Source: an archaeon (lineage in GTDB: Archaea; Iainarchaeota; Iainarchaeia; CSSED10-239). Taken from it: a stretch of DNA of 64,000 nucleotides. The notes beneath the pieces were generated by a model. The model searched no databases. It was given only the letters and a program-made list of their open reading frames with translations, and was not told the DNA's origin. Every line of letters begins with the position of its first letter. Positions within the stretch are counted from its first letter, which is position 1. The stretch is taken from positions 434,001 through 498,000 of the forward strand of contig JAKQTP010000138.1 in assembly GCA_029563035.1 (NCBI GenBank). The letters run 5' to 3'. Shown one piece after another: positions 1-64,000 of this stretch. The position numbers and the translations under genes were made by a program.

Positions 1-1
1 A

Positions 2-1279
2 GTAAATATTCTTATGCCAAAAGAATGGTTCAATCAAGATAATCTCTATCACTACCCAGAAAGAACATACACCAAAGAACAAATAATCAATGAGGAACCA
101 AACTGGCAAGAGGACTATGATAAATATACCACAGAATATGTAAAAAAAGAAGCAACCCCACAAGTAATCGCATTATTCTTTTTTTTAATGGTTGGTCTAC
201 CAATATTGTTGCTATTTTTTATCTGGTTAATTTTTGGCAGAGATATTCCAGAAAATAAAACAGGATATTTTGGAGTTTATGAGAGAGATTTGCCAGGTCC
301 AGAAGATCCTCTTCAGGCAAATTATTTTATCACTGGTAAATTATCAGATCATTGGTTTTCTTCAGCCATATTGTATCTGGTTTGTAAAAAACAATATGAG
401 TTGGTAAAGGTAAGTGAGAAATCATTATTTGCTTTAGAAAAATATAATCTTATTAAAATTAAAAATGCAAAAAAAGTAAAATTGCCAACATATGTTTCAA
501 AAGTTGCTGATTTCTTTTGGGTTTATTATCCTGATGGTGTTGTTAATTTAAATGATTTTAGAACTGGTTATTTAAGTTCTAAAAAAAGCACTGGTGGGTT
601 GTTTGCTAATTTTGACAAAACTCTAGAATTTCAAAATTCATTTAGAGAGCTAGAAAAAGAGATAAGGACCGATTTAAAAGAATGGTCAAAGAAGAACAAT
701 TATTTTAATAATACTGGAGTTGTTGTTGCAAAAGTAGTAATGGCATTATATTTGTTTTTATTTGCCTTTGTATTTTTGACTTTTTTTACTTCATATATTT
801 TTCCAAATTGGACCTTTTTGTTTTTTTTCTTGCTTATATTTATTATTATAAGTAATATAAGTATAAGATTTATAAGATCAAAAACAACTATTGGGTTTGT
901 GAAATCAAAAACAACTTTTAATACAATCTTTGGTCGTTTCTCAAAAGAGGGCAGAATAAAAAACCTTCAATGGAGTAATTTCAAAAAGTACATTACTGAC
1001 TTTTCTTTAATTAAAGATCACCCTCCAAAGCACGTAATTCTCTGGGAAGAGTACATGGTCTATGCTACTGCTTTTGGGGTAGCTAAAGAAACAGCAAAGG
1101 CATTAAAGACTGCTATGCCTGAGCAATTATCAGAAAATCAAGATTTTGTAAGTTATTCAACATTTGCAACCAGCAGTTTTTCTACATCTTTAGGTTATTC
1201 TTCAAGTAGTGGAGGTGGCGGTGGTGGAGGTGGCTTTGGCGGTGGTGGCGGTGGCGGTGGTGGTGCTGGTGCCCGCTAA
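2..1279 (+). CDS. DUF2207-type predicted membrane protein, 5' end outside window
   Basis: The reading frame is open to the left edge, and the first ATG (base 14) sits where family members are already deep in the protein, so the gene is truncated by the window. What remains is the end of an outside domain, one membrane segment (about residues 50-74 counted from that ATG), a cytoplasmic domain with a YFGVYERDLPGPEDP motif, two more membrane segments (about 235-290), a second soluble part containing HVILWEEYMVYATAFGVA, and a tail of almost pure glycine ending in AGAR. The motif before the central domain, the WEEYMVYATAFGVA motif and the Gly-rich tail are typical of DUF2207 (YciQ-like) proteins. 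The family has no established biochemical function; its members are often found near LemA proteins, and a lemA gene lies 3.6 kb downstream here. The assignment is from remembered family motifs, not from a search. Confidence 0.82.
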   Translation, partial: VNILMPKEWFNQDNLYHYPERTYTKEQIINEEPNWQEDYDKYTTEYVKKEATPQVIALFFFLMVGLPILLLFFIWLIFGRDIPENKTGYFGVYERDLPGPEDPLQANYFITGKLSDHWFSSAILYLVCKKQYELVKVSEKSLFALEKYNLIKIKNAKKVKLPTYVSKVADFFWVYYPDGVVNLNDFRTGYLSSKKSTGGLFANFDKTLEFQNSFRELEKEIRTDLKEWSKKNNYFNNTGVVVAKVVMALYLFLFAFVFLTFFTSYIFPNWTFLFFFLLIFIIISNISIRFIRSKTTIGFVKSKTTFNTIFGRFSKEGRIKNLQWSNFKKYITDFSLIKDHPPKHVILWEEYMVYATAFGVAKETAKALKTAMPEQLSENQDFVSYSTFATSSFSTSLGYSSSSGGGGGGGGFGGGGGGGGGAGAR

Positions 1280-1287
1280 AACAAATT

Positions 1288-1297
1288 GTTTATAAAT
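1288..1297 (+). promoter_or_regulatory. TATA box, probable ppsA promoter
   Basis: GTTTATAAAT lies 57 bases before the ppsA start, directly after the stop of the preceding gene. A start of transcription about 25 bases downstream would give a leader of about 35 bases carrying the AGGAGA ribosome-binding site at 1337-1342. Confidence 0.5.
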
Positions 1298-1353
1298 CCT
1301 TTATTCTTATTTATTTCTAATTATACAATTTAAATTAGGAGAAAAGATAAAAT

Positions 1354-3768
1354 ATGGTTTCTAAAGATAAAAAGTTCATAATGTGGTTTGATGAAATTGG
1401 GATAGAGGATGTTCCTTATGTTGGGGGAAAGAACGCCTCCTTAGGAGAGATGTATCAAAACTTAAGAAAAAAAGGAGTAAAGATCCCATATGGTTTTGCA
1501 GTAACAGCATATGCCTACAGATATGTTCTTGAAAAATCTGGTTTAAAATCTGAAATTAAAAATATCCTAAAAGATCTAGATACTCACAACATAAATTCTC
1601 TTGCAGAAAAAGGCAGTAAGATTAGACATCTGATAAGACACGCAGAAATTCCAAAAGAATTAGAAAAAGACATTTTTGCTGCATATGATAAATTATGTAA
1701 AATAGAAAAAATAAAAAATTTAGATGTGGCTGTTCGTTCAAGTGCAACAGCTGAAGATCTTCCAGATGCATCCTTTGCTGGACAACAAGAAAGCTATCTT
1801 AATATTACAGGAAAAGAAGATTTACTAGAATCCGTAAGAAAATGCTTTGCTTCTCTTTTCACAAACAGAGCAATCTCCTATAGAGAAGACAAGCACTTTG
1901 ATCATTTCAGTATTGCTCTTTCTGTTGTTGTTCAAAGAATGGTTAGAAGTGATTTGGCTTCTTCTGGTGTTATGTTTTCAATAGATACAGAAACTGGTTT
2001 TAAAGATGCAGTAATAATCAATTCAACATACGGCCTTGGAGAAAACATTGTCCAAGGTGCTGTTAATCCTGATGAGTTTATTGTCTTTAAACCAACCTTA
2101 AAGCAAAATAAAAAACCAATAATTTCTAAAGTTCTTGGTGAGAAAGCAATTAGAATGATTTATGATACTCAAGGTAACAAACCAACCAAGAATGTTGCTG
2201 TAGAGCTAAATGATAGAAACAAGTTTTCAATAACTGATGACCAAGCTTTGCTTCTAGCAAAATGGGCTTGCATTATTGAAGACCACTATTCTAATCAAGC
2301 AGGAAGATTTAAACCAATGGATATGGAATGGGCCCTTGATGGTAAAACAAACGAACTATTTATTGTTCAGGCAAGGCCAGAAACTGTCCAGTCTCAAAAG
2401 AACCTAAACAGCTACACAACTTATACTCTTTCAACAACTAAAAAGCCAGTAGTAATAGGTAAAAGTGTAGGTCAACAGATTGCAACAGGCAAAGTAAAGG
2501 TCATTAAAAATGTAAAAGACATTAATCAATTTAAAAAAGGGGAAATTTTAGTAACAGAAATGACTGATCCTGATTGGGAGCCAATCATGAAAATTGCTTC
2601 AGGAATAATTACAAACAAAGGTGGAAGAACCTGCCACGCATCGATCGTCTCAAGAGAGCTAGGAATACCATGTATTGTTGGAACACTTGATGGCACAGCA
2701 AAATTAGAAACTGGAGATGAAGTAACAATGGACTGTTCAAGTGGAGATACTGGTTTTGTTTATAAGGGTAAAATCCCATTTACAAAAGAAACAGTAAATC
2801 TAAAAGAGATTCAAAAAACAAAAACACAATTAACAATGAATGTCGGTAACCCAGAACAGGCCTTTGATTTAAGTTTTATTCCTAATGAAGGTGTAGGTCT
2901 GGCAAGAGAGGAGTTTATTATAAACTCTTGGATACAGATTCACCCTCTTGCTCTTATAAATTACAATAAAATAAAAGATCCAGAAACAAAATCAAAGATA
3001 GCTGCCCTAACCGTTGGCTATAAAGACAAAAAGCAATTCTTTGTTGATAAACTTGCACAAGGTATTGCAAGGATTGCTGCTGCTTTCTATCCAAAGAAAG
3101 TAATACTAAGACTATCAGACTTTAAATCAAACGAGTATGCTAACTTGATAGGTGGCAAAGATTATGAGCCAGAAGAAAACAACCCAATGATAGGTTGGCG
3201 TGGTGCTTCAAGATACTACCAAGGAAACTATGTTGCTGGCTTTGCTTTAGAATGCCTAGCAATTAAAAAAGTTAGAGAAGAGTTTGGCCTAATAAACCTA
3301 GAGCTAATGGTTCCTTTCTGTAGAACAATAGATGAAGCAAAGAAAGTTCTTGGCGAAATGAAAAAGAACGGTCTTGAGAAAGGCAAGAATGGCTTAAAGG
3401 TACATTGTATGTGTGAAATTCCATCTAATGTCATACTTGCAGAAGAGTTCTTAGAGGTCTTTGATGGTTTTAGTATTGGAAGTAACGACTTGACACAGTT
3501 GGTTCTTGGCCTTGATAGAGACTCTGAACTTTTAAGTAATATCTATGATGAGAGAAACCCAGCAGTAAAAAAGATGTTGGCAGAAGTCATAAGGATTGCA
3601 AACAAGAAAAAAAAGTATATTGGTATTTGTGGTCAGGCACCATCAGATTATCCAGAGATTGCTGAGTTCTTGGTAAGAGAGGGTATAAAGTCCATGAGCC
3701 TAAACCCAGATACTATGATAAAAACAAGAATTGCAATAGCAAAGCTTGAAAAAAGTTTAAAGAAATAG
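1354..3768 (+). CDS. ppsA: Phosphoenolpyruvate synthase (pyruvate, water dikinase)
   Basis: Converts pyruvate, ATP and water to phosphoenolpyruvate, AMP and phosphate, the entry to gluconeogenesis; in some archaea it is also discussed for the reverse, glycolytic direction. The 804 aa match the normal length of the family. In order: an N-terminal nucleotide-binding domain (about 10-350, with VPYVGGKNASLGEM near the start, VRSSATAEDLPDASFAGQQ, and MDMEWALDG near its end); the swivelling phosphohistidine domain (about 370-460) with GGRTCHASIVSRELGIPC, where H428 is the phosphorylated residue; and the C-terminal TIM barrel (about 490-804) with EGVGLAREEF, GFSIGSNDLTQLVLGLDRDS and the catalytic cysteine in GICGQ (C759). 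All key residues are present. An AGGAGA site precedes the ATG. Pyruvate phosphate dikinase is less likely because its inserted subdomain is absent. Confidence 0.96.
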   Translation: MVSKDKKFIMWFDEIGIEDVPYVGGKNASLGEMYQNLRKKGVKIPYGFAVTAYAYRYVLEKSGLKSEIKNILKDLDTHNINSLAEKGSKIRHLIRHAEIPKELEKDIFAAYDKLCKIEKIKNLDVAVRSSATAEDLPDASFAGQQESYLNITGKEDLLESVRKCFASLFTNRAISYREDKHFDHFSIALSVVVQRMVRSDLASSGVMFSIDTETGFKDAVIINSTYGLGENIVQGAVNPDEFIVFKPTLKQNKKPIISKVLGEKAIRMIYDTQGNKPTKNVAVELNDRNKFSITDDQALLLAKWACIIEDHYSNQAGRFKPMDMEWALDGKTNELFIVQARPETVQSQKNLNSYTTYTLSTTKKPVVIGKSVGQQIATGKVKVIKNVKDINQFKKGEILVTEMTDPDWEPIMKIASGIITNKGGRTCHASIVSRELGIPCIVGTLDGTAKLETGDEVTMDCSSGDTGFVYKGKIPFTKETVNLKEIQKTKTQLTMNVGNPEQAFDLSFIPNEGVGLAREEFIINSWIQIHPLALINYNKIKDPETKSKIAALTVGYKDKKQFFVDKLAQGIARIAAAFYPKKVILRLSDFKSNEYANLIGGKDYEPEENNPMIGWRGASRYYQGNYVAGFALECLAIKKVREEFGLINLELMVPFCRTIDEAKKVLGEMKKNGLEKGKNGLKVHCMCEIPSNVILAEEFLEVFDGFSIGSNDLTQLVLGLDRDSELLSNIYDERNPAVKKMLAEVIRIANKKKKYIGICGQAPSDYPEIAEFLVREGIKSMSLNPDTMIKTRIAIAKLEKSLKK

Positions 3769-3778
3769 ATGTGAGAAA

Positions 3779-4383
3779 ATGAGCAGTAAAAATATTGGAC
3801 TTCCAGATTATCAAAAAAATATGTCTATGCAAGAAATTCTAAAAACATATTACAACAAAGCAGAAATAGGGAATTCAATATTTGTTGTTCATAAAAAATC
3901 TAAAAACCATAATGAGTACAAGTTTTTTAGTACAAGCTATCAAGGAAAAGATTATGTTCTTGTAGCACCAAAACATTGGAATTGTGATTTTGCAACACAT
4001 TCTGATCTTATGGAAATAGCATTTAATTTGATTGGTATTCAAAAAGCAGACATAAGAAGAAAACTGGAACTTATAAAACTGAATTTTTTGAAAATGCTTT
4101 TCATGGAACAATAGGTAAAAATCCAAAAGAAAATAAAATTCATTTTCATTGTTTAGATGAAAGTCCAGATCCGACTATAAAGCGAAAAAAATTAAATAGA
4201 ATTCCTGAAGGTGTGCAAAAGGTTCATAAACGCTTATTTAATTCTTTAAATAGAGTTGTACAATCTAATAGAGCAATAGCAAGAGCAAGAGCAGGCACAA
4301 ACATGCCTAAACCTAGACCAAAATCTAAAACAAAAAAACCAAATAAGCAAAAAGTAGTAAGAGTAAAGCCTAGAGTAAGATGA
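3779..4383 (+). CDS. Small basic protein of unknown function, frame interrupted (-1)
   Basis: The ORF from ATG 3779 stops at 4112-4114 after 111 codons, but the frame one base back is open from 4027 to a TGA at 4381-4383. Joining them at the A run 4060-4063 (reading the last A of AAA at 4061-4063 again) gives one 201-residue protein. The N-terminal half is mixed alpha/beta with SIFVVHKK and DYVLVAPKHWNCDF; the second half reads TGTYKTEFFENAFHGTIG, then HFHCLDESPDPT, and ends in a very basic lysine/arginine/proline tail that suggests nucleic-acid binding. That the downstream frame is real is supported by its amino-acid make-up and by its TGA overlapping the next ATG as ATGA. A missing A in the run (mutation or assembly error) is the simplest cause; programmed slippage is possible. 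I do not recognise the family. The gene starts 10 bases after ppsA. Confidence 0.6.
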
Positions 4384-4841
4384 AATCAATACTTTTTGTA
4401 TGTGCAGGAAATATCTTCAGAAGCATGTGTGCAGAGCTTTTGCTGAAAAAATTTCTTCTTGAAGATCATAAAAAAACAAAAGTCTCTTCAGCAGGCATAA
4501 CTGCAAGACAACAAGAAATACACCCTGTAGTCAAAGAAGAGCTAAACAAAAGAAAGATAGACTATTCTAAACACAAGCAACGAAAAGTTACAAAAGAAAT
4601 TCTTGATTCTTCTGATGTTGTAGTCTCAATGACTAATTTTCACAAGGGTTTCTTAAAAGAAAAATTCAATAGAGATTCTGTTCTTTTTAATGAGCTTTGC
4701 TTTTATGAAAATGAAGATTTTCTAGATTATTCAGACATACTTCAAGAAACCAATTCTAAAGAAAAATCTGAAGAATATATAAGAATAGCAATAAAAAAAA
4801 TAGAAGAAGGCTGTAATAATCTTTCAAAAAAACTTCAATAG
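4380..4841 (+). CDS. Low-molecular-weight protein tyrosine phosphatase family protein
   Basis: The 153-aa protein opens with ILFVCAGNIFRSMCAELL, the P-loop of the low-molecular-weight phosphatase fold (CX5RS: C8, R14, S15). The family normally has a Cys-Arg-Ser-Pro sequence here; this protein has Phe-Arg-Ser-Met. SAGI follows as in other members, then VVSMTNFHKGF in the middle. LDYSDI near residue 118 is the likely counterpart of the general-acid Asp loop (usually DPxD or DIPDP). Expected activity is hydrolysis of phosphotyrosine or another small phosphoester in the cytoplasm. Arsenate reductase of the same fold is less likely, because the paired resolving cysteines are not evident. It overlaps the upstream frame by ATGA, indicating translational coupling, and is followed by a new promoter. 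Confidence 0.85.
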   Translation: MKSILFVCAGNIFRSMCAELLLKKFLLEDHKKTKVSSAGITARQQEIHPVVKEELNKRKIDYSKHKQRKVTKEILDSSDVVVSMTNFHKGFLKEKFNRDSVLFNELCFYENEDFLDYSDILQETNSKEKSEEYIRIAIKKIEEGCNNLSKKLQ

Positions 4842-4854
4842 TTTCAAACAATTT

Positions 4855-4864
4855 CTTTATAAAC
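4855..4864 (+). promoter_or_regulatory. TATA box, probable lemA promoter
   Basis: CTTTATAAAC, about 52 bases before the lemA start. The same ten bases recur at 16956-16965 before another promoter-distal gene start, which supports a shared basal promoter element. Confidence 0.5.
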
Positions 4865-4903
4865 ATTAACATCTTATATATTATCTAGTTATAACAATAA
4901 AAT

Positions 4904-4909
4904 GGTGAT
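4904..4909 (+). promoter_or_regulatory. Ribosome-binding site GGTGAT of lemA
   Basis: GGTGAT ends six bases before the ATG at 4916 and matches the conserved 3' end of archaeal 16S rRNA (complement of ATCACC). It is the strongest such site in the window and fixes the lemA start. Confidence 0.6.
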
Positions 4910-4915
4910 TCAAAA

Positions 4916-5473
4916 ATGTCAATAGCACTAATAGTTATTCTGGTGATTCTTGGTGTATTTTTGCTAATGGCTTTATTCATTTACAATAGCCTAGTTGTTA
5001 TGAGAAACAAGGTAAAAAACGGCTGGAGCCAGATTGATGTTCAGCTAAAGAAAAGATATGATCTTGTACCAAACCTTGTTGAGACAGTTAAAGGCTATGC
5101 AAAGCACGAAGCAGGCACATTATCAAAAATTACAGAATTAAGAAATCAAGCTATGCAAACAAAAGACATAAAAGCAGCAATGAAAACAAACGATCAGTTG
5201 TCTAAGGCAATTGGCGGTCTTTTAAATGTTGTTGTTGAAAACTATCCAGACCTTAAAGCAAGCCAGAATTTCTTAATGCTTCAAGAGGAGTTATCAGGTA
5301 TTGAAAACAAAATAGCATATGCAAGACAATATTACAACGACACAATAATGGACTACAATAACAAGCTACAAGTTTTCCCGAACAGCGTCTTTGCTAAGAT
5401 GTTTAATTTCAAAGAAGAAACTTTCCTAGAAGCAACAGCTGAAGAAAAAAAGAACATCAAGGTTTCTTTTTAA
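4916..5473 (+). CDS. lemA: LemA family membrane protein
   Basis: A 185-aa protein with an N-terminal membrane segment (residues 2-25), a short outside stretch and then the LemA four-helix region: NGWSQIDVQLKKRYDLVPNL at about 38-57, LVETVKGYAKHE directly after, ENKIAYARQYYNDTIMDYN in the second half, and FPNSVFAKMFNF near the C-terminus. These are diagnostic for LemA and the length is normal. The molecular role is not settled; LemA proteins recur beside TPM and DUF2207 proteins in bacteria and archaea, and a DUF2207 gene lies upstream here. The gene has its own TATA box and a GGTGAT site, and ends at a hairpin plus T-rich tract, so it is probably monocistronic. Confidence 0.95.
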   Translation: MSIALIVILVILGVFLLMALFIYNSLVVMRNKVKNGWSQIDVQLKKRYDLVPNLVETVKGYAKHEAGTLSKITELRNQAMQTKDIKAAMKTNDQLSKAIGGLLNVVVENYPDLKASQNFLMLQEELSGIENKIAYARQYYNDTIMDYNNKLQVFPNSVFAKMFNFKEETFLEATAEEKKNIKVSF

Positions 5474-5476
5474 TTC

Positions 5477-5519
5477 CCAAGAAAATACTTTTTCTTGGAT
5501 TTCTATTTTTATGTTTTTT
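5477..5519 (+). terminator. Hairpin plus T-tract terminator after lemA
   Basis: CCAAGAAAA (5477-5485) and TTTTCTTGG (5490-5498) form a perfect nine-base-pair stem with a four-base loop, followed by three T-rich runs to 5519. This separates lemA from the giant-gene region. Confidence 0.7.
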
Positions 5520-5592
5520 CATAACAAAATAACTTTTTCTAGTAAATGGTTAATATTTAAAATATTTTTCATTCATTGTAATTAATGAAAGA

Positions 5593-5602
5593 TATATAAA
5601 TA
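5593..5602 (+). promoter_or_regulatory. TATA box before the first giant gene
   Basis: TATATAAATA preceded by a purine-rich BRE-like GAAAG (5587-5591). A closely similar block occurs at 52995-53014. The predicted transcription start is near 5620, leaving about 40 bases of AT-only leader without a clear ribosome-binding site before ATG 5664. Confidence 0.45.
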
Positions 5603-5663
5603 TATATTGCTTTTATTTATATAGCTTAAATATATTTTAAAAAATAAAAAGAAAGAAAAATAT

Positions 5664-8600
5664 ATGGCAAGAACTAAATCAAAACCTAGAGGCTCTAAAG
5701 CCAAAGAAGAAATAGATTTTGAGGATGATACTGAAATTGATGATTATTCAGAAATAGATGAAGATTTCTCAGAAGAAAACATAGGCAAGCAAAAAGAAAA
5801 CAACATTTTTGGCAAGGCCTATAAATGGTTAGAAACTAAATATTATTCTTTCTCTGATTGGCTAACAAAAAAAGGAATAAACCTAAATAAAGTTAATAGC
5901 TTTTTAGAAGAAAAAGGAATTCCTGCTTTTGTGGTTGTGGCTAGTCTTACAATTGTCATTTTAGCAATTATAATTCTCTTAATAATTAACTTTGCATCAA
6001 AAACAACAGTGGAGTTTTCACTAACTGATTTTTCAGGAAACAAATTATCAGATGTAGATGTTAAGATTTATGATTTAAAAAACAAGACAAAATTTAGTGG
6101 GACAATAAGTGATGGTCATAAGGCAAGGCTTGCTCTTAAGTCAGGAGCAGATTATGCAATTATAGCCACAAAATCAGGATTTGCAGATTTTGATAAAAGT
6201 CACCTGTTTACAAGAGGAGAACCAATAATAATAAAATTTTCAGAAAATGTGACTCGTGGTAATTTCAAATTAACAGTAACAGATTCAGAAACAAAAAAAG
6301 CCATTTCAAAATACAAAGCGACTTTAAACTATACAGTCAGTGGAAAATCAGAAGAGCAAATAGCAACACCAGGAAGCTCAAACTTAATTAGTTTTACAGA
6401 TGCACCATTAGGTAAGTCTATCTCATTAGTTGTTGAGGCTGATGGCTACCAAACAGTTTCTCAATCTATAACTATATCAAGTAATGATGAAATAATACCT
6501 ATAGAATTACAGTTTGATTTGGGTTCAGCTCAATTAGAAGGACTTGATGCAAGGGGCACAATCTTGGCAGTATCAGACACTGGAGATTTATTAGATGATT
6601 GTGAAGTTACAGTCTATAATGTTGCTGGCGAAAAAATAGCATATGGCATAACCCAACTAGGCAAATTCACATTTACAGAAAAAGCAGGTTCTGTAATAAG
6701 ATTTGTTGTAACAAAAAAAGATTACAGAACATACGATAGTGACCAAGAGGACAAAACATTTAGATTACAAAAAAGCGAAGACACTTTTACAGCAACCTTA
6801 AAAAAAGGCAGTTCAGATTTAAGAGTTATGGTTGTAGAAAGTGTGGCTGGCCCAGTAAGTGATGCTGATGTTTCTTTATATAATCTTAATGGGAATTTAA
6901 TTTCTGAAAAAACAACCTTACTTGATGGCGAAGTTACATTTACAGGCCTTGATAAAAATAAAGATTATGTTGTTACTGCATGTAAAGAGGATTATCTTTG
7001 TTCACAATATTTTGCGAATATAGATACTAGTAATGACTTAGAAGTAAGGCTTGTTAAGTTTGGTTCTGCAGAAACCTACAAACTTTCAATATATGTTTAT
7101 GATGGGGCAAACATGCCACTTTCTTCAGCAAATGTCTTAATTTATAAACTATTAAATGGCAAATATGTGCCGATAGGCTTAGGTCCATTACAGGTAGACA
7201 TAACAGGTTATGCTTATGTCTTTACACAAAAAGATGAAACCTATAAGGTGGTAGGCATTGCTGGAGATTCAAATGCTTCTCAAGAAATCACTATTGATCA
7301 ATTTAAAGATAACAAGGTAATCTTAATAATAAATGATGCATCAAAAGAAGTAACCTTGCAATTAAAAGACATTTATGGTAACCCAGTAACTGATGGTTAT
7401 GTAACAGTAAAAACAAAAACAGGAGAGATTCTTTATGAAGGTTATATTGATTCTGAAAATCCAGCAAAATTTTTAACCAAAGGCTACAAGGATTTGATTG
7501 TGGAATATATAGATGGTGAAGGAAATGTTACTGTTGCTTCTGGAGTAGTAGGGGATGGGGAGAATTTATCAGTAAGCTTAAAACCAATGATTGAGGATCT
7601 TAATCCAATAGTTTCTTTTTTAGAGATTAGGGATTTACAAAACAAATCAACAAGCATATTAAGTAAAGACAATGATTATTATTTGGTATTTGATTTGCAA
7701 TTGCCAATAGATGTAAAAAAATGTGGAGTGCATTTTAGAGCAGGAGATGATTCTGAAGATGATTCTGAAAACATGACTTATGGTATAACTGGCTTTAAGG
7801 CAGACACTACAAATTTCAAATATTCTACAACCTATCGTGAAGGACAACAGTCCATTGATTATGATAATGTTGGTTCTCCTAATATTTTAAACAAATGGCT
7901 AGAGTTATATTGGCCATCTGAGTCAGTAACAAACAAACAAATAATGTTAAAGGTTAAAGCAACAGAGATTGGCGATTTGCTTTTAAAGTACAGGGCATGG
8001 TGTGAAGATAGTGAAGGAAAAATCCATAGAGATCCAGAAGACTCAACATTAGGAACCGCAAGAAACATCTCTTCAAGACAAGGCCTATATGCAGAAACAA
8101 AGGAAAAAGTATTCAAGGTCCTTGAAACTCCTGCTGAATGTTCAGACAACCTTTGTGTAGAATATAGGTTTTTAGACAAAGGTGGCTTTGACTATTCTAA
8201 TGAAACTTTTTTTGGAACTGTTGATGAGATGTATTTATTAGAATTAAATTATTATACCACTCAATCAGGAGAATTAGCAATTGATACTGAAACTGATGCA
8301 AGTCATCCTATTATTGGCCTAATAAACTATCAAGACACAGATTTGTTTCCAAGTTCAAAATTGGATTCTCAAGAAACAAAATTAAGTTCTATGGCTGTTT
8401 TATTACAATCAGGAATTTATAAAAAACAATATTTATTATTTAATGCAAAAAACACAGGCGTAACTCACATTGATGTAAGATCCACCTTTAACTCCAAAGT
8501 TACAGAAAAAAGATTAACTTTTGAAATAAAGAATAAAAGAAACTTAGAAGTAAATGTTTTAGATGTTTTGCCATACAACACCCCAATAACAGTAGAAGTA

Positions 8601-11600
8601 AAAGATGCAGACAACAAAAGCCCAATAAACAACGCATTAGTAAAATTAGAAGATGAGTTTGGGGATCTAATTTCAAGTACTAAAAAAGCAAAGGCAGGGA
8701 AATACATAATTAATCAAAATTTTTCTAGCACAAGACCAAATCTTGAAGTTACTGCTCCAGGCTATGCACCATACACAAGACAACTAATGATTGCCGATAC
8801 AGGCATTATCTCTGGCCCTGATAGCATCTCAATAAACTTTGGAAATGAAATTAGTCAAGAAATAGAGATTATAAAGTTAGTGAATAAAGGCAATGCAAAG
8901 ATTACAGATTTGACCTACAAGATTACACCAATTGATGAAGTTGCTGAATTAACTATAGAAGCTCATTTGCCAGTAGCACTTAACCCAACAACCCCTTCAG
9001 AAATAGAAGTTGTTTCTGTAATTGATCCAAAAATTAAGTTTACAACAGCAAAATATGTTTTAACAATATTTGGTTTTGTCGGAAACAAGCAAGTAGCAAA
9101 AGATATTGAAATTAATATTTATAAGGGGCAAGTGCAAGAAAATTGTTTAGATATAAAACCTCTTGTGATCTATAGTTATGTTGGCATTAGTGAGGGTTCT
9201 GAAAATGAGATAACCGCAACATTAGTCAACAATTGTAAAAAAGCAATAACTATAACTCCAGAGCTATTAAAAGCAAAAGGCACGGTAATAAAGAAAGATG
9301 AGAACCTAGAAGTTATTCTCCCTTCTGTAACAATAGAACCAAACGAAGAGATAACAGATTACACAATAACTATTAAAAACAACAAAGCCAGAAAAACAAC
9401 AAAAAGCTATGCCTTTGAGATTGCTTGGAGAAATGCATATTATGCTTTACCAAACACAAAATTAAATATTGATTTGGTTGATTATTCAAAAACTATAAAA
9501 ATAACTCCTCCAGTTTCAGTTGTTTCAATGAGCCAATATAATGAAGAGATAATGGCCTCAAATAAAACTATTTTTTCTATAACAAATACAGGAAAATATC
9601 CATTAAAAGACATACAGATATCAAGGCTAGAGGAGAAATATGTTTCTAATATTCAAGATAAGATTGAGCCATTAACTTTTGAGGAAATAAAGCCTGGTCA
9701 AACAAAACAAGTAAGTGTTATCTATGAAGGCAAAGTAAGTAATGCAACAACAGCAACTATGTATTATAAAGTTTCTGCAATTTCCCCTGGTACAAAGGAC
9801 CCAATAACTGCAAAATTTACTGTTGATTTTAGAATCTCATCAGCTAGTTGTTTAAAAGTTGATCAGAAAAAAATTACTTTCCACACAAAAATAGGAGAAG
9901 AAAAACCAATGTATATTAGAGTCACTAACCAATGTGCAGAGCCTATTGCATACATAGATTATGATCCACACCCATACAAGTCACCTAATGACTTTACTAT
10001 GGTGTTTGGCGAGGGCACAGGTGTTGCTTTAGTTCCTGCAACTCCTGTTCCGTTTATTGGTGTTGGTCAAACAGTTGCTTTCTATTTGAAAGTAAAACCA
10101 ACCAGGTATTTTACTCCTAGAACAGAGAATAGATTTACATTAATTGGTTATCCAGTAAATGGAACGGCATTAAGCATGGTAACTTCAGAAATTATTTGGA
10201 TTTCAACAGAAGTAGAAGCACCTGATGAGGACACAGTAGCAGATTTAGAAAGAATTGACGAGGATATAGCTGTAAAAATCTGTGATACTGATGAAAAAAT
10301 GGACATTCCAATGCCAAAGATTGTTACTGATTGTAAAGATGATGGCTATTGTGATGCAGAGGGTGCAGCAGAACTTATATTAGAAAAAATACAAGAATTA
10401 CATAAAGTAGTCATAGATGCTTCAAGACAACTAAATAATGAACTTGCACAAACAAGTTGTTCTATTGCAACTGCACAACAGAATGGTTGTGCGATTTCTG
10501 ATTTGTTAAAGTCAGATCAATTAAAGCCATTTAAGAATATTCCTATCTATCTACAGAACGATTCACTATCTCAAAGAACCTTAGATATTGTTTTAAAAAA
10601 CACCAAAGAAGTAGCAAAATATCCAACCATTAAAAACTATGAAATAAGAGAATATGTCGGTCCAACTTCTGGCGGTTTGCAGATGATTGGTAATATCATA
10701 CATGTAGATAATAAAATGCAGGGTTGTGGAAGATATAAAATTACAATAGATGGCAGGATTGCAACAAAGGATCAAAAAACTCTGGCACCAGAAAAAGCAT
10801 ATTTCTATGTAACTATAGATTATAATAAGACGGGTCCTTGTGCAAAAAGTATAGAAAATGTAAGAATGTACCTGCCAAAAGACACTACTTTTTTCAAAAA
10901 ATCAAATATGGGCAATACTTGGTTAACATTGATTAGTGGTGATGAAAAGTTTGGCAAAACAATTGCAAAACAAGTGTTTGATAGCGATGAAAGATTCCAG
11001 TTAAGGACAGACAATGTCAAAAATTTCAGTCAACTAGATGTTTCAATTGGAACAATTAAAGAGAATGAAAATGCTATCGCAAAACTATATTTTAATGATC
11101 CAGTTGCAGTTACAAGCCCTCGTCCAGAAAAGATAAATTTAATAGTTAATGATACATTTTCAATAAACAAAGAAGGAGAGGAATCAAAATATTCAGAAGA
11201 ATTTATTAAGCAAGTTTCTGAAAATGTAAAAGACATAATCAATGGAACTCCCGCAGATATCTGTATCTCCAAAGATAAAAACTATATGTTGATATTATCT
11301 TTTGAAGCAGCAGATTATGGTGCATTGTCTTTAAAGGCACAGAACAATAAATTGCAATTAGCACCTTTAGAGAAATGTGTTGTCCTTACTGCAAATTCTG
11401 CACTTGATGAACAAGTGAAAATAAAAGCAGAAGAGGTAATCGGGGTAAGAACTAAATTAATTTATCAGGGAAAAGACTATACTAATGAATTATCTTTAGT
11501 TCTTGAAAAAGACAAGCCAACTGATTTTAATGTTTGTTTCTTAGGCGACATTGGTGATGTTGCACATTGGTCTGATAAGACTGTAAAAATAACTGCAGAG

Positions 11601-14600
11601 AGTAAATTCAAAATAGGAAAGTTAAATTCAGAAAGAAAAGCAGATGTTAATATTACTTTATTAAATTATGGTATAACCCCAATGCAACTAATAGGAATTG
11701 GAGACAACATATCTGGTAAATTAAGTTCAGGAGATGCAGAAAGTAATGAGCAGTCAATATATGCTTTTGTTTCATGGAATAAAGAATATAATAAAAATGA
11801 CAAAGAAGAATATTGTGATGCCTTAAAGAAATATTATGATAGTTTAGGTGGCAAGGCCACAATGTTTGTAAAGCCAAAAGAATGTGAATTTAAAGAAACC
11901 CAATCAGAGAAAAGCGCAAGAAACAAAAGAGCGTTAAAAAGAGCTGGTACATATTTTACTGGTTGTATGTTAAGCTGTGCAACATTAACATCAGGTGTTA
12001 ATATAATTTCTAAAGTTATTCCTATTTTTGGTCATGCAAAATTATTGAAAGATTTGATTTGGAATTGTGGTATTGGTTGTGGTCTTCCAACAGTAACGAT
12101 GTATGGTAATGAAACAGGAATTACAGAAAAAGTTATGGATGTTATTCATAAGATACCTGTTGTAGGAGACCTTGCAAGGGTTGTTGAAAAAATCTTTGGC
12201 TTTGTAGGTAATGCGTTGGGTGCTGTTGCAAATGCCATAATGGGTGGAGGCAGTGGTAAAGCAGAAGCAGATGCTTTGGCTCAGCAATTAGCCAAAGATG
12301 GTTATAGTGGAGATTTATCAGAGAATGCAGGGGCTGCTGAAACCATAGTTGGTATTCATGATCTTACAAGACAAGGCATAGGTCAAGTAGATCCATTTGA
12401 TTATACTATGAGTATAGAAGAATTTGAAACTCCATTAATGGGAATAATGGATGATTTGCCAGATACAATAAACATAACAGGTGGTGGCAGTGGCACACCA
12501 ACTATGTTTTTAGACAAAAAATTAGTCCATGTAACTCCAAAAACAATAACAACAGGCACTCCTTTTGCCCCTATAAAAAGCGAAGCAAAATTGATAAAAT
12601 ATATAGAATATACTTCAAGGCACCCAAATGCACAATATTGGTTCTATGCAAAAACAAGAGCTGAACAAACGGAATTAAATAGAATTTTGCGTAAGATTGG
12701 TATTGATCCATTAAGTACAGGTGCAACTAAAGCAAGTATACCTAATTCAGATTTAACATCAGGATTTTATAAACTAACAAAAGCAGAACAACAAAGATTT
12801 GGTGAAATAATTGCAAACAACACAAGTTACGGTACAGGAAGATTCAATGCAGCTGCAAAAGATGGGTTTTGGGCAAATCCTAGAACTTATCCTGATGAGA
12901 AAGCGCTTAATGGTAAGTTTAAACCTAATGGAGTAAGCTTTAAAGCAGATGTTGATGATTTCTTAAGAACTTCGGGATCATCAATAACTACAACAACAAT
13001 AACACAAGCTGAACGTACAAGATTTATTAGTGATGCAACAGAAGTAAGTAATCAATTAAAAACACGCCTAGGAGAAGTTCAAAGCGAACTAAAGGCAATT
13101 GGTACTCCAAAAAATGTAGCAGAAACACAAAGATCAAGAATATTAACTTATCAAGAAAAGCAAATATCTTCGCGTTTAACAGAGGTCGATGATTTAATAT
13201 TACAAGTTAATGGAGCACCAATTGTTGGCGGACAAGTAGATGTCAGTGGTATTTCAACAAGGATTGATTCCGCTGGAATTGGAAGCATAAACAAACAATT
13301 AGACAACATAGATAAAGTACTAAAGCACATAAGTTCTGGCTCAGGTGGTGGTCCAAGAGTAATGACTCTTGCGGATAGTCAAGCTTTGCAAAAATCAATA
13401 TCAAGCACTAGTACAAATATTCAATCTCAATTAGATGAAATCGCAACAATTAAAATGGAGTCATTTGGTAATGTTCCTCCAACAGATCCTGCATTAAAAC
13501 TACAATGGGATGAACTTGTTAGAAATGAAAGCGCATTAAATAGTGCAAAATCACAAATAGATGATATAGGCAAAGGACTAGGAGGATTAACTCCAGATAG
13601 TGCAGGAAATGTTGTTATTGATAGTGCTTTAGAAGGCAAGATTAGAAATGTTTCAACAATCAAAACAGATATTGCTTCTGCAAATTCTGCTTTAACAGGC
13701 ATGGTCAAAAGCTCAGAAATAACAAAAATGACAACAAACCAATTAGATGATGCAATAGCAAGAGCTACAAAATCAGCAGCAAGTGCTGGAAAGCAATTAA
13801 CAAAAATAAATGCAGAAATCGTAGCTCTTGAAAAAAACAGAATAGCAATTCCTGCAATTAAAAGGAAAAGACTAGAGACATTATATAAACAAAAATTGGG
13901 TTTAGAAGATGCAGGGCAGAAGTTAACTAATGCTGCTGATGATTTAAGAAAAGTTAAAGCGGGCGCTAGTGGATCAGGTATGGTAGACATTTCAGATGAT
14001 ATTGTAAAAGGTATGGATGATGCTGTTGACTCTATTAAATCTTTAAAATTACCAACTAAACTTCAGAAATTCTTAAAAGGAGCTGGAAAGTTTGCAATTG
14101 ATATGATTATTGTTGCAGTATCAAACCAAGCTGGTCAAGATTATTTAAATCGTCAATCAAACGAGAATGGACAATTGGCAAATCTAGTATATCTTGGAAT
14201 TCCAGTCACTGAATTTGAAAAGAATGTGTGGTATAAAGTAACAGTAATAAAACAAGCAAATAAATACGATGTAATTATTGAAAAAGAAATACCTGCAATA
14301 AGTAATGATGTAGCAATATATTATACAGATAATAAAGAAATTAAAGAAATACAAACCTCTGAGCACCAAGAAGAACTATTACAAGCAAATACCCCTCAAG
14401 TGCAATCTCAAGATTGGTCAGAAATAATAGAAGAGAAAATCGAAACAGATGCAACCCAAGTTTCCACAAGTCTTGAAGAACTACAAATGAGAATGTACAC
14501 CCAACATGAAAACAAATTACAAGATTATGCACGTTGTACATTTAGTGAGAAAGGTTTAGGTTCTGTGTGTGTGGATGTTGGACCAATGGTGCCACATCAT

Positions 14601-15014
14601 TGTGCGAGTTTTGTTACAGAAGTTTCTAATAAGTTATATGGTGCAAACTACAATTCAGGAAATGCTTGTGATAATGACACAGGCACAAGTCAAAATTACG
14701 GCACAAGAAACAGAATTGTTTGGCAAAAAGGAAAAGATAATATTGAATCAATAGATAATGTGTTAGTGCCTGGTGTTGTAATTGGCATAGAAGGCACAAG
14801 CAAAAAACTTAAAAATTGCCAACCACCTCATGTTGTTTTATATGTTGGCAAAAACGAAAATGGCGAACACATGATATTACAGCAAAATGGCGATAAAGGA
14901 CAATTAAGTCCTTTATTTTCAACATATGCAACAAACAAAATATTTTTCGTGGTTGTTCCAAGAAGTGGCTATGCAACTTATGATAATTTTGCAATGAATA
15001 ATAATTTGTCATAA
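5664..15014 (+). CDS. Giant anchored surface protein 1 with C-terminal NlpC/P60-like domain
   Basis: A 3116-aa protein. Residues 1-85 are cytoplasmic with an acidic patch (about 15-40); one membrane anchor spans about 88-110. About six carboxypeptidase-regulatory-like beta repeats (about 115-635) follow, then the core domain shared by all six giants (about 640-870, with CSDNLC). After that come Ig-like modules with Cys pairs (to about 1520), a GYCDAEGAAEL block near 1570, hydrophobic stretches (about 2093-2142 and 2166-2197), a long alpha-helical, coiled-coil-like region (about 2440-2800) and a further hydrophobic stretch (2804-2826). The last 140 residues resemble an NlpC/P60 papain-fold domain: HHCASFVTEV with candidate nucleophile C2980, and PPHVVLYVG with candidate H3056. 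The C-terminal part should lie outside unless the later hydrophobic stretches re-enter the membrane. A cell-wall amidopeptidase or amidase is the best guess for that domain; the rest is structural. It is the only giant here with an enzyme-like end. Confidence 0.88.
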   Translation: MARTKSKPRGSKAKEEIDFEDDTEIDDYSEIDEDFSEENIGKQKENNIFGKAYKWLETKYYSFSDWLTKKGINLNKVNSFLEEKGIPAFVVVASLTIVILAIIILLIINFASKTTVEFSLTDFSGNKLSDVDVKIYDLKNKTKFSGTISDGHKARLALKSGADYAIIATKSGFADFDKSHLFTRGEPIIIKFSENVTRGNFKLTVTDSETKKAISKYKATLNYTVSGKSEEQIATPGSSNLISFTDAPLGKSISLVVEADGYQTVSQSITISSNDEIIPIELQFDLGSAQLEGLDARGTILAVSDTGDLLDDCEVTVYNVAGEKIAYGITQLGKFTFTEKAGSVIRFVVTKKDYRTYDSDQEDKTFRLQKSEDTFTATLKKGSSDLRVMVVESVAGPVSDADVSLYNLNGNLISEKTTLLDGEVTFTGLDKNKDYVVTACKEDYLCSQYFANIDTSNDLEVRLVKFGSAETYKLSIYVYDGANMPLSSANVLIYKLLNGKYVPIGLGPLQVDITGYAYVFTQKDETYKVVGIAGDSNASQEITIDQFKDNKVILIINDASKEVTLQLKDIYGNPVTDGYVTVKTKTGEILYEGYIDSENPAKFLTKGYKDLIVEYIDGEGNVTVASGVVGDGENLSVSLKPMIEDLNPIVSFLEIRDLQNKSTSILSKDNDYYLVFDLQLPIDVKKCGVHFRAGDDSEDDSENMTYGITGFKADTTNFKYSTTYREGQQSIDYDNVGSPNILNKWLELYWPSESVTNKQIMLKVKATEIGDLLLKYRAWCEDSEGKIHRDPEDSTLGTARNISSRQGLYAETKEKVFKVLETPAECSDNLCVEYRFLDKGGFDYSNETFFGTVDEMYLLELNYYTTQSGELAIDTETDASHPIIGLINYQDTDLFPSSKLDSQETKLSSMAVLLQSGIYKKQYLLFNAKNTGVTHIDVRSTFNSKVTEKRLTFEIKNKRNLEVNVLDVLPYNTPITVEVKDADNKSPINNALVKLEDEFGDLISSTKKAKAGKYIINQNFSSTRPNLEVTAPGYAPYTRQLMIADTGIISGPDSISINFGNEISQEIEIIKLVNKGNAKITDLTYKITPIDEVAELTIEAHLPVALNPTTPSEIEVVSVIDPKIKFTTAKYVLTIFGFVGNKQVAKDIEINIYKGQVQENCLDIKPLVIYSYVGISEGSENEITATLVNNCKKAITITPELLKAKGTVIKKDENLEVILPSVTIEPNEEITDYTITIKNNKARKTTKSYAFEIAWRNAYYALPNTKLNIDLVDYSKTIKITPPVSVVSMSQYNEEIMASNKTIFSITNTGKYPLKDIQISRLEEKYVSNIQDKIEPLTFEEIKPGQTKQVSVIYEGKVSNATTATMYYKVSAISPGTKDPITAKFTVDFRISSASCLKVDQKKITFHTKIGEEKPMYIRVTNQCAEPIAYIDYDPHPYKSPNDFTMVFGEGTGVALVPATPVPFIGVGQTVAFYLKVKPTRYFTPRTENRFTLIGYPVNGTALSMVTSEIIWISTEVEAPDEDTVADLERIDEDIAVKICDTDEKMDIPMPKIVTDCKDDGYCDAEGAAELILEKIQELHKVVIDASRQLNNELAQTSCSIATAQQNGCAISDLLKSDQLKPFKNIPIYLQNDSLSQRTLDIVLKNTKEVAKYPTIKNYEIREYVGPTSGGLQMIGNIIHVDNKMQGCGRYKITIDGRIATKDQKTLAPEKAYFYVTIDYNKTGPCAKSIENVRMYLPKDTTFFKKSNMGNTWLTLISGDEKFGKTIAKQVFDSDERFQLRTDNVKNFSQLDVSIGTIKENENAIAKLYFNDPVAVTSPRPEKINLIVNDTFSINKEGEESKYSEEFIKQVSENVKDIINGTPADICISKDKNYMLILSFEAADYGALSLKAQNNKLQLAPLEKCVVLTANSALDEQVKIKAEEVIGVRTKLIYQGKDYTNELSLVLEKDKPTDFNVCFLGDIGDVAHWSDKTVKITAESKFKIGKLNSERKADVNITLLNYGITPMQLIGIGDNISGKLSSGDAESNEQSIYAFVSWNKEYNKNDKEEYCDALKKYYDSLGGKATMFVKPKECEFKETQSEKSARNKRALKRAGTYFTGCMLSCATLTSGVNIISKVIPIFGHAKLLKDLIWNCGIGCGLPTVTMYGNETGITEKVMDVIHKIPVVGDLARVVEKIFGFVGNALGAVANAIMGGGSGKAEADALAQQLAKDGYSGDLSENAGAAETIVGIHDLTRQGIGQVDPFDYTMSIEEFETPLMGIMDDLPDTINITGGGSGTPTMFLDKKLVHVTPKTITTGTPFAPIKSEAKLIKYIEYTSRHPNAQYWFYAKTRAEQTELNRILRKIGIDPLSTGATKASIPNSDLTSGFYKLTKAEQQRFGEIIANNTSYGTGRFNAAAKDGFWANPRTYPDEKALNGKFKPNGVSFKADVDDFLRTSGSSITTTTITQAERTRFISDATEVSNQLKTRLGEVQSELKAIGTPKNVAETQRSRILTYQEKQISSRLTEVDDLILQVNGAPIVGGQVDVSGISTRIDSAGIGSINKQLDNIDKVLKHISSGSGGGPRVMTLADSQALQKSISSTSTNIQSQLDEIATIKMESFGNVPPTDPALKLQWDELVRNESALNSAKSQIDDIGKGLGGLTPDSAGNVVIDSALEGKIRNVSTIKTDIASANSALTGMVKSSEITKMTTNQLDDAIARATKSAASAGKQLTKINAEIVALEKNRIAIPAIKRKRLETLYKQKLGLEDAGQKLTNAADDLRKVKAGASGSGMVDISDDIVKGMDDAVDSIKSLKLPTKLQKFLKGAGKFAIDMIIVAVSNQAGQDYLNRQSNENGQLANLVYLGIPVTEFEKNVWYKVTVIKQANKYDVIIEKEIPAISNDVAIYYTDNKEIKEIQTSEHQEELLQANTPQVQSQDWSEIIEEKIETDATQVSTSLEELQMRMYTQHENKLQDYARCTFSEKGLGSVCVDVGPMVPHHCASFVTEVSNKLYGANYNSGNACDNDTGTSQNYGTRNRIVWQKGKDNIESIDNVLVPGVVIGIEGTSKKLKNCQPPHVVLYVGKNENGEHMILQQNGDKGQLSPLFSTYATNKIFFVVVPRSGYATYDNFAMNNNLS

Positions 15015-15024
15015 TCCTAATGCC

Positions 15025-15032
15025 TTTTAAAT
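15025..15032 (+). promoter_or_regulatory. Possible TATA element before the pilin-like gene
   Basis: TTTTAAAT, 32 bases before ATG 15064. A start about 25 bases downstream would give a nearly leaderless message, in keeping with the absence of a ribosome-binding site there. It overlaps the T-rich end of the preceding gene, so the reading is uncertain. Confidence 0.3.
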
Positions 15033-15053
15033 CTTTTTCTTATATTTTTATTT
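15032..15053 (+). terminator. T-rich tract after giant 1
   Basis: A run with 16 T among 22 bases just after the stop codon, of the kind archaeal RNA polymerase uses to terminate. No stem is visible. Confidence 0.35.
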
Positions 15054-15063
15054 AGATCTAATC

Positions 15064-16872
15064 ATGAATAGAAAAGGCTTTACATTATTTACTGCTCTTA
15101 TCTCTTTGTTATTGGTATCTGTAGCCTTAGCTTTAATTTTTAATATGATTAACACAGAAGACACATATCTCTCTCTTATTCAAGATCAATCTGCAATGTC
15201 AGATCTTATGACCATGGCTGATCTTGCAAGAGCTGATGCCTTTAATACATTTATAATTACCTTAAGATCCAATTGGGAAGAACATATGTCTAGACATCCA
15301 ATGGAAGTAAGAAGAAGTCAAATGGATATGAACTGGGATGATTTTACTCAATGGTTTATAAAAGACAATTTTTTTGAAAGAGCATTTCCCGCATACTTTG
15401 CTCAAGGCATACTTTTTAATCTAAAATATAAAATGGATCCTCCAGGATATGATATAAGAACAGAAACAAATGCCGGTACAACAATAGTATGTGATGAGGG
15501 TTGTCAATATGGAGATCCTGGTTGTTGTCACCTTGAATCTGCTAGCGAAAATGAAGATGCAAAAGATAAATTTGTTAGTGTAGTTGTTGATGTTTTTAAG
15601 GCAGGAGGAGAGAGAGCAGATGTTGTTGATTGTGGTCAAAATGATACCAACTGTAATGGCTCTTTCTTTTTAACATTAGACACTACTCAGCTTGCTGATG
15701 AGAATTATGAACTTTTGCCAATAGTAACTGTTCTAAGAACTAAAAGTAACCAAGTAATACAAAGGCCAGTATTAAGTAGGCAGATTTACAAGATATATAT
15801 GCCATGGCGTGGTCTTCAGGCATTAAGAACAGCAAGAAATATTGTTTTAGACAACGAAACAGAAAGAGCAGTAAATCCTGCAGACCCTGAAAACGGAAAT
15901 ACAGGGTTCTTCTCCCCAAAAATCCATAACACCTTAGAGCAGGCAAGGCTTGGCTATTGTGATCCAGGAACCTGTCTTCCAAGAGAATATTTCTTTAGAA
16001 CACCTAACAAAGTAGGTTCCTCTGGCAAATATTGTCATGAAATCCCCAAAACCTTACATGGTGATGTGCCACAAGGTTTACTTCCAATACAGCAAGTTAA
16101 TTTTGGTCCAAATTCAAATACTTCAATAACATATGATGATAAACACCAAATTGATTATGCCTTTAAAGAGCTTTATAGTCAATCTCTTATAGCAAATTTA
16201 GTAAATAACAGACACGGCCAAACAATTACTTACAATAATGGGCTGATAATGAAAGGCAACATAGTGCTTGGGCAAACCCAAGGAGCACCAGATATTAATA
16301 TCTCTGAAATTGAGGTAAATGCCAAATCAAAAAAAAGTAAAAACTATTTTACAGACGTTCCAGGTAATTATAACGATAATTACACACAAACTGTTTTTGA
16401 TAATATAAACCAAATGCCAACACTTGTAGGCGGATTAGGTCTATTCTTAAAAGAAGGTAAATCAGCTCCTATCTGGGAAGTTAATTTAGGTTGGTATGAT
16501 GAACAAAATAACATAACAATACAAAATAATGTAGCGGAACAGACAGAATTGACTTGTTCAGAAATAGACAATGCAATAACAATTCTGCAATTTAAAGAAA
16601 CAGATCCAAGATATATAATAAAAGACCAATATAAAGATGTAAACACTAATATTGAAATACGTTTACGTGAAGATTTTAGTGAGTTTTATTTTACTCCTGA
16701 CAATAATTGGTCAAATCTGAGTGTTATAGATAAGGGCTACTTAAATCCAGTTTCTGCTAATAATTTTGAATCTACAACAATAGTGTCATCAGCAAATGGA
16801 ATACAACGATGGACATGTTACAGTCAAGTCAAAGGTGGCGATAATAGGGCTTGTGGCCCAGAAAAGCAATAA
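15064..16872 (+). CDS. Large prepilin-like (type IV pilin N-terminus) membrane protein
   Basis: 602 aa. The N-terminus MNRKGFTLFTALISLLLV has the prepilin form: two basic residues, then Gly-Phe as the likely cleavage point, followed by about 20 hydrophobic residues that would anchor the protein and could pack into a pilus core. Position +5 after the cleavage point is Thr rather than the Glu usual in major bacterial pilins. The rest is outside and contains helix-rich SDLMTMADLARADAFNTF, a Cys-rich stretch (CDEGCQYGDPGCC near 145-157), further cysteine pairs and MPWRGLQALRTAR. At 602 aa it is far larger than a normal pilin, so a minor pilin, tip adhesin or pseudopilin is more likely than a major subunit. 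It sits between giants 1 and 2; no secretion ATPase or prepilin peptidase gene is in the window. Confidence 0.7.
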   Translation: MNRKGFTLFTALISLLLVSVALALIFNMINTEDTYLSLIQDQSAMSDLMTMADLARADAFNTFIITLRSNWEEHMSRHPMEVRRSQMDMNWDDFTQWFIKDNFFERAFPAYFAQGILFNLKYKMDPPGYDIRTETNAGTTIVCDEGCQYGDPGCCHLESASENEDAKDKFVSVVVDVFKAGGERADVVDCGQNDTNCNGSFFLTLDTTQLADENYELLPIVTVLRTKSNQVIQRPVLSRQIYKIYMPWRGLQALRTARNIVLDNETERAVNPADPENGNTGFFSPKIHNTLEQARLGYCDPGTCLPREYFFRTPNKVGSSGKYCHEIPKTLHGDVPQGLLPIQQVNFGPNSNTSITYDDKHQIDYAFKELYSQSLIANLVNNRHGQTITYNNGLIMKGNIVLGQTQGAPDINISEIEVNAKSKKSKNYFTDVPGNYNDNYTQTVFDNINQMPTLVGGLGLFLKEGKSAPIWEVNLGWYDEQNNITIQNNVAEQTELTCSEIDNAITILQFKETDPRYIIKDQYKDVNTNIEIRLREDFSEFYFTPDNNWSNLSVIDKGYLNPVSANNFESTTIVSSANGIQRWTCYSQVKGGDNRACGPEKQ

Positions 16873-16955
16873 TAACAAGATTTAACTTATACCAGTTAAT
16901 TAATATTATTTTATAAACCTTTTTGTTAATAAATATATTACGCAAAAAAGGTAAT

Positions 16956-16965
16956 CTTTATAAAC
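16956..16965 (+). promoter_or_regulatory. TATA box before giant 2
   Basis: CTTTATAAAC, identical to the lemA element at 4855-4864, 65 bases before ATG 17030. A second TATA-like TTTTATAAAC lies at 16910-16919. GAAGG at 17016-17020 is the ribosome-binding site. Confidence 0.5.
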
Positions 16966-17029
16966 AATTGTTTAATCTATTATAATATATATATTATATT
17001 AAAATCTAGAATAAAGAAGGTTTTCAAAA

Positions 17030-20000
17030 ATGGGATTAAAAGAATTCTATTATAAATTAGAAGATAAATATTTTGCAATGCTTGATAGGCTAGAGGAAAA
17101 GGGAATTAATTTATATAAACTAGTTGATCCTCTAGAAAAAAACGGAATACCAACCTTCCCTCTTTTTATAATTTTTAATCTTGCAATAATTGCTTTGATT
17201 ATCTTCTTATTACTCCCAGTTTTTGGAATAACAGGCGGACCACACGGAACAGCTGTTCAGTTTCTAGATGAAACAAACAACCCAATTGCAAACACTATCT
17301 TAAAAGTAAAACTAAACGGTCAATCCAAAACTCTAGAAACAGATACTGAAGGTTTTTTCTATTTTAAAGATTTAAGTAAAGATTCAACCTATATCTTAAA
17401 ATTAGCAGACACTAAATATTTATTTTCAGATAGAGAAGAATACACAATTGATCCAACCAAGAAATCGCAAGTAGTTCATCTAAAAGAAGGTGCATTTTCA
17501 ACCACAAAAACCATTTTGTTTAAAACACAATCAGGAGAAGCAATAACTTCTGAATTAAATGTAGAGTTTAGTTGTCTTGGAACAGACTATGAAAAAACAG
17601 TAATTGTTAAAGGCGGTTCTCACACGTTAGATGACATTCCAACAGATTGTGGTAGCTTAGATGTAACTGTAAAAAACAGAAGCGATTATGAAATAAATAT
17701 TCCAGCAACAGGCACAAGCGGAGAAATCATATTTAGTAGTTCTGTAAACTATGCTACATTATCAATAACAATAAAAGATAAAGACAAGGGAATTGTTCTA
17801 CCAGACATGTTAGTTTCTATTTATGATTTGACAGGAATAATGGTCGATAGCGGTCCAACAAATGCAAATGGTATTTTTACAACAGAGTTAGTTCAAGTTT
17901 CAAAGAGCTATAAAATATTAGTTTCTGATCCAAAAAATATTTATGCAGGAATAAATGATTTAGATTATATTAATAATGTTCAAACACCAGTAACAATTAC
18001 TACAGGAATAAATCAAAAAACATTAGAAGTAAAAAAAGATGTTGTAGGGTTTATAAAAGTAAGAGTAAAAAGCGATTCTGGATTATATCTAGAAGGTGTT
18101 TCAGTAAAATTATCAAAAGGAAGTTCAACAATTGATCTTAAAACAACAGATACTACAGGCCTTGTAGAGTTTGGAGTAAAAGAGAATGTAACCTATGTTT
18201 TATCTTTTGATAAAGAAGGTTATTTTGTTTACACTAACAGAAATGCAACAGTTTCTGAAAGTACAACAGAAGTTACTTTAAGAAGCATGAATGCAGAAAC
18301 AAAGACCAGTTTGTTGATTAGTGTAACAGATACAGAACTAAATCCATTAGAATATGCTACAGTAAAAATATGGGACGCATTAAATAACACAGTTGTTAAA
18401 ATTGTAACAACAGATGTAACAGGCAGAGTAATTGTTTCTAATCTAAGTGCTGATTCAACTTATTTTGCAGAAGCAATTGTAGGACCATTTACTGGCAAAA
18501 CAAATAATTTTGTTGTAGAGGAAAGAGAAGAAACTTCTGTCCCAATTTTAGTTTCAATTGGTTATGGTACTTATAATTTGACTATTTTAAATTCAGATGG
18601 ATCTCCAATTTCAAACGCAATAGTAAAGGCATATGATGCAAACACAAATAAAGAAATGACCGAAAAGCAAACAACCACAAATGAGACAGGCCTTGCAATT
18701 TTACCTATTAGAGCAGATAAAGAAGTGTATTTTGCTGTAATCACAGATGGCAATCCAATAATTACAAAAAGATATTCAGTAGAAGCAGAAAACATGACTA
18801 GTGACACAATAGTCATTCCTTCTTTTGCTTCAAGCTCTGCAAGCATAGAGTTTGTTGGTTACTTTTCAGATAAAGGCGAACAGTTGCCAGCTGTTAGTGC
18901 AGGTCAATCAGCAACTGCAAGATTTTTATTAAATGTTAATAGAAAATATTCTAAAGTTTTAGCACATATAAGAACAGGAGATGGGGAAACCTGTGGTAAT
19001 AGAACATATTCTGTAACTGAAGATTCAATATATATTAAGAAAATAAAATATGCAGGAAATAAAATGTATGGTTCTGTTGATTACACTCCTTGTGGTGGAG
19101 AGTCAAGAGATACCTCTTCAATAGTCCGCAAAGATGCCAAATGGTTTAATGTTATTTTAGATAACTCAATAGAGGGTTCTTATATTATTGATGCAGATAT
19201 TGTAGTTACTGACAACGCAATAACCGACCAATCTATATTTTACAGAGCAGAATATCAACAAGGTTCCGCGATATTAAGATTTCCAAGAGATGATGTTTTA
19301 GGAACAAGTTTAAGTTCCTCAACTAGACAAGCACTTTATGCTTATGCAAATAAGAAAATAATTTCTGTAGGCGATTCTTCAAGTTGTGAAAACGGCATTT
19401 GCTATGCTTTTACAATCAAAGACAAATCTACAGGCGCAGAAAAAAAAGTAATGGATAAGTTTACAGCAAAAGAAGGAACAGATTATCAACTTAATTTTAG
19501 ATTAAGTTTTGAAAGGCCAGCAACAGATGCAATTTTAGTTGTTTTGCCAACCGGTCAAACAATAGTATTAAACGAATACAACATAACTTCTGGTGGTGGC
19601 TTACCAATAAATGATACTGATTTTTCAAATATCAGTTTAGGAAATATAAATGCAAACGGCACAGTAAATGGTTCAATTGATTTAAGTGTAATTAATGACA
19701 TAACTGATGAATTAACATTTAATATTTATGCAAATAATGACATCATATTATCAAAGACAATACACTTTGATCTTAAGCCTTCAAAGAAAATGATAGTTGA
19801 TGTTGTTCCAAAAACAATGGTGCCATTTGTGCCAAATGTAGTAACTGTTGGAGTAACAGAAGAGTCAGGTGCCAAAGTAACAGATGCAATAGTTTTTATA
19901 AGAATAAATGGAAAAACAGTAGCAAACGGCAAGACAGACAGAGACGGAACATATTCTGTAATGTTGCCATCAACAGATATAAAAGACGAAGTGGAATTTA

Positions 20001-23000
20001 CTGTTAAAAAACAAAGCTATAGTACAGTTACAATAAAGCAAGTTGTTTCTGAAAATCTAATCGAATCAATACCTGAGAAATTAGATATACAATTAGATAT
20101 TTCAAAAGGCTATTCTCAAGATTCTGATTTGGTATTGGTAAATAATTCTATTTTGCCATTAACAATTATAGGCATGGAAACAAACATAAGGTCTGATTAT
20201 ATATCTCTGAAAAGTGATGCACAAGGCACAATTTTAGAACCAACAATCCATCAACAAATAAATGTTTCAACAAGATTAACAGAGAAAGGAATAGATCTAA
20301 TGACACAAAAAGTTATAGAGGGAGATCTTTTAGTAAAAGTTAGTGAGGCGACTCTTGCAAAGGTATGGATAATTAAAGTTCCAATAAAAGTAAGAATTAC
20401 ATTTGGTAATTCAGTAGATAATGTAGAATGCTTAGAAATTAACCCTCAGGAAACAACAATAAGGGTTGAAAATACAAATGATATAGAATATAATATTAAG
20501 ATTAAAAATAATTGTACAGTAGATGATGAACCAGTAAATGTTGGCAGAATTTATGTTGAATCAGACTATAAGAACACAAAGAAACTAGGAGATTATTATG
20601 TAGTGGTTTCTGGAAAAGAGCATAAATTATCACTTGATGAAAAAGTAGAAGTTGCAAACAGAATTGTAGCAGAAGAAACTGCAACAATAAAATTAATCTT
20701 TAGGCCAAACAAATCTGCAAAAAGCGGATTGTCAAATCCAATTATTATATTTTCATCAAATAGACCAAATGTAAATGGCGTAGATGTGATTGCATCACAG
20801 CATTTGCCTAATATAATATTAAACAATTATGTTAGCTGTATAGAAACACCAAGCTCTCTAATCACAGTTCCTTATTGTATGGGCTATGGTTATAGTCTAT
20901 TTGCTGGCGGAACAAACACCATGAATTTCAATCCTTATTTAATGGGTCAATATAATTATCAATATGCCGGCGTGGCTCCACAATCAATTAATCAAAGTTG
21001 GTTATCAGGTTCAACATATCCATCAAATATGCTTGGTTATCAAAGCGTATTAGGAACAGGAGTGCCATATACAGATTACAGAGAAAATACACCACAAGGA
21101 TATCCTAACTCTTTTGGATTTTCATCACACGGAATGTTCGGTTGTGAAAAAGCACAAATACAAATTAGAAACAATTGTTCTGAAGATTTAAGTTTACAAT
21201 TTAGCAATCTTGGTGGAGTAATAATCACCAATCCAGAAAATTCAGAAATGACATTAAAGAAAGGGACAAGTGGAATGTTAGGCGTGCAAGGCTCACAAGT
21301 TCTTGGACAATACAAGATTTCCGTAAACGCCAAGCCCGACGACGATGCAATTGAAGATTACACTTATGTTAAAGACATTGTTGTTTCTGTAAACAGGCCA
21401 GTTAGTATTTTGCCAGAAAACTGTATCAGTGTTGTTCCTACAGAGTTTGATTTCTCAGGAATAGATACGGTAGAGAGAAAATTAACAGTGATAAACTCTT
21501 GTTATGATATGGGCTATGCATTATCTGGTCTAAGCGTATTAAATGTAGATGATTTATTTGTTGGAGATATTCAATATTTCTATATTGGCGATGTTAATAA
21601 AGATTTAAAGCCAAAGAAGACATACAGGTATGTTGATGGCAAAACCACAGAAATAATGACTATTAAAGTAAGAAGAAATCCAGAAATTACAGAAAAGACA
21701 TTTAGACTTGATAGTGAAGACAATAATTCTGTTGCTAAGAAATTAACAGCATTAAGAAAAGATTACTATGATGTGGGCAAGGCCATAAATCTAACAGCAT
21801 TACTTGGAATAACCTATTCTAATCCAAGATTAGGAAAGGACGAAATGGAAGTTGAGATTACTTTGATAGATAAGCTTCAATGGCTAAGTTATGTTGATAG
21901 TCTTGTAGACACCAGTTCTGCTCTTGAAGGCCAAACAACCCCTGGTGGCACAACTCCTAGTGACACAACCCCAGGTACACAAGCCACATCATTAACAGAT
22001 TATTTCGTTGGTAGTGAAGCTCTAAATCCTGGCGAGTGTTATGATCCAAAAGGATTTAGAAAATACGGATTTACAGGAGAAGAGAATTTCAAGAAGTTTG
22101 GTTTTAATAGATTATTATTTACATATAATGATATAGATATAACCCATAACATTTGTGATTATGGAAGAGTATATTGTGATCAAGATCAATTAAGGATTGC
22201 GATATCTAAAAAAGCAGATTTATATAGTTCACACAGAACCTATCTATTAGATGGAGTATATTTCTTACTTGAAGGAAATAAGATTGCCGAGAATCCATAT
22301 CTATTAGATGAAAATCCATTAGATAAAGATGCAATAGAAGTCATTGTTGCAAGTCAATCATTTAATAATCGTGATCCTAACTCTATATTGCAAGCACTAA
22401 AGGCAGTAATAGGCAGAGTGCCTACTGATTTAAGGAAATTTACAATACTTGAAGCAAAGATTGGTGCAACAACTACAAGTGAACCAACTCCTGCAAACTT
22501 GTCTTCTGAGAAAATAAAAGAATATATGACAATATTAGGAGATAATGACTTTGCAAAGAATGTAAAGCAAGATGGAGATGTCTATCAAACAACAGTAGAT
22601 TCGTTCTTAAGAAGTGAGACAAAATTAGAGGCAAAGATTAATAATGCATCAACTACTCAACAAGAGCAAGCAATTATTGCTGAGTTCTTAAATCAATATC
22701 TAAACACTATGAGATTATATTATGGTGACACAATAAGCCCATTTATTATTAATGCTAAAACTTACGGGCCATTAAATTCAGGAACAACAAAAACAATATT
22801 TAGTGCTGTTCAGTTTATGAGTGGAGCATGGACTTTAACTTTAGATCCTGCTTCATCAGTAACAGAGATAGCAACACCTGGAACATACAGCATTGCATTA
22901 AAAAGCACAGCAAACAATAAACAACTAACATATACTGTTCAAAAAGTAAATTCTAATTTATTAGATTATTACAATAATAATGCAGGCTATAAAGCAAACA

Positions 23001-24376
23001 CATTCTTTACAAACCCTACAAATGCTTATTATTTCCATTACTTTGGTGTGCCATTTAAGATCGCAAAGACAGGATTGTCAAAAACTACACAAATTATTGA
23101 CAATTACAACAATGGCTGGGATGTAGTACAAGATGGTATAATATTAAAGGTTCCAAAGGATAATGTAATGATATCATTTAAAGATATAAGGCCATTACAA
23201 GTATTATCTTCAGGAGCTTATAAGATAGAATATATAGCAAACGGCAAATATTCTTCAAAAGACACTTCTGAGCTGAAAAATACATTGTTTATTTTCCAGA
23301 AAATAAATGAATCAACTAAAGGTGCTGACTATCAATTAAAGACCTCTTCAAACTTAGATATGAGGTTTAATATTGTTCCAACAACATTAAGTGCTACAAA
23401 GAACTTTACACATGTTTATGGAGTATTAAAGGACATAACAAGCTCTAGTAATTTCACAGCTGAAGAAACAAGTTCAGTACAAACAATGGTTAATGGCATC
23501 TCAAGCGAAAAAATGTGTTTCAATTTTAATAATGGATTTTATTTATGGTATAATCCTTTAAGAACATCATTTGGGGACACTACAAGTGTAACAACTAGTG
23601 AAAGCACAACATCAACATCCAATGCTACAGCGATTGCAATAGCAATAGCTACTGCAAGTGTTGGTCAGGGATCTTTAGATTCATCAACAATATCAACTAT
23701 GACCTCTAGTCAAATAGATGATGCAATAAATAAAACAACGAAATCATTATCTGATGCACAAAAACAATTAGCAAATGTAAATGCAGAAATTGTAGCTCTA
23801 GAAAAAAATAATCAAATAAGTTCTGATGCGAATAAGACAAAATTAGATCAACTACAAGAACAAAAAACAACTTTAGAAAATTTAATAAACCAATTAACTA
23901 AAGGAATAGATAATTTAAAGGCTGCAAAATCTAAATCTTCTGGAAAAGGTTCAATTAGTTCTAATACATCAAAATTAACAATATCTAGTGGAAAAGTACA
24001 AGTAAGCGCAGCTCTAACCGCGTTAGTTTCACCTCTATTTACGAGTAATGTCAGCGGAATAGTTGATGTTGCAAGTGGTAACATAAAATTAGATATGAGC
24101 GATAAAAAGCTAAGTGGAATAGTTAATTTAACCTCTGGCAACTTAAGTGGGGAGGTTACCGTATCGAATGCCAAAGTAGTGATAAATGGTAACACCGCAC
24201 AATTAAAATTCTTTGGTAAAGCAAGAGGCATTCCAGTAGAAGCACCAGGAACATTAAAAGTTTCTGGTAATCAAGGCGGTGTTGATGGAACATATAACAT
24301 TGTTTCTGGGCAAAAAATAGCATTAACTAAAACAGTTTTAACATTTAATAATTTAAATTTTACAAAAACAGCATAA
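17030..24376 (+). CDS. Giant anchored surface protein 2
   Basis: 2448 aa. A short N-terminus (MGLKEFYYKLEDKYF, then GINLYKLVDPLEKNGIP) leads to one membrane anchor (about 43-64). About six beta-sandwich repeats of carboxypeptidase-regulatory type follow (70-600; the second has a Cys pair), then the shared core domain (about 603-825, with CENGIC), Ig-like modules ending in NNC, and a Tyr/Gly/Asn/Gln-rich segment (about 1281-1370). A second set of Cys-paired modules comes next, then the C-terminal module that starts at CYDPKGF near 1665 and ends with MCFNFNNGFYLWYNP near 2170. This last module is also found alone in the secreted protein that starts at 32507. After it come a Thr/Ser linker, a coiled coil (about 2222-2300) homologous to one in giant 1, and a beta-rich tail with repeated SGIV-SGN units. 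A structural surface protein; no catalytic motif seen. Confidence 0.88.
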   Translation: MGLKEFYYKLEDKYFAMLDRLEEKGINLYKLVDPLEKNGIPTFPLFIIFNLAIIALIIFLLLPVFGITGGPHGTAVQFLDETNNPIANTILKVKLNGQSKTLETDTEGFFYFKDLSKDSTYILKLADTKYLFSDREEYTIDPTKKSQVVHLKEGAFSTTKTILFKTQSGEAITSELNVEFSCLGTDYEKTVIVKGGSHTLDDIPTDCGSLDVTVKNRSDYEINIPATGTSGEIIFSSSVNYATLSITIKDKDKGIVLPDMLVSIYDLTGIMVDSGPTNANGIFTTELVQVSKSYKILVSDPKNIYAGINDLDYINNVQTPVTITTGINQKTLEVKKDVVGFIKVRVKSDSGLYLEGVSVKLSKGSSTIDLKTTDTTGLVEFGVKENVTYVLSFDKEGYFVYTNRNATVSESTTEVTLRSMNAETKTSLLISVTDTELNPLEYATVKIWDALNNTVVKIVTTDVTGRVIVSNLSADSTYFAEAIVGPFTGKTNNFVVEEREETSVPILVSIGYGTYNLTILNSDGSPISNAIVKAYDANTNKEMTEKQTTTNETGLAILPIRADKEVYFAVITDGNPIITKRYSVEAENMTSDTIVIPSFASSSASIEFVGYFSDKGEQLPAVSAGQSATARFLLNVNRKYSKVLAHIRTGDGETCGNRTYSVTEDSIYIKKIKYAGNKMYGSVDYTPCGGESRDTSSIVRKDAKWFNVILDNSIEGSYIIDADIVVTDNAITDQSIFYRAEYQQGSAILRFPRDDVLGTSLSSSTRQALYAYANKKIISVGDSSSCENGICYAFTIKDKSTGAEKKVMDKFTAKEGTDYQLNFRLSFERPATDAILVVLPTGQTIVLNEYNITSGGGLPINDTDFSNISLGNINANGTVNGSIDLSVINDITDELTFNIYANNDIILSKTIHFDLKPSKKMIVDVVPKTMVPFVPNVVTVGVTEESGAKVTDAIVFIRINGKTVANGKTDRDGTYSVMLPSTDIKDEVEFTVKKQSYSTVTIKQVVSENLIESIPEKLDIQLDISKGYSQDSDLVLVNNSILPLTIIGMETNIRSDYISLKSDAQGTILEPTIHQQINVSTRLTEKGIDLMTQKVIEGDLLVKVSEATLAKVWIIKVPIKVRITFGNSVDNVECLEINPQETTIRVENTNDIEYNIKIKNNCTVDDEPVNVGRIYVESDYKNTKKLGDYYVVVSGKEHKLSLDEKVEVANRIVAEETATIKLIFRPNKSAKSGLSNPIIIFSSNRPNVNGVDVIASQHLPNIILNNYVSCIETPSSLITVPYCMGYGYSLFAGGTNTMNFNPYLMGQYNYQYAGVAPQSINQSWLSGSTYPSNMLGYQSVLGTGVPYTDYRENTPQGYPNSFGFSSHGMFGCEKAQIQIRNNCSEDLSLQFSNLGGVIITNPENSEMTLKKGTSGMLGVQGSQVLGQYKISVNAKPDDDAIEDYTYVKDIVVSVNRPVSILPENCISVVPTEFDFSGIDTVERKLTVINSCYDMGYALSGLSVLNVDDLFVGDIQYFYIGDVNKDLKPKKTYRYVDGKTTEIMTIKVRRNPEITEKTFRLDSEDNNSVAKKLTALRKDYYDVGKAINLTALLGITYSNPRLGKDEMEVEITLIDKLQWLSYVDSLVDTSSALEGQTTPGGTTPSDTTPGTQATSLTDYFVGSEALNPGECYDPKGFRKYGFTGEENFKKFGFNRLLFTYNDIDITHNICDYGRVYCDQDQLRIAISKKADLYSSHRTYLLDGVYFLLEGNKIAENPYLLDENPLDKDAIEVIVASQSFNNRDPNSILQALKAVIGRVPTDLRKFTILEAKIGATTTSEPTPANLSSEKIKEYMTILGDNDFAKNVKQDGDVYQTTVDSFLRSETKLEAKINNASTTQQEQAIIAEFLNQYLNTMRLYYGDTISPFIINAKTYGPLNSGTTKTIFSAVQFMSGAWTLTLDPASSVTEIATPGTYSIALKSTANNKQLTYTVQKVNSNLLDYYNNNAGYKANTFFTNPTNAYYFHYFGVPFKIAKTGLSKTTQIIDNYNNGWDVVQDGIILKVPKDNVMISFKDIRPLQVLSSGAYKIEYIANGKYSSKDTSELKNTLFIFQKINESTKGADYQLKTSSNLDMRFNIVPTTLSATKNFTHVYGVLKDITSSSNFTAEETSSVQTMVNGISSEKMCFNFNNGFYLWYNPLRTSFGDTTSVTTSESTTSTSNATAIAIAIATASVGQGSLDSSTISTMTSSQIDDAINKTTKSLSDAQKQLANVNAEIVALEKNNQISSDANKTKLDQLQEQKTTLENLINQLTKGIDNLKAAKSKSSGKGSISSNTSKLTISSGKVQVSAALTALVSPLFTSNVSGIVDVASGNIKLDMSDKKLSGIVNLTSGNLSGEVTVSNAKVVINGNTAQLKFFGKARGIPVEAPGTLKVSGNQGGVDGTYNIVSGQKIALTKTVLTFNNLNFTKTA

Positions 24377-24416
24377 ATATAATATAATATATGAAATTAA
24401 TATTAAAAAAAATTAA

Positions 24417-24420
24417 GGTG
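24417..24420 (+). promoter_or_regulatory. Ribosome-binding site GGTG of giant 3
   Basis: GGTG eight bases before ATG 24429, in a 52-base gap with no TATA box that stands out from the AT-rich background. Giant 3 is therefore probably cotranscribed with giant 2. Confidence 0.45.
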
Positions 24421-24428
24421 TAAAAAAT

Positions 24429-27400
24429 ATGGGATTTAAAAAAGTCTATTATTCAGTAGAAAATAAATGGTATGATTTTGTTGAAAGAACAAGATTATAT
24501 AAAGTAACGGACAAGATCGACAAATTTATGCCATCTCTTATTTTCTTTATACTTCTTATAATAATGATAATTGCTGGAATATTTTTATTATTGCCTGTGA
24601 TTAAAGGAACAGGAGATATAGAATTAACCTTTAAAGTAATGGACGAATATGATGATCCTATCCCATTAGCACCTGTATTAGTCACAACGTCTGAAGATAA
24701 TTATAATCTTAGAACTAATGAAAATGGCCTAACTTCAAAAATCAGATTGCCATATAATACTGAATATATGGTGGATATTGATTACGCAGGAAGTGATTAT
24801 GAACCATATAGTAAGAATTTTGTTGCAGAAGAAGCTGGTGAAATAAATATTTATTTGTTCAGCATACCTGAAGAAATAACATCAACTTATTATTTTACGG
24901 TAGTAGATAGTCAAACAAAAATGCAAATAAACAAATCTGGTAGAATAGAATTTATGTGTAGTAATTCTAATGCTTTGCCACCAGATACCTTGAATTTTAC
25001 GTCTGGTAATATTAAGGTTACTGCAGATAGTGATTGCCAATTAAAAGCAAAATCAATAATGATAGAAGGCTATGTAACTAGAAACGATGTTTTAATAACA
25101 CAAGATATAGGAACTATCGAATTCTTGCCTAGTGAACCAATTGAATTTGAGGCAACATATCCTGTTTATATTTCGGTTCTTGGAGAAGATGGAGATCCAC
25201 TTACAGGAATGAGAGCAGAACTATATAGTAATGGTGTGGCTGTATTTGGAAAAAGCTGTACAACAACAAGTGGGTCTTGTACAATATTAAGTGTTGATGC
25301 AGGAAATTATATTTTGAAAATAACAGACACAAGAGCTGTTCCAGAATATGGGTTAGTTGAAGAATCAATTTCTGTTTCAAACATTACTTCAAAAACAATA
25401 AATATGACAAAAACAATTGCAGGGTATATTCAAGTAAAAGTTAAGAAAACAAATAACCAAGCAATAGAAAATGCAGAAGTAAAATTAAAATATGGAGATA
25501 CAATAATTTCAAGTGGGCACACTACAAATTCCAATGGTGTTGTAAATGTCCCTGTTTATGATTTGAGTAAAACTTACAGGGTAGTGGCAACAAAAGAGGG
25601 GTATTTGGTTGGTTCTGCAAGTAACATTACAGCTTCAGAAGACATTCCAACAAGCCCAACAGTTACAATTACTTTACAGCAAATAACCCCACAAACAGCA
25701 GCGACAGTAAAAGTAAGAGTAGTAGATAGTGTTACTGTAAAAGGCTTTAGTCATGCACAGGTTGTTCTTTATGATTCTACTACTGGATTTTTAACAGACT
25801 ATGATTCTCAGATTACAAATTCAGATGGTAATTGTACATTTAGAGTAACCTCAGGCACATATTATGCAAAAGCATTTAGGGGCGCTTCTGAAGGAGTAAG
25901 TGAGGAATTTGAAGTTGTAATTGATAGCTCAACAGAAGAAGTAAATGTAATAATACCAATAGAAGTGGTTAGGACATCACTTAATATTACTGTTGTTGAC
26001 CATTATGGCGAACCAGTGCCAAGAGCTAATATTTTGATATTTGATAAATTTAATTCAAGAAGAACAGTTTGGGGTGGAGATTTAGCAAGCCTAGATGGTA
26101 CATTTTTAATACCAGACTTAGTTTCTGATTCTGAAGTTTATGCTGTAATTTCTGATATTGCAGATAATCTTGGTGCTACTCAATCCGAGTATATATACCT
26201 AAAGAGCAATATAACAAACGAGTTAAAAGTAACTTTATATCCTAAATTAACAAGTTTACAAAAACCTGAAATTAAGTTTTTAGGTTTCTTTAATGATGCT
26301 GGAGAGAAACTAAAAGGTTATTTAAGATCTGGTGCAGAATACAAAGCCAGATTTTTATTATTAATACCACAAGATAGAGATGGCAGGGACGAATTTGAAG
26401 AAGTTGGTGCTGTTATAAGGACTGGCTCTATTAGTTCTGTTGCAAGCCCATATATGGAGAATGATAGCATATATATCAAATCTATAAATTTACCAAATGC
26501 AGAAGTCACAAAATACACTCAATATAGCTCAGAAGATGGCTATGACGGCATAGATGATGTTGATACCTTGACTGAAGGAGATTCCAAGTGGGCAAAGATT
26601 TTGTTTAATACAATCTATGGCTCTAATTATGCAAATGCTTATACCATAATGGCAAACATAAAGATAAAAGATACTGCAGTTTATGGCGAAGGGGTTGCAA
26701 TCAATTATTTAGGTTATGGTTATACAGAAAACAACAGATATGAGATTGACCCTATTGATGATACCTCTAGCAATTATATAGAATATAAAACACACAAAAC
26801 AGAGAATTTCAATATTGGCGAAGAACAAGCATGTTCTGATGATTTCTGTTTTAATCTAAATATCATTAATCTTGATGAGGACTTAAGAGAAGATGTTGTG
26901 GACAACTACAATGCTGCTCCAAATCAACATTATAAGTTAAGGTTTGGTTTAATCAATAATGATGAAGAAAAATTATACAATATAAATTCAAGATTATTAA
27001 TTAAAAATGAAGACAAGGGCCTTAAGTTTAGCAGCATTAAGATTACTCAGCCAAATGGGCAAGTCTTGACAAAGACAGCAGGCGATAATGAGTATGAGCA
27101 TAATATTTCCATAACCCAATTTAATCCACATACTAAGATATTGGGAGAAGTTGATTTCATACCAATATTAAAAGGAGACAGAATATTTAGCTTAACATTT
27201 ATTTCTGATCAAAAAGTAATATTTACAAAGCAAGTAGCTATACATGTGCTTTCTGATAAAACATTTGCAGTAAAAATCACACCAAAGACAATACCATCAG
27301 GAAAAAACTTTAATCTTCAGGTTGAGGTTAAAGATGCTATCACAAATATAGAGGTTGATAAAAAGGTATTTGTTAAAGTAAAAGACAGATTTAAAAAAGA

Positions 27401-29438
27401 TCTTTTAGCAAATCCTGTTCAAGTAGGAGCATTAGGTATTGCTTCAGTAAATAATATTCCTGGCCAAGAACCAAACAACAAAGTTTATGTTTATGTTGAG
27501 GCACAAGAGTATGAAACAAGCATAACTGAATTAAAGATAACTGATGAGATCTTTGATATTACTCCAACTAGACTTGGCATATCCTTAAACATCAATACAA
27601 AGAAAACAGAAAATGCAAAGTTTACTATTGAAAACCTAAGCGAAAGTGAATTAATAATTGATTCTATTAACTTTATGGGCAATGATAGCCAGATAGATGT
27701 TATTGATGTACAAAGAGTAAATAATTCATTATTAGGCTTTGTAGGAACAGAGATTCCTGGTGTTGATTCTAGTGAAAAGCCAGGTGCTGATAACTACAAT
27801 AATAAAAAAGAAATAGAAGTAAGTTTCTTTACCAGCCCTAGAGCAAGCACATTAATTTCAACAAGAAACATTAGTTCTAAGTTAGTAATAAAATTAAGAG
27901 ACAAATATAATAAAGAATATATCTGGGCAACAGAACTACCTGTAACATTAGCTGTAAGTTATGAAGGTCTAATGGACGATTCTCATTGTATGACTCTTTC
28001 AGAAGAATCTTGGGAGACTACAGTTGTTGATAAATATGTAGAAAAGCAATTTACTTTCAAGAACAACTGTGGAGTTAATTCTAAGCCAGTTCCATTAAAT
28101 GGTGGCCTTGCAGCAAAGGTAGAGTTTGATGGCAGTCCATTAGGGGTGTTTAGTGTTAATGTTGGTAATAGGCTTGTGGAGTTATCACATGGCTATTTCA
28201 AAAATATTTATGACTCAGTGGATGCAGAGAAGCAACATAATGTTGTTCTGAAATATACGCCTGTTGGCAGGTTTACTGGAGACATAAAAGGAAAGATAAT
28301 CTTTAGGTCTTTAAACGATACAGGCTCTGGTGCTCAAGAATTGATTAGCGAGTATAAGTTTGTATTGCATGTAATAAGCTTAAAAGATTGTTATTCAGTT
28401 TCAAAGAAGGTCTTAACAGCAAAAGACACTGGAGAACCAGACAGCTTTGTTATAGAAAACAAAGGCTGTGGATCTGAGACTACATATCGTTTGTCTTGTG
28501 ATGATTGTCCAGGACTAATATTAAATCCAAAAGAAAACATAGTAGTTCCAGCAACAGGCACAAGTGAAGAGATAAAAGTAATGTCTGTTGGTGCAATGCC
28601 TGGTATCTATCTATTAAATGTATATTCAAAGGTAAGTAATGCCAGAGGCTCAGAAAGAAATATTGGAAAAATAAGAGTAGAAGTAAGGCCAACAACACAA
28701 TGTATTGATCTTGACAGGTATGAGTATGATTTATACAGATATGAATTTTCAGAAAATACAGGGAACCCAACAAAAGCAAAGAGTTACGATACAGGAAACA
28801 TAATCAACAAATGTTATGGTCAAGATGTAAATGTTCTAGGAAAGATGGAAAGCTCAGCAGTCTGGAAGATGGCATTATATAATGGCCTAAGAGATGGTAT
28901 ATTCGCAGGAGGAGTTTCTGCTATAGTAAAAGACAAGGGTAAAGGTTTAAGTAGTCTAGCTAATAAGTTTTGGAGTTGGTTAAAAGGATGGGAAATATGG
29001 GGAGGAACCAAAGATAATAAAGAATCAGATCCAAATAAAGAGCCAGATCCAAATAAAGAGCCAGATCCAAATAAAGAGCCAGATCCAAATAAAGAGCCAG
29101 ATCCAAATAAAGAATCAGATCCAAATAAAGAGCCAGATCCAAATCCAGCCTCTTACGACAATGATCAATCACCAGGTGGTGGCCTTAATCAACCGCCATA
29201 TCCAACATATTATCTTGCATCAAGTAATAACGGAACAAGATCATGTAATGAGGCAGGTATTGATATAGGCAAAAAAGGTTGTGTTTGCGTAAGAGATAAA
29301 TCTGGAAAAAAATGGGTTGTGACTGCAAGATGTGCAACAAATAATAAATTATATTTGTATGCTAGAAGTGTATCAGAAAGAGAATGTACTAGTCAACAAG
29401 CAAATGCAGCAACAGTTTGTGGTGATCGTGCAGATTAA
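24429..29438 (+). CDS. Giant anchored surface protein 3 with DPNKEP repeats and Cys-rich tail
   Basis: 1669 aa, the shortest giant. N-terminus MGFKKVYYSVENKWY, then a single anchor (about 35-56). Carboxypeptidase-regulatory-like repeats fill about 60-605 (the second with a Cys pair), the shared core domain about 612-840 (including CSDDFCFNL), then Ig-like modules whose strands end in FKNNC or carry ENKGC. An amphipathic segment with several tryptophans precedes a spacer of seven perfect or near-perfect six-residue repeats (1532-1573). The final 75 residues form a small Cys-rich domain (GCVCVRDKSGKKWVV, then ARCATNN) that matches the C-terminus of the secreted protein starting at 34852. Probably a shorter fibre with a separable tip domain. 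Role inferred from architecture only. Confidence 0.87.
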   Translation: MGFKKVYYSVENKWYDFVERTRLYKVTDKIDKFMPSLIFFILLIIMIIAGIFLLLPVIKGTGDIELTFKVMDEYDDPIPLAPVLVTTSEDNYNLRTNENGLTSKIRLPYNTEYMVDIDYAGSDYEPYSKNFVAEEAGEINIYLFSIPEEITSTYYFTVVDSQTKMQINKSGRIEFMCSNSNALPPDTLNFTSGNIKVTADSDCQLKAKSIMIEGYVTRNDVLITQDIGTIEFLPSEPIEFEATYPVYISVLGEDGDPLTGMRAELYSNGVAVFGKSCTTTSGSCTILSVDAGNYILKITDTRAVPEYGLVEESISVSNITSKTINMTKTIAGYIQVKVKKTNNQAIENAEVKLKYGDTIISSGHTTNSNGVVNVPVYDLSKTYRVVATKEGYLVGSASNITASEDIPTSPTVTITLQQITPQTAATVKVRVVDSVTVKGFSHAQVVLYDSTTGFLTDYDSQITNSDGNCTFRVTSGTYYAKAFRGASEGVSEEFEVVIDSSTEEVNVIIPIEVVRTSLNITVVDHYGEPVPRANILIFDKFNSRRTVWGGDLASLDGTFLIPDLVSDSEVYAVISDIADNLGATQSEYIYLKSNITNELKVTLYPKLTSLQKPEIKFLGFFNDAGEKLKGYLRSGAEYKARFLLLIPQDRDGRDEFEEVGAVIRTGSISSVASPYMENDSIYIKSINLPNAEVTKYTQYSSEDGYDGIDDVDTLTEGDSKWAKILFNTIYGSNYANAYTIMANIKIKDTAVYGEGVAINYLGYGYTENNRYEIDPIDDTSSNYIEYKTHKTENFNIGEEQACSDDFCFNLNIINLDEDLREDVVDNYNAAPNQHYKLRFGLINNDEEKLYNINSRLLIKNEDKGLKFSSIKITQPNGQVLTKTAGDNEYEHNISITQFNPHTKILGEVDFIPILKGDRIFSLTFISDQKVIFTKQVAIHVLSDKTFAVKITPKTIPSGKNFNLQVEVKDAITNIEVDKKVFVKVKDRFKKDLLANPVQVGALGIASVNNIPGQEPNNKVYVYVEAQEYETSITELKITDEIFDITPTRLGISLNINTKKTENAKFTIENLSESELIIDSINFMGNDSQIDVIDVQRVNNSLLGFVGTEIPGVDSSEKPGADNYNNKKEIEVSFFTSPRASTLISTRNISSKLVIKLRDKYNKEYIWATELPVTLAVSYEGLMDDSHCMTLSEESWETTVVDKYVEKQFTFKNNCGVNSKPVPLNGGLAAKVEFDGSPLGVFSVNVGNRLVELSHGYFKNIYDSVDAEKQHNVVLKYTPVGRFTGDIKGKIIFRSLNDTGSGAQELISEYKFVLHVISLKDCYSVSKKVLTAKDTGEPDSFVIENKGCGSETTYRLSCDDCPGLILNPKENIVVPATGTSEEIKVMSVGAMPGIYLLNVYSKVSNARGSERNIGKIRVEVRPTTQCIDLDRYEYDLYRYEFSENTGNPTKAKSYDTGNIINKCYGQDVNVLGKMESSAVWKMALYNGLRDGIFAGGVSAIVKDKGKGLSSLANKFWSWLKGWEIWGGTKDNKESDPNKEPDPNKEPDPNKEPDPNKEPDPNKESDPNKEPDPNPASYDNDQSPGGGLNQPPYPTYYLASSNNGTRSCNEAGIDIGKKGCVCVRDKSGKKWVVTARCATNNKLYLYARSVSERECTSQQANAATVCGDRAD
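29022..29147 (+). repeat. Seven tandem 18-base units coding E(P/S)DPNK
   Basis: Units start at 29022, 29040, 29058, 29076, 29094, 29112 and 29130; the first and sixth encode ESDPNK, the rest EPDPNK, and the last is cut after DPN. They lie in frame in giant 3 and probably form an extended charged stalk; unit number could vary by slippage. Confidence 0.9.
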
Positions 29439-29454
29439 ATATTTAATAATTAAA

Positions 29455-29458
29455 GGTG
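29455..29458 (+). promoter_or_regulatory. Ribosome-binding site GGTG that decides the next start
   Basis: GGTG contains the GTG codon at 29456 that would otherwise lengthen the next ORF by four residues. The same AAGGTGTA context, followed by an ATG 8-9 bases on, occurs before giant 3 at 24415, so the true start is ATG 29468. Confidence 0.6.
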
Positions 29459-29467
29459 TATGAAAAA

Positions 29468-32410
29468 ATGAAATCAAATCTAAAATCAGTTTTAGTAACA
29501 ATGATAGTTGTATCGTTGTTGTTTAATATAGGAACAGTCTATGCTGATGAAACTAAAGATGCTGGTACAAGTGGCATATTTAGTGGAGTGCTTAGCAAAG
29601 CTACTGCCGAAATAGGCGCGCTGTTGATTGACGTAGTTAAAGGAATAACAAATAACCCTATAATCACAGGTGTTATAGGTGCTGGCGTTTCAGCATACAT
29701 GACTTATGATTCGTTAAGTGATTTAAGTATAAATAAATCAATGCATGTGGATAGAGTAAATATCTCTGACAGAGAAGAAGATTACTTTAATAAAAAATCA
29801 AAAGAAAAACTGGCAATTAATCCAGAAAAAGAAATGATACTAACTGATAGAAATGTTTTAGATGTTGATTTCATAGTAACTGTAAAAGATTTAACAACCT
29901 ATAAAGACCTAAGCAAAAATCCAAATATGAGATTAGCTGAAAGAACAGAATTAATAAAAGTACTAGATGCTAATAATCAGCCAGTTGCTGGACAAAAAAG
30001 AGGAGTGCTATTTGAAGATGCAGAGTCAACAATAAAACAAGCATACGAATATAGAACACTATTAATAAAATATAAAGAAGCAAAATACAATAAACAACCA
30101 GTAAAACTAGAAATAGGAACAGGCGACATTCTAAGTTGGGGCTGGTTAATCCAATTCTTTAGTACAGGAGAAAAAGCAGCAAAATCAGAAATTGACGATA
30201 GAATATTTAATTATGACATAACAGAAGAACAATATCCAAAAATACCTGTAGAAAAAGTACAAAAATTCCGTTTATTATTCAATTCTAGAGTTGATGAAAA
30301 CGCAGAACCAATTGATTCAACCTTATTAGATTGTACTACTGAAGGAGGGATGATCCTAGGCACAACAGGAACTGAAGTCCTACCAAAAGTAGCATACAAT
30401 TGGGATTTTAAAGAAAATAAAATAGTAACACCAATAACAGGAGAAGGAACAGAAGTAAAAAATAGCGAATGGTGTGATGTTGCAAATAATGGCATATATT
30501 GTGATGCAACTCAACTATCAATAGAAGTCTTACAAAAAATAAATAAGATAAACGAAATTGTAAGAACAAATAATGCTTCATTTACTTGTCCAACACCAGT
30601 TACTGAACAATCATTAGTAAGCGATGTCAATAATGTAGGAATTACATATATCAATGTAGAAAAAATAAGTAGTAGTAGATTAAATTTCACATATAAAGTC
30701 AGAGGAAACTATCAATTGTCTATGCCTGTTTCAGATTCAAGATCTTTATTTGACATAGATTATGAAGTTACAAAAAAAGCAGAAAACTCATTTAATTGGG
30801 AAAAGATAGCAAGTGGAAAAGTATCAGTGCCAGTAAGCTATCTAAATACTGGAGATTATCTAGATGAAATAAAAATAGAGGAATTTTCATCAACCCCAAC
30901 AGATACAGATATAATAAAAATAAAGCTAACATTAACAAACTTCCACGAAGCAATCGCACATAACGAAACAGGAAATAACCTAATAGATAATATTTTAACA
31001 ACACAAACAAACATAACTGGCGGAACAATGGGCTGTAGTCTACCTAAGACTTCAGAAAACTTAAACAAATACTATCCTGGCTTTGATGAAAAACTATATA
31101 ACTTCAGAGCATATTTAATGAAAGATGGATATAGTGAAGATTTCAAAAAAGACTTTGATGATTATTATAGATCAACTTTCTTAAAAGATACACCACAATG
31201 GTATGGATCATCAGAAATCTTAACAACACAATCCAATTATACACCATTATATAAATACTTTACAGATAAAGACAAATTCAAGTTTGTTCTAATGAATTCA
31301 GGCTCTGTAACTAATCAAACATTATCAGGACCAGGAAGATATGATGTAAAAATAATAATACATTATGATGATAGTTGGAGATTATTCAATGATGCAGGAA
31401 ACATGACAGGAAAAATAGAAGTAGTAATAAGTAAAGAACAAAATCCAGAAATTGATTATCCACTATACTATATGCCACTTGATGGTCTTGTTGGAAGTAC
31501 AGGAGATAAAACAAGAAACGGCTATGGTGTAGATTATCTAAATGACAAAGTTCCAATATATCTAGATTCACAAAGTAATTATTCAGGAGCGATGTTTACT
31601 GAAGGCTATGTTTCATCAAATACTGTTTCAACAATTGATACAAAAGAAGTAAAAGATTTTGCAATAATGAATAATGGAAATGAAAGAGGTAAGCTATTGT
31701 CTATTAATAGAGAACAAAATAACCTACTAAAGCTAAGATACATACCATCTAGGCCAACACCAGTAGTTATGAAAGTAAAAAATACAGCTGTAAATACTAA
31801 TGCATGGGCATTCTATAAGCTTGCACTAGGCTTACCATTAGGACAAGGTGGAGAAGTAGCAAGCCCTGGACTAAGTTTAGCATATTGGACAGGCTTTGCT
31901 AATTGTAAAGACTTTACTGGCGTTCCATTGCTTGAGAGATTTTTAGCAACTGGCGATCTTGTCTCAACAGAATCAAAGTTAGCACCAGTAACTCAAAGCC
32001 AAACCTTTTCTTATGGTATAGAGTGGGAAAAAGATATAATTGTAAGAACAGGAAATGTTTGGATGTACACAATCTTTTACACCCCATCAAACTTCAGAAC
32101 TGGCAAAAGCACAAGCTACTTACATAAAGATGTAGCAAATGACAGCTTGAAGTTCTATACTTTAGATAATTTGGCAGGCTCTAATGATTATGTTGAATTA
32201 ACTAACAGATTTAATCACGATATAGTTTCAATAACAGATGTCTTTGACCTAGTAACACAAAAGAAAGCTTGTGTAAATTACGACAACAAATCTTTTGAGG
32301 TTTTCTATAATCCTAAAGAGATATCTCAAGAACTAACAGACACAATAAACAGCAAGATAGAAACAACTCCTAGTAATACAGGAGACGAATTTAGTTGTAT
32401 TAAAAACTAA
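29468..32410 (+). CDS. Secreted partner carrying the C-terminal module of giant 4
   Basis: About 980 aa from ATG 29468. A Sec signal peptide (residues 1-26, ending in TVYA) is followed by a Gly-rich hydrophobic stretch (about 50-75, with IITGVIGAGVSAYMTY). The rest is collinear with the C-terminal 950 or so residues of giant 4: LDCTTEGG, LPKVAYNWDF, GIYCDATQL (about 342-350), YLMKDGYSEDFKKDFD, GPGRYDVKI, YYMPLDGLVG near 665 and a final CVNYDNKSFEVFYNPKE. It keeps no carboxypeptidase-type repeats and no N-terminal anchor, so it should be exported, possibly held by the hydrophobic stretch. The match suggests assembly with, or capping of, giant 4. The family is not recognised. Confidence 0.82.
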   Translation: MKSNLKSVLVTMIVVSLLFNIGTVYADETKDAGTSGIFSGVLSKATAEIGALLIDVVKGITNNPIITGVIGAGVSAYMTYDSLSDLSINKSMHVDRVNISDREEDYFNKKSKEKLAINPEKEMILTDRNVLDVDFIVTVKDLTTYKDLSKNPNMRLAERTELIKVLDANNQPVAGQKRGVLFEDAESTIKQAYEYRTLLIKYKEAKYNKQPVKLEIGTGDILSWGWLIQFFSTGEKAAKSEIDDRIFNYDITEEQYPKIPVEKVQKFRLLFNSRVDENAEPIDSTLLDCTTEGGMILGTTGTEVLPKVAYNWDFKENKIVTPITGEGTEVKNSEWCDVANNGIYCDATQLSIEVLQKINKINEIVRTNNASFTCPTPVTEQSLVSDVNNVGITYINVEKISSSRLNFTYKVRGNYQLSMPVSDSRSLFDIDYEVTKKAENSFNWEKIASGKVSVPVSYLNTGDYLDEIKIEEFSSTPTDTDIIKIKLTLTNFHEAIAHNETGNNLIDNILTTQTNITGGTMGCSLPKTSENLNKYYPGFDEKLYNFRAYLMKDGYSEDFKKDFDDYYRSTFLKDTPQWYGSSEILTTQSNYTPLYKYFTDKDKFKFVLMNSGSVTNQTLSGPGRYDVKIIIHYDDSWRLFNDAGNMTGKIEVVISKEQNPEIDYPLYYMPLDGLVGSTGDKTRNGYGVDYLNDKVPIYLDSQSNYSGAMFTEGYVSSNTVSTIDTKEVKDFAIMNNGNERGKLLSINREQNNLLKLRYIPSRPTPVVMKVKNTAVNTNAWAFYKLALGLPLGQGGEVASPGLSLAYWTGFANCKDFTGVPLLERFLATGDLVSTESKLAPVTQSQTFSYGIEWEKDIIVRTGNVWMYTIFYTPSNFRTGKSTSYLHKDVANDSLKFYTLDNLAGSNDYVELTNRFNHDIVSITDVFDLVTQKKACVNYDNKSFEVFYNPKEISQELTDTINSKIETTPSNTGDEFSCIKN

Positions 32411-32411
32411 A

Positions 32412-32433
32412 TTCTTCTTTTTCTTTTCTTCTT
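32412..32433 (+). terminator. T-rich tract after the 29468 gene
   Basis: A pyrimidine-only, T-rich run directly after the TAA, typical of archaeal gene ends; no stem. The 70 bases that follow hold only weak TATA-like sequence, so partial read-through to the next gene is possible. Confidence 0.4.
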
Positions 32434-32506
32434 AACAGATAAGTAAATAAATATTTATGTTTACTAATTTTATGAATAATAAAATAACTGAAAAAAGGAA
32501 ACAACT

Positions 32507-34834
32507 ATGGTAAAAACAAAATCTTCATTTTTAAAATCAATTTTTGTAATATTTAGTTTGCTTATGATATCTGCAACTGTTTTTGCGTATAGCACAAATT
32601 CGGATGATGTTGCAGATCAAGAAACAACAATTAGCTTATTTGATTGTTCTTCTGAAAAAACACCATTGTCTGAAAGATTAAAATTAAAATATAATAATGA
32701 TAATGCAATGTATATATCACCAGAAAATGTAGTAACTTTAAATTATTCATCAACTAATATCGATATAACTGTTTCTGACAAATTTTTAAAATACAGACAT
32801 AATTTCTTACAAACAGGAGACTATGCTACCTCTTGTATAATAATACCAATAGATGCTCAAGAACTTAAAGAAGCAAACAGATATATAAAACAAGGAGATA
32901 CAGGCACATTAGTTAATGGAAATGTAATTTCTACAATAAATGTTTTGCAAGGAAACAAATTAGAACTTTGTATTAATAGACCAGTAACCACATTAAACGA
33001 TTCTGAAAGAATTATACAAAACAAATCTTATCTTGATAATAAAAATAAGAAAAAAGTATTTACTATAAAACAAAAAAGAAAATGGTGGTTTGATAAAAAA
33101 ATCGCAGATTTTACAGTCACTCTAAATGTAAATCTTGAACCATTAGGCTGTATAGACAAAGACGCAGTAACAACGCCTGAAGATACTTCTGAATTTTTAC
33201 CTAAAACAGAAACAGCAGGCACATGTTATAACCCTCACGGAACAGCAATTACAGGCCTAACAGGAGAAGAAAATTACGAAAAATACGGATTTGATAAGTT
33301 ATTCTTCACATACGAAGAACAAGGCATAGCCCACAATTCATTTGATTATGGGGAACACTATGTTGACCAGGATCAACTAAAATATGCATTATTCTTAAAA
33401 GGCAAATTATTAGAACAAGGCCAAACAATTACCTTAGATGGAATAACATTTACTAAATCTGAAAAGAATGCAATATTACCAAATTATCTATTATATTTTG
33501 ATAGTAAGAAAATGAATATACAAGCAAATAATTTAATAACTTCTGAATTTACTTATTCTTCAGATCCAGAAATATATTACAACACAATAATTTCTACATT
33601 AAATAAAATACCTGAAGAATTAAGAAAGTTTGTAATTATAGATGTTATATTAAATGACAAGGAAGACAGTGTTTTCTTGAGTAATTTAACAGAATCCCAA
33701 ATAAAAGAAAGAATAAAAATAATAAGTGGAAATAGCAACTATAGTTACTCGCCACAAAAAGAAGAAACAGATAAAGCAAATTATTATGGATATCAAATAT
33801 CCATGTATTCTTTTTTGAATAATCAAGCTAAATTTAAAGAGTACATAAAATCAAAGCCAAAAGATAATAATTTTAAAGCAACAAATTTAGTGTTCTTAAA
33901 ACAACTAATGGAAAACATAGATATCTATTATGGAGATTCTGTAACTCCTGTTTTAATAAATACAAAACCATATGGCTCCTTAGAAACAGGGCTAACAAAG
34001 GAAATCTTTGAATCTGTTAGATTTATGAGCAATATCGATAAGCAAATAAAATTAGCTACAGACTCAGAAATAAAACAAATAGATTCTCCTGGTTTGTATG
34101 TATTTGATTTGAAATTAGATGGAAAGAACATAACATATAATGTGAAAAATGCTGATGATCAAACAAAGAAATTTTTAGATTATTATAATCAGCCAGAAAA
34201 TGCAGATTATAAGAAAAATGCACTTTTCACCAATACAATAAATGCAATGTATTACGATTATGGAGATTTACCAATAAGATTACATGATGGAAAATATGGA
34301 GAAAAATCAAAGAGTGTAACAGTCTATAAAGACTTTAGTGATTGGCCAAAGATACAAAACGGTTATGTAGTTTCATTTAAATTAAATAATAATAAATTAG
34401 AAGACATAATATTTAAGGATATTAGACCAATACAAATAACTGCACCATCAGGATACACTTATAAATATATAAATAAAAATGGGAGATATAGTGAACCTGC
34501 CAATAGAACAGGTGCTTTTAAAGAAACATTATTTGTGTTTTTGGAAAATAAAGAAAAAGAACCACAACTAATATTAACATCTAGCTCTCCAATATCATTA
34601 AATTTGCCAATCTCTCCAAACACATCAGATGGAATCTACACATATAATATTCCAAAAAGCATAAAGTCAGATAATCCACAAGGAAAATTCATCTATTCTG
34701 ATTTGTTTTCAGGAATAGAAACAAACAACATAGGATTTACCATGAGTCTTGTAACTAAGGATAGAGTCTGCTTTAATATAACAGAGGATTCTATAAACTT
34801 TTGGTTAAATCCAGAATATACATTTAAAAAATAA
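32507..34834 (+). CDS. Secreted partner carrying the C-terminal module of giant 2
   Basis: 775 aa with a Sec signal peptide (1-27, ending TVFA). After about 210 residues of unique beta-rich sequence, the rest aligns with the C-terminal module of giant 2: CYNPHGTAITGLTGEENY against CYDPKGFRKYGFTGEENF, YVDQDQLKYAL against YCDQDQLRIAI, then YYGDSVTPVLINTKPYGSL against YYGDTISPFIINAKTYGPL, FKDIRPIQI, and a final CFNITEDSINFWLNPE. It lacks the coiled coil and beta tail that follow this module in giant 2. Exported, function unknown; a soluble subunit or competitor of giant 2 is inferred. A GG-containing purine tract (32491-32500) serves as ribosome-binding site. Confidence 0.85.
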   Translation: MVKTKSSFLKSIFVIFSLLMISATVFAYSTNSDDVADQETTISLFDCSSEKTPLSERLKLKYNNDNAMYISPENVVTLNYSSTNIDITVSDKFLKYRHNFLQTGDYATSCIIIPIDAQELKEANRYIKQGDTGTLVNGNVISTINVLQGNKLELCINRPVTTLNDSERIIQNKSYLDNKNKKKVFTIKQKRKWWFDKKIADFTVTLNVNLEPLGCIDKDAVTTPEDTSEFLPKTETAGTCYNPHGTAITGLTGEENYEKYGFDKLFFTYEEQGIAHNSFDYGEHYVDQDQLKYALFLKGKLLEQGQTITLDGITFTKSEKNAILPNYLLYFDSKKMNIQANNLITSEFTYSSDPEIYYNTIISTLNKIPEELRKFVIIDVILNDKEDSVFLSNLTESQIKERIKIISGNSNYSYSPQKEETDKANYYGYQISMYSFLNNQAKFKEYIKSKPKDNNFKATNLVFLKQLMENIDIYYGDSVTPVLINTKPYGSLETGLTKEIFESVRFMSNIDKQIKLATDSEIKQIDSPGLYVFDLKLDGKNITYNVKNADDQTKKFLDYYNQPENADYKKNALFTNTINAMYYDYGDLPIRLHDGKYGEKSKSVTVYKDFSDWPKIQNGYVVSFKLNNNKLEDIIFKDIRPIQITAPSGYTYKYINKNGRYSEPANRTGAFKETLFVFLENKEKEPQLILTSSSPISLNLPISPNTSDGIYTYNIPKSIKSDNPQGKFIYSDLFSGIETNNIGFTMSLVTKDRVCFNITEDSINFWLNPEYTFKK

Positions 34835-34851
34835 TAAAAAAGGGAAAAATA

Positions 34852-36768
34852 ATGAGATTTAAAAAAACAACAATTGTTGCTATAAGCTTAATATTTATAT
34901 TTTGTTTGCAATTCACTTTTGCATGGTCACCAGGATATTTGCAAGCAGATAATTTTGGAAATATAATGGGCGGTGCACCATGGTTTTCAGGCCAAACTGC
35001 TTTTTATGAATGGGATAAATTCGATCCTGCTCAAAAATATGCAGCAAGTATGGTATATAGGGGTCTTGATAATAGGAAAATAATTGCTTGCGAAGAAACA
35101 ACATCACAATGCTATGTAGTTGAAGGAGATAAAAGAACAGAAACAAACTATAGAAACACCCCACGAGTCAATAACACAACCAATAACACAACCAATAATA
35201 GTAGGGGGCCTGTAAATTATACGAGAGTAGATTATTTTACCCAAGATTGTATTGATGTAGGTTTTATTAAAGTTAGTGGTTATCCATTCACTTACAAATG
35301 TACAGATGACAAAACAGGTTATTATGTTTGTTATAAAGATCAAAAATCAGGTCATGCTATTGAACCAAACCCATATCCATTTTCAAAACCTTTAGAAACA
35401 AACAGATTAAGAAAAGCAATTTGTGATTTGAGAACACCAGATATAGAAGAAACACCTGTAGATACTACGAGAGAAAATACTACAGAAGAAACACTTGACA
35501 ATAGCAATACAATTTCAGATGCAGTATTAGCTCCAAGTTTAATTGAAAAGGTTGGATTTGTTGCAGTTAATTCAGAAACAGGCACAAGTGTTTTCCCAAT
35601 CAAGTATGTAGATAAAACAAATATAGAGGTTCCTCATTTTGTAATCAATTCAGAACTTTTAACCGCATATATAGGTAGAGATATAAAAATAGAAATGCAA
35701 TTAGATGAAAATGGTTTTAATTTTAATGAAAATATTTATATGTTAATAGCAAATGAAGAAAATTATGATAACATAATTCCAGAAATCAATAAATTTGTAA
35801 GTACAAACAATTCAGAATACTCTTACTATCAAGGAGAAACTACAGAAGTAATTCCTTATTATAATGTTTCTTGTAATTGTAAATACCGAAAAACAGCAGA
35901 TTCTGAAATTAAATATTTCCCAATGTCTATAACATTTGCAAACTTAAATTTGATTAATGGAGAATTAGATGCGACTTCAAAAAAATCAGTAAATAATTCT
36001 TGTGTTAATGCATGCGAAGTAAATCAAAAAGAAGTTAAAAATAATGCACCTGGTCTTTATGAGTATGATTTAGGGGATTATGAATTGTTCTTGCCAGAGA
36101 CTAGAGAAACAGTAATAAATTATAAATTAACTCAACCAAAAATGGACAAAATAAAATTTAAATTAAATGGCAATTTAGTTCAGTTTAAAATTGAGCCAAA
36201 CAGTCCTTACAAGAAATTTGTAGTTGTGTTTTTACAAAAATCAGATAAGAAACTAAATATCGCTTATGCAAACATCTTTATTCTAACTAATGATGAGATT
36301 TTAAGTTACAGTCATTGTGAATTAAACAGAAAAGTTCTAAATTATTTTTGCAGACCTGGTTTAGATTCTAGATGTGAAGTAATAAAGAACTGTTATAATG
36401 GCTATCATTTAAATTATGAAGATATAGATTTGACCAGCTATGTCAGTTCAGGAACAAGCGGGTCGCCAACCACACCACAATTACCAAACGATAATGAACA
36501 ACCACAACAAGATGTCCCTAATTTAAATGAGGGCGCTGGCAAATATTATTCTACAAGAAACAATACAAAGGATGCTTGTAGTAATGCAAATCTAACTACA
36601 AATCAATGGGGTTGTGTATGTATTATACAACAAAGTGGTGCAAAAAGAGTTGTTCCTGCTAAATGTACATCTAATTATGGATTAGTATTATATGGAACAC
36701 CAGACAGAGGCAAAGTCCCTACAGCTTACCAGTTTTGCTATAATGAGCCATCTACTAAATGTAGATGA
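34852..36768 (+). CDS. Secreted partner carrying the Cys-rich tail of giant 3
   Basis: 638 aa with a Sec signal peptide (1-24, ending QFTFA), then WSPGYLQADNFG and other aromatic stretches. A short NNTTNNTTNNS segment (about 107-117) and nearby NYT give closely packed N-glycosylation sequons. A Thr/Glu-rich linker (about 200-225) leads to a beta-rich middle with Cys pairs, and a Pro/Gln/Asn linker (about 535-560) precedes the tail. The last 75 residues, with NQWGCVCIIQQSGAKRVV and then AKCTSNYGLVLYG, match the Cys-rich end of giant 3. An AGGGA site lies nine bases before the start; the gap to the previous gene is only 17 bases, so the two are cotranscribed. No known family recognised. Confidence 0.83.
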   Translation: MRFKKTTIVAISLIFIFCLQFTFAWSPGYLQADNFGNIMGGAPWFSGQTAFYEWDKFDPAQKYAASMVYRGLDNRKIIACEETTSQCYVVEGDKRTETNYRNTPRVNNTTNNTTNNSRGPVNYTRVDYFTQDCIDVGFIKVSGYPFTYKCTDDKTGYYVCYKDQKSGHAIEPNPYPFSKPLETNRLRKAICDLRTPDIEETPVDTTRENTTEETLDNSNTISDAVLAPSLIEKVGFVAVNSETGTSVFPIKYVDKTNIEVPHFVINSELLTAYIGRDIKIEMQLDENGFNFNENIYMLIANEENYDNIIPEINKFVSTNNSEYSYYQGETTEVIPYYNVSCNCKYRKTADSEIKYFPMSITFANLNLINGELDATSKKSVNNSCVNACEVNQKEVKNNAPGLYEYDLGDYELFLPETRETVINYKLTQPKMDKIKFKLNGNLVQFKIEPNSPYKKFVVVFLQKSDKKLNIAYANIFILTNDEILSYSHCELNRKVLNYFCRPGLDSRCEVIKNCYNGYHLNYEDIDLTSYVSSGTSGSPTTPQLPNDNEQPQQDVPNLNEGAGKYYSTRNNTKDACSNANLTTNQWGCVCIIQQSGAKRVVPAKCTSNYGLVLYGTPDRGKVPTAYQFCYNEPSTKCR

Positions 36769-36800
36769 TTCTTTTTCTTTTTCATTAACTTTTTAACTTT
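36769..36800 (+). terminator. T-rich tract after the 34852 gene
   Basis: Three T-rich runs directly after the TGA. Together with the TATA-like element at 36810 this marks the boundary of a transcription unit before giant 4. Confidence 0.4.
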
Positions 36801-36809
36801 ACAGATACA

Positions 36810-36817
36810 TTTAAATA
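36810..36817 (+). promoter_or_regulatory. TATA-like element before giant 4
   Basis: TTTAAATA, 66 bases before ATG 36876, preceded by ACAGATACA. Weaker than the TTTATAAA type seen elsewhere. Confidence 0.35.
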
Positions 36818-36875
36818 CCTTATTTTCTTTAATATAAATATATTTTAGATATATATTTATAGGATGTGTAAGAAA

Positions 36876-39800
36876 ATGTCATTTGCTTTAAAATACCAGG
36901 AATTTTTAGATAAAATAAACAACAGAGTACCAATCAAATGGTTAACAAAGCCAATTGATAAAATACATCCGCTAGCATCTTTTTTTCTTTTTATAATTTT
37001 CGTAATTGTTGTGTTGTTGCTTATATTTAAGCCATTTGGATTATCTGGAGAAAGAACACAAGCAATATTCTTCACAATTGGTCTTGCAGATGACGGTGGA
37101 GAAATCTTAAGAAATTTTGAGTTTCAATTAAAAGATAAAGATAAGGACGTTACTCAAAATTACAGAACTGGTAATAATGGTCAATTTTCTTTAGAACTAG
37201 ATAAATATGGTAGCTATTCTGTTGTTGTTGATAAAGCAGGCTATAAGTATTTTGAAGAAGATATTGATTTAAGTAAAACCAGACAAAACTTCACTATATT
37301 GATTTTTAATTTACCAAATAAACAATCAAAGACCTTGACATTTGTTGGTGCAAATGGTCAGAAAATTTCTGAAAATCTAAATGTAACAATTACTTGCCAA
37401 GATGGAACAACAATTGAGCCAACATCTTCAACAGTAACAAACGGTACTGCTAATTTTGATGTTCCAGTTTCATGTACAAACATGGTTGCAACAGCAATCG
37501 GAATAAATTATTCTGGCAGTGGTATTCCAATCAACCAAACAACAGGTGTTGTTAATGTCCCGCCAAAAGCAGCAGTAACAGGAACTGGAAGAGCAACAAT
37601 AAGAGTTAAGAGTGGTACAAATTATCTTGATGGAATTACTTTGAGGATATATGCTATGGAAGATGGAATTAACCCTGTTGTTTCAGGCCAAACAACAATG
37701 GGCGGTAAATCTTTTGCAAATATCGAGATTGGAGAATACAAGGTTATTGCAACAGATGATTCTTTAAGATATGAATCTGCAGAAAGCACATTTACTATAA
37801 CAAAAGACACGGAAACACAACTGAGTGTTGAGATGTCTGCAATTAATGGAGGAGGCAATCCAGGAGATACTGAAACAAACATAGAGACAAGAGACATAAC
37901 AGTAATTGCTAAAGATTCTGATACAGGTGTAGATTTTAATTCTAGTGCTTTAGCACAAGTGTTTTTAATTACTGACATAAATGGCAGTTTGCAGACAGTA
38001 GACACTAAAAGTTATGAAGGAACAAGCGTTTCTTTTAGAATAGATAAATCAAAAAATTATTCATTAACAGTAAGAGCAACAGGCTATCTTGCAACAACTA
38101 AAGATATAACTCCAAACGCAAACAGCTATATTTTCAATTTAGAAAAAGAAACCATAAGTAATGTTTCAGACATTAATGTTACTGTTCTTGATGAAGAAAA
38201 TCTCCCAGTAATTGGCGCAACATTAATTATCTATAACGGAGATAATGAATTCCAAGATACCAGATATGATTCTTTGGTTACTGACGAGTTTGGAAAGGTT
38301 AATTTTGAAAGCATAGCCCAAGGCAAATATTTCATAAAGCTAAGAAAAGCAAATGTTGTTTCTTCATCTCAAAAATTCACTCACACTCCGCCAACAGACA
38401 CAAACATGTCAATGACAATAAATGTTGGAACTGGAACAATAAGATTTAATATTAAAAATATTAATGAAGAAACAATAAGCTTTGCAAACATCAAACTATA
38501 TAGCCAAATAGGTGAGGAGATTGGAACCGATCAAGCAACACAGAACGGAGAATATTCAAAAACTATAAAAGCAGACAAGATACTTTATGCAAAGATCTCA
38601 AAAGAAGGCTATTATGATTATTATACTGAATTGATACCAATAATTAGCGGAGAAACGATAACAAAAGACATTAAACTAATAAGAGTGGGAACAGTAAGCA
38701 CTCTAACTGCAGACTTTGTTGGTTTGTTTAATGAGCAAAACCAGAAAGTTGAATATTTGGCTCAAAATTCAAAGTTTTATTTTAAGTTTAGATTAATTAA
38801 TCCAACAGAAGGGACTGTTGGATTTAGGTTCTTGGCAGGAGATAAAGAAACTGCAGAAGAAGACATTATCCATATCAGAACAATGTATGACACAAAGGCA
38901 AATGTTAGCTATTACAGTAATACTAACTTAACAATAGTTACTCCAGATATTCGTGCAAAAGTAATTGATGCAAAGTTTGTAAATGCATCTGTTGGTGTTT
39001 ATGAACTATTAGTTCCTGTTGGAACTGTTCAAGCTAACAGAGGCCAAGCAGCTCCAATTTATTATTCTGTATTTACAAGCACTCCACCAATACTTGATAA
39101 TCTTAATAGCCAAAAAGTTTACTATATTGATACAGAAGAAATCTGTTCTGAAACTTTTTGTTTATCAGGACAATATGTTGATGTTTCAGAAGATATTGTT
39201 TTTGATTTAGAGGCTGTTAATAATTTAGTAGTAAACAAAACATATAATCTAAAGTATGTTTTAACTAATGCAAAATCAAATGTTTATAATAACAATAGAC
39301 TATTAATAGCAAATGTTGAAAACACAACAGAGATGTTTGCAAACGCCATTGATATTTTAAGTTATAATATAACAGGTGGAAGGTTTGAAGATTCAGGCTC
39401 TGCAGATAACCAGTTAAGAAACAAGATACCATTTACTTCTGATTATCTAAATATCCCACAAATAAACGTTTATGACAAGATAGAAATTAACACAACCATT
39501 AAGCCAGCAGTTCTTGGAACTTCCAGATTCCAAAACAAGATTATTTCTAATCAATCTGTTGTTTATAATGAGTTTATGACTTTTAATGTGTCTCAGCAAT
39601 ATCCTTTTACTATAACTTATGAGCCAAAAAATATTGTTCCAAACAAGCCATTTGATCTTACAGTTGTTGCAATTGATGAGTCAGGCTTGCCAGTATCTGG
39701 TGCTCTTGTCAATATCTATCAAAGAAGAGCAAACAACCAACAGATAAAGATAACAAGTGGAACAATAAGAACAAATGATTATGGTAAGGCAATAATACCA

Positions 39801-42800
39801 ATGCCAGTTTTAAGAACAGGCGAAAGAATAATCATTAATTTAGAGAAGAGTGGATATTTTGCAGAGTCTGTAGAATTTACTGTTGAAGAAAATATCATTT
39901 CCCTTAAACAGGACAACACAAAGATAACAGACAAGGCTCCATTTACGATTAATATAAATAAAACAAATCCAGATGGAACAGAAAGGGTATTAACAATAAT
40001 AAATAATACTGATTATCCTTTACAATTAAAGCAATTTAAAGATGATAGCTTTAATTTCAGATATTCTAATTATCTGAATATTCCAAAATTACAGCAATAT
40101 CTAAATAGTCAGGTTGCTAATATTGTAATTCCAGCAAACGGAGAAGAAAATCTAAGAATAAAGATTGCAACTTCTCAAGATGCTGAAGAACTAATTCAAA
40201 CCCTAAATATTACTGGTAACATTATTGGTTATGTTTCAGTAGATAACTCACAAGCAGAATATCCTTTTAATATTCCAATAAGCCTAAAGGTATCTGTTGG
40301 TGAAGGAGTAGAAGAAGATGATTGTTTAGTAATCCAAGGTGCAAACAACCCTTGGAAGCAAGTAGTAAGCAGTAATGATTCTGTATCTTTTAGCTTTGAT
40401 ATACAAAACAATTGTGTAGTCAAAGGCACAGAAGGTCAGAGTTTGCCATTAGATACAATAAGAGCAAAGATTGTTAATTCCAAAGATATGTTTGGAAGTT
40501 ATAATTTGACTGTTGATGGAAAAACAATAACTCTTTCAGAAGGCAGTTACACAACCATATTAAAGAACTTGTCTCCTGGAGGGCATCATGCTGTTCTTAC
40601 ATATTATTCTCAAGAAAAGAAATTTGGGGATGTAGAAACAAAGATTTACATTAATGGGCAAGTTAAGACTAACGATGGTCTAAAATATGTAAATACCACA
40701 AGAGATGTTGCATTTACAACAAACATAGCAATAAGAAAGATACAAGACTGTATTGAGTTCTATGACGGAAGTAAGAAGATAAACGATATGTTTGTTATTA
40801 CTAAAGAAACAAACACTGGCGAAGTTAAAGAACTCACTGTAAAGAACAACTGTGCAGATCTTGGAAGATTTAGATTAAACTTCTGTGAAGATATTGAAAC
40901 AAATCCAAATGCCTTTGAAGGTTGTGGAAATATAAAGTATGATAATCTAGAAGGGTTTAATGATAACGAGTTAAGATTTAAATTTGGAGAAAGTTCTCTT
41001 GTTGCTGGCATTAAAAAGCCAGAAGTTCCTGGAGGTTATCTAGTGCCTGTAAAAATAGCGATATTAAACAGCAACGACAAGGCGATAACGACAATCTACA
41101 AGAACCTAAAGATAAATGTTCATTCATCAAAAGGCCTTTACATGGAAGATCCATTTATTGAGGTAGACAAGAATAGCAGTGGGGCATACAACAGTGCGAC
41201 AGTAAAATTATTAAACCACGACATCAACACCACCCCTTGGGATTATGCTATGAAGAAAGTCGGGGACACAGGATTTAGTAAATATATGTCAAAGAATTAT
41301 GATTATCAGAATCCAGGATATGAAAATATAAAATGGAGTAAATTTGATGATTTAGTTAACACAGATGTTAAAGGAATAAATACTGGTCAAAGTATAGCAA
41401 TAGGAACTAGTGTTTTAGCTGTTGAAACAGGTATAATTGCAATATTTGCTATGTTATCAAAAACCGCGACTTTTGTTGGTATTATAACGGCGGGAGCGGG
41501 CCCTTTATCAATCGTAGCATGGACTGCAGTAGGATTAGCATTTATAGGGGGGGCGGTAGCTCACACATTTTATTCTGTTTATAAATATATTCCAGAATAT
41601 CAATTTGCAAATGTAGATCAAATATACGCAATGCCAAGAATAGAAAGTGATAAAGAAATTATAATTTCTTCAACAGATGAACAATTAGAATATATAAATG
41701 TATTTGATATAACAGGCGCAAGATATGTTACTTATTTAAAGGGCAAAGGAGACGGATACGGCAAATTAGTAAAAAATAAAACACTATCTATGGCTGTGCC
41801 AAATTGTAATGAATTAGAACATAAACAACAATTTTTTAATTATGGTTATGTTTCAGAGGCAAAAAATTGTAATGTAGATTTTAGCGAGATAAAAAAAGAG
41901 TCTGATAAAATAACATATAGTGTAGAATGTCAAGGTGGTTGGCCAAGAAAAAAGATAAAACTGACAACACACACATATTCTTTTTGTAAATATGATGAAA
42001 TTATTTGGCCAGAACAATCAGGTATCAAGCCATTGTCTTTTACAATAAGTGATGTCAATGATGTAAATAAATTATCTCTTGGAGATAATTTGTATAAAAC
42101 AATTACTTTCTATCCAACTCTTGATGATCAAATTGAAGGACAAGATCCTGCATTTGAGGGTGCTAAAGAGATTGGTAAATTCAGGTTTGCATTTATCTCT
42201 AAACAATATCCTGAGAGATTGCCAATAAGTATTGATCTGGAAGATTGTATTACTGATTCTGGCAGGTCAGGAAAGACAGGAAAAGATGCTCTCCCAAATG
42301 TTTCATTTAATTGGGATTGGAAAGATGATAAAGATATAGATAAATGTAGTGATGGAAATTATTGTGATGCTACACAGTTGTCTCAAGTAATTGTAAGTAG
42401 ATTAATCAATGCAGATGCTTTAATTACAAAAAATAAAAATAATATATCCTGCCCAAGAAGTAATGCACAAGTGATTGATCAAGCAACAGCAGGAACATAT
42501 AATCTTACTTCATCAATACCACAATGGTCAGGAGAGGTTCCAGCAAACTATACCGGAATTGACCAAGTAAGATTTGGAACAGATGGCAATTTAACAAAAA
42601 TACAAGTATCTGTTCAAAATAGAACAACTGCTCAACAGACAGGAAGCATAAGAATAAGATTTGGAGAATATGTCCCAAAGTATTATTCAAATTATGATTC
42701 TGTTGGTAACTTGGTAGATACAACAATAACTTCAGCAACACCTGAACAAAATATACAGATAATGATACCAACAGGAGAAGACGATTCCATAGATTATACT

Positions 42801-44345
42801 TTCACATATGGAACAGAAGACCAACCAATAATTGGAAATAACATACCATTAACAGTAATCTATAGTGGCACAAACGCATATTCAGGAGAACCAAGCTACA
42901 CATATTACCAAACAGACATCAATGCAAGCATATACCAAGCATCTGTAGGCACAGGCTGTCAAGTTCCAGCAACAACAGCACAGTTTAATGGTGTGGACTA
43001 TATAGATATGTGGTTTGATGCTAATGTTTATCCAAATAATGTTGTAAACTCATGGGATAAAGAAACAATTAACAAGCTAAAGAACTATTTAGAATTTGAT
43101 GCATATCTGATAACAGACAACTACAATCAACAATTCTTAAATGACTTTGATAAGGCACATGGCGGTAAGGCTTCAGGAAGTAATGTAATAGCAGAAAGCT
43201 GGTTTAGTGCTCCAGGTGCATATCAAAACGGAATTTATTCACCATTATTTAGAGATCACACAAGCTTTTCTCAAAAATATACTGCAGACTCACAAAACGG
43301 AGTAAATATAATAGTCCCTGGAAAATACAGAGTAAGAATTGATTTAGTATATAATAATGAAAATTGGAGACTAACAAAAGATAATGGAGAGATAGATGCT
43401 AAAGTTGTTGTGACATTTACATATATCAGAGGCCCAGAAAATGATAGTGTATTCTACAGAATGCCATTTGATGGCTTTGTAGGTATGCAAAATAGCAATA
43501 GCTATTCAAGACAAAACTATGGGCTTGGATATATAGGGGACGTTATTACAATAACTCGCTTAGATAATAAAGAGCTAAAAACAGAATACTTGGGTAGCTC
43601 AAATCCAAAGAAATACCTAAATGTACAACATAATAAAGACTTCTTTAAAATAAATAGTAATGTAGAAACAAGAGGAAACTTATTTACTATTAAAGAAAAG
43701 ACAGACAACCAGATAGAGATGATCTATTCTCCAAGTGTTGCAAATCCAGTGATTATGAAGGTAAAGAAAACAAACCTATATCCATTTTCAGCATACTATC
43801 AATTAAAGAACGACAAGACAGGAGAAATAATGTTTGGAGGAAATAGTTTAGGTATATGGACAGGAGTAAGTAAAGAAAATCCAAGAAATCTAGACTTTTC
43901 GGGAGACTATGTGTTCTTTAAGTTTAATAACTTCTATGATAGGCAATCAGAACCAGATGAAAGAATGAGTAATTCCTATGCTATTGATTGGGAAGACATA
44001 GCAAGAACAGGAACAGTTTATTTAAGAACAATATTCTATACTCCATATGATTCTGATAATAATCCAATAAAATATAATTTAATAAGTAAAACAAGAGGCA
44101 ATCAAGAAAGCGTATTGTTTATGAATGACTATAATCAAGATATGTCAACCATAACACTAGGAAATAGCAACAATAAAATATATAGCCTAGAAGAGCTATT
44201 TAAAAAAGTAGAAAACAAAGAAGTCTGTGTTGTTAATTCAGATAATGGAAAGACAACTGAATTCTATTGGAACCCTAAGACGATATATGAAACCGATGGC
44301 AATATGTTTATAGGAGAAGGATTAGTTGAAGGAATTGCAAACTAA
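36876..44345 (+). CDS. Giant anchored surface protein 4
   Basis: About 2489 aa. I prefer ATG 36876 to the ATG at 36864: the later start gives MSFALKYQEF, which lines up with the MGLK/MGFK starts of giants 2 and 3 and leaves AGGATGTG (36861-36868) as ribosome-binding site. Anchor at about 33-51; carboxypeptidase-regulatory-like repeats about 55-600; core domain about 606-805, with CSETFCLS; then Ig-like modules with ITNKNNC-like ends. A hydrophobic, Gly/Ala-rich hairpin (about 1505-1565) uses GC-richer codons than its surroundings. The remaining 900 residues match the secreted protein starting at 29468, including NYCDATQLSQ (about 1828-1837), VPGKYRVRI, FYRMPFDGFVG near 2193 and a final CVVNSDNG with FYWNPK. 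Structural surface protein by architecture. Confidence 0.88.
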   Translation: MSFALKYQEFLDKINNRVPIKWLTKPIDKIHPLASFFLFIIFVIVVLLLIFKPFGLSGERTQAIFFTIGLADDGGEILRNFEFQLKDKDKDVTQNYRTGNNGQFSLELDKYGSYSVVVDKAGYKYFEEDIDLSKTRQNFTILIFNLPNKQSKTLTFVGANGQKISENLNVTITCQDGTTIEPTSSTVTNGTANFDVPVSCTNMVATAIGINYSGSGIPINQTTGVVNVPPKAAVTGTGRATIRVKSGTNYLDGITLRIYAMEDGINPVVSGQTTMGGKSFANIEIGEYKVIATDDSLRYESAESTFTITKDTETQLSVEMSAINGGGNPGDTETNIETRDITVIAKDSDTGVDFNSSALAQVFLITDINGSLQTVDTKSYEGTSVSFRIDKSKNYSLTVRATGYLATTKDITPNANSYIFNLEKETISNVSDINVTVLDEENLPVIGATLIIYNGDNEFQDTRYDSLVTDEFGKVNFESIAQGKYFIKLRKANVVSSSQKFTHTPPTDTNMSMTINVGTGTIRFNIKNINEETISFANIKLYSQIGEEIGTDQATQNGEYSKTIKADKILYAKISKEGYYDYYTELIPIISGETITKDIKLIRVGTVSTLTADFVGLFNEQNQKVEYLAQNSKFYFKFRLINPTEGTVGFRFLAGDKETAEEDIIHIRTMYDTKANVSYYSNTNLTIVTPDIRAKVIDAKFVNASVGVYELLVPVGTVQANRGQAAPIYYSVFTSTPPILDNLNSQKVYYIDTEEICSETFCLSGQYVDVSEDIVFDLEAVNNLVVNKTYNLKYVLTNAKSNVYNNNRLLIANVENTTEMFANAIDILSYNITGGRFEDSGSADNQLRNKIPFTSDYLNIPQINVYDKIEINTTIKPAVLGTSRFQNKIISNQSVVYNEFMTFNVSQQYPFTITYEPKNIVPNKPFDLTVVAIDESGLPVSGALVNIYQRRANNQQIKITSGTIRTNDYGKAIIPMPVLRTGERIIINLEKSGYFAESVEFTVEENIISLKQDNTKITDKAPFTININKTNPDGTERVLTIINNTDYPLQLKQFKDDSFNFRYSNYLNIPKLQQYLNSQVANIVIPANGEENLRIKIATSQDAEELIQTLNITGNIIGYVSVDNSQAEYPFNIPISLKVSVGEGVEEDDCLVIQGANNPWKQVVSSNDSVSFSFDIQNNCVVKGTEGQSLPLDTIRAKIVNSKDMFGSYNLTVDGKTITLSEGSYTTILKNLSPGGHHAVLTYYSQEKKFGDVETKIYINGQVKTNDGLKYVNTTRDVAFTTNIAIRKIQDCIEFYDGSKKINDMFVITKETNTGEVKELTVKNNCADLGRFRLNFCEDIETNPNAFEGCGNIKYDNLEGFNDNELRFKFGESSLVAGIKKPEVPGGYLVPVKIAILNSNDKAITTIYKNLKINVHSSKGLYMEDPFIEVDKNSSGAYNSATVKLLNHDINTTPWDYAMKKVGDTGFSKYMSKNYDYQNPGYENIKWSKFDDLVNTDVKGINTGQSIAIGTSVLAVETGIIAIFAMLSKTATFVGIITAGAGPLSIVAWTAVGLAFIGGAVAHTFYSVYKYIPEYQFANVDQIYAMPRIESDKEIIISSTDEQLEYINVFDITGARYVTYLKGKGDGYGKLVKNKTLSMAVPNCNELEHKQQFFNYGYVSEAKNCNVDFSEIKKESDKITYSVECQGGWPRKKIKLTTHTYSFCKYDEIIWPEQSGIKPLSFTISDVNDVNKLSLGDNLYKTITFYPTLDDQIEGQDPAFEGAKEIGKFRFAFISKQYPERLPISIDLEDCITDSGRSGKTGKDALPNVSFNWDWKDDKDIDKCSDGNYCDATQLSQVIVSRLINADALITKNKNNISCPRSNAQVIDQATAGTYNLTSSIPQWSGEVPANYTGIDQVRFGTDGNLTKIQVSVQNRTTAQQTGSIRIRFGEYVPKYYSNYDSVGNLVDTTITSATPEQNIQIMIPTGEDDSIDYTFTYGTEDQPIIGNNIPLTVIYSGTNAYSGEPSYTYYQTDINASIYQASVGTGCQVPATTAQFNGVDYIDMWFDANVYPNNVVNSWDKETINKLKNYLEFDAYLITDNYNQQFLNDFDKAHGGKASGSNVIAESWFSAPGAYQNGIYSPLFRDHTSFSQKYTADSQNGVNIIVPGKYRVRIDLVYNNENWRLTKDNGEIDAKVVVTFTYIRGPENDSVFYRMPFDGFVGMQNSNSYSRQNYGLGYIGDVITITRLDNKELKTEYLGSSNPKKYLNVQHNKDFFKINSNVETRGNLFTIKEKTDNQIEMIYSPSVANPVIMKVKKTNLYPFSAYYQLKNDKTGEIMFGGNSLGIWTGVSKENPRNLDFSGDYVFFKFNNFYDRQSEPDERMSNSYAIDWEDIARTGTVYLRTIFYTPYDSDNNPIKYNLISKTRGNQESVLFMNDYNQDMSTITLGNSNNKIYSLEELFKKVENKEVCVVNSDNGKTTEFYWNPKTIYETDGNMFIGEGLVEGIAN

Positions 44346-44355
44346 AAGTGATAAT

Positions 44356-44763
44356 ATGAAAAATATTCAAAAATTAATAATTGTTCTTTCTTTAGTTATA
44401 TTTCTAAATAATGTTTTTGCAGAAGATACAAATACAGATTGGATAGCTTTCCCTAAAGAGAACATAAAGACCTATCCAATAATATTTGGAAATATTAAAG
44501 AACCAGATGGAATAAAAATTGTTTGTGGGGACAACTTCTCTCCAAGTGTATTTAAGCCATCTCAAGAAGACTTAGAGATAGAGCTTACATCTTCGTGTGT
44601 TAAAAAAGAAACAAATGTATTTTTTTATATTGGTAATCTAAATCAAAACAAATTTCAATCACTAACTGCAAAAGACATCTTTAGATTTTACTTTATTGAA
44701 ACAAATCTAAAGATAAATCCAGATCAGAACTTATCATTAACTTTTCCATTTAAGTTATCATAA
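44356..44763 (+). CDS. Small secreted PIIFG-domain protein, first gene of cassette A
   Basis: 135 aa from ATG 44356. A longer reading from a TTG at 44326 would overlap the end of giant 4 and place the signal peptide internally; GTGAT at 44348-44352 supports the ATG. A Sec signal peptide (1-22, ending NVFA) is followed by one small beta domain with PIIFGNIKEPDGIKI, a Cys pair, FYIGNLNQN and a final FRFYFIET...LSLTFPFKLS pattern. The same order of motifs (PIIFGTI, FKLFLYD, YLFRFKL, YPFK) forms the C-terminal third of the protein starting at 53149, so the two are related first genes of a duplicated cassette. Unknown family; exported. Confidence 0.75.
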   Translation: MKNIQKLIIVLSLVIFLNNVFAEDTNTDWIAFPKENIKTYPIIFGNIKEPDGIKIVCGDNFSPSVFKPSQEDLEIELTSSCVKKETNVFFYIGNLNQNKFQSLTAKDIFRFYFIETNLKINPDQNLSLTFPFKLS

Positions 44764-44833
44764 AATATAAAGTATGAAAAATAACACAAAATAAAAAATG
44801 TAAAAAACAACATAAATTTAAAGCAAGAAAAAC

Positions 44834-46906
44834 ATGAAAATAAAATATGCAATTATATTTTTAATAATAATATTGGCAACAAATGGAGTGTTTGCTAATT
44901 GTAATGTTGAAATTTATAATGATTCTCCATTGACTGGCAAAGTAAGTTGTGACTGTAATCATGATAAATTAGAATGTAATTGTAATATTAATGATTCTGT
45001 ATTAGTAAAAACCACAGCACCTCCATTTAGTTTAACAAGTTGTAATGATTATAAAATTAATTTTTATACAAATGGATATAATTTCTTATTGAAATCAGAT
45101 TATTTTAATTTTAATTTTTTTGATTATACAAACATAAATCTTATTGCAAACAATAATTCAAAAATAACGATATATGAAGATGCAAAATCTATAACGTTAC
45201 CAAATATTATTGTAAATTCTGAAAAAAAACTTGATATTAAAACATATTCCCCATTGCAAGCAACTGATAAATCTCACGATGTAAATATAGAATCAATATT
45301 TGTTTATCCTAATGCAAATCTAAATTTAAATTTAAAAAGCAATGATGGCAAAATAGGAAATCGAAGTTTTGGTTATGGAGTAGATGCTTTTGGAAATAAT
45401 TATTATGCATTCTTAGAATCAAAACATGGAACTCGAAGTGGATATGTAAATTTAAAAATTAATAATATTCAGAATTATGGTTTTATTGATATTGATTTAA
45501 AAACAGGGAATGGTGGAGACGGGCAATCTTTTTCAGGGGGGGATACAGGAACTATTCATGATGGTGGTTTTAGTGCGGGTGATGGAGATAATTCGGGAGA
45601 TTTAAACTTTAGTATTAAACAAATAGAAAATTATAATAATTTAAAAATCAGTTTAGAAACAGGGAAAGGCGGAAAAGGAGGCTATAGTGAAAAAGATGAA
45701 GGCCCACAAGATGAAACATATAATGGGGGTAATGGAGGCAACGCAGGGAATATATTTATTTCAAATATAGACAAAATAACTAATTATAAGAGTATAATAT
45801 TTAATGCAACCGCAGGAGATGGCGGTTCGGGCGGTGTGCAACGTGCAGAAAATTATGATGATCATTGCAAAGATGGACATAATGGAGATGGAGGTCATGG
45901 CGGGAATATAAGTGATATTAAAATTAATACTTTTTTAAATAAATTAAATTCCTCCGAATTTAAATTAAATATAAAAAATGGTGCATTAGGAGATGTTGAT
46001 ATTAGTCCAGATGGAACTTGTGCACCAGAGAATTCTGCATCTTTTGGAATACCAGGAAAAATAGGAGATATTACTATTGATTTTTTAGAGAATAAATCAA
46101 GTAATGGTTTTGAAATCACATCTAATTTTAATTTTACTAATCATCAATATGATTTGGCTGTTATTGCAACAAGTAATAATGGTTATGATGGAGAAGATAA
46201 TGGTGGCAATATCTTGCCATTACCTTATTTAAATCTAAAATTATCAGATATAAAAATAAACTATTTAAGTAATGGCTCTTATCTTCCAAAAACTATTTCT
46301 GCAGGCACACCAATAGTTGATGATGAATATTTTAATAACAATATTAGCATAAAGGGATGTTATATTAATCCAACAAAAGTTGATTTTGATATTAAAGAAT
46401 ATATAAGGATAGAAGCAACAAACTCAGATGTTATTTCAATGTTAAATTCAGAATTTGATTTAACCTCTAATTATTGCCCACATTGTGAAGTTATGCCTCT
46501 TGATGATTCTCAAAACAGATATACAAGAGATTATAGCCTTTTTTCTAATATTGACGGAACAATTAATGTTGGAGATTTAAAAGTTTATTATTCCAATCCT
46601 TTAAATCAATCAAAATATTATACAAAAAGAACAGATAATAAACAATTACCTGTTTATACAAATAAAAATCCAATTTCTGGTGTTTTTAACCAAAAGACAA
46701 ACAATTATGAATATAAAATAAAACCAGAAGATTTAATTTATTATAGCCATACTCCAGAAGATGATATTGATGAACTAAACCAAGAAGATTATCTGTTCTG
46801 TTATGGCCAAGAATATATTTTAGATGGAAAGATTACTTCTGATGGTGGTACTATAAAAAATTTTAATTTCCCATTTGTACCATTAAGAGAATTATTTAGT
46901 GACTAG
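44834..46906 (+). CDS. Secreted glycine-rich repeat protein, second gene of cassette A
   Basis: 690 aa with a Sec signal peptide (1-21, ending GVFA) and a Cys-rich start (CDCNHDKLECNC). The centre (about 150-430) alternates short beta strands of the form IxNYxxIxIxLxT with glycine-rich runs such as GNGGDGQSFSGG, GKGGKGG, NGGNGGNAG and GDGGHGG, about four rounds. Such a pattern suggests a beta-helix or a stack of polyglycine helices, as known for some phage tail adhesins. The C-terminal part has LPKTISAG, NYCPHCEV and LFCYGQEY motifs in the same order as the protein starting at 54567. Probably a surface adhesin or scaffold; function inferred from composition only. It is followed 14 bases later by giant 5. 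Confidence 0.8.
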   Translation: MKIKYAIIFLIIILATNGVFANCNVEIYNDSPLTGKVSCDCNHDKLECNCNINDSVLVKTTAPPFSLTSCNDYKINFYTNGYNFLLKSDYFNFNFFDYTNINLIANNNSKITIYEDAKSITLPNIIVNSEKKLDIKTYSPLQATDKSHDVNIESIFVYPNANLNLNLKSNDGKIGNRSFGYGVDAFGNNYYAFLESKHGTRSGYVNLKINNIQNYGFIDIDLKTGNGGDGQSFSGGDTGTIHDGGFSAGDGDNSGDLNFSIKQIENYNNLKISLETGKGGKGGYSEKDEGPQDETYNGGNGGNAGNIFISNIDKITNYKSIIFNATAGDGGSGGVQRAENYDDHCKDGHNGDGGHGGNISDIKINTFLNKLNSSEFKLNIKNGALGDVDISPDGTCAPENSASFGIPGKIGDITIDFLENKSSNGFEITSNFNFTNHQYDLAVIATSNNGYDGEDNGGNILPLPYLNLKLSDIKINYLSNGSYLPKTISAGTPIVDDEYFNNNISIKGCYINPTKVDFDIKEYIRIEATNSDVISMLNSEFDLTSNYCPHCEVMPLDDSQNRYTRDYSLFSNIDGTINVGDLKVYYSNPLNQSKYYTKRTDNKQLPVYTNKNPISGVFNQKTNNYEYKIKPEDLIYYSHTPEDDIDELNQEDYLFCYGQEYILDGKITSDGGTIKNFNFPFVPLRELFSD

Positions 46907-46920
46907 AAAAAAGATTAATT

Positions 46921-49900
46921 ATGAGCGAACAAGAAAAACTAATAAACGAAATTAAACAAACAGTAGAACAGAACAATCCTCAGACCACAGAAAAACCAAA
47001 AAAGAAATTTACAAAAATAATATTTATTATTATTGCGGTAATTGTCTTGATAATTATCTTAATATTATTATTTAGTGGAAGCAAAAAAACACTAGAAGTA
47101 TATGTGGTAGATGAACAGAACTTTTCATTAGGTGGAGTAAGCGTAACAATAAATAACGAAATAACACAAAGCACAGATGCCTTTGGCTATACTGAGTTTA
47201 AAGATCTAAAATTTAAAGATCTAGAAATAAAAGCAACAAAAGAAAATTATTTTCCTACAACAAAACAAATAAAACTAGATAAAAAACTAAAAGAAGAAAC
47301 AATAACTCTTGAAATGGACACAACCTCTGGAGAATTTAAGGGGCCCTCTTCTGAGAGACGCAGAGAAATAATATTTAAAAGCTATGATGTGGTTGTTACT
47401 GATAATCTTAATGTTACTTTTAAATGTTCTAATTCTGAAAAAATACCAGAACCTAGAACAACAACAGTAACAAACGGAAGAACAAATGTCTTACAGCCTG
47501 GCTATTGTGGTTTTTTGTTAGTAAGTGTGGTATCTTCAAATTATGAACTAATAACTGACAGAAATGTTAGCGAAGATAACATAGTTGAACTAACAAGAGT
47601 TAATACAAATACAGGCACATTAGAAGTTACTGTAAAAGACATAATCGGACAAGCAGTACCATATGCTAATCTAAGACTACATAATGTAGATGATTTACAA
47701 ACACCAACAAACGAATCAGATGTCACATATAGCACAGGAACAACAGATGTTTATGGTAAATATAAGTTTAATGCACCTCAATCAAATTATCTTTTATCAA
47801 TAGATAAAACAGGATATATAAGCCTTCCAAAGCTAGGGCCTTATAATATTGTTAATAATAACATAACAACTGCAAACATTACTTTAATTACAGCATCAGA
47901 TTTAGCAAACATTAACTGTTCAAACCCAATATATGCTCCTTTTTGTAAAGATGGAAAAATTGATTGTAATAGTCCATTATTAACAGGTTTAGTTACCCCT
48001 AATCCTAATGGTAATGGCTGTACCATAGGAAAACTTACAAATCTAATAGTTAAATTAAAAGATCAAAACACTAGTGTTCCAGTTACTGGCAATATCTCAG
48101 TTTATAAAAGAGACCAGAATGTCTCAAGTTTAATTACTACTAGAAGAGATGTGAACCAAACAACATTTGCTCTAGTTGCAAATAATAATTATAGAATAAT
48201 TGTATCAAACACAGAAGATAATGGCTATTTGCCACCAACACCAGTAGATGTCAATAATCTTTCTGCAGACACTAACACAACCATAGAAATACCTTTAGAA
48301 TATTTGTCCTCATTAAATAGTGGGAGCATAAATGTTAATGTTACAAAAAACGGCTATAAGAGAGCAAATGCATTAGTTTATTTATTTTATGAGTTAGATG
48401 ATGAATACGTGCTATACAATCCAGAAAATCCAAAAACTACAAATTCAAGCGGAGATGCAAATTTTGATTTAGTAAAAAGCAAAAGAGAATATTACGCTTA
48501 TGCTATATTAAGAAACGAAAGTGCAGATGGTGATTCTCTGCCAGCACAAGAGCTTGATAGTAATGATGTTTTAGAATTAAATGTGTCTTTAGGTAATCAA
48601 TCTAAAACCCTTAATCTTAAAATAACACCAAATCAAGATTATAACATTTCTTTTTTTGAAGTCTCTGGAGAGCAAATACCTACAGAAAATGTAATTGCTA
48701 CAAATGTTACTGAAGATACAAACAAAACCTTTGTGTTTAATTGTGGTGATGATTGTTCAAGAATATATTTGACTATTGAAAAAGACGACCTATTATATCA
48801 AACAGACCTTATCTCACTATTTCCTGGACAGGTAGCTTACAAAGAAATAACCTTCCCTACTATATCAGAAATTCAAACAGCCACCTCCTTTTTAGGTCTT
48901 TATGATTCCACAGGCACAATAAAGATAGACAATTTAACCTTTTCAGGAAATAACGATTTAACAAAAGAATATAAGTTAAAATTTAAGACTGTATTTGGCT
49001 CAGACAGAACAAACGTAATAAAGAAAGCATTTATAAAAGCAGGAAGATATCTAACAGAAAATGCAGACTTTATTTATTTAACAAACACAGACTTGTTTGT
49101 TCCAAAAGACACAGAGATAAGAACAGGCTGTAGATATCATGGAGATCTAGAATCTTTTGATAGCAACTATTTTATTACAAACTTTGAATCTGATTATTCT
49201 TTTAACAACTGCATAGCAGGAAAATACAAATGGCTAGAGTTTGATTTTAGTGATGTTACTGCAAACATTATAGAATATTCTGTAAATGTAAAATTCAAAA
49301 ACGAAATTACAACCATTGACAATTACAAAATCTATTACAGATCATTAAATTCAGATTTAGAAACATTTTCCTTTTCTCCAAACCTTTCAAACTGGAATGA
49401 ATGGTCAATAAGGCCAGAAGGATATTTCTATGCACCAACCCAAGTAGAAGCAATACCTTTTGACAATTCCAATTATTCTTATGTAATTAAGTTATTTGAC
49501 CGAAATTCAGAACTAACTAAATTTGGTTCAGATTATATACTTTATATTGGAAAGGACTATAATTATAGTTTAAGCTTCATACAGTTCTCTGATACCAACA
49601 GAACAGGAGACATAATTACAGACACTCAAAACACAAATAACAACTATGTTTTTACAAACAGTTATTTTAAAGATAAAACATCAACAAATCCAATCATACA
49701 AACAATAGATAATAATACTTCTGTTAACATATCTTCAAAGACCACAAGTATTGGTTATTACTTTGTTAACAATTTAATTGGCAAACCAATAGACTTCTTT
49801 TCATTAACTGATCAGCCAACATTAAGAACACAATTATTTAAGAAAGACAATTCATCTTTAGCAACAGCCTCAACAAATATTTTATCATATTCTGAGAGCA

Positions 49901-52860
49901 CATATGTTCCAGTTGTTACTTCCAATGCAACAGATGGAAAAATTTATGTTGGTTCTAATGATCTTAATATTAGTTTAAAGAACAAAACAGGCAACTATGA
50001 AAATAACATAGCTGTAAAATATATAGTCTCTGGTCAAACAATTGCTACAGAGTTAGGAGAAATAACAAACAACACATTAAATACAGAGATATTTATACCT
50101 TTAGAAGACTCAGGAAAAACCATTACCTTTATTTTTACAATACCAGGCTCTAATCTTCCAAATAACGAACTAACCTTTTCTCAAGTTATTGGCACAGGAA
50201 TAAATATTTATGATCTTGACAATAAATTAATAACAAACAACAACAGATTAAGATATGATATTCTTTTAACAAACATTGGTGGTAAGAAAAAAGCAACAGA
50301 TTTGGTAAAAGACTATATTATTAAAAATAACACAAATAGAGTAGTAAAACTAGAAGCGGTTTCTGTTTCTGACAACGAGGTGTTTTTAGAAGAAATAATT
50401 AATCAGAATTTAATGGCTGTTAATAATTTACCAAAAGACCTAAACCAAAGCAATGTGATTTCTGCAGGGTTACATATTGATCCTGACACAGATATTCAAG
50501 ATATTAATTTTAGTTATAATAACATATTTACTGTGAAAAATACAGGAGAAATGCCAGACATTACACTTTACAAAGACACAAACTCTTCAGCAAGAATTAA
50601 AATATTAGATATACAGGATTTTTCTAAGTTTACAACAACTAATGTTAATGGTTTTTATGAGGGTGAAGAAGGGGCAGGAATAGAGCTAATAAAAGAAGTT
50701 ATTGATAATATTTCAATAAGTTATGATCTTAATCTTTTATTTACCGACCCAATAAACTATGATATCTTAGATACACAGATTGTTGGAGAAGACATCTCTA
50801 ATTATATTAACTTTACTCAGGCACACACAAACAATTCTTCTCAAAATAGATTGGTTGGTAATTTTAATTTTACATTTGTTCTTAAGAATATTAATTTTAC
50901 AGAAATTATAGAAAAAGATGCAAACATAAATATAAAGATTGGTAATCAAACAGAGAATTTTATATATGAGGTTCCAATAAAAATAACATTATATCCAAAA
51001 AACAAAAGTTACCAATTGTCTTTGCCAGGAACGCACTTAACCATTGCTTGTAAGGGAGAAGACAATTGTAGTTCAACAATGGTGTATAATATAAAAAACA
51101 ACACTAAAAGCTATAGTTTAGAATTAACAGGAATAGAGCTTTTAAATTCCAATCCTCTTGCCTATGAATCTGCTTCAATTGATATACCAATGCCTATCAC
51201 ACCTCAAAACCACATAGAGGTGCCAATAAAAATAGACGGGAATTACAGCAATCTAATGACTATTCCAGATTTAGAGGAAACCTATAATAAACAAATGAAT
51301 TTCTATCTAACTGTAAATAATGTGCAAGTAACAGAGATAAAGCCAATAACAATAATTGTTACATATATACCTGAAACTCCAGTAACTGTATTAAACAATA
51401 TAGGGGTTACTGGTCATTTTTGTATGGGAGTAGGTGGACAAGCACAAGGGGGCGATTATTTTATTTTAGGTATTTGCGATACTGAAGAACAAGAAGCTTG
51501 TAGTGTTGGAGAATCTGCTCTTCCAAAAGTATTATATAATTGGGGAGACCAAACATTAAATTGGAAAACTCTTTGTATAGATGATAAAGAGGAATATGAT
51601 GCTGATAAAACACATTGTGATTCTGTTCAAGCACTATACTCAATATTTACATTAATTAGCTCTTCTGATTATGACACAAGCAAAGATTATCATATCTATT
51701 TGATGTATGATGGCATAGAATCAGAAGACTTGTTAGAGGACTTTAGGGGACATTATGATCAATTTATTACACATAGTATTTCTTCTGCATTTTCAGAAAA
51801 ATATTTGGATTCTGACCACGATAAAGAAATCACAATAACTAAAAGAACGCCAAACAACAATCCAACAAAAGAAGTCGGAAAATACAAAATTGTTGTTAAT
51901 GATTTTGATCCTGCTTTTACAAAGGATCTTAATATTAACCTAGAATTGGTTCAAAATATTCCATTAAATAAAAACAATCTGTTTTATTATATTCCAATAG
52001 ATGGGGACTTTGGAGTAGTAAATGACAAGGCACATAGAGTAGGTTATGGTTCAACAATTGTAGGAAATTATGAATATTCTGATTTGTTAGTAACAGAACC
52101 ATCTGCAACATCAATAAAATTATATGGGGTTGCAGAAAATTGTACCTCTGATTGTTCAGGAGTAACAAATATTACTGCAAATTATCCAAGCAACTATCTT
52201 GTAAATTGGCAAGTAACTGATGTTTTAAATACAAATGGTAATTTATTAGATTTAGCAGTAGATAATACATCTGGTTCAGAAAAGAAAAACATAGTTTTTA
52301 ACTTTACTCCTTCAAGACCAATAAATGTGTTTGCAAGAGTAAATGGCATAAAAGATAAGAGTTTTAACTATAAATTAATGGTTAATAATCAATTCCCTAT
52401 AAGCACAAACAATTTATTCAAATGGAAATTATTCTCTGATTCAAATTATAATAATGCAATGGATGATATAGCTGTCTTTGGGTCACATGCAAACTATTTA
52501 AGACACGAACTTACAAAAGACAAATTTGGAAACAATTTAGATGAGAAATATCTATTAGAATCAATGATTTATTTGCCTGTAAATGTAGATTATTTAGATA
52601 TTAAATTAACATTATCAGATTTAGATAATAATGTTGAGTCAAGACTATATGGTTTGAGTAGTTTAGAAGGCACAACAGAACTTGCTCTAGTCTCAAGAGT
52701 TCCAGACATTTACTCAATAAATCAAATGTTAGACCAAGTAAAAGATGGGAACGCATGTATCTCAAATACTCTATCAAGTTCAAAGATCAAATGGGTTTCA
52801 GATAAGATAAAAATTACACGAAGTAATAGAAACCAAATAGAAACCAATTACAATAATTAA
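46921..52860 (+). CDS. Giant anchored surface protein 5, third gene of cassette A
   Basis: 1979 aa. Residues 1-31 are polar and end in KPKKKF; the anchor is about 32-52. Carboxypeptidase-regulatory-like repeats follow (55-650), the second with a Cys pair (FKCSNSEKIPEP, then GYCGFLLVSV), then the shared core domain (about 656-828; FLGLYDSTGTIKI, FIKAGRYL, YKWLEFDFSD). Many short beta modules fill the middle. The C-terminal module starts near 1500 with GHFCMGVGGQAQGG, CDTEEQEAC, LPKVLYNWGD and HCDSVQALYSIF, continues through YLMYDGIESEDLLEDF, FYYIPIDGDFG near 1685 and RVGYGST, and ends in ACISNTLSSSKIKWVSDK. The nearest relative is giant 6, collinear over nearly the whole length. No enzyme motif seen. 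Confidence 0.87.
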   Translation: MSEQEKLINEIKQTVEQNNPQTTEKPKKKFTKIIFIIIAVIVLIIILILLFSGSKKTLEVYVVDEQNFSLGGVSVTINNEITQSTDAFGYTEFKDLKFKDLEIKATKENYFPTTKQIKLDKKLKEETITLEMDTTSGEFKGPSSERRREIIFKSYDVVVTDNLNVTFKCSNSEKIPEPRTTTVTNGRTNVLQPGYCGFLLVSVVSSNYELITDRNVSEDNIVELTRVNTNTGTLEVTVKDIIGQAVPYANLRLHNVDDLQTPTNESDVTYSTGTTDVYGKYKFNAPQSNYLLSIDKTGYISLPKLGPYNIVNNNITTANITLITASDLANINCSNPIYAPFCKDGKIDCNSPLLTGLVTPNPNGNGCTIGKLTNLIVKLKDQNTSVPVTGNISVYKRDQNVSSLITTRRDVNQTTFALVANNNYRIIVSNTEDNGYLPPTPVDVNNLSADTNTTIEIPLEYLSSLNSGSINVNVTKNGYKRANALVYLFYELDDEYVLYNPENPKTTNSSGDANFDLVKSKREYYAYAILRNESADGDSLPAQELDSNDVLELNVSLGNQSKTLNLKITPNQDYNISFFEVSGEQIPTENVIATNVTEDTNKTFVFNCGDDCSRIYLTIEKDDLLYQTDLISLFPGQVAYKEITFPTISEIQTATSFLGLYDSTGTIKIDNLTFSGNNDLTKEYKLKFKTVFGSDRTNVIKKAFIKAGRYLTENADFIYLTNTDLFVPKDTEIRTGCRYHGDLESFDSNYFITNFESDYSFNNCIAGKYKWLEFDFSDVTANIIEYSVNVKFKNEITTIDNYKIYYRSLNSDLETFSFSPNLSNWNEWSIRPEGYFYAPTQVEAIPFDNSNYSYVIKLFDRNSELTKFGSDYILYIGKDYNYSLSFIQFSDTNRTGDIITDTQNTNNNYVFTNSYFKDKTSTNPIIQTIDNNTSVNISSKTTSIGYYFVNNLIGKPIDFFSLTDQPTLRTQLFKKDNSSLATASTNILSYSESTYVPVVTSNATDGKIYVGSNDLNISLKNKTGNYENNIAVKYIVSGQTIATELGEITNNTLNTEIFIPLEDSGKTITFIFTIPGSNLPNNELTFSQVIGTGINIYDLDNKLITNNNRLRYDILLTNIGGKKKATDLVKDYIIKNNTNRVVKLEAVSVSDNEVFLEEIINQNLMAVNNLPKDLNQSNVISAGLHIDPDTDIQDINFSYNNIFTVKNTGEMPDITLYKDTNSSARIKILDIQDFSKFTTTNVNGFYEGEEGAGIELIKEVIDNISISYDLNLLFTDPINYDILDTQIVGEDISNYINFTQAHTNNSSQNRLVGNFNFTFVLKNINFTEIIEKDANINIKIGNQTENFIYEVPIKITLYPKNKSYQLSLPGTHLTIACKGEDNCSSTMVYNIKNNTKSYSLELTGIELLNSNPLAYESASIDIPMPITPQNHIEVPIKIDGNYSNLMTIPDLEETYNKQMNFYLTVNNVQVTEIKPITIIVTYIPETPVTVLNNIGVTGHFCMGVGGQAQGGDYFILGICDTEEQEACSVGESALPKVLYNWGDQTLNWKTLCIDDKEEYDADKTHCDSVQALYSIFTLISSSDYDTSKDYHIYLMYDGIESEDLLEDFRGHYDQFITHSISSAFSEKYLDSDHDKEITITKRTPNNNPTKEVGKYKIVVNDFDPAFTKDLNINLELVQNIPLNKNNLFYYIPIDGDFGVVNDKAHRVGYGSTIVGNYEYSDLLVTEPSATSIKLYGVAENCTSDCSGVTNITANYPSNYLVNWQVTDVLNTNGNLLDLAVDNTSGSEKKNIVFNFTPSRPINVFARVNGIKDKSFNYKLMVNNQFPISTNNLFKWKLFSDSNYNNAMDDIAVFGSHANYLRHELTKDKFGNNLDEKYLLESMIYLPVNVDYLDIKLTLSDLDNNVESRLYGLSSLEGTTELALVSRVPDIYSINQMLDQVKDGNACISNTLSSSKIKWVSDKIKITRSNRNQIETNYNN

Positions 52861-52897
52861 GTAAAAATATAAAATATAGTGAAGGGACAATGACCAT

Positions 52898-52952
52898 TTT
52901 AATCTATCTGTTGAAGAAATTGTGTTTTTTAAGTTTCAACATGTAGATTAAG
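52898..52952 (+). repeat. Imperfect inverted repeat between cassettes A and B
   Basis: TAATCTATCTGTTGAA (52900-52915) pairs with TTCAACATGTAGATTA (52935-52950) with two central mismatches, around a 19-base loop that contains six T. Flanking bases extend it by one A-T and one G-T pair. It may end the cassette A transcript or act as a protein-binding palindrome. Confidence 0.5.
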
Positions 52953-53001
52953 CACAATCGAATGATTATACTTAAAAATCTCATTTTTTATCTATGAAAA
53001 G

Positions 53002-53012
53002 TTATATAAATA
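53002..53012 (+). promoter_or_regulatory. TATA box of cassette B
   Basis: TTATATAAATA with a purine BRE-like GAAAAG directly before it. Transcription would begin near 53035-53040, leaving a leader of about 110 bases that contains a possible micro-ORF. Confidence 0.5.
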
Positions 53013-53052
53013 TATTTAATTAATATATTATATAGTATATAGGGGAAATTAC

Positions 53053-53124
53053 ATGAAACTAACTTTAAAATTAATAATAATCATACTTATAATTGAGTTT
53101 ATTGTTTTATTGTTATTTTGGTGA
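53053..53124 (+). CDS. Possible 23-residue hydrophobic micro-ORF in the cassette B leader
   Basis: ATG to TGA encodes 23 residues: MKLTLKLIIII, then LIIEFIVLLLFW. That is a Lys-flanked, single membrane span. GGGG at 53042-53045 is seven bases before the ATG but is not a classical site. The hydrophobic code may be chance in AT-rich DNA (ATA, TTA, ATT codons are common); its place between a good TATA box and the next ribosome-binding site is the main argument for it. Confidence 0.25.
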   Translation: MKLTLKLIIIILIIEFIVLLLFW

Positions 53125-53134
53125 TTGTATAAAT

Positions 53135-53139
53135 GGTGA
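53135..53139 (+). promoter_or_regulatory. Ribosome-binding site GGTGA of the 53149 gene
   Basis: GGTGA nine bases before ATG 53149; it fixes that start and separates the gene from the micro-ORF, which ends at 53124. Confidence 0.55.
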
Positions 53140-53148
53140 CAAATTAAA

Positions 53149-54552
53149 ATGGAGAATACAAATCACTCAAAAAAAGGAATAATCTTACTATTTATAATAC
53201 TTATAAGTATATCTATTTCTGGTTTCGTTTTTTCAGATAATGTAGACATAATGGGTTTGTATAATTCTCAAACCGGTATTGCAACCTGTAATTATAATTC
53301 ACAAACAGGTAATTGTATTTTAAATGGAGGAGACTATAATATTGTTGGGAGTGAAATAAGACCGAGCAGATCTGGAATAAATTTAGTGATAAATCAAAAT
53401 GCAAATTTTAATGTTTCTTGTGTAACTTTTGATACTACACTCTCTGATTGTTTTATTTTAAACCCTGATATTAATAAAATAAATATAATGTTTTCTGATT
53501 TTAATCTTATAAAAATTAATGAATTTACAACAATAAAAATAGATAGAGGCAATTTAACTGATACTCAAATTGATTTTAGAAATGTAAATAATTTAATTTT
53601 AGGAAACAAATTAGATGTAAATATTAGTAAAAATGCGTGTTTAGGCGAATATTATATTAATGGATATTTATATTCTTATGTGCCTGAAAGCAATATTTTA
53701 TTTAATAGAATTGAAATAAAAAATACAGGTACATTAAATATTATAAATAATAAAAATTATGTAGGTTATGAACAAGAATGCAACTATTATTATTCATTAA
53801 AGTACTATTTAGAAGAAGATGAAGAAAATGAGGAGCAAACACCTAATCAACAAACATATAATTTAAATACAGATTATTTTGCAGATATTATCTCATTTGA
53901 GCAAGTAGATAATAATGGCACAATAAATTTAAATTGTTCAACAAAAGTAGATAATACAATTTATCTGAATAATACATGTAATTTCCATTTTAAATCTATT
54001 ACCGGAAATTTGCCAACTCAAATAATTAATGCAAATAATTATGGGAATTTATATCTTTCAACATGTGGCCCAATATCTCTGCCAAGTAATATAAATTATA
54101 AAATATGTAATTTAAGTTATGTAAGGCCAGAGGGTAATTTAATTGATTTAAATACACAAAATACTGGCGTAACACATATAAATAAAGTAAACAAGAGTTG
54201 TTCGCCAATTAGCGTATCTAATCAAATTTCAGAATATCTGTTTACCAGTGATTCAAATATTACATCAACACCAATAATTTTTGGAACAATTAATTCTGCA
54301 ATTACTTATAATCCACTAGATGTTTCATTAGATACTGCTGGTAATGCAGGGTTATATAACACAAAAAATTTAAATCACATGGTTTCTAATATATTCCAAA
54401 CCGAAAATATTTTCTTTAAATTATTTTTATATGATCAATCAATAGATACTAACCTTTTAGATTCGTATTTATTTAGATTTAAGTTAAATAGTAATCAAGA
54501 TATGGGGTATCCTGATATTACTTTAGAATACCCTTTTAAAATACATAAATAA
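53149..54552 (+). CDS. Secreted PIIFG-domain protein, first gene of cassette B
   Basis: 467 aa. A positively charged start (NHSKKG) and a hydrophobic stretch form a Sec signal peptide (1-29, ending GFVFS). Residues 30-340 are Asn/Ile-rich with short regular strands (IDFRNVNNLILGNKLDVNI), which fits a beta-solenoid; several cysteines are spread through it. An acidic loop (EEDEENEEQTP) lies near 225. The last 130 residues match the small protein starting at 44356 (PIIFGTI at the start, FRFKL and LEYPFK at the end). It is thus an enlarged version of the first gene of cassette A. Unknown family, exported; an adhesin-like role is only a guess. Confidence 0.75.
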   Translation: MENTNHSKKGIILLFIILISISISGFVFSDNVDIMGLYNSQTGIATCNYNSQTGNCILNGGDYNIVGSEIRPSRSGINLVINQNANFNVSCVTFDTTLSDCFILNPDINKINIMFSDFNLIKINEFTTIKIDRGNLTDTQIDFRNVNNLILGNKLDVNISKNACLGEYYINGYLYSYVPESNILFNRIEIKNTGTLNIINNKNYVGYEQECNYYYSLKYYLEEDEENEEQTPNQQTYNLNTDYFADIISFEQVDNNGTINLNCSTKVDNTIYLNNTCNFHFKSITGNLPTQIINANNYGNLYLSTCGPISLPSNINYKICNLSYVRPEGNLIDLNTQNTGVTHINKVNKSCSPISVSNQISEYLFTSDSNITSTPIIFGTINSAITYNPLDVSLDTAGNAGLYNTKNLNHMVSNIFQTENIFFKLFLYDQSIDTNLLDSYLFRFKLNSNQDMGYPDITLEYPFKIHK

Positions 54553-54566
54553 TAGAAAGATAAAAA

Positions 54567-56810
54567 ATGTCAAAAATAAAAACAACATTAAAAATTTTAA
54601 TGATTTTAATATTTATACAAATAGTGATTGTTCCAATTTATGCTGTTGATTGTTTTCAAAATATGCAGAATGTACTACAAGATGTAGAGTATGAAGGAAC
54701 GTTGGCTTCGCAATCAAATGAATATTTTTTAAAATTGAACAATTCTGAAGAAATAATAAATCCTAATTTTAATTTTGTGAGGATTTCTAATAATGAGCAT
54801 TGTAACAATAAAAAATTTATATTGTGGATTTCTCAAAATCAGAATTTTAAAATTACTGAGAATAACGAAAAAATAACAATTTCTGGGATAGATGAAATAA
54901 GATTTGATTCTGGTAATCCTAACAATTCAATTACTTTGAATTTTATAGTGGATAATGATGAAGAGTTGCTAGTTGGATATAGCCCAATCCCTGGCATACT
55001 AAGTATGGATGTTAATGAAACTAAAATATTAACCAACACACTAATAAATATAACAGAAAGACAAAGAAGGGCATTAGATACTGATGGAAATGTGGGTAGT
55101 CCTAATAGAGTAGGTCATGGAACAAGACTTAATTTTCAAAATTTAATTATAGAAAAAAATGCCGATTTAAATATTTCACTAATTGCTACAAAACCAAATG
55201 ATCACAGTACAACATATTCTGATCCTATAGATCATGGAATTCATGGAGGTGTGGCTATATTATCTGCATATAATATAATTAATTATGGAACTGTTGATAT
55301 TAATTTATTTGCTGCCGATGGAGCAAAAGGTAGTGCAGGATCTAAAGGATATAATAAAAATGGTGGTGTTGGGGGTAATGGTGGGCAATCAGTATTAATA
55401 ATACAAGAAGGGTTTATCAAAAATTATGGTAAATTTAATGTTTTTTTAAAATCAGGAAATGGAGCAAATGGTGCAAAAGGCAGTGGCGAAAAAGGCAATT
55501 GTGGTGGTTCTCCAAAATCAGGTGGTGCAGGAGGAAATGGAGGCCATAGTAATTTTATAGTTTATAATTTAGAAAATTTAAAAGAAGATGAACAGCAACA
55601 AGCAGAATTTAATATCACCATAAAATCAGGTAATGGTGGAAGAGGTGGTAATGGTGGCAATAATACATGTGGTGCTGATTCTGCAAATGGCGGTAAAGGG
55701 GGTTATGGGGGGCATATAAAATTTATTTATATACCTAATACAAAATACAATATTGTGAATCAAGGGATATTAAGATATGATTTATCTGCAGGAGATGGAG
55801 AGATGGGAGGCAACAAAAGCGATGGTGGGGGCAAGTATGGTGAAAGTGGCGTTGGTGGTTCAATAAGTGATTATAATATATCTAATTTTATAAATGAAAA
55901 AGATTTCTATTATTATGCATTGAGTGGCAAAGTTAATGTAAATAAAAATCGTGGACAAGGTAAGGCAGGCTCTATTGGTTCAATAAATATTGATAAATTA
56001 GAAAATCTATCTCTTAACTTTAACATAACTAATGAATTAAATGAACAAAATGTAGAAAATATAAATAGTCTTTTTTGTCATTGTGATGAAAGTTGCAATA
56101 ATCAAAACATAGATCCAAAAATAGGTAACATAAATATTAATTATTTAAAATCCGGTAGTTTCTTACCAAAATCTTTAAAATTAATTAAGTATGTTCCAGT
56201 AAAAGAAACTGCAATAAATATTAATGGTTGTCATGCAGCATCTTCTGGAAATTCCAGTTTATCATATAAAACAGATAATTTAACATTGCGCCTTGCAAAT
56301 TTAGGAATAATACAAAATGATTTTGATTCCGAATCAAGTAAGGTTGGGCGTGTTGATGTAGAAGAGATTAATTGCCCTGTATGTGATAGCCTAGAACTTA
56401 ACAACTTCGCATTAAGAACAGACACAGAATATACAATTTATACTGATAATGCAGGGGTGATTACTGATTTAAATATTTATTATGTTAATCCAGATGGAAG
56501 CTTGTTTAAACCACCAGGATATCCAAGTGATGAAAATTATGTGGTTTATAGTCTAAAGACTGGAGAAAATATAATGCCAGATTCAAAACAATTTGCAGGA
56601 ACAAATATAAAAGAATATAAGATAGCAAAAGACATTTTACATTATAACCCTGAAAACTTTGATTTAACTAATATCCCTGAAGAAAAAGGATATGGTATTG
56701 ATGATGTAAGATTGTTTTGCCAAGCACAAAGATATCTTTTAAAATTTAAATTACAAAACGATGTAGTAATAAAAGAAATATACTTTACACCATTATTTAA
56801 TATTAAATGA
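54567..56810 (+). CDS. Secreted glycine-rich repeat protein, second gene of cassette B
   Basis: 747 aa with a Sec signal peptide (1-26, ending PIYA). After about 220 residues of beta-rich sequence, the centre (about 225-440) has four rounds of hydrophobic strand plus glycine-rich run: AKGSAGSKG and GGVGGNGG; GNGANGAKGSGEKG and GGAGGNGG; GNGGRGGNGG and GGKGGYGG; GDGEMGG. The C-terminal part repeats the motif order of the protein starting at 44834: LPKSLK, NCPVCDSL, NIYYVNPDG and LFCQAQRYLL. Cysteines are conserved in number and place in this part. The glycine runs are not collagen-like, as Gly does not fall strictly every third residue. Six bases separate it from giant 6. Confidence 0.8.
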   Translation: MSKIKTTLKILMILIFIQIVIVPIYAVDCFQNMQNVLQDVEYEGTLASQSNEYFLKLNNSEEIINPNFNFVRISNNEHCNNKKFILWISQNQNFKITENNEKITISGIDEIRFDSGNPNNSITLNFIVDNDEELLVGYSPIPGILSMDVNETKILTNTLINITERQRRALDTDGNVGSPNRVGHGTRLNFQNLIIEKNADLNISLIATKPNDHSTTYSDPIDHGIHGGVAILSAYNIINYGTVDINLFAADGAKGSAGSKGYNKNGGVGGNGGQSVLIIQEGFIKNYGKFNVFLKSGNGANGAKGSGEKGNCGGSPKSGGAGGNGGHSNFIVYNLENLKEDEQQQAEFNITIKSGNGGRGGNGGNNTCGADSANGGKGGYGGHIKFIYIPNTKYNIVNQGILRYDLSAGDGEMGGNKSDGGGKYGESGVGGSISDYNISNFINEKDFYYYALSGKVNVNKNRGQGKAGSIGSINIDKLENLSLNFNITNELNEQNVENINSLFCHCDESCNNQNIDPKIGNININYLKSGSFLPKSLKLIKYVPVKETAININGCHAASSGNSSLSYKTDNLTLRLANLGIIQNDFDSESSKVGRVDVEEINCPVCDSLELNNFALRTDTEYTIYTDNAGVITDLNIYYVNPDGSLFKPPGYPSDENYVVYSLKTGENIMPDSKQFAGTNIKEYKIAKDILHYNPENFDLTNIPEEKGYGIDDVRLFCQAQRYLLKFKLQNDVVIKEIYFTPLFNIK

Positions 56811-56816
56811 TAGATT

Positions 56817-59800
56817 ATGAATGAAAAAGATGAAGAAGTAGAGAAAATCTACAATATGCTAAAAGGCAGAGAAAATCGCTTCTCAAAAGAGGAATTAGAG
56901 AAATTAATTATCTTTGATGGCTATGATAAGGATGTAGCCAAAAGAGTAGTTGATAAATTATATGATAATAAACAAAAAGAAGAAAAAATAATAACAACAC
57001 CAGAAGAAAAAGAAAAGATTCTTAAAGAAATTTCTAAATCTTTAAAAGAAGACACTAAAGAAAAACCATCACTTGTAGCTCCAAAAAAAGATAAGAAAAA
57101 TATCTTTTTACCAATAATTACTTTCTTTAAGAAGATATATTTCTTTTTTGAAAATCTTTATTATTCTATGATCGATGGCATAAATAAAGTTATACCAATA
57201 GGAAAATTAGTAGATAAAATAGACAAAGTATTTCCTAGCTTTATTTTATTTATAATATTTATATTTGCTTTAATTTGGTTAATATTCTTTTCAGGAATTT
57301 TTAGTGGTCTTATGGGATCACCAGTATTGGAAGTTACTGTGACTGATATTTTAGATATGCCAGTTTCTGGAGCAACAGCAATATTATCAATTGGAGATAT
57401 AAACAAAACATCTCAAACAGGAGTCTTTGGAGAAGCAATCTTTGAAGATTTTGGGAAGAAAAAAAATGTTAAATTAATTGTAGAAAAAGAATCTTATAAT
57501 ACTCAAACAAAAGAACTAAAACTTAAAGGCAGAAATAATTCAGTTTTAGTGAAATTAGAAATAGACACTAATTTAAAATTACATCTAATGAACCCAACAA
57601 CCAGAAATTTAGTTTTTAAAGAAAATGATATACTTTTAGCAACAAAACCAATAAGAGTAAATTTACGCTGTGCAAATTCAGGCACTACACCAGATCCTAG
57701 TTCAAAAAGCACAAGCACAGGACAATTATCTGTTAGTGTTCCAGCTGGTTGTGGAGATTTAAGAGTTGACGTTTATTCTGAATTTTACAATTCTATTCAA
57801 AACAGATTGGTTCCTGAAAGTAATGTAATTATGCTAACACCAATAGCACAAAACTATGGAACCTTAGAAATAACAGTAAAGGATCAAAACACACAAGTAG
57901 CAATTCCAGATGTGTATTTACAATTATATAGGCCTGATGATCCAACAACGCAAATAAACGAATCAAACATATTTGTTTCTTCAGGAACAACAACCATTTA
58001 TGGAACTTATGTGTTTACTAACCTAACTCCAGGAGCATATACAGTTTCTGCAAGTAAAGAAGGTTATGTTTCTACATTAGATAGATTTGGACCATACCAA
58101 GTATCAATAAATAATAATACAACAGGAAATGTTTTATTAACAACTGGTGGAAAGACATTAAATGTAGTTTTAGTAGATGCTAATGGCAATACTGAAAGAG
58201 AAATAAGGGGGGATATCACAATATATACAAAAAGAACAGATACAAATTTAGTTAAAGCTGTAGGCACAAGAGAAGATACTAATAAAGCAACATTTTCTTT
58301 GCCAGTTGCTAGTTCAGTAACTTATAGAATTTCTGTAACAAATACAGAAAATTATGGTTATTTTGCCCCTGACATTATAAATTTGAATAGTTTTGATAAT
58401 AATGCAACAATTACTGTGCCATTAGAATATTCATCTGAACTTAATACTGGTAAAATTGGAGTTAATGTTTCTAGAAGCGCATACAATGTAGTTGGAGCAA
58501 GTGTATATATTTTCAGAGATGGTGACGACGATATACCAATTGCTGGTCCACAAATAACAAATAGTTCAGGAGATTGTAATTTCTCATTTATTAGGTCTGG
58601 TAGAAAATATTATGCCTATGCAATTAAAAGTCCAGAACAGGGCATTTCACAAACTGAGAGATTAGATGCTAATGAATTTATGGAACTAGATGTGGAATTA
58701 GAAGATCAGGCAACAATATTAAATCTTAAAGTAACACCTACAATTGATTATAATATTTATTTCTTTAAATCTAATGGAGACGAAATAACAAACTATGTTG
58801 TGGCTGGAACCTCTCAAGATTCTAACAAAGAATATATATTTAATGAATTTTCTCAAAACATATATGCAATAATTACTGCAGATGGCAAATCCACATATCA
58901 AACAAGCTTAATTACACTTATTCCTGGACAAAAAGTTTATCGCACCATCGCTCTTTCAAATACCAGAACAGAAGCGTTTTCTAATATTGAATTATTAGGT
59001 ATATATGATGAAAGTGGAAATATTGATAAAAATATAATCAATCTAGCAACAGAATATTCTAAGACCTTTAAATTAAAGTTTAAATTAACAACTAATAAAA
59101 AAGAGAACAGAGATCGTGCATATGCTTATGTCAGGGCAGGGAAAAGAGTTGCTTTACCATCAGATTATTTAAGATTAGAAAAAGTAATAGCATTTAATAG
59201 CGAAAACGAATATGGCTGTAACTTCTCTGGAGAAACGGCAGTATGGGATCCTGCCCATTTCTTAGCAAATAACGATATTGATCATTCTCAAACAAATTGT
59301 TCAGCATCAACTTCTGGCTTTAAATGGGTAAAAATTGACTTTTCAGACACTCTTGCAGAACAAATAGAATTCTTTGTTGATGTGAAATTCCAAAATGGTA
59401 TAACAAATCTTTCTGATTATGTAATTTATTATAAGGGGCTAACAGAGACAAAAGATAATGAATATAAGTTGAGCCCTAATTTGAGTACTTCTTGGCAAGA
59501 ATGTGATATGGTTCCTGACGGGTATTTCTATAGTCCTTATCACAGTCGCGCATTAACATTTAATAATTCTGATTATATGTTCTTATATGATATTTATGAT
59601 TATAATTTACCCACAAACACAGTTGGTCAAAAATTAACTCCACTTGGTAGCAAATATATATTAGAGATTGGTAAGAACTATTATTATTCTCAGAAATTAT
59701 TATATTTGAAAAATAATACAATAAATGGGTCGGTTGTTGCAAACTCAGTAAATACATATAATCATCTAATATATAATGCATATAAATTTAAGAAAAGAAA

Positions 59801-62800
59801 TCATTCTAATAATACTCAAACAGACATTAATGCAACAGGTATTAATGCAATAAATTATACAATAAATGATATAGATGCAACCCTAGCAACCCAAATAGAT
59901 CACAGCTCAGTAATTTCAGCAACAGATTTCTTTATTAATAATACGCCTAGTGGATTTAATCAACATAATAACAACCAAAATAATCATCAAAATAACAATC
60001 TTATACACAATGTTGGTATGGCTAGTGCCACATTATACCAGCCAAATAATGATAGTACAAGTTATGATTTAAATACAGATTCTAATATTACTACAGATAT
60101 ACTAAACATTTCTGGTTTAAATCCGTATTCTGTTCCTGTTTTAGCATATTATCCAACAGATGCTAATGTAATAATAGAAATTATTACTGGAGATACAACA
60201 GAAAATAATGATATATATGCAGGAGATAATATTATTAGTTTTAGGGTTAGAAATATATCTGGTAGTCCAATATCTGGAGTTAAAATATCAGCTGTTGTTA
60301 ATTCTCCACAAACAATAGTGTTTGGAACAACAAATTCTAATGGAATGCTAGAAAATAAAAATTTATCTTTGCCACTTACAAAATTAGGACACAATATTTA
60401 TTTTAGTTTCTTGTTCCCTGCAAATTATGGTCTTTCAAATAACACTGTTACAATATCTAAGCAAGTAAAATCAAATTATAGATTGTTCTTAGAAAATGGA
60501 ACAGAAATTTCTTCAAGAAACACTATAGTTTATAATATTGGAAAATATACCTACAATGGAAATTTTAAGTTTACAAAGGATCTAAAGAAATATTATATAA
60601 AAGGAACAAATCAAGTCTATGGATGGCTGATTGCTGCTGATCCTTATCCTAATCCTACTCAATATTTAGATTATCAGGATATTAACAACTACATATATAC
60701 AGAGAATAACATCCCATTATATTTGTCAGACTTAAATAAAGAAATAAAAACAAGAATTTCAATATTGGATTTGCCAAATGGAAATGGTTCTACGCCACCA
60801 CAAGATCCAAAAGGTCCATCAGTTCCTTTAACTGAAGATACCACACAAGATAGTGATATTGCCTCAGTTACAGGTGGTTATCATAATATAATTAATGCAG
60901 GAAATTATAATAATCAGCCAATAAGATTAGACCTTAATGCCCCATTTAAAACAAATTTATTTTTTAATCTAAATTTGAACACCTCGTATGTGGATTTGCC
61001 AAAACCTGGAATAAAAGTATCAACAGAAGATACAGAAGATTTAATTATTGAACTGATAAAAAATAGAAACTCAAGTGTGAACTTTAATCTAAATATAGAA
61101 AATGGCTCTAATAAACCTTTGTTTGCAAATGTTACTCCGATTATTAATGAATCCTTAAATGGTTATATTACAATAACCTCTAATAATTTGAATATTGCTC
61201 CAAACACCTCTGAGCAACTGTTTATAACAATTGATTTAAATAATAGCAAGATAATAAATCCAGATTTAAGAAACGAGCCACTAACCATTAATATAAACTA
61301 TACACTAAATGGCATAACTTTTACAGAAACTATAGAAACCAAAATAAGCCTTTTTGATAGTAATGATGCATTTGTTATTACTCAGCCAACAATAAAAACA
61401 ATGGACTGTACAAGCAGTAATTGTACATCTGAGATGATTGTTTCTGCAACAAATAAAACTAGAACCTATGATTTTAATTTAACTAGCATTAATATGCAAC
61501 AAGATGATAACCTATCAATAAATGTTTCATCTCCACAGTTGCCAATTACTATAGATTCACAAAACGTAGATAACACTAAAAAGATAACATTAAATGTAAT
61601 TGGTAATTATGATTCATTAAAAGGGAGCAATAATTCAAATGAATATATAAGAGTAATAGAAAAAGAAATTAATAAGACTATAAAATATGAATATAAGATA
61701 ATTGGCATAAATCAAAGTCAAAGCTTTGACACAATCAAAAACACAAAATTCAAAATATCTGTTTGGTTACAAAATCTTCAAGAGTTACTAAGAGAAAATG
61801 GCTTGTATGGAAATATTTGTTTAGGGGTTGGTGGTATAAATATTGATGAATCAAATAATTTCTATATATTAGGAAATTGTGATACAGAAAACCTTAATGA
61901 TTGTAAGAATGGAGAAAATGCAAAACTAAAAATAATATATGATTGGACTGGTTCAACAAATTGGAAAGAAAAATGTATAGAAAATACTTTAGAAGGATAT
62001 GATGAAACTAAAACGCATTGTGATTCTTTACAGATGTTGTTTAGTGTGTTTAATTTAATTAACACATCAGGAACAAGTATAAACAACAAATATATTTATC
62101 TGATGAGCGATGGGGTGACAAAAGACTTATTGTCTGACTTTGTAAATCATGATGAATTTATGGGTGCAGTAAATACTAATTGGGATAATTATGATTTATT
62201 ATCTGATGCAAACATTAATGCAGATAAATTCACAGTGTCAAAAATAGAAATAGATAGCTCAGGTAATGAGGTAAAAACTCTAAAGCCAGGAAAATATAGA
62301 ATAACAATAAATGAGGAATTTTCTGTAAGCAAACCAACACCACTACATATAAAATTAGAATTAGTAAGAGAAATGCCATACACTATGAGAAATTTATTAT
62401 ATTATATTCCTATAGATGGAGATTTAGGAATTGTTGGTAATGAGCAAAACAAAAGATCAGCAAGAGTCGGTTATGGCTCTTCTTTAACACAAGATTCACA
62501 AACACCTTTGCCTGTACAGATAGGCGATCAAAAAGAATATTTTATATATCCAACAGCCAATGATGAAAACAAAAGTAGGGCAATAATTACTTTGCAAAAT
62601 GATGCAGACAATTTTAAAAATACGCTAAGATCAGAAGGGAAGTTGTTAGATCTTATTCTTACAAATATAGACCCTGATGATCAATCTTTTAATATTGATA
62701 TGACATACTCTCCAAGTTATCCAATACCACTTTATGCAAAAGTAGTTAATAGTAATGTTTCTGGGTTTAGTTATAAATTACGGAAAGGAGAAACACAAAA

Positions 62801-63353
62801 TATTACAATAGCATTTGCAAATTTTTTAGTGTGGCAAGATTATAACAATGAGAACAAAACTTTAGCAGATGGACAATATTATAGTAGTGCAGGGAGTTAT
62901 TTAAAATCAATGATTGATGGTAAGAAATTTGAATCTGTTTATGGCAATAATAACAATATTAAATTAATAAAAACAATGATGTATTGGCCAATGAATTATT
63001 ATGCAAAAAACATTTCAGATATATATCTTGTATTAAGTGATAGCGGTTCAAATTGTTGTGGTAACAACCCTGGATCAAAAATCTATTATTTAGTAAACTT
63101 AGAAGGTTCAACTACAACAGATAATATAAAAAGCATGACAAGGGTTGGAAATTTAACCACTAACACAGTAAGTTTAAATAGTCTTTTAAATTATATAAAT
63201 AATGATGCATGTATTAGAAGTGGACTTACAGTTACAACTATAAAATGGATTGATGAAAATGTGGGTTTTACACAAGAACAAATAGATCAAATAATTGAAA
63301 ATTCAGGTGTGTTAGGTAATAGTGATAACCCCACAACAGATATAATAAAATAA
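56817..63353 (+). CDS. Giant anchored surface protein 6, third gene of cassette B
   Basis: 2178 aa. It has the longest cytoplasmic part of the giants: a small helical region (1-50, with FSKEELEKLIIFDGYDKDVA), a Lys/Glu linker, then YYSMIDGINKVIPIGKLVDK before the anchor (about 141-163), echoing giants 2-4. Repeats of carboxypeptidase-regulatory type fill 165-715, the second with a Cys pair; the shared core domain is at about 720-890 (ELLGIYDESGNI, YVRAGKRV, FKWVKIDFSD). An Asn/Gln/His-rich stretch lies at about 1046-1065. The C-terminal module has NICLGVGG, CDTENLNDC, HCDSLQMLFSVF, YLMSDGVTKDLLSDF, LKPGKYRITI, LYYIPIDGDLG near 1861, RVGYGSS and a final ACIRSGLTVTTIKWIDEN. Collinear with giant 5. 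Ribosome-binding site weak; coupled to the preceding gene. Confidence 0.87.
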   Translation: MNEKDEEVEKIYNMLKGRENRFSKEELEKLIIFDGYDKDVAKRVVDKLYDNKQKEEKIITTPEEKEKILKEISKSLKEDTKEKPSLVAPKKDKKNIFLPIITFFKKIYFFFENLYYSMIDGINKVIPIGKLVDKIDKVFPSFILFIIFIFALIWLIFFSGIFSGLMGSPVLEVTVTDILDMPVSGATAILSIGDINKTSQTGVFGEAIFEDFGKKKNVKLIVEKESYNTQTKELKLKGRNNSVLVKLEIDTNLKLHLMNPTTRNLVFKENDILLATKPIRVNLRCANSGTTPDPSSKSTSTGQLSVSVPAGCGDLRVDVYSEFYNSIQNRLVPESNVIMLTPIAQNYGTLEITVKDQNTQVAIPDVYLQLYRPDDPTTQINESNIFVSSGTTTIYGTYVFTNLTPGAYTVSASKEGYVSTLDRFGPYQVSINNNTTGNVLLTTGGKTLNVVLVDANGNTEREIRGDITIYTKRTDTNLVKAVGTREDTNKATFSLPVASSVTYRISVTNTENYGYFAPDIINLNSFDNNATITVPLEYSSELNTGKIGVNVSRSAYNVVGASVYIFRDGDDDIPIAGPQITNSSGDCNFSFIRSGRKYYAYAIKSPEQGISQTERLDANEFMELDVELEDQATILNLKVTPTIDYNIYFFKSNGDEITNYVVAGTSQDSNKEYIFNEFSQNIYAIITADGKSTYQTSLITLIPGQKVYRTIALSNTRTEAFSNIELLGIYDESGNIDKNIINLATEYSKTFKLKFKLTTNKKENRDRAYAYVRAGKRVALPSDYLRLEKVIAFNSENEYGCNFSGETAVWDPAHFLANNDIDHSQTNCSASTSGFKWVKIDFSDTLAEQIEFFVDVKFQNGITNLSDYVIYYKGLTETKDNEYKLSPNLSTSWQECDMVPDGYFYSPYHSRALTFNNSDYMFLYDIYDYNLPTNTVGQKLTPLGSKYILEIGKNYYYSQKLLYLKNNTINGSVVANSVNTYNHLIYNAYKFKKRNHSNNTQTDINATGINAINYTINDIDATLATQIDHSSVISATDFFINNTPSGFNQHNNNQNNHQNNNLIHNVGMASATLYQPNNDSTSYDLNTDSNITTDILNISGLNPYSVPVLAYYPTDANVIIEIITGDTTENNDIYAGDNIISFRVRNISGSPISGVKISAVVNSPQTIVFGTTNSNGMLENKNLSLPLTKLGHNIYFSFLFPANYGLSNNTVTISKQVKSNYRLFLENGTEISSRNTIVYNIGKYTYNGNFKFTKDLKKYYIKGTNQVYGWLIAADPYPNPTQYLDYQDINNYIYTENNIPLYLSDLNKEIKTRISILDLPNGNGSTPPQDPKGPSVPLTEDTTQDSDIASVTGGYHNIINAGNYNNQPIRLDLNAPFKTNLFFNLNLNTSYVDLPKPGIKVSTEDTEDLIIELIKNRNSSVNFNLNIENGSNKPLFANVTPIINESLNGYITITSNNLNIAPNTSEQLFITIDLNNSKIINPDLRNEPLTININYTLNGITFTETIETKISLFDSNDAFVITQPTIKTMDCTSSNCTSEMIVSATNKTRTYDFNLTSINMQQDDNLSINVSSPQLPITIDSQNVDNTKKITLNVIGNYDSLKGSNNSNEYIRVIEKEINKTIKYEYKIIGINQSQSFDTIKNTKFKISVWLQNLQELLRENGLYGNICLGVGGINIDESNNFYILGNCDTENLNDCKNGENAKLKIIYDWTGSTNWKEKCIENTLEGYDETKTHCDSLQMLFSVFNLINTSGTSINNKYIYLMSDGVTKDLLSDFVNHDEFMGAVNTNWDNYDLLSDANINADKFTVSKIEIDSSGNEVKTLKPGKYRITINEEFSVSKPTPLHIKLELVREMPYTMRNLLYYIPIDGDLGIVGNEQNKRSARVGYGSSLTQDSQTPLPVQIGDQKEYFIYPTANDENKSRAIITLQNDADNFKNTLRSEGKLLDLILTNIDPDDQSFNIDMTYSPSYPIPLYAKVVNSNVSGFSYKLRKGETQNITIAFANFLVWQDYNNENKTLADGQYYSSAGSYLKSMIDGKKFESVYGNNNNIKLIKTMMYWPMNYYAKNISDIYLVLSDSGSNCCGNNPGSKIYYLVNLEGSTTTDNIKSMTRVGNLTTNTVSLNSLLNYINNDACIRSGLTVTTIKWIDENVGFTQEQIDQIIENSGVLGNSDNPTTDIIK

Positions 63354-63365
63354 GGCAGAATAAAA

Positions 63366-63764
63366 ATGGATTTTACAATATTGGGTTTTTTTAGCGACAT
63401 GTCATTTTTATTAAAATTAGCATTTATAATATTTATAATCATATTTGTAAGAGAAAGAATAACCAAAAATTGGCTAGCAATTACAGCAATTGTAATTGTT
63501 TGTATTGTTTTAGTATTTTTCTACTGGCCAGTATTTGGATCTATATATGTCATATATATATTAATTACAATAGGTATTGGCTCTGTTCTTGTAGATACCT
63601 TCTTTGTAACTATGCAAGAGGGTCATGGAGGCGGCACAAGTCCTGAAGATATGCTTGGAAATCAAAGTCAAGGTTATCGAATGAGTGATGAAGGATCAGA
63701 AGTAGATATGGAACAATTGTTTGCTGCTAGACGTCAAGCCATGAGTAGAATGAGGAGAAGATAA
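63366..63764 (+). CDS. Small membrane protein with basic tail
   Basis: 132 aa with three likely membrane segments (about 12-27, 34-52 and 56-78), the first two separated by a basic RERITKN turn. The remaining 50 residues are polar: a GGGTS linker, an acidic part and a final very basic AARRQAMSRMRRR. Not recognised. It starts 12 bases after giant 6 and its stop overlaps the next ATG (TAATG), so it belongs to the same unit. Small membrane proteins of this sort commonly form inner parts of secretion or pilus machines, but no motif proves this here. Confidence 0.75.
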   Translation: MDFTILGFFSDMSFLLKLAFIIFIIIFVRERITKNWLAITAIVIVCIVLVFFYWPVFGSIYVIYILITIGIGSVLVDTFFVTMQEGHGGGTSPEDMLGNQSQGYRMSDEGSEVDMEQLFAARRQAMSRMRRR

Positions 63765-64000
63765 TGAATACTAAAGGATTTTTAAACTTTATTCCATTTT
63801 TAAAAAATGCCTCCTTAATTTGGAAGATATTAATTGTAATTTTATTAGTGATTTTTACAGTTCCACTTGCTGTTTCTGCAGTTCCAATACTTAAGTATGT
63901 TATTATGATTATTATTGCTTTTGTTGTTTATGGTATGGTCGCACCAGCATTTGGTAATAGTATTTTAACATTTATTGTGTTAGGTGTTATGTTATATTTT
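63764..64000 (+). CDS. Multi-spanning membrane protein, 3' end outside window
   Basis: The start ATG overlaps the preceding TAA by one base, and 79 codons are open to the window edge. The sequence begins MNTKGFLNFIPFLKNASLIW and then has at least two to three hydrophobic segments (about 19-40, 43-60 and from 65 on). It is translationally coupled to the 63366 gene. The TKGF start recalls a prepilin signal only weakly, since a polar turn intervenes before the first membrane segment. Family not recognised. Confidence 0.7.
   Translation, partial: MNTKGFLNFIPFLKNASLIWKILIVILLVIFTVPLAVSAVPILKYVIMIIIAFVVYGMVAPAFGNSILTFIVLGVMLYF

Follow-up and report, generated by a model that had tools for sequence, protein, structure and literature searches.

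In the stretch of DNA analysed here (64,000 nucleotides, called the window below), two adjacent genes probably encode an anchored stalk, giant 3, and a separately secreted head, the 29468 protein, which would rejoin as a two-subunit surface protein (a probability of roughly 0.7). The 29468 protein would most likely be the head that belongs to giant 3, encoded apart from its stalk. This assignment relies more on where the genes lie, and on the head being either fused or separate, than on the tree of the heads. In most classifiable relatives, one gene encodes a giant surface protein that would comprise an N-terminal membrane anchor, a stalk of Ig-like and carboxypeptidase-regulatory-like domains, a variable linker and a Cys-containing head, and this fused form would be the older state. 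In the lineage of Forterrea and Ainarchaeum the gene appears to have been divided within the linker, the downstream half being equipped with a separate start, a ribosome-binding site and a putative signal peptide, and the upstream half ending in a Cys-rich tail. The head would then be secreted separately and join the anchored stalk outside the cell, and the rebuilt two-subunit protein would probably serve contact with other cells.

By the Rosetta-stone argument, proteins that are fused in some relatives are expected to keep working together where they are separate. Since stalk and head are naturally fused in relatives, a two-subunit stalk-head protein is favoured here, and the two parts would be expected to bind. 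A concrete pair can thus be named, the giant 3 stalk and the 29468 head, whose binding is testable because natural fusions predict contact. A plausible misreading is also corrected, as the 29468 protein probably does not pair with the giant that it most resembles within the window. The free members of this head family have no Pfam or NCBIfam match, and little is known about cell contacts in the uncultured archaea that encode them.

Giants of the window and the detached head

Six giants begin at positions 5664, 17030, 24429, 36864, 46921 and 56817, and the long genes studied all lie on the + strand. Pfam scans of the giants returned chiefly carboxypeptidase-regulatory-like and other Ig-like domains (giants 2, 4, 5 and 6 were scanned against Pfam only). 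An N-terminal anchor, a stalk and a related head are combined in giants 2, 4, 5 and 6, and giant 3 is a stalk without a head. Giant 2 (17030..24376, + strand, 2448 aa) consists of an N-terminal anchor helix, a stalk, a divergent head B (21863..23563, + strand, residues 1612-2178; recognized by phmmer and BLAST matches to the 32507 protein and by HHalign to the giant-2 ends of relatives) and about 270 residues after it. Giant 4 (36864..44345, + strand, 2493 aa) carries an anchor, a stalk, a hydrophobic hairpin and head A (42120..44288, + strand, residues 1753-2475; assigned by sequence comparison and the head tree). The heads of giant 5 (51358..52857, + strand) and giant 6 (61764..63350, + strand) belong by alignment and HHalign (E 1e-16) to the family of the 29468 and giant-4 heads and are without the Ig-like insert; BLAST detects giant 6 alone (E 3e-4). 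HHalign found no head of this family in giant 1, whose end (14300-15014) shows a Cys...His pattern that we take to be reminiscent of CHAP-type amidases, with no CHAP-type amidase match in Pfam.

Several other features accompany the giants. Ahead of the head, giant 4 (residues ~1505-1570) and its relatives have a strongly hydrophobic hairpin, with a mean hydropathy of up to 3.28 (in G011), which could insert into a membrane. The N-termini of giants 2 and 3 have in common a short motif preceding the anchor helix, YY..E.K.Y.F...., which also occurs in the stalks of other genomes, is less clear in giants 1 and 4, and might act in sorting on the cytoplasmic side. Giants 1 and 2 are separated by a gene for a 602-aa protein (15064-16872) with the N-terminus GFTLFTALISLLLV, presumably type IV pilin-like; its orthologues precede giant 2 in G001, G002, G005, G007 and G009. 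Signal-bearing proteins are encoded between giants 4, 5 and 6 (44834-46906, 53149-54552 and 54567-56810), the 44834 and 54567 proteins being paralogous (E 2e-10). After the last giant comes a small membrane protein with three hydrophobic segments (63366-63764), which is found likewise in 7 of the 9 relatives compared and has no match in Pfam or NCBIfam.

Giant 3 (24429..29438, + strand, 1669 aa) is read as an anchored headless stalk on the basis of orthologous stalk-head fusions and synteny. Behind a PDPNK-repeat linker it ends in a Cys-rich tail (29196..29435, + strand, residues 1590-1669) similar to that of the 34852 protein. From its end to the likely start of the next gene, ATG 29468, there are 29 nt, with a Shine-Dalgarno-like AGGTGT in front of the ATG and no T-run in the junction. 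A GTG at 29456 is the less likely start, since it sits inside the AGGTGT site and most aligned homologues begin at MKSN or equivalent. T-rich runs are located 3' of the head gene and of the 34852 gene; giant 3 and the head may therefore share a transcript, and 32507 and 34852 look like a separate pair.

The protein starting at 29468 (29468..32410, + strand, 980 aa) is the probable detached, secreted head of giant 3. It begins at a Gly-rich helical hairpin (29591..29719, + strand; located from AlphaFold secondary structure, mostly at pLDDT <50, together with hydropathy and alignment) similar to one preceding the fused heads, and an Ig-like beta-sandwich is inserted further along (30614..31021, + strand, residues 387-522 when numbered from 29456), a candidate for an Ig-like domain of transglutaminase or GH2 type. 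The tails of headless giant 3 proteins differ between the window, Forterrea and G014. In these comparisons the gene break is located in the linker. Of 26 positions that do not vary among 17 giant heads (including one from L004 in a broken frame), the free head retains 24 and other members of its family 23 or 24, so that the free head is not a degenerate copy.

Fused and split forms in related genomes

Residues 901-1500 of giant 3, from the stalk, were searched against 87 genomes of the phylum, and contig, strand and frame length were compared with those of head matches. At E <= 1e-40 there were 52 rows in 51 genomes (the next row lies at 4.6e-29). The giant-3-type stalk is distinct from giant 4 with one overlap among the 52 rows, C45 of G003, which matches the stalk at 2e-41, carries a giant-4-type head and was excluded from the fused count. 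Giant-3 stalk and homologous head lie in one frame, on a common contig and strand, in at least 33 of the 51 genomes; a headless stalk with a separate head was found in 2 (Forterrea G001 and Ainarchaeum G014). Sixteen of the 51 are unclear. These include G013, where the free head type is present and the giant-3 stalk is truncated at a contig edge, three genomes with stalk and head in neighbouring frames (G012, G034 and G044), which may be gene breaks or assembly errors, and 12 stalk-bearing genomes left unclassified. The head family as a whole occurs in at least 69 of the 87 genomes.

The fused stalk-linker-head giant 3 was seen directly in six of nine genomes compared (G002, G005, G007, G009, G010 and G011). 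The fused forms of other Diapherotrites are like the window in stalk type, in having a homologous head and, where seen, in gene order; they differ in that stalk and head make a single frame (1532-3255 aa among the matches listed, the shortest being contig-cut), which is split in the window. Their linker is long and variable, so the head would not be rigidly docked even in fused relatives. An order of giant 1, pilin-like protein, giant 2, giant 3, giant 4 and small membrane protein is conserved wholly or partly in relatives. Forterrea and, in pieces, G014 show giant 2, giant 3, head and giant 4 in this order, and in both, as in the window, a signal-bearing head comes immediately after the headless stalk. 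In the window and in these relatives the head is encoded directly 3' of the stalk of giant 3 and 5' of giant 4, and the head gene directly precedes giant 4 in G013 and G014.

The same arrangement bears on a different possibility, in which the free heads are released effectors working away from the stalk and giant 3, lacking a head, serves a different purpose by way of its Cys-rich tail. The heads have signal-peptide-like segments of their own, the giant 3 tail varies as described above, and the 32507 and 34852 proteins are further separately secreted proteins kept here. Yet stalk and head are adjacent in Forterrea, G014 and the window despite a head identity of ~40-48% (the G014 head being in fragments), and a similar two-gene design recurs at other loci. 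We therefore regard release as unlikely and prefer the two-subunit explanation.

Relationships of the heads and the neighbouring secreted proteins

A sequence-only reading of this DNA had taken the 32507, 34852 and 29468 proteins for free copies of the end modules of giants 2, 3 and 4, respectively, acting as one-to-one partners, caps or decoys. Its account of the layout holds: the three genes are grouped between giants 3 and 4 on the + strand, where it had placed them, and their products begin with signal-peptide-like segments (as judged by hydropathy and eye). Each named pair is indeed similar, and homologues of all three (P0003, P0011 and P0032), each from a 13,232-base contig, probably co-occur in close kin. 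Where relatives of the free proteins carry a name, it is Candidatus ainarchaeum, Diapherotrites or Forterrea, or in some cases just archaeon, which places the window in a DPANN archaeon of that lineage. None of the three proteins matched a family in Pfam and NCBIfam at E <= 0.01.

For the 29468 protein, the similarity to giant 4 (26% over 796 aa, E 1e-42) is genuine but appears to be that of paralogues, with a better HHalign match elsewhere. The 29468 family scores 781 bits against the fused giant-3 heads of relatives, 705 bits against relatives' giant-4 heads and 427 against the giant-4 heads of its own lineage. In a tree of 55 rows, a branch sets apart each of three groups, the free heads (100/100), the fused giant-3 heads (98/94) and the giant-4 heads (99/98), and giant 4 of the window and of Forterrea are placed among the other giant-4 heads. 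Outgroups were added because three groups alone cannot show which two are closest. Free and giant-3 heads then grouped together at 84/69 (with giant-2 and giant-5/6 heads as outgroup) and at 92/86 (with heads of a second locus type included, the midpoint root lying between these and the rest). The rooted trees thus lend moderate support to this grouping, and a clade of free heads with all giant-4 heads is not rejected (p-AU 0.22). A free copy of its own giant-4 head is a candidate that we rejected for the 29468 protein, since a clade with the giant-4 heads of its own lineage is rejected (p-AU 0.031, lnL 12.75 lower). By HHalign and the trees, its best match accordingly lies outside the pair in which it had been put. 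Two records titled Chloroflexi and Thaumarchaeota (L015 and L016) have giants near those of a Diapherotrites genome (end branches ~0.06-0.29) and are probably misbinned contigs.

The 32507 protein (32507..34834, + strand, 775 aa), a putatively secreted relative of head B, resembles giant 2 as proposed (32% over 546 aa, E 6e-67; the match spans residues 238-772 of 775), but the module is internal in giant 2 (1612-2178 of 2448) and not its C-terminal end. Together with six homologues it forms a clade separate from giant 2 (98/99), and the tree marks it as one more free protein akin to the head of giant 2. The same head superfamily takes in the giant-2 ends of relatives (HHalign E 2e-31 to giant-3 heads and 5e-9 to head B). 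A head-B search matched 25 of the 87 genomes and gave no clear free copy; the most free-looking of the short frames, the only one examined individually, lies in G014 and is a contig-cut protein at the place of giant 2. The 34852 protein (34852..36768, + strand, 638 aa) is likewise predicted to be secreted. Its match to giant 3 is real (39% over 51 aa, E 4e-7; 61 columns in HHalign), but by these alignments the likeness is limited to the short C-terminal Cys-rich tail of ~60 residues. The CVC of this tail is kept in all of seven further homologues, one of them chimaera-like and matched over 34%. A search for the 34852 family, run without a positive control, matched 0 of the 87 genomes.

A set of one-to-one partners, caps or decoys is quite improbable on these data. 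Apart from the HHalign and AU results for the 29468 protein and the few residues common to giant 3 and 34852, the head gene directly before giant 4 in G013 and G014 speaks against it, as do the 87 genomes searched for free head-B copies and 34852 relatives. Capping or decoy function is further at odds with a giant 3 that has no head to cap and with the conserved positions of the free head. Outside close kin neither 32507 nor 34852 was found, so that pairing one to one is no general rule, and in related genomes the modules mostly stand without a free partner. The two outcomes that the sequence-only reading had itself named as counting against it, modules usually partnerless in relatives and best matches outside the pairs, were each found in part. 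What survives is subunit pairing with a changed assignment, in which the 29468 protein goes with giant 3 directly upstream.

A sequencing or assembly artefact, that is, a frame break in a fused gene, can hardly explain the split: broken frames exist in relatives (e.g. G012 C13, whose second half has no signal segment), but the window's head has its own start, Shine-Dalgarno-like site and signal segment, 21 of 22 homologues among the matches listed measure 963-1024 aa (in a search that admitted proteins of 0.55-1.75x the query length, where fused forms above ~1720 aa could not appear), and independent genomes contradict it, the Forterrea chromosome, titled complete, being split likewise.

Separate heads at other loci and known systems

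Six further loci were picked for their head frames of 677-1004 aa, so that 6 of 6 is no frequency. In all six the head gene encodes a hydrophobic segment at the N-terminus, and upstream of it five show a clear stalk that is anchored and headless. Like giant 3 and the 29468 protein, these second-locus cassettes combine an anchored headless stalk with a separate head gene; they differ in the branch of the head family, in their place and in the extra gene between the two. In four of them (G008, G009, G029 and G030) this gene encodes one secreted protein of 568-587 aa, and in G065 a product of 234 aa. L104 has a fragmented stalk and also a second head frame, which is without an N-terminal hydrophobic segment, and G012 has two more stalk-head gene pairs. 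As a 99/99 branch splits the second-locus heads from the 29468 group, separate heads probably arose more than once. Their presence at a second locus type is also a point against the fused form as the ancestral one.

Somewhat speculatively, Diapherotrites might possess a widespread modular stalk-and-head system, in which heads repeatedly switch between covalent and secreted forms and a stalk could take up, outside the cell, either the free head that belongs to it or a related one (e.g. the 29468 and 32507 proteins). Large surface proteins of comparable description are known from other organisms. Ca. Huberarchaeum crystalense, also a DPANN archaeon, has large membrane-anchored, partly Cys-rich surface proteins for which host contact is proposed (PMC6792436); the portion of that account available to us does not mention split heads, unlike the giant 3 and 29468 pair of the window, and the likeness is one of description. 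In bacteria, Giant1-5 of Apilactobacillus kunkeei are reported to be very large extracellular proteins, Giant1-4 having an N-terminal beta-solenoid (PMC12863079). They too are likened by description, and they are encoded by consecutive genes, as are the giants of the window.
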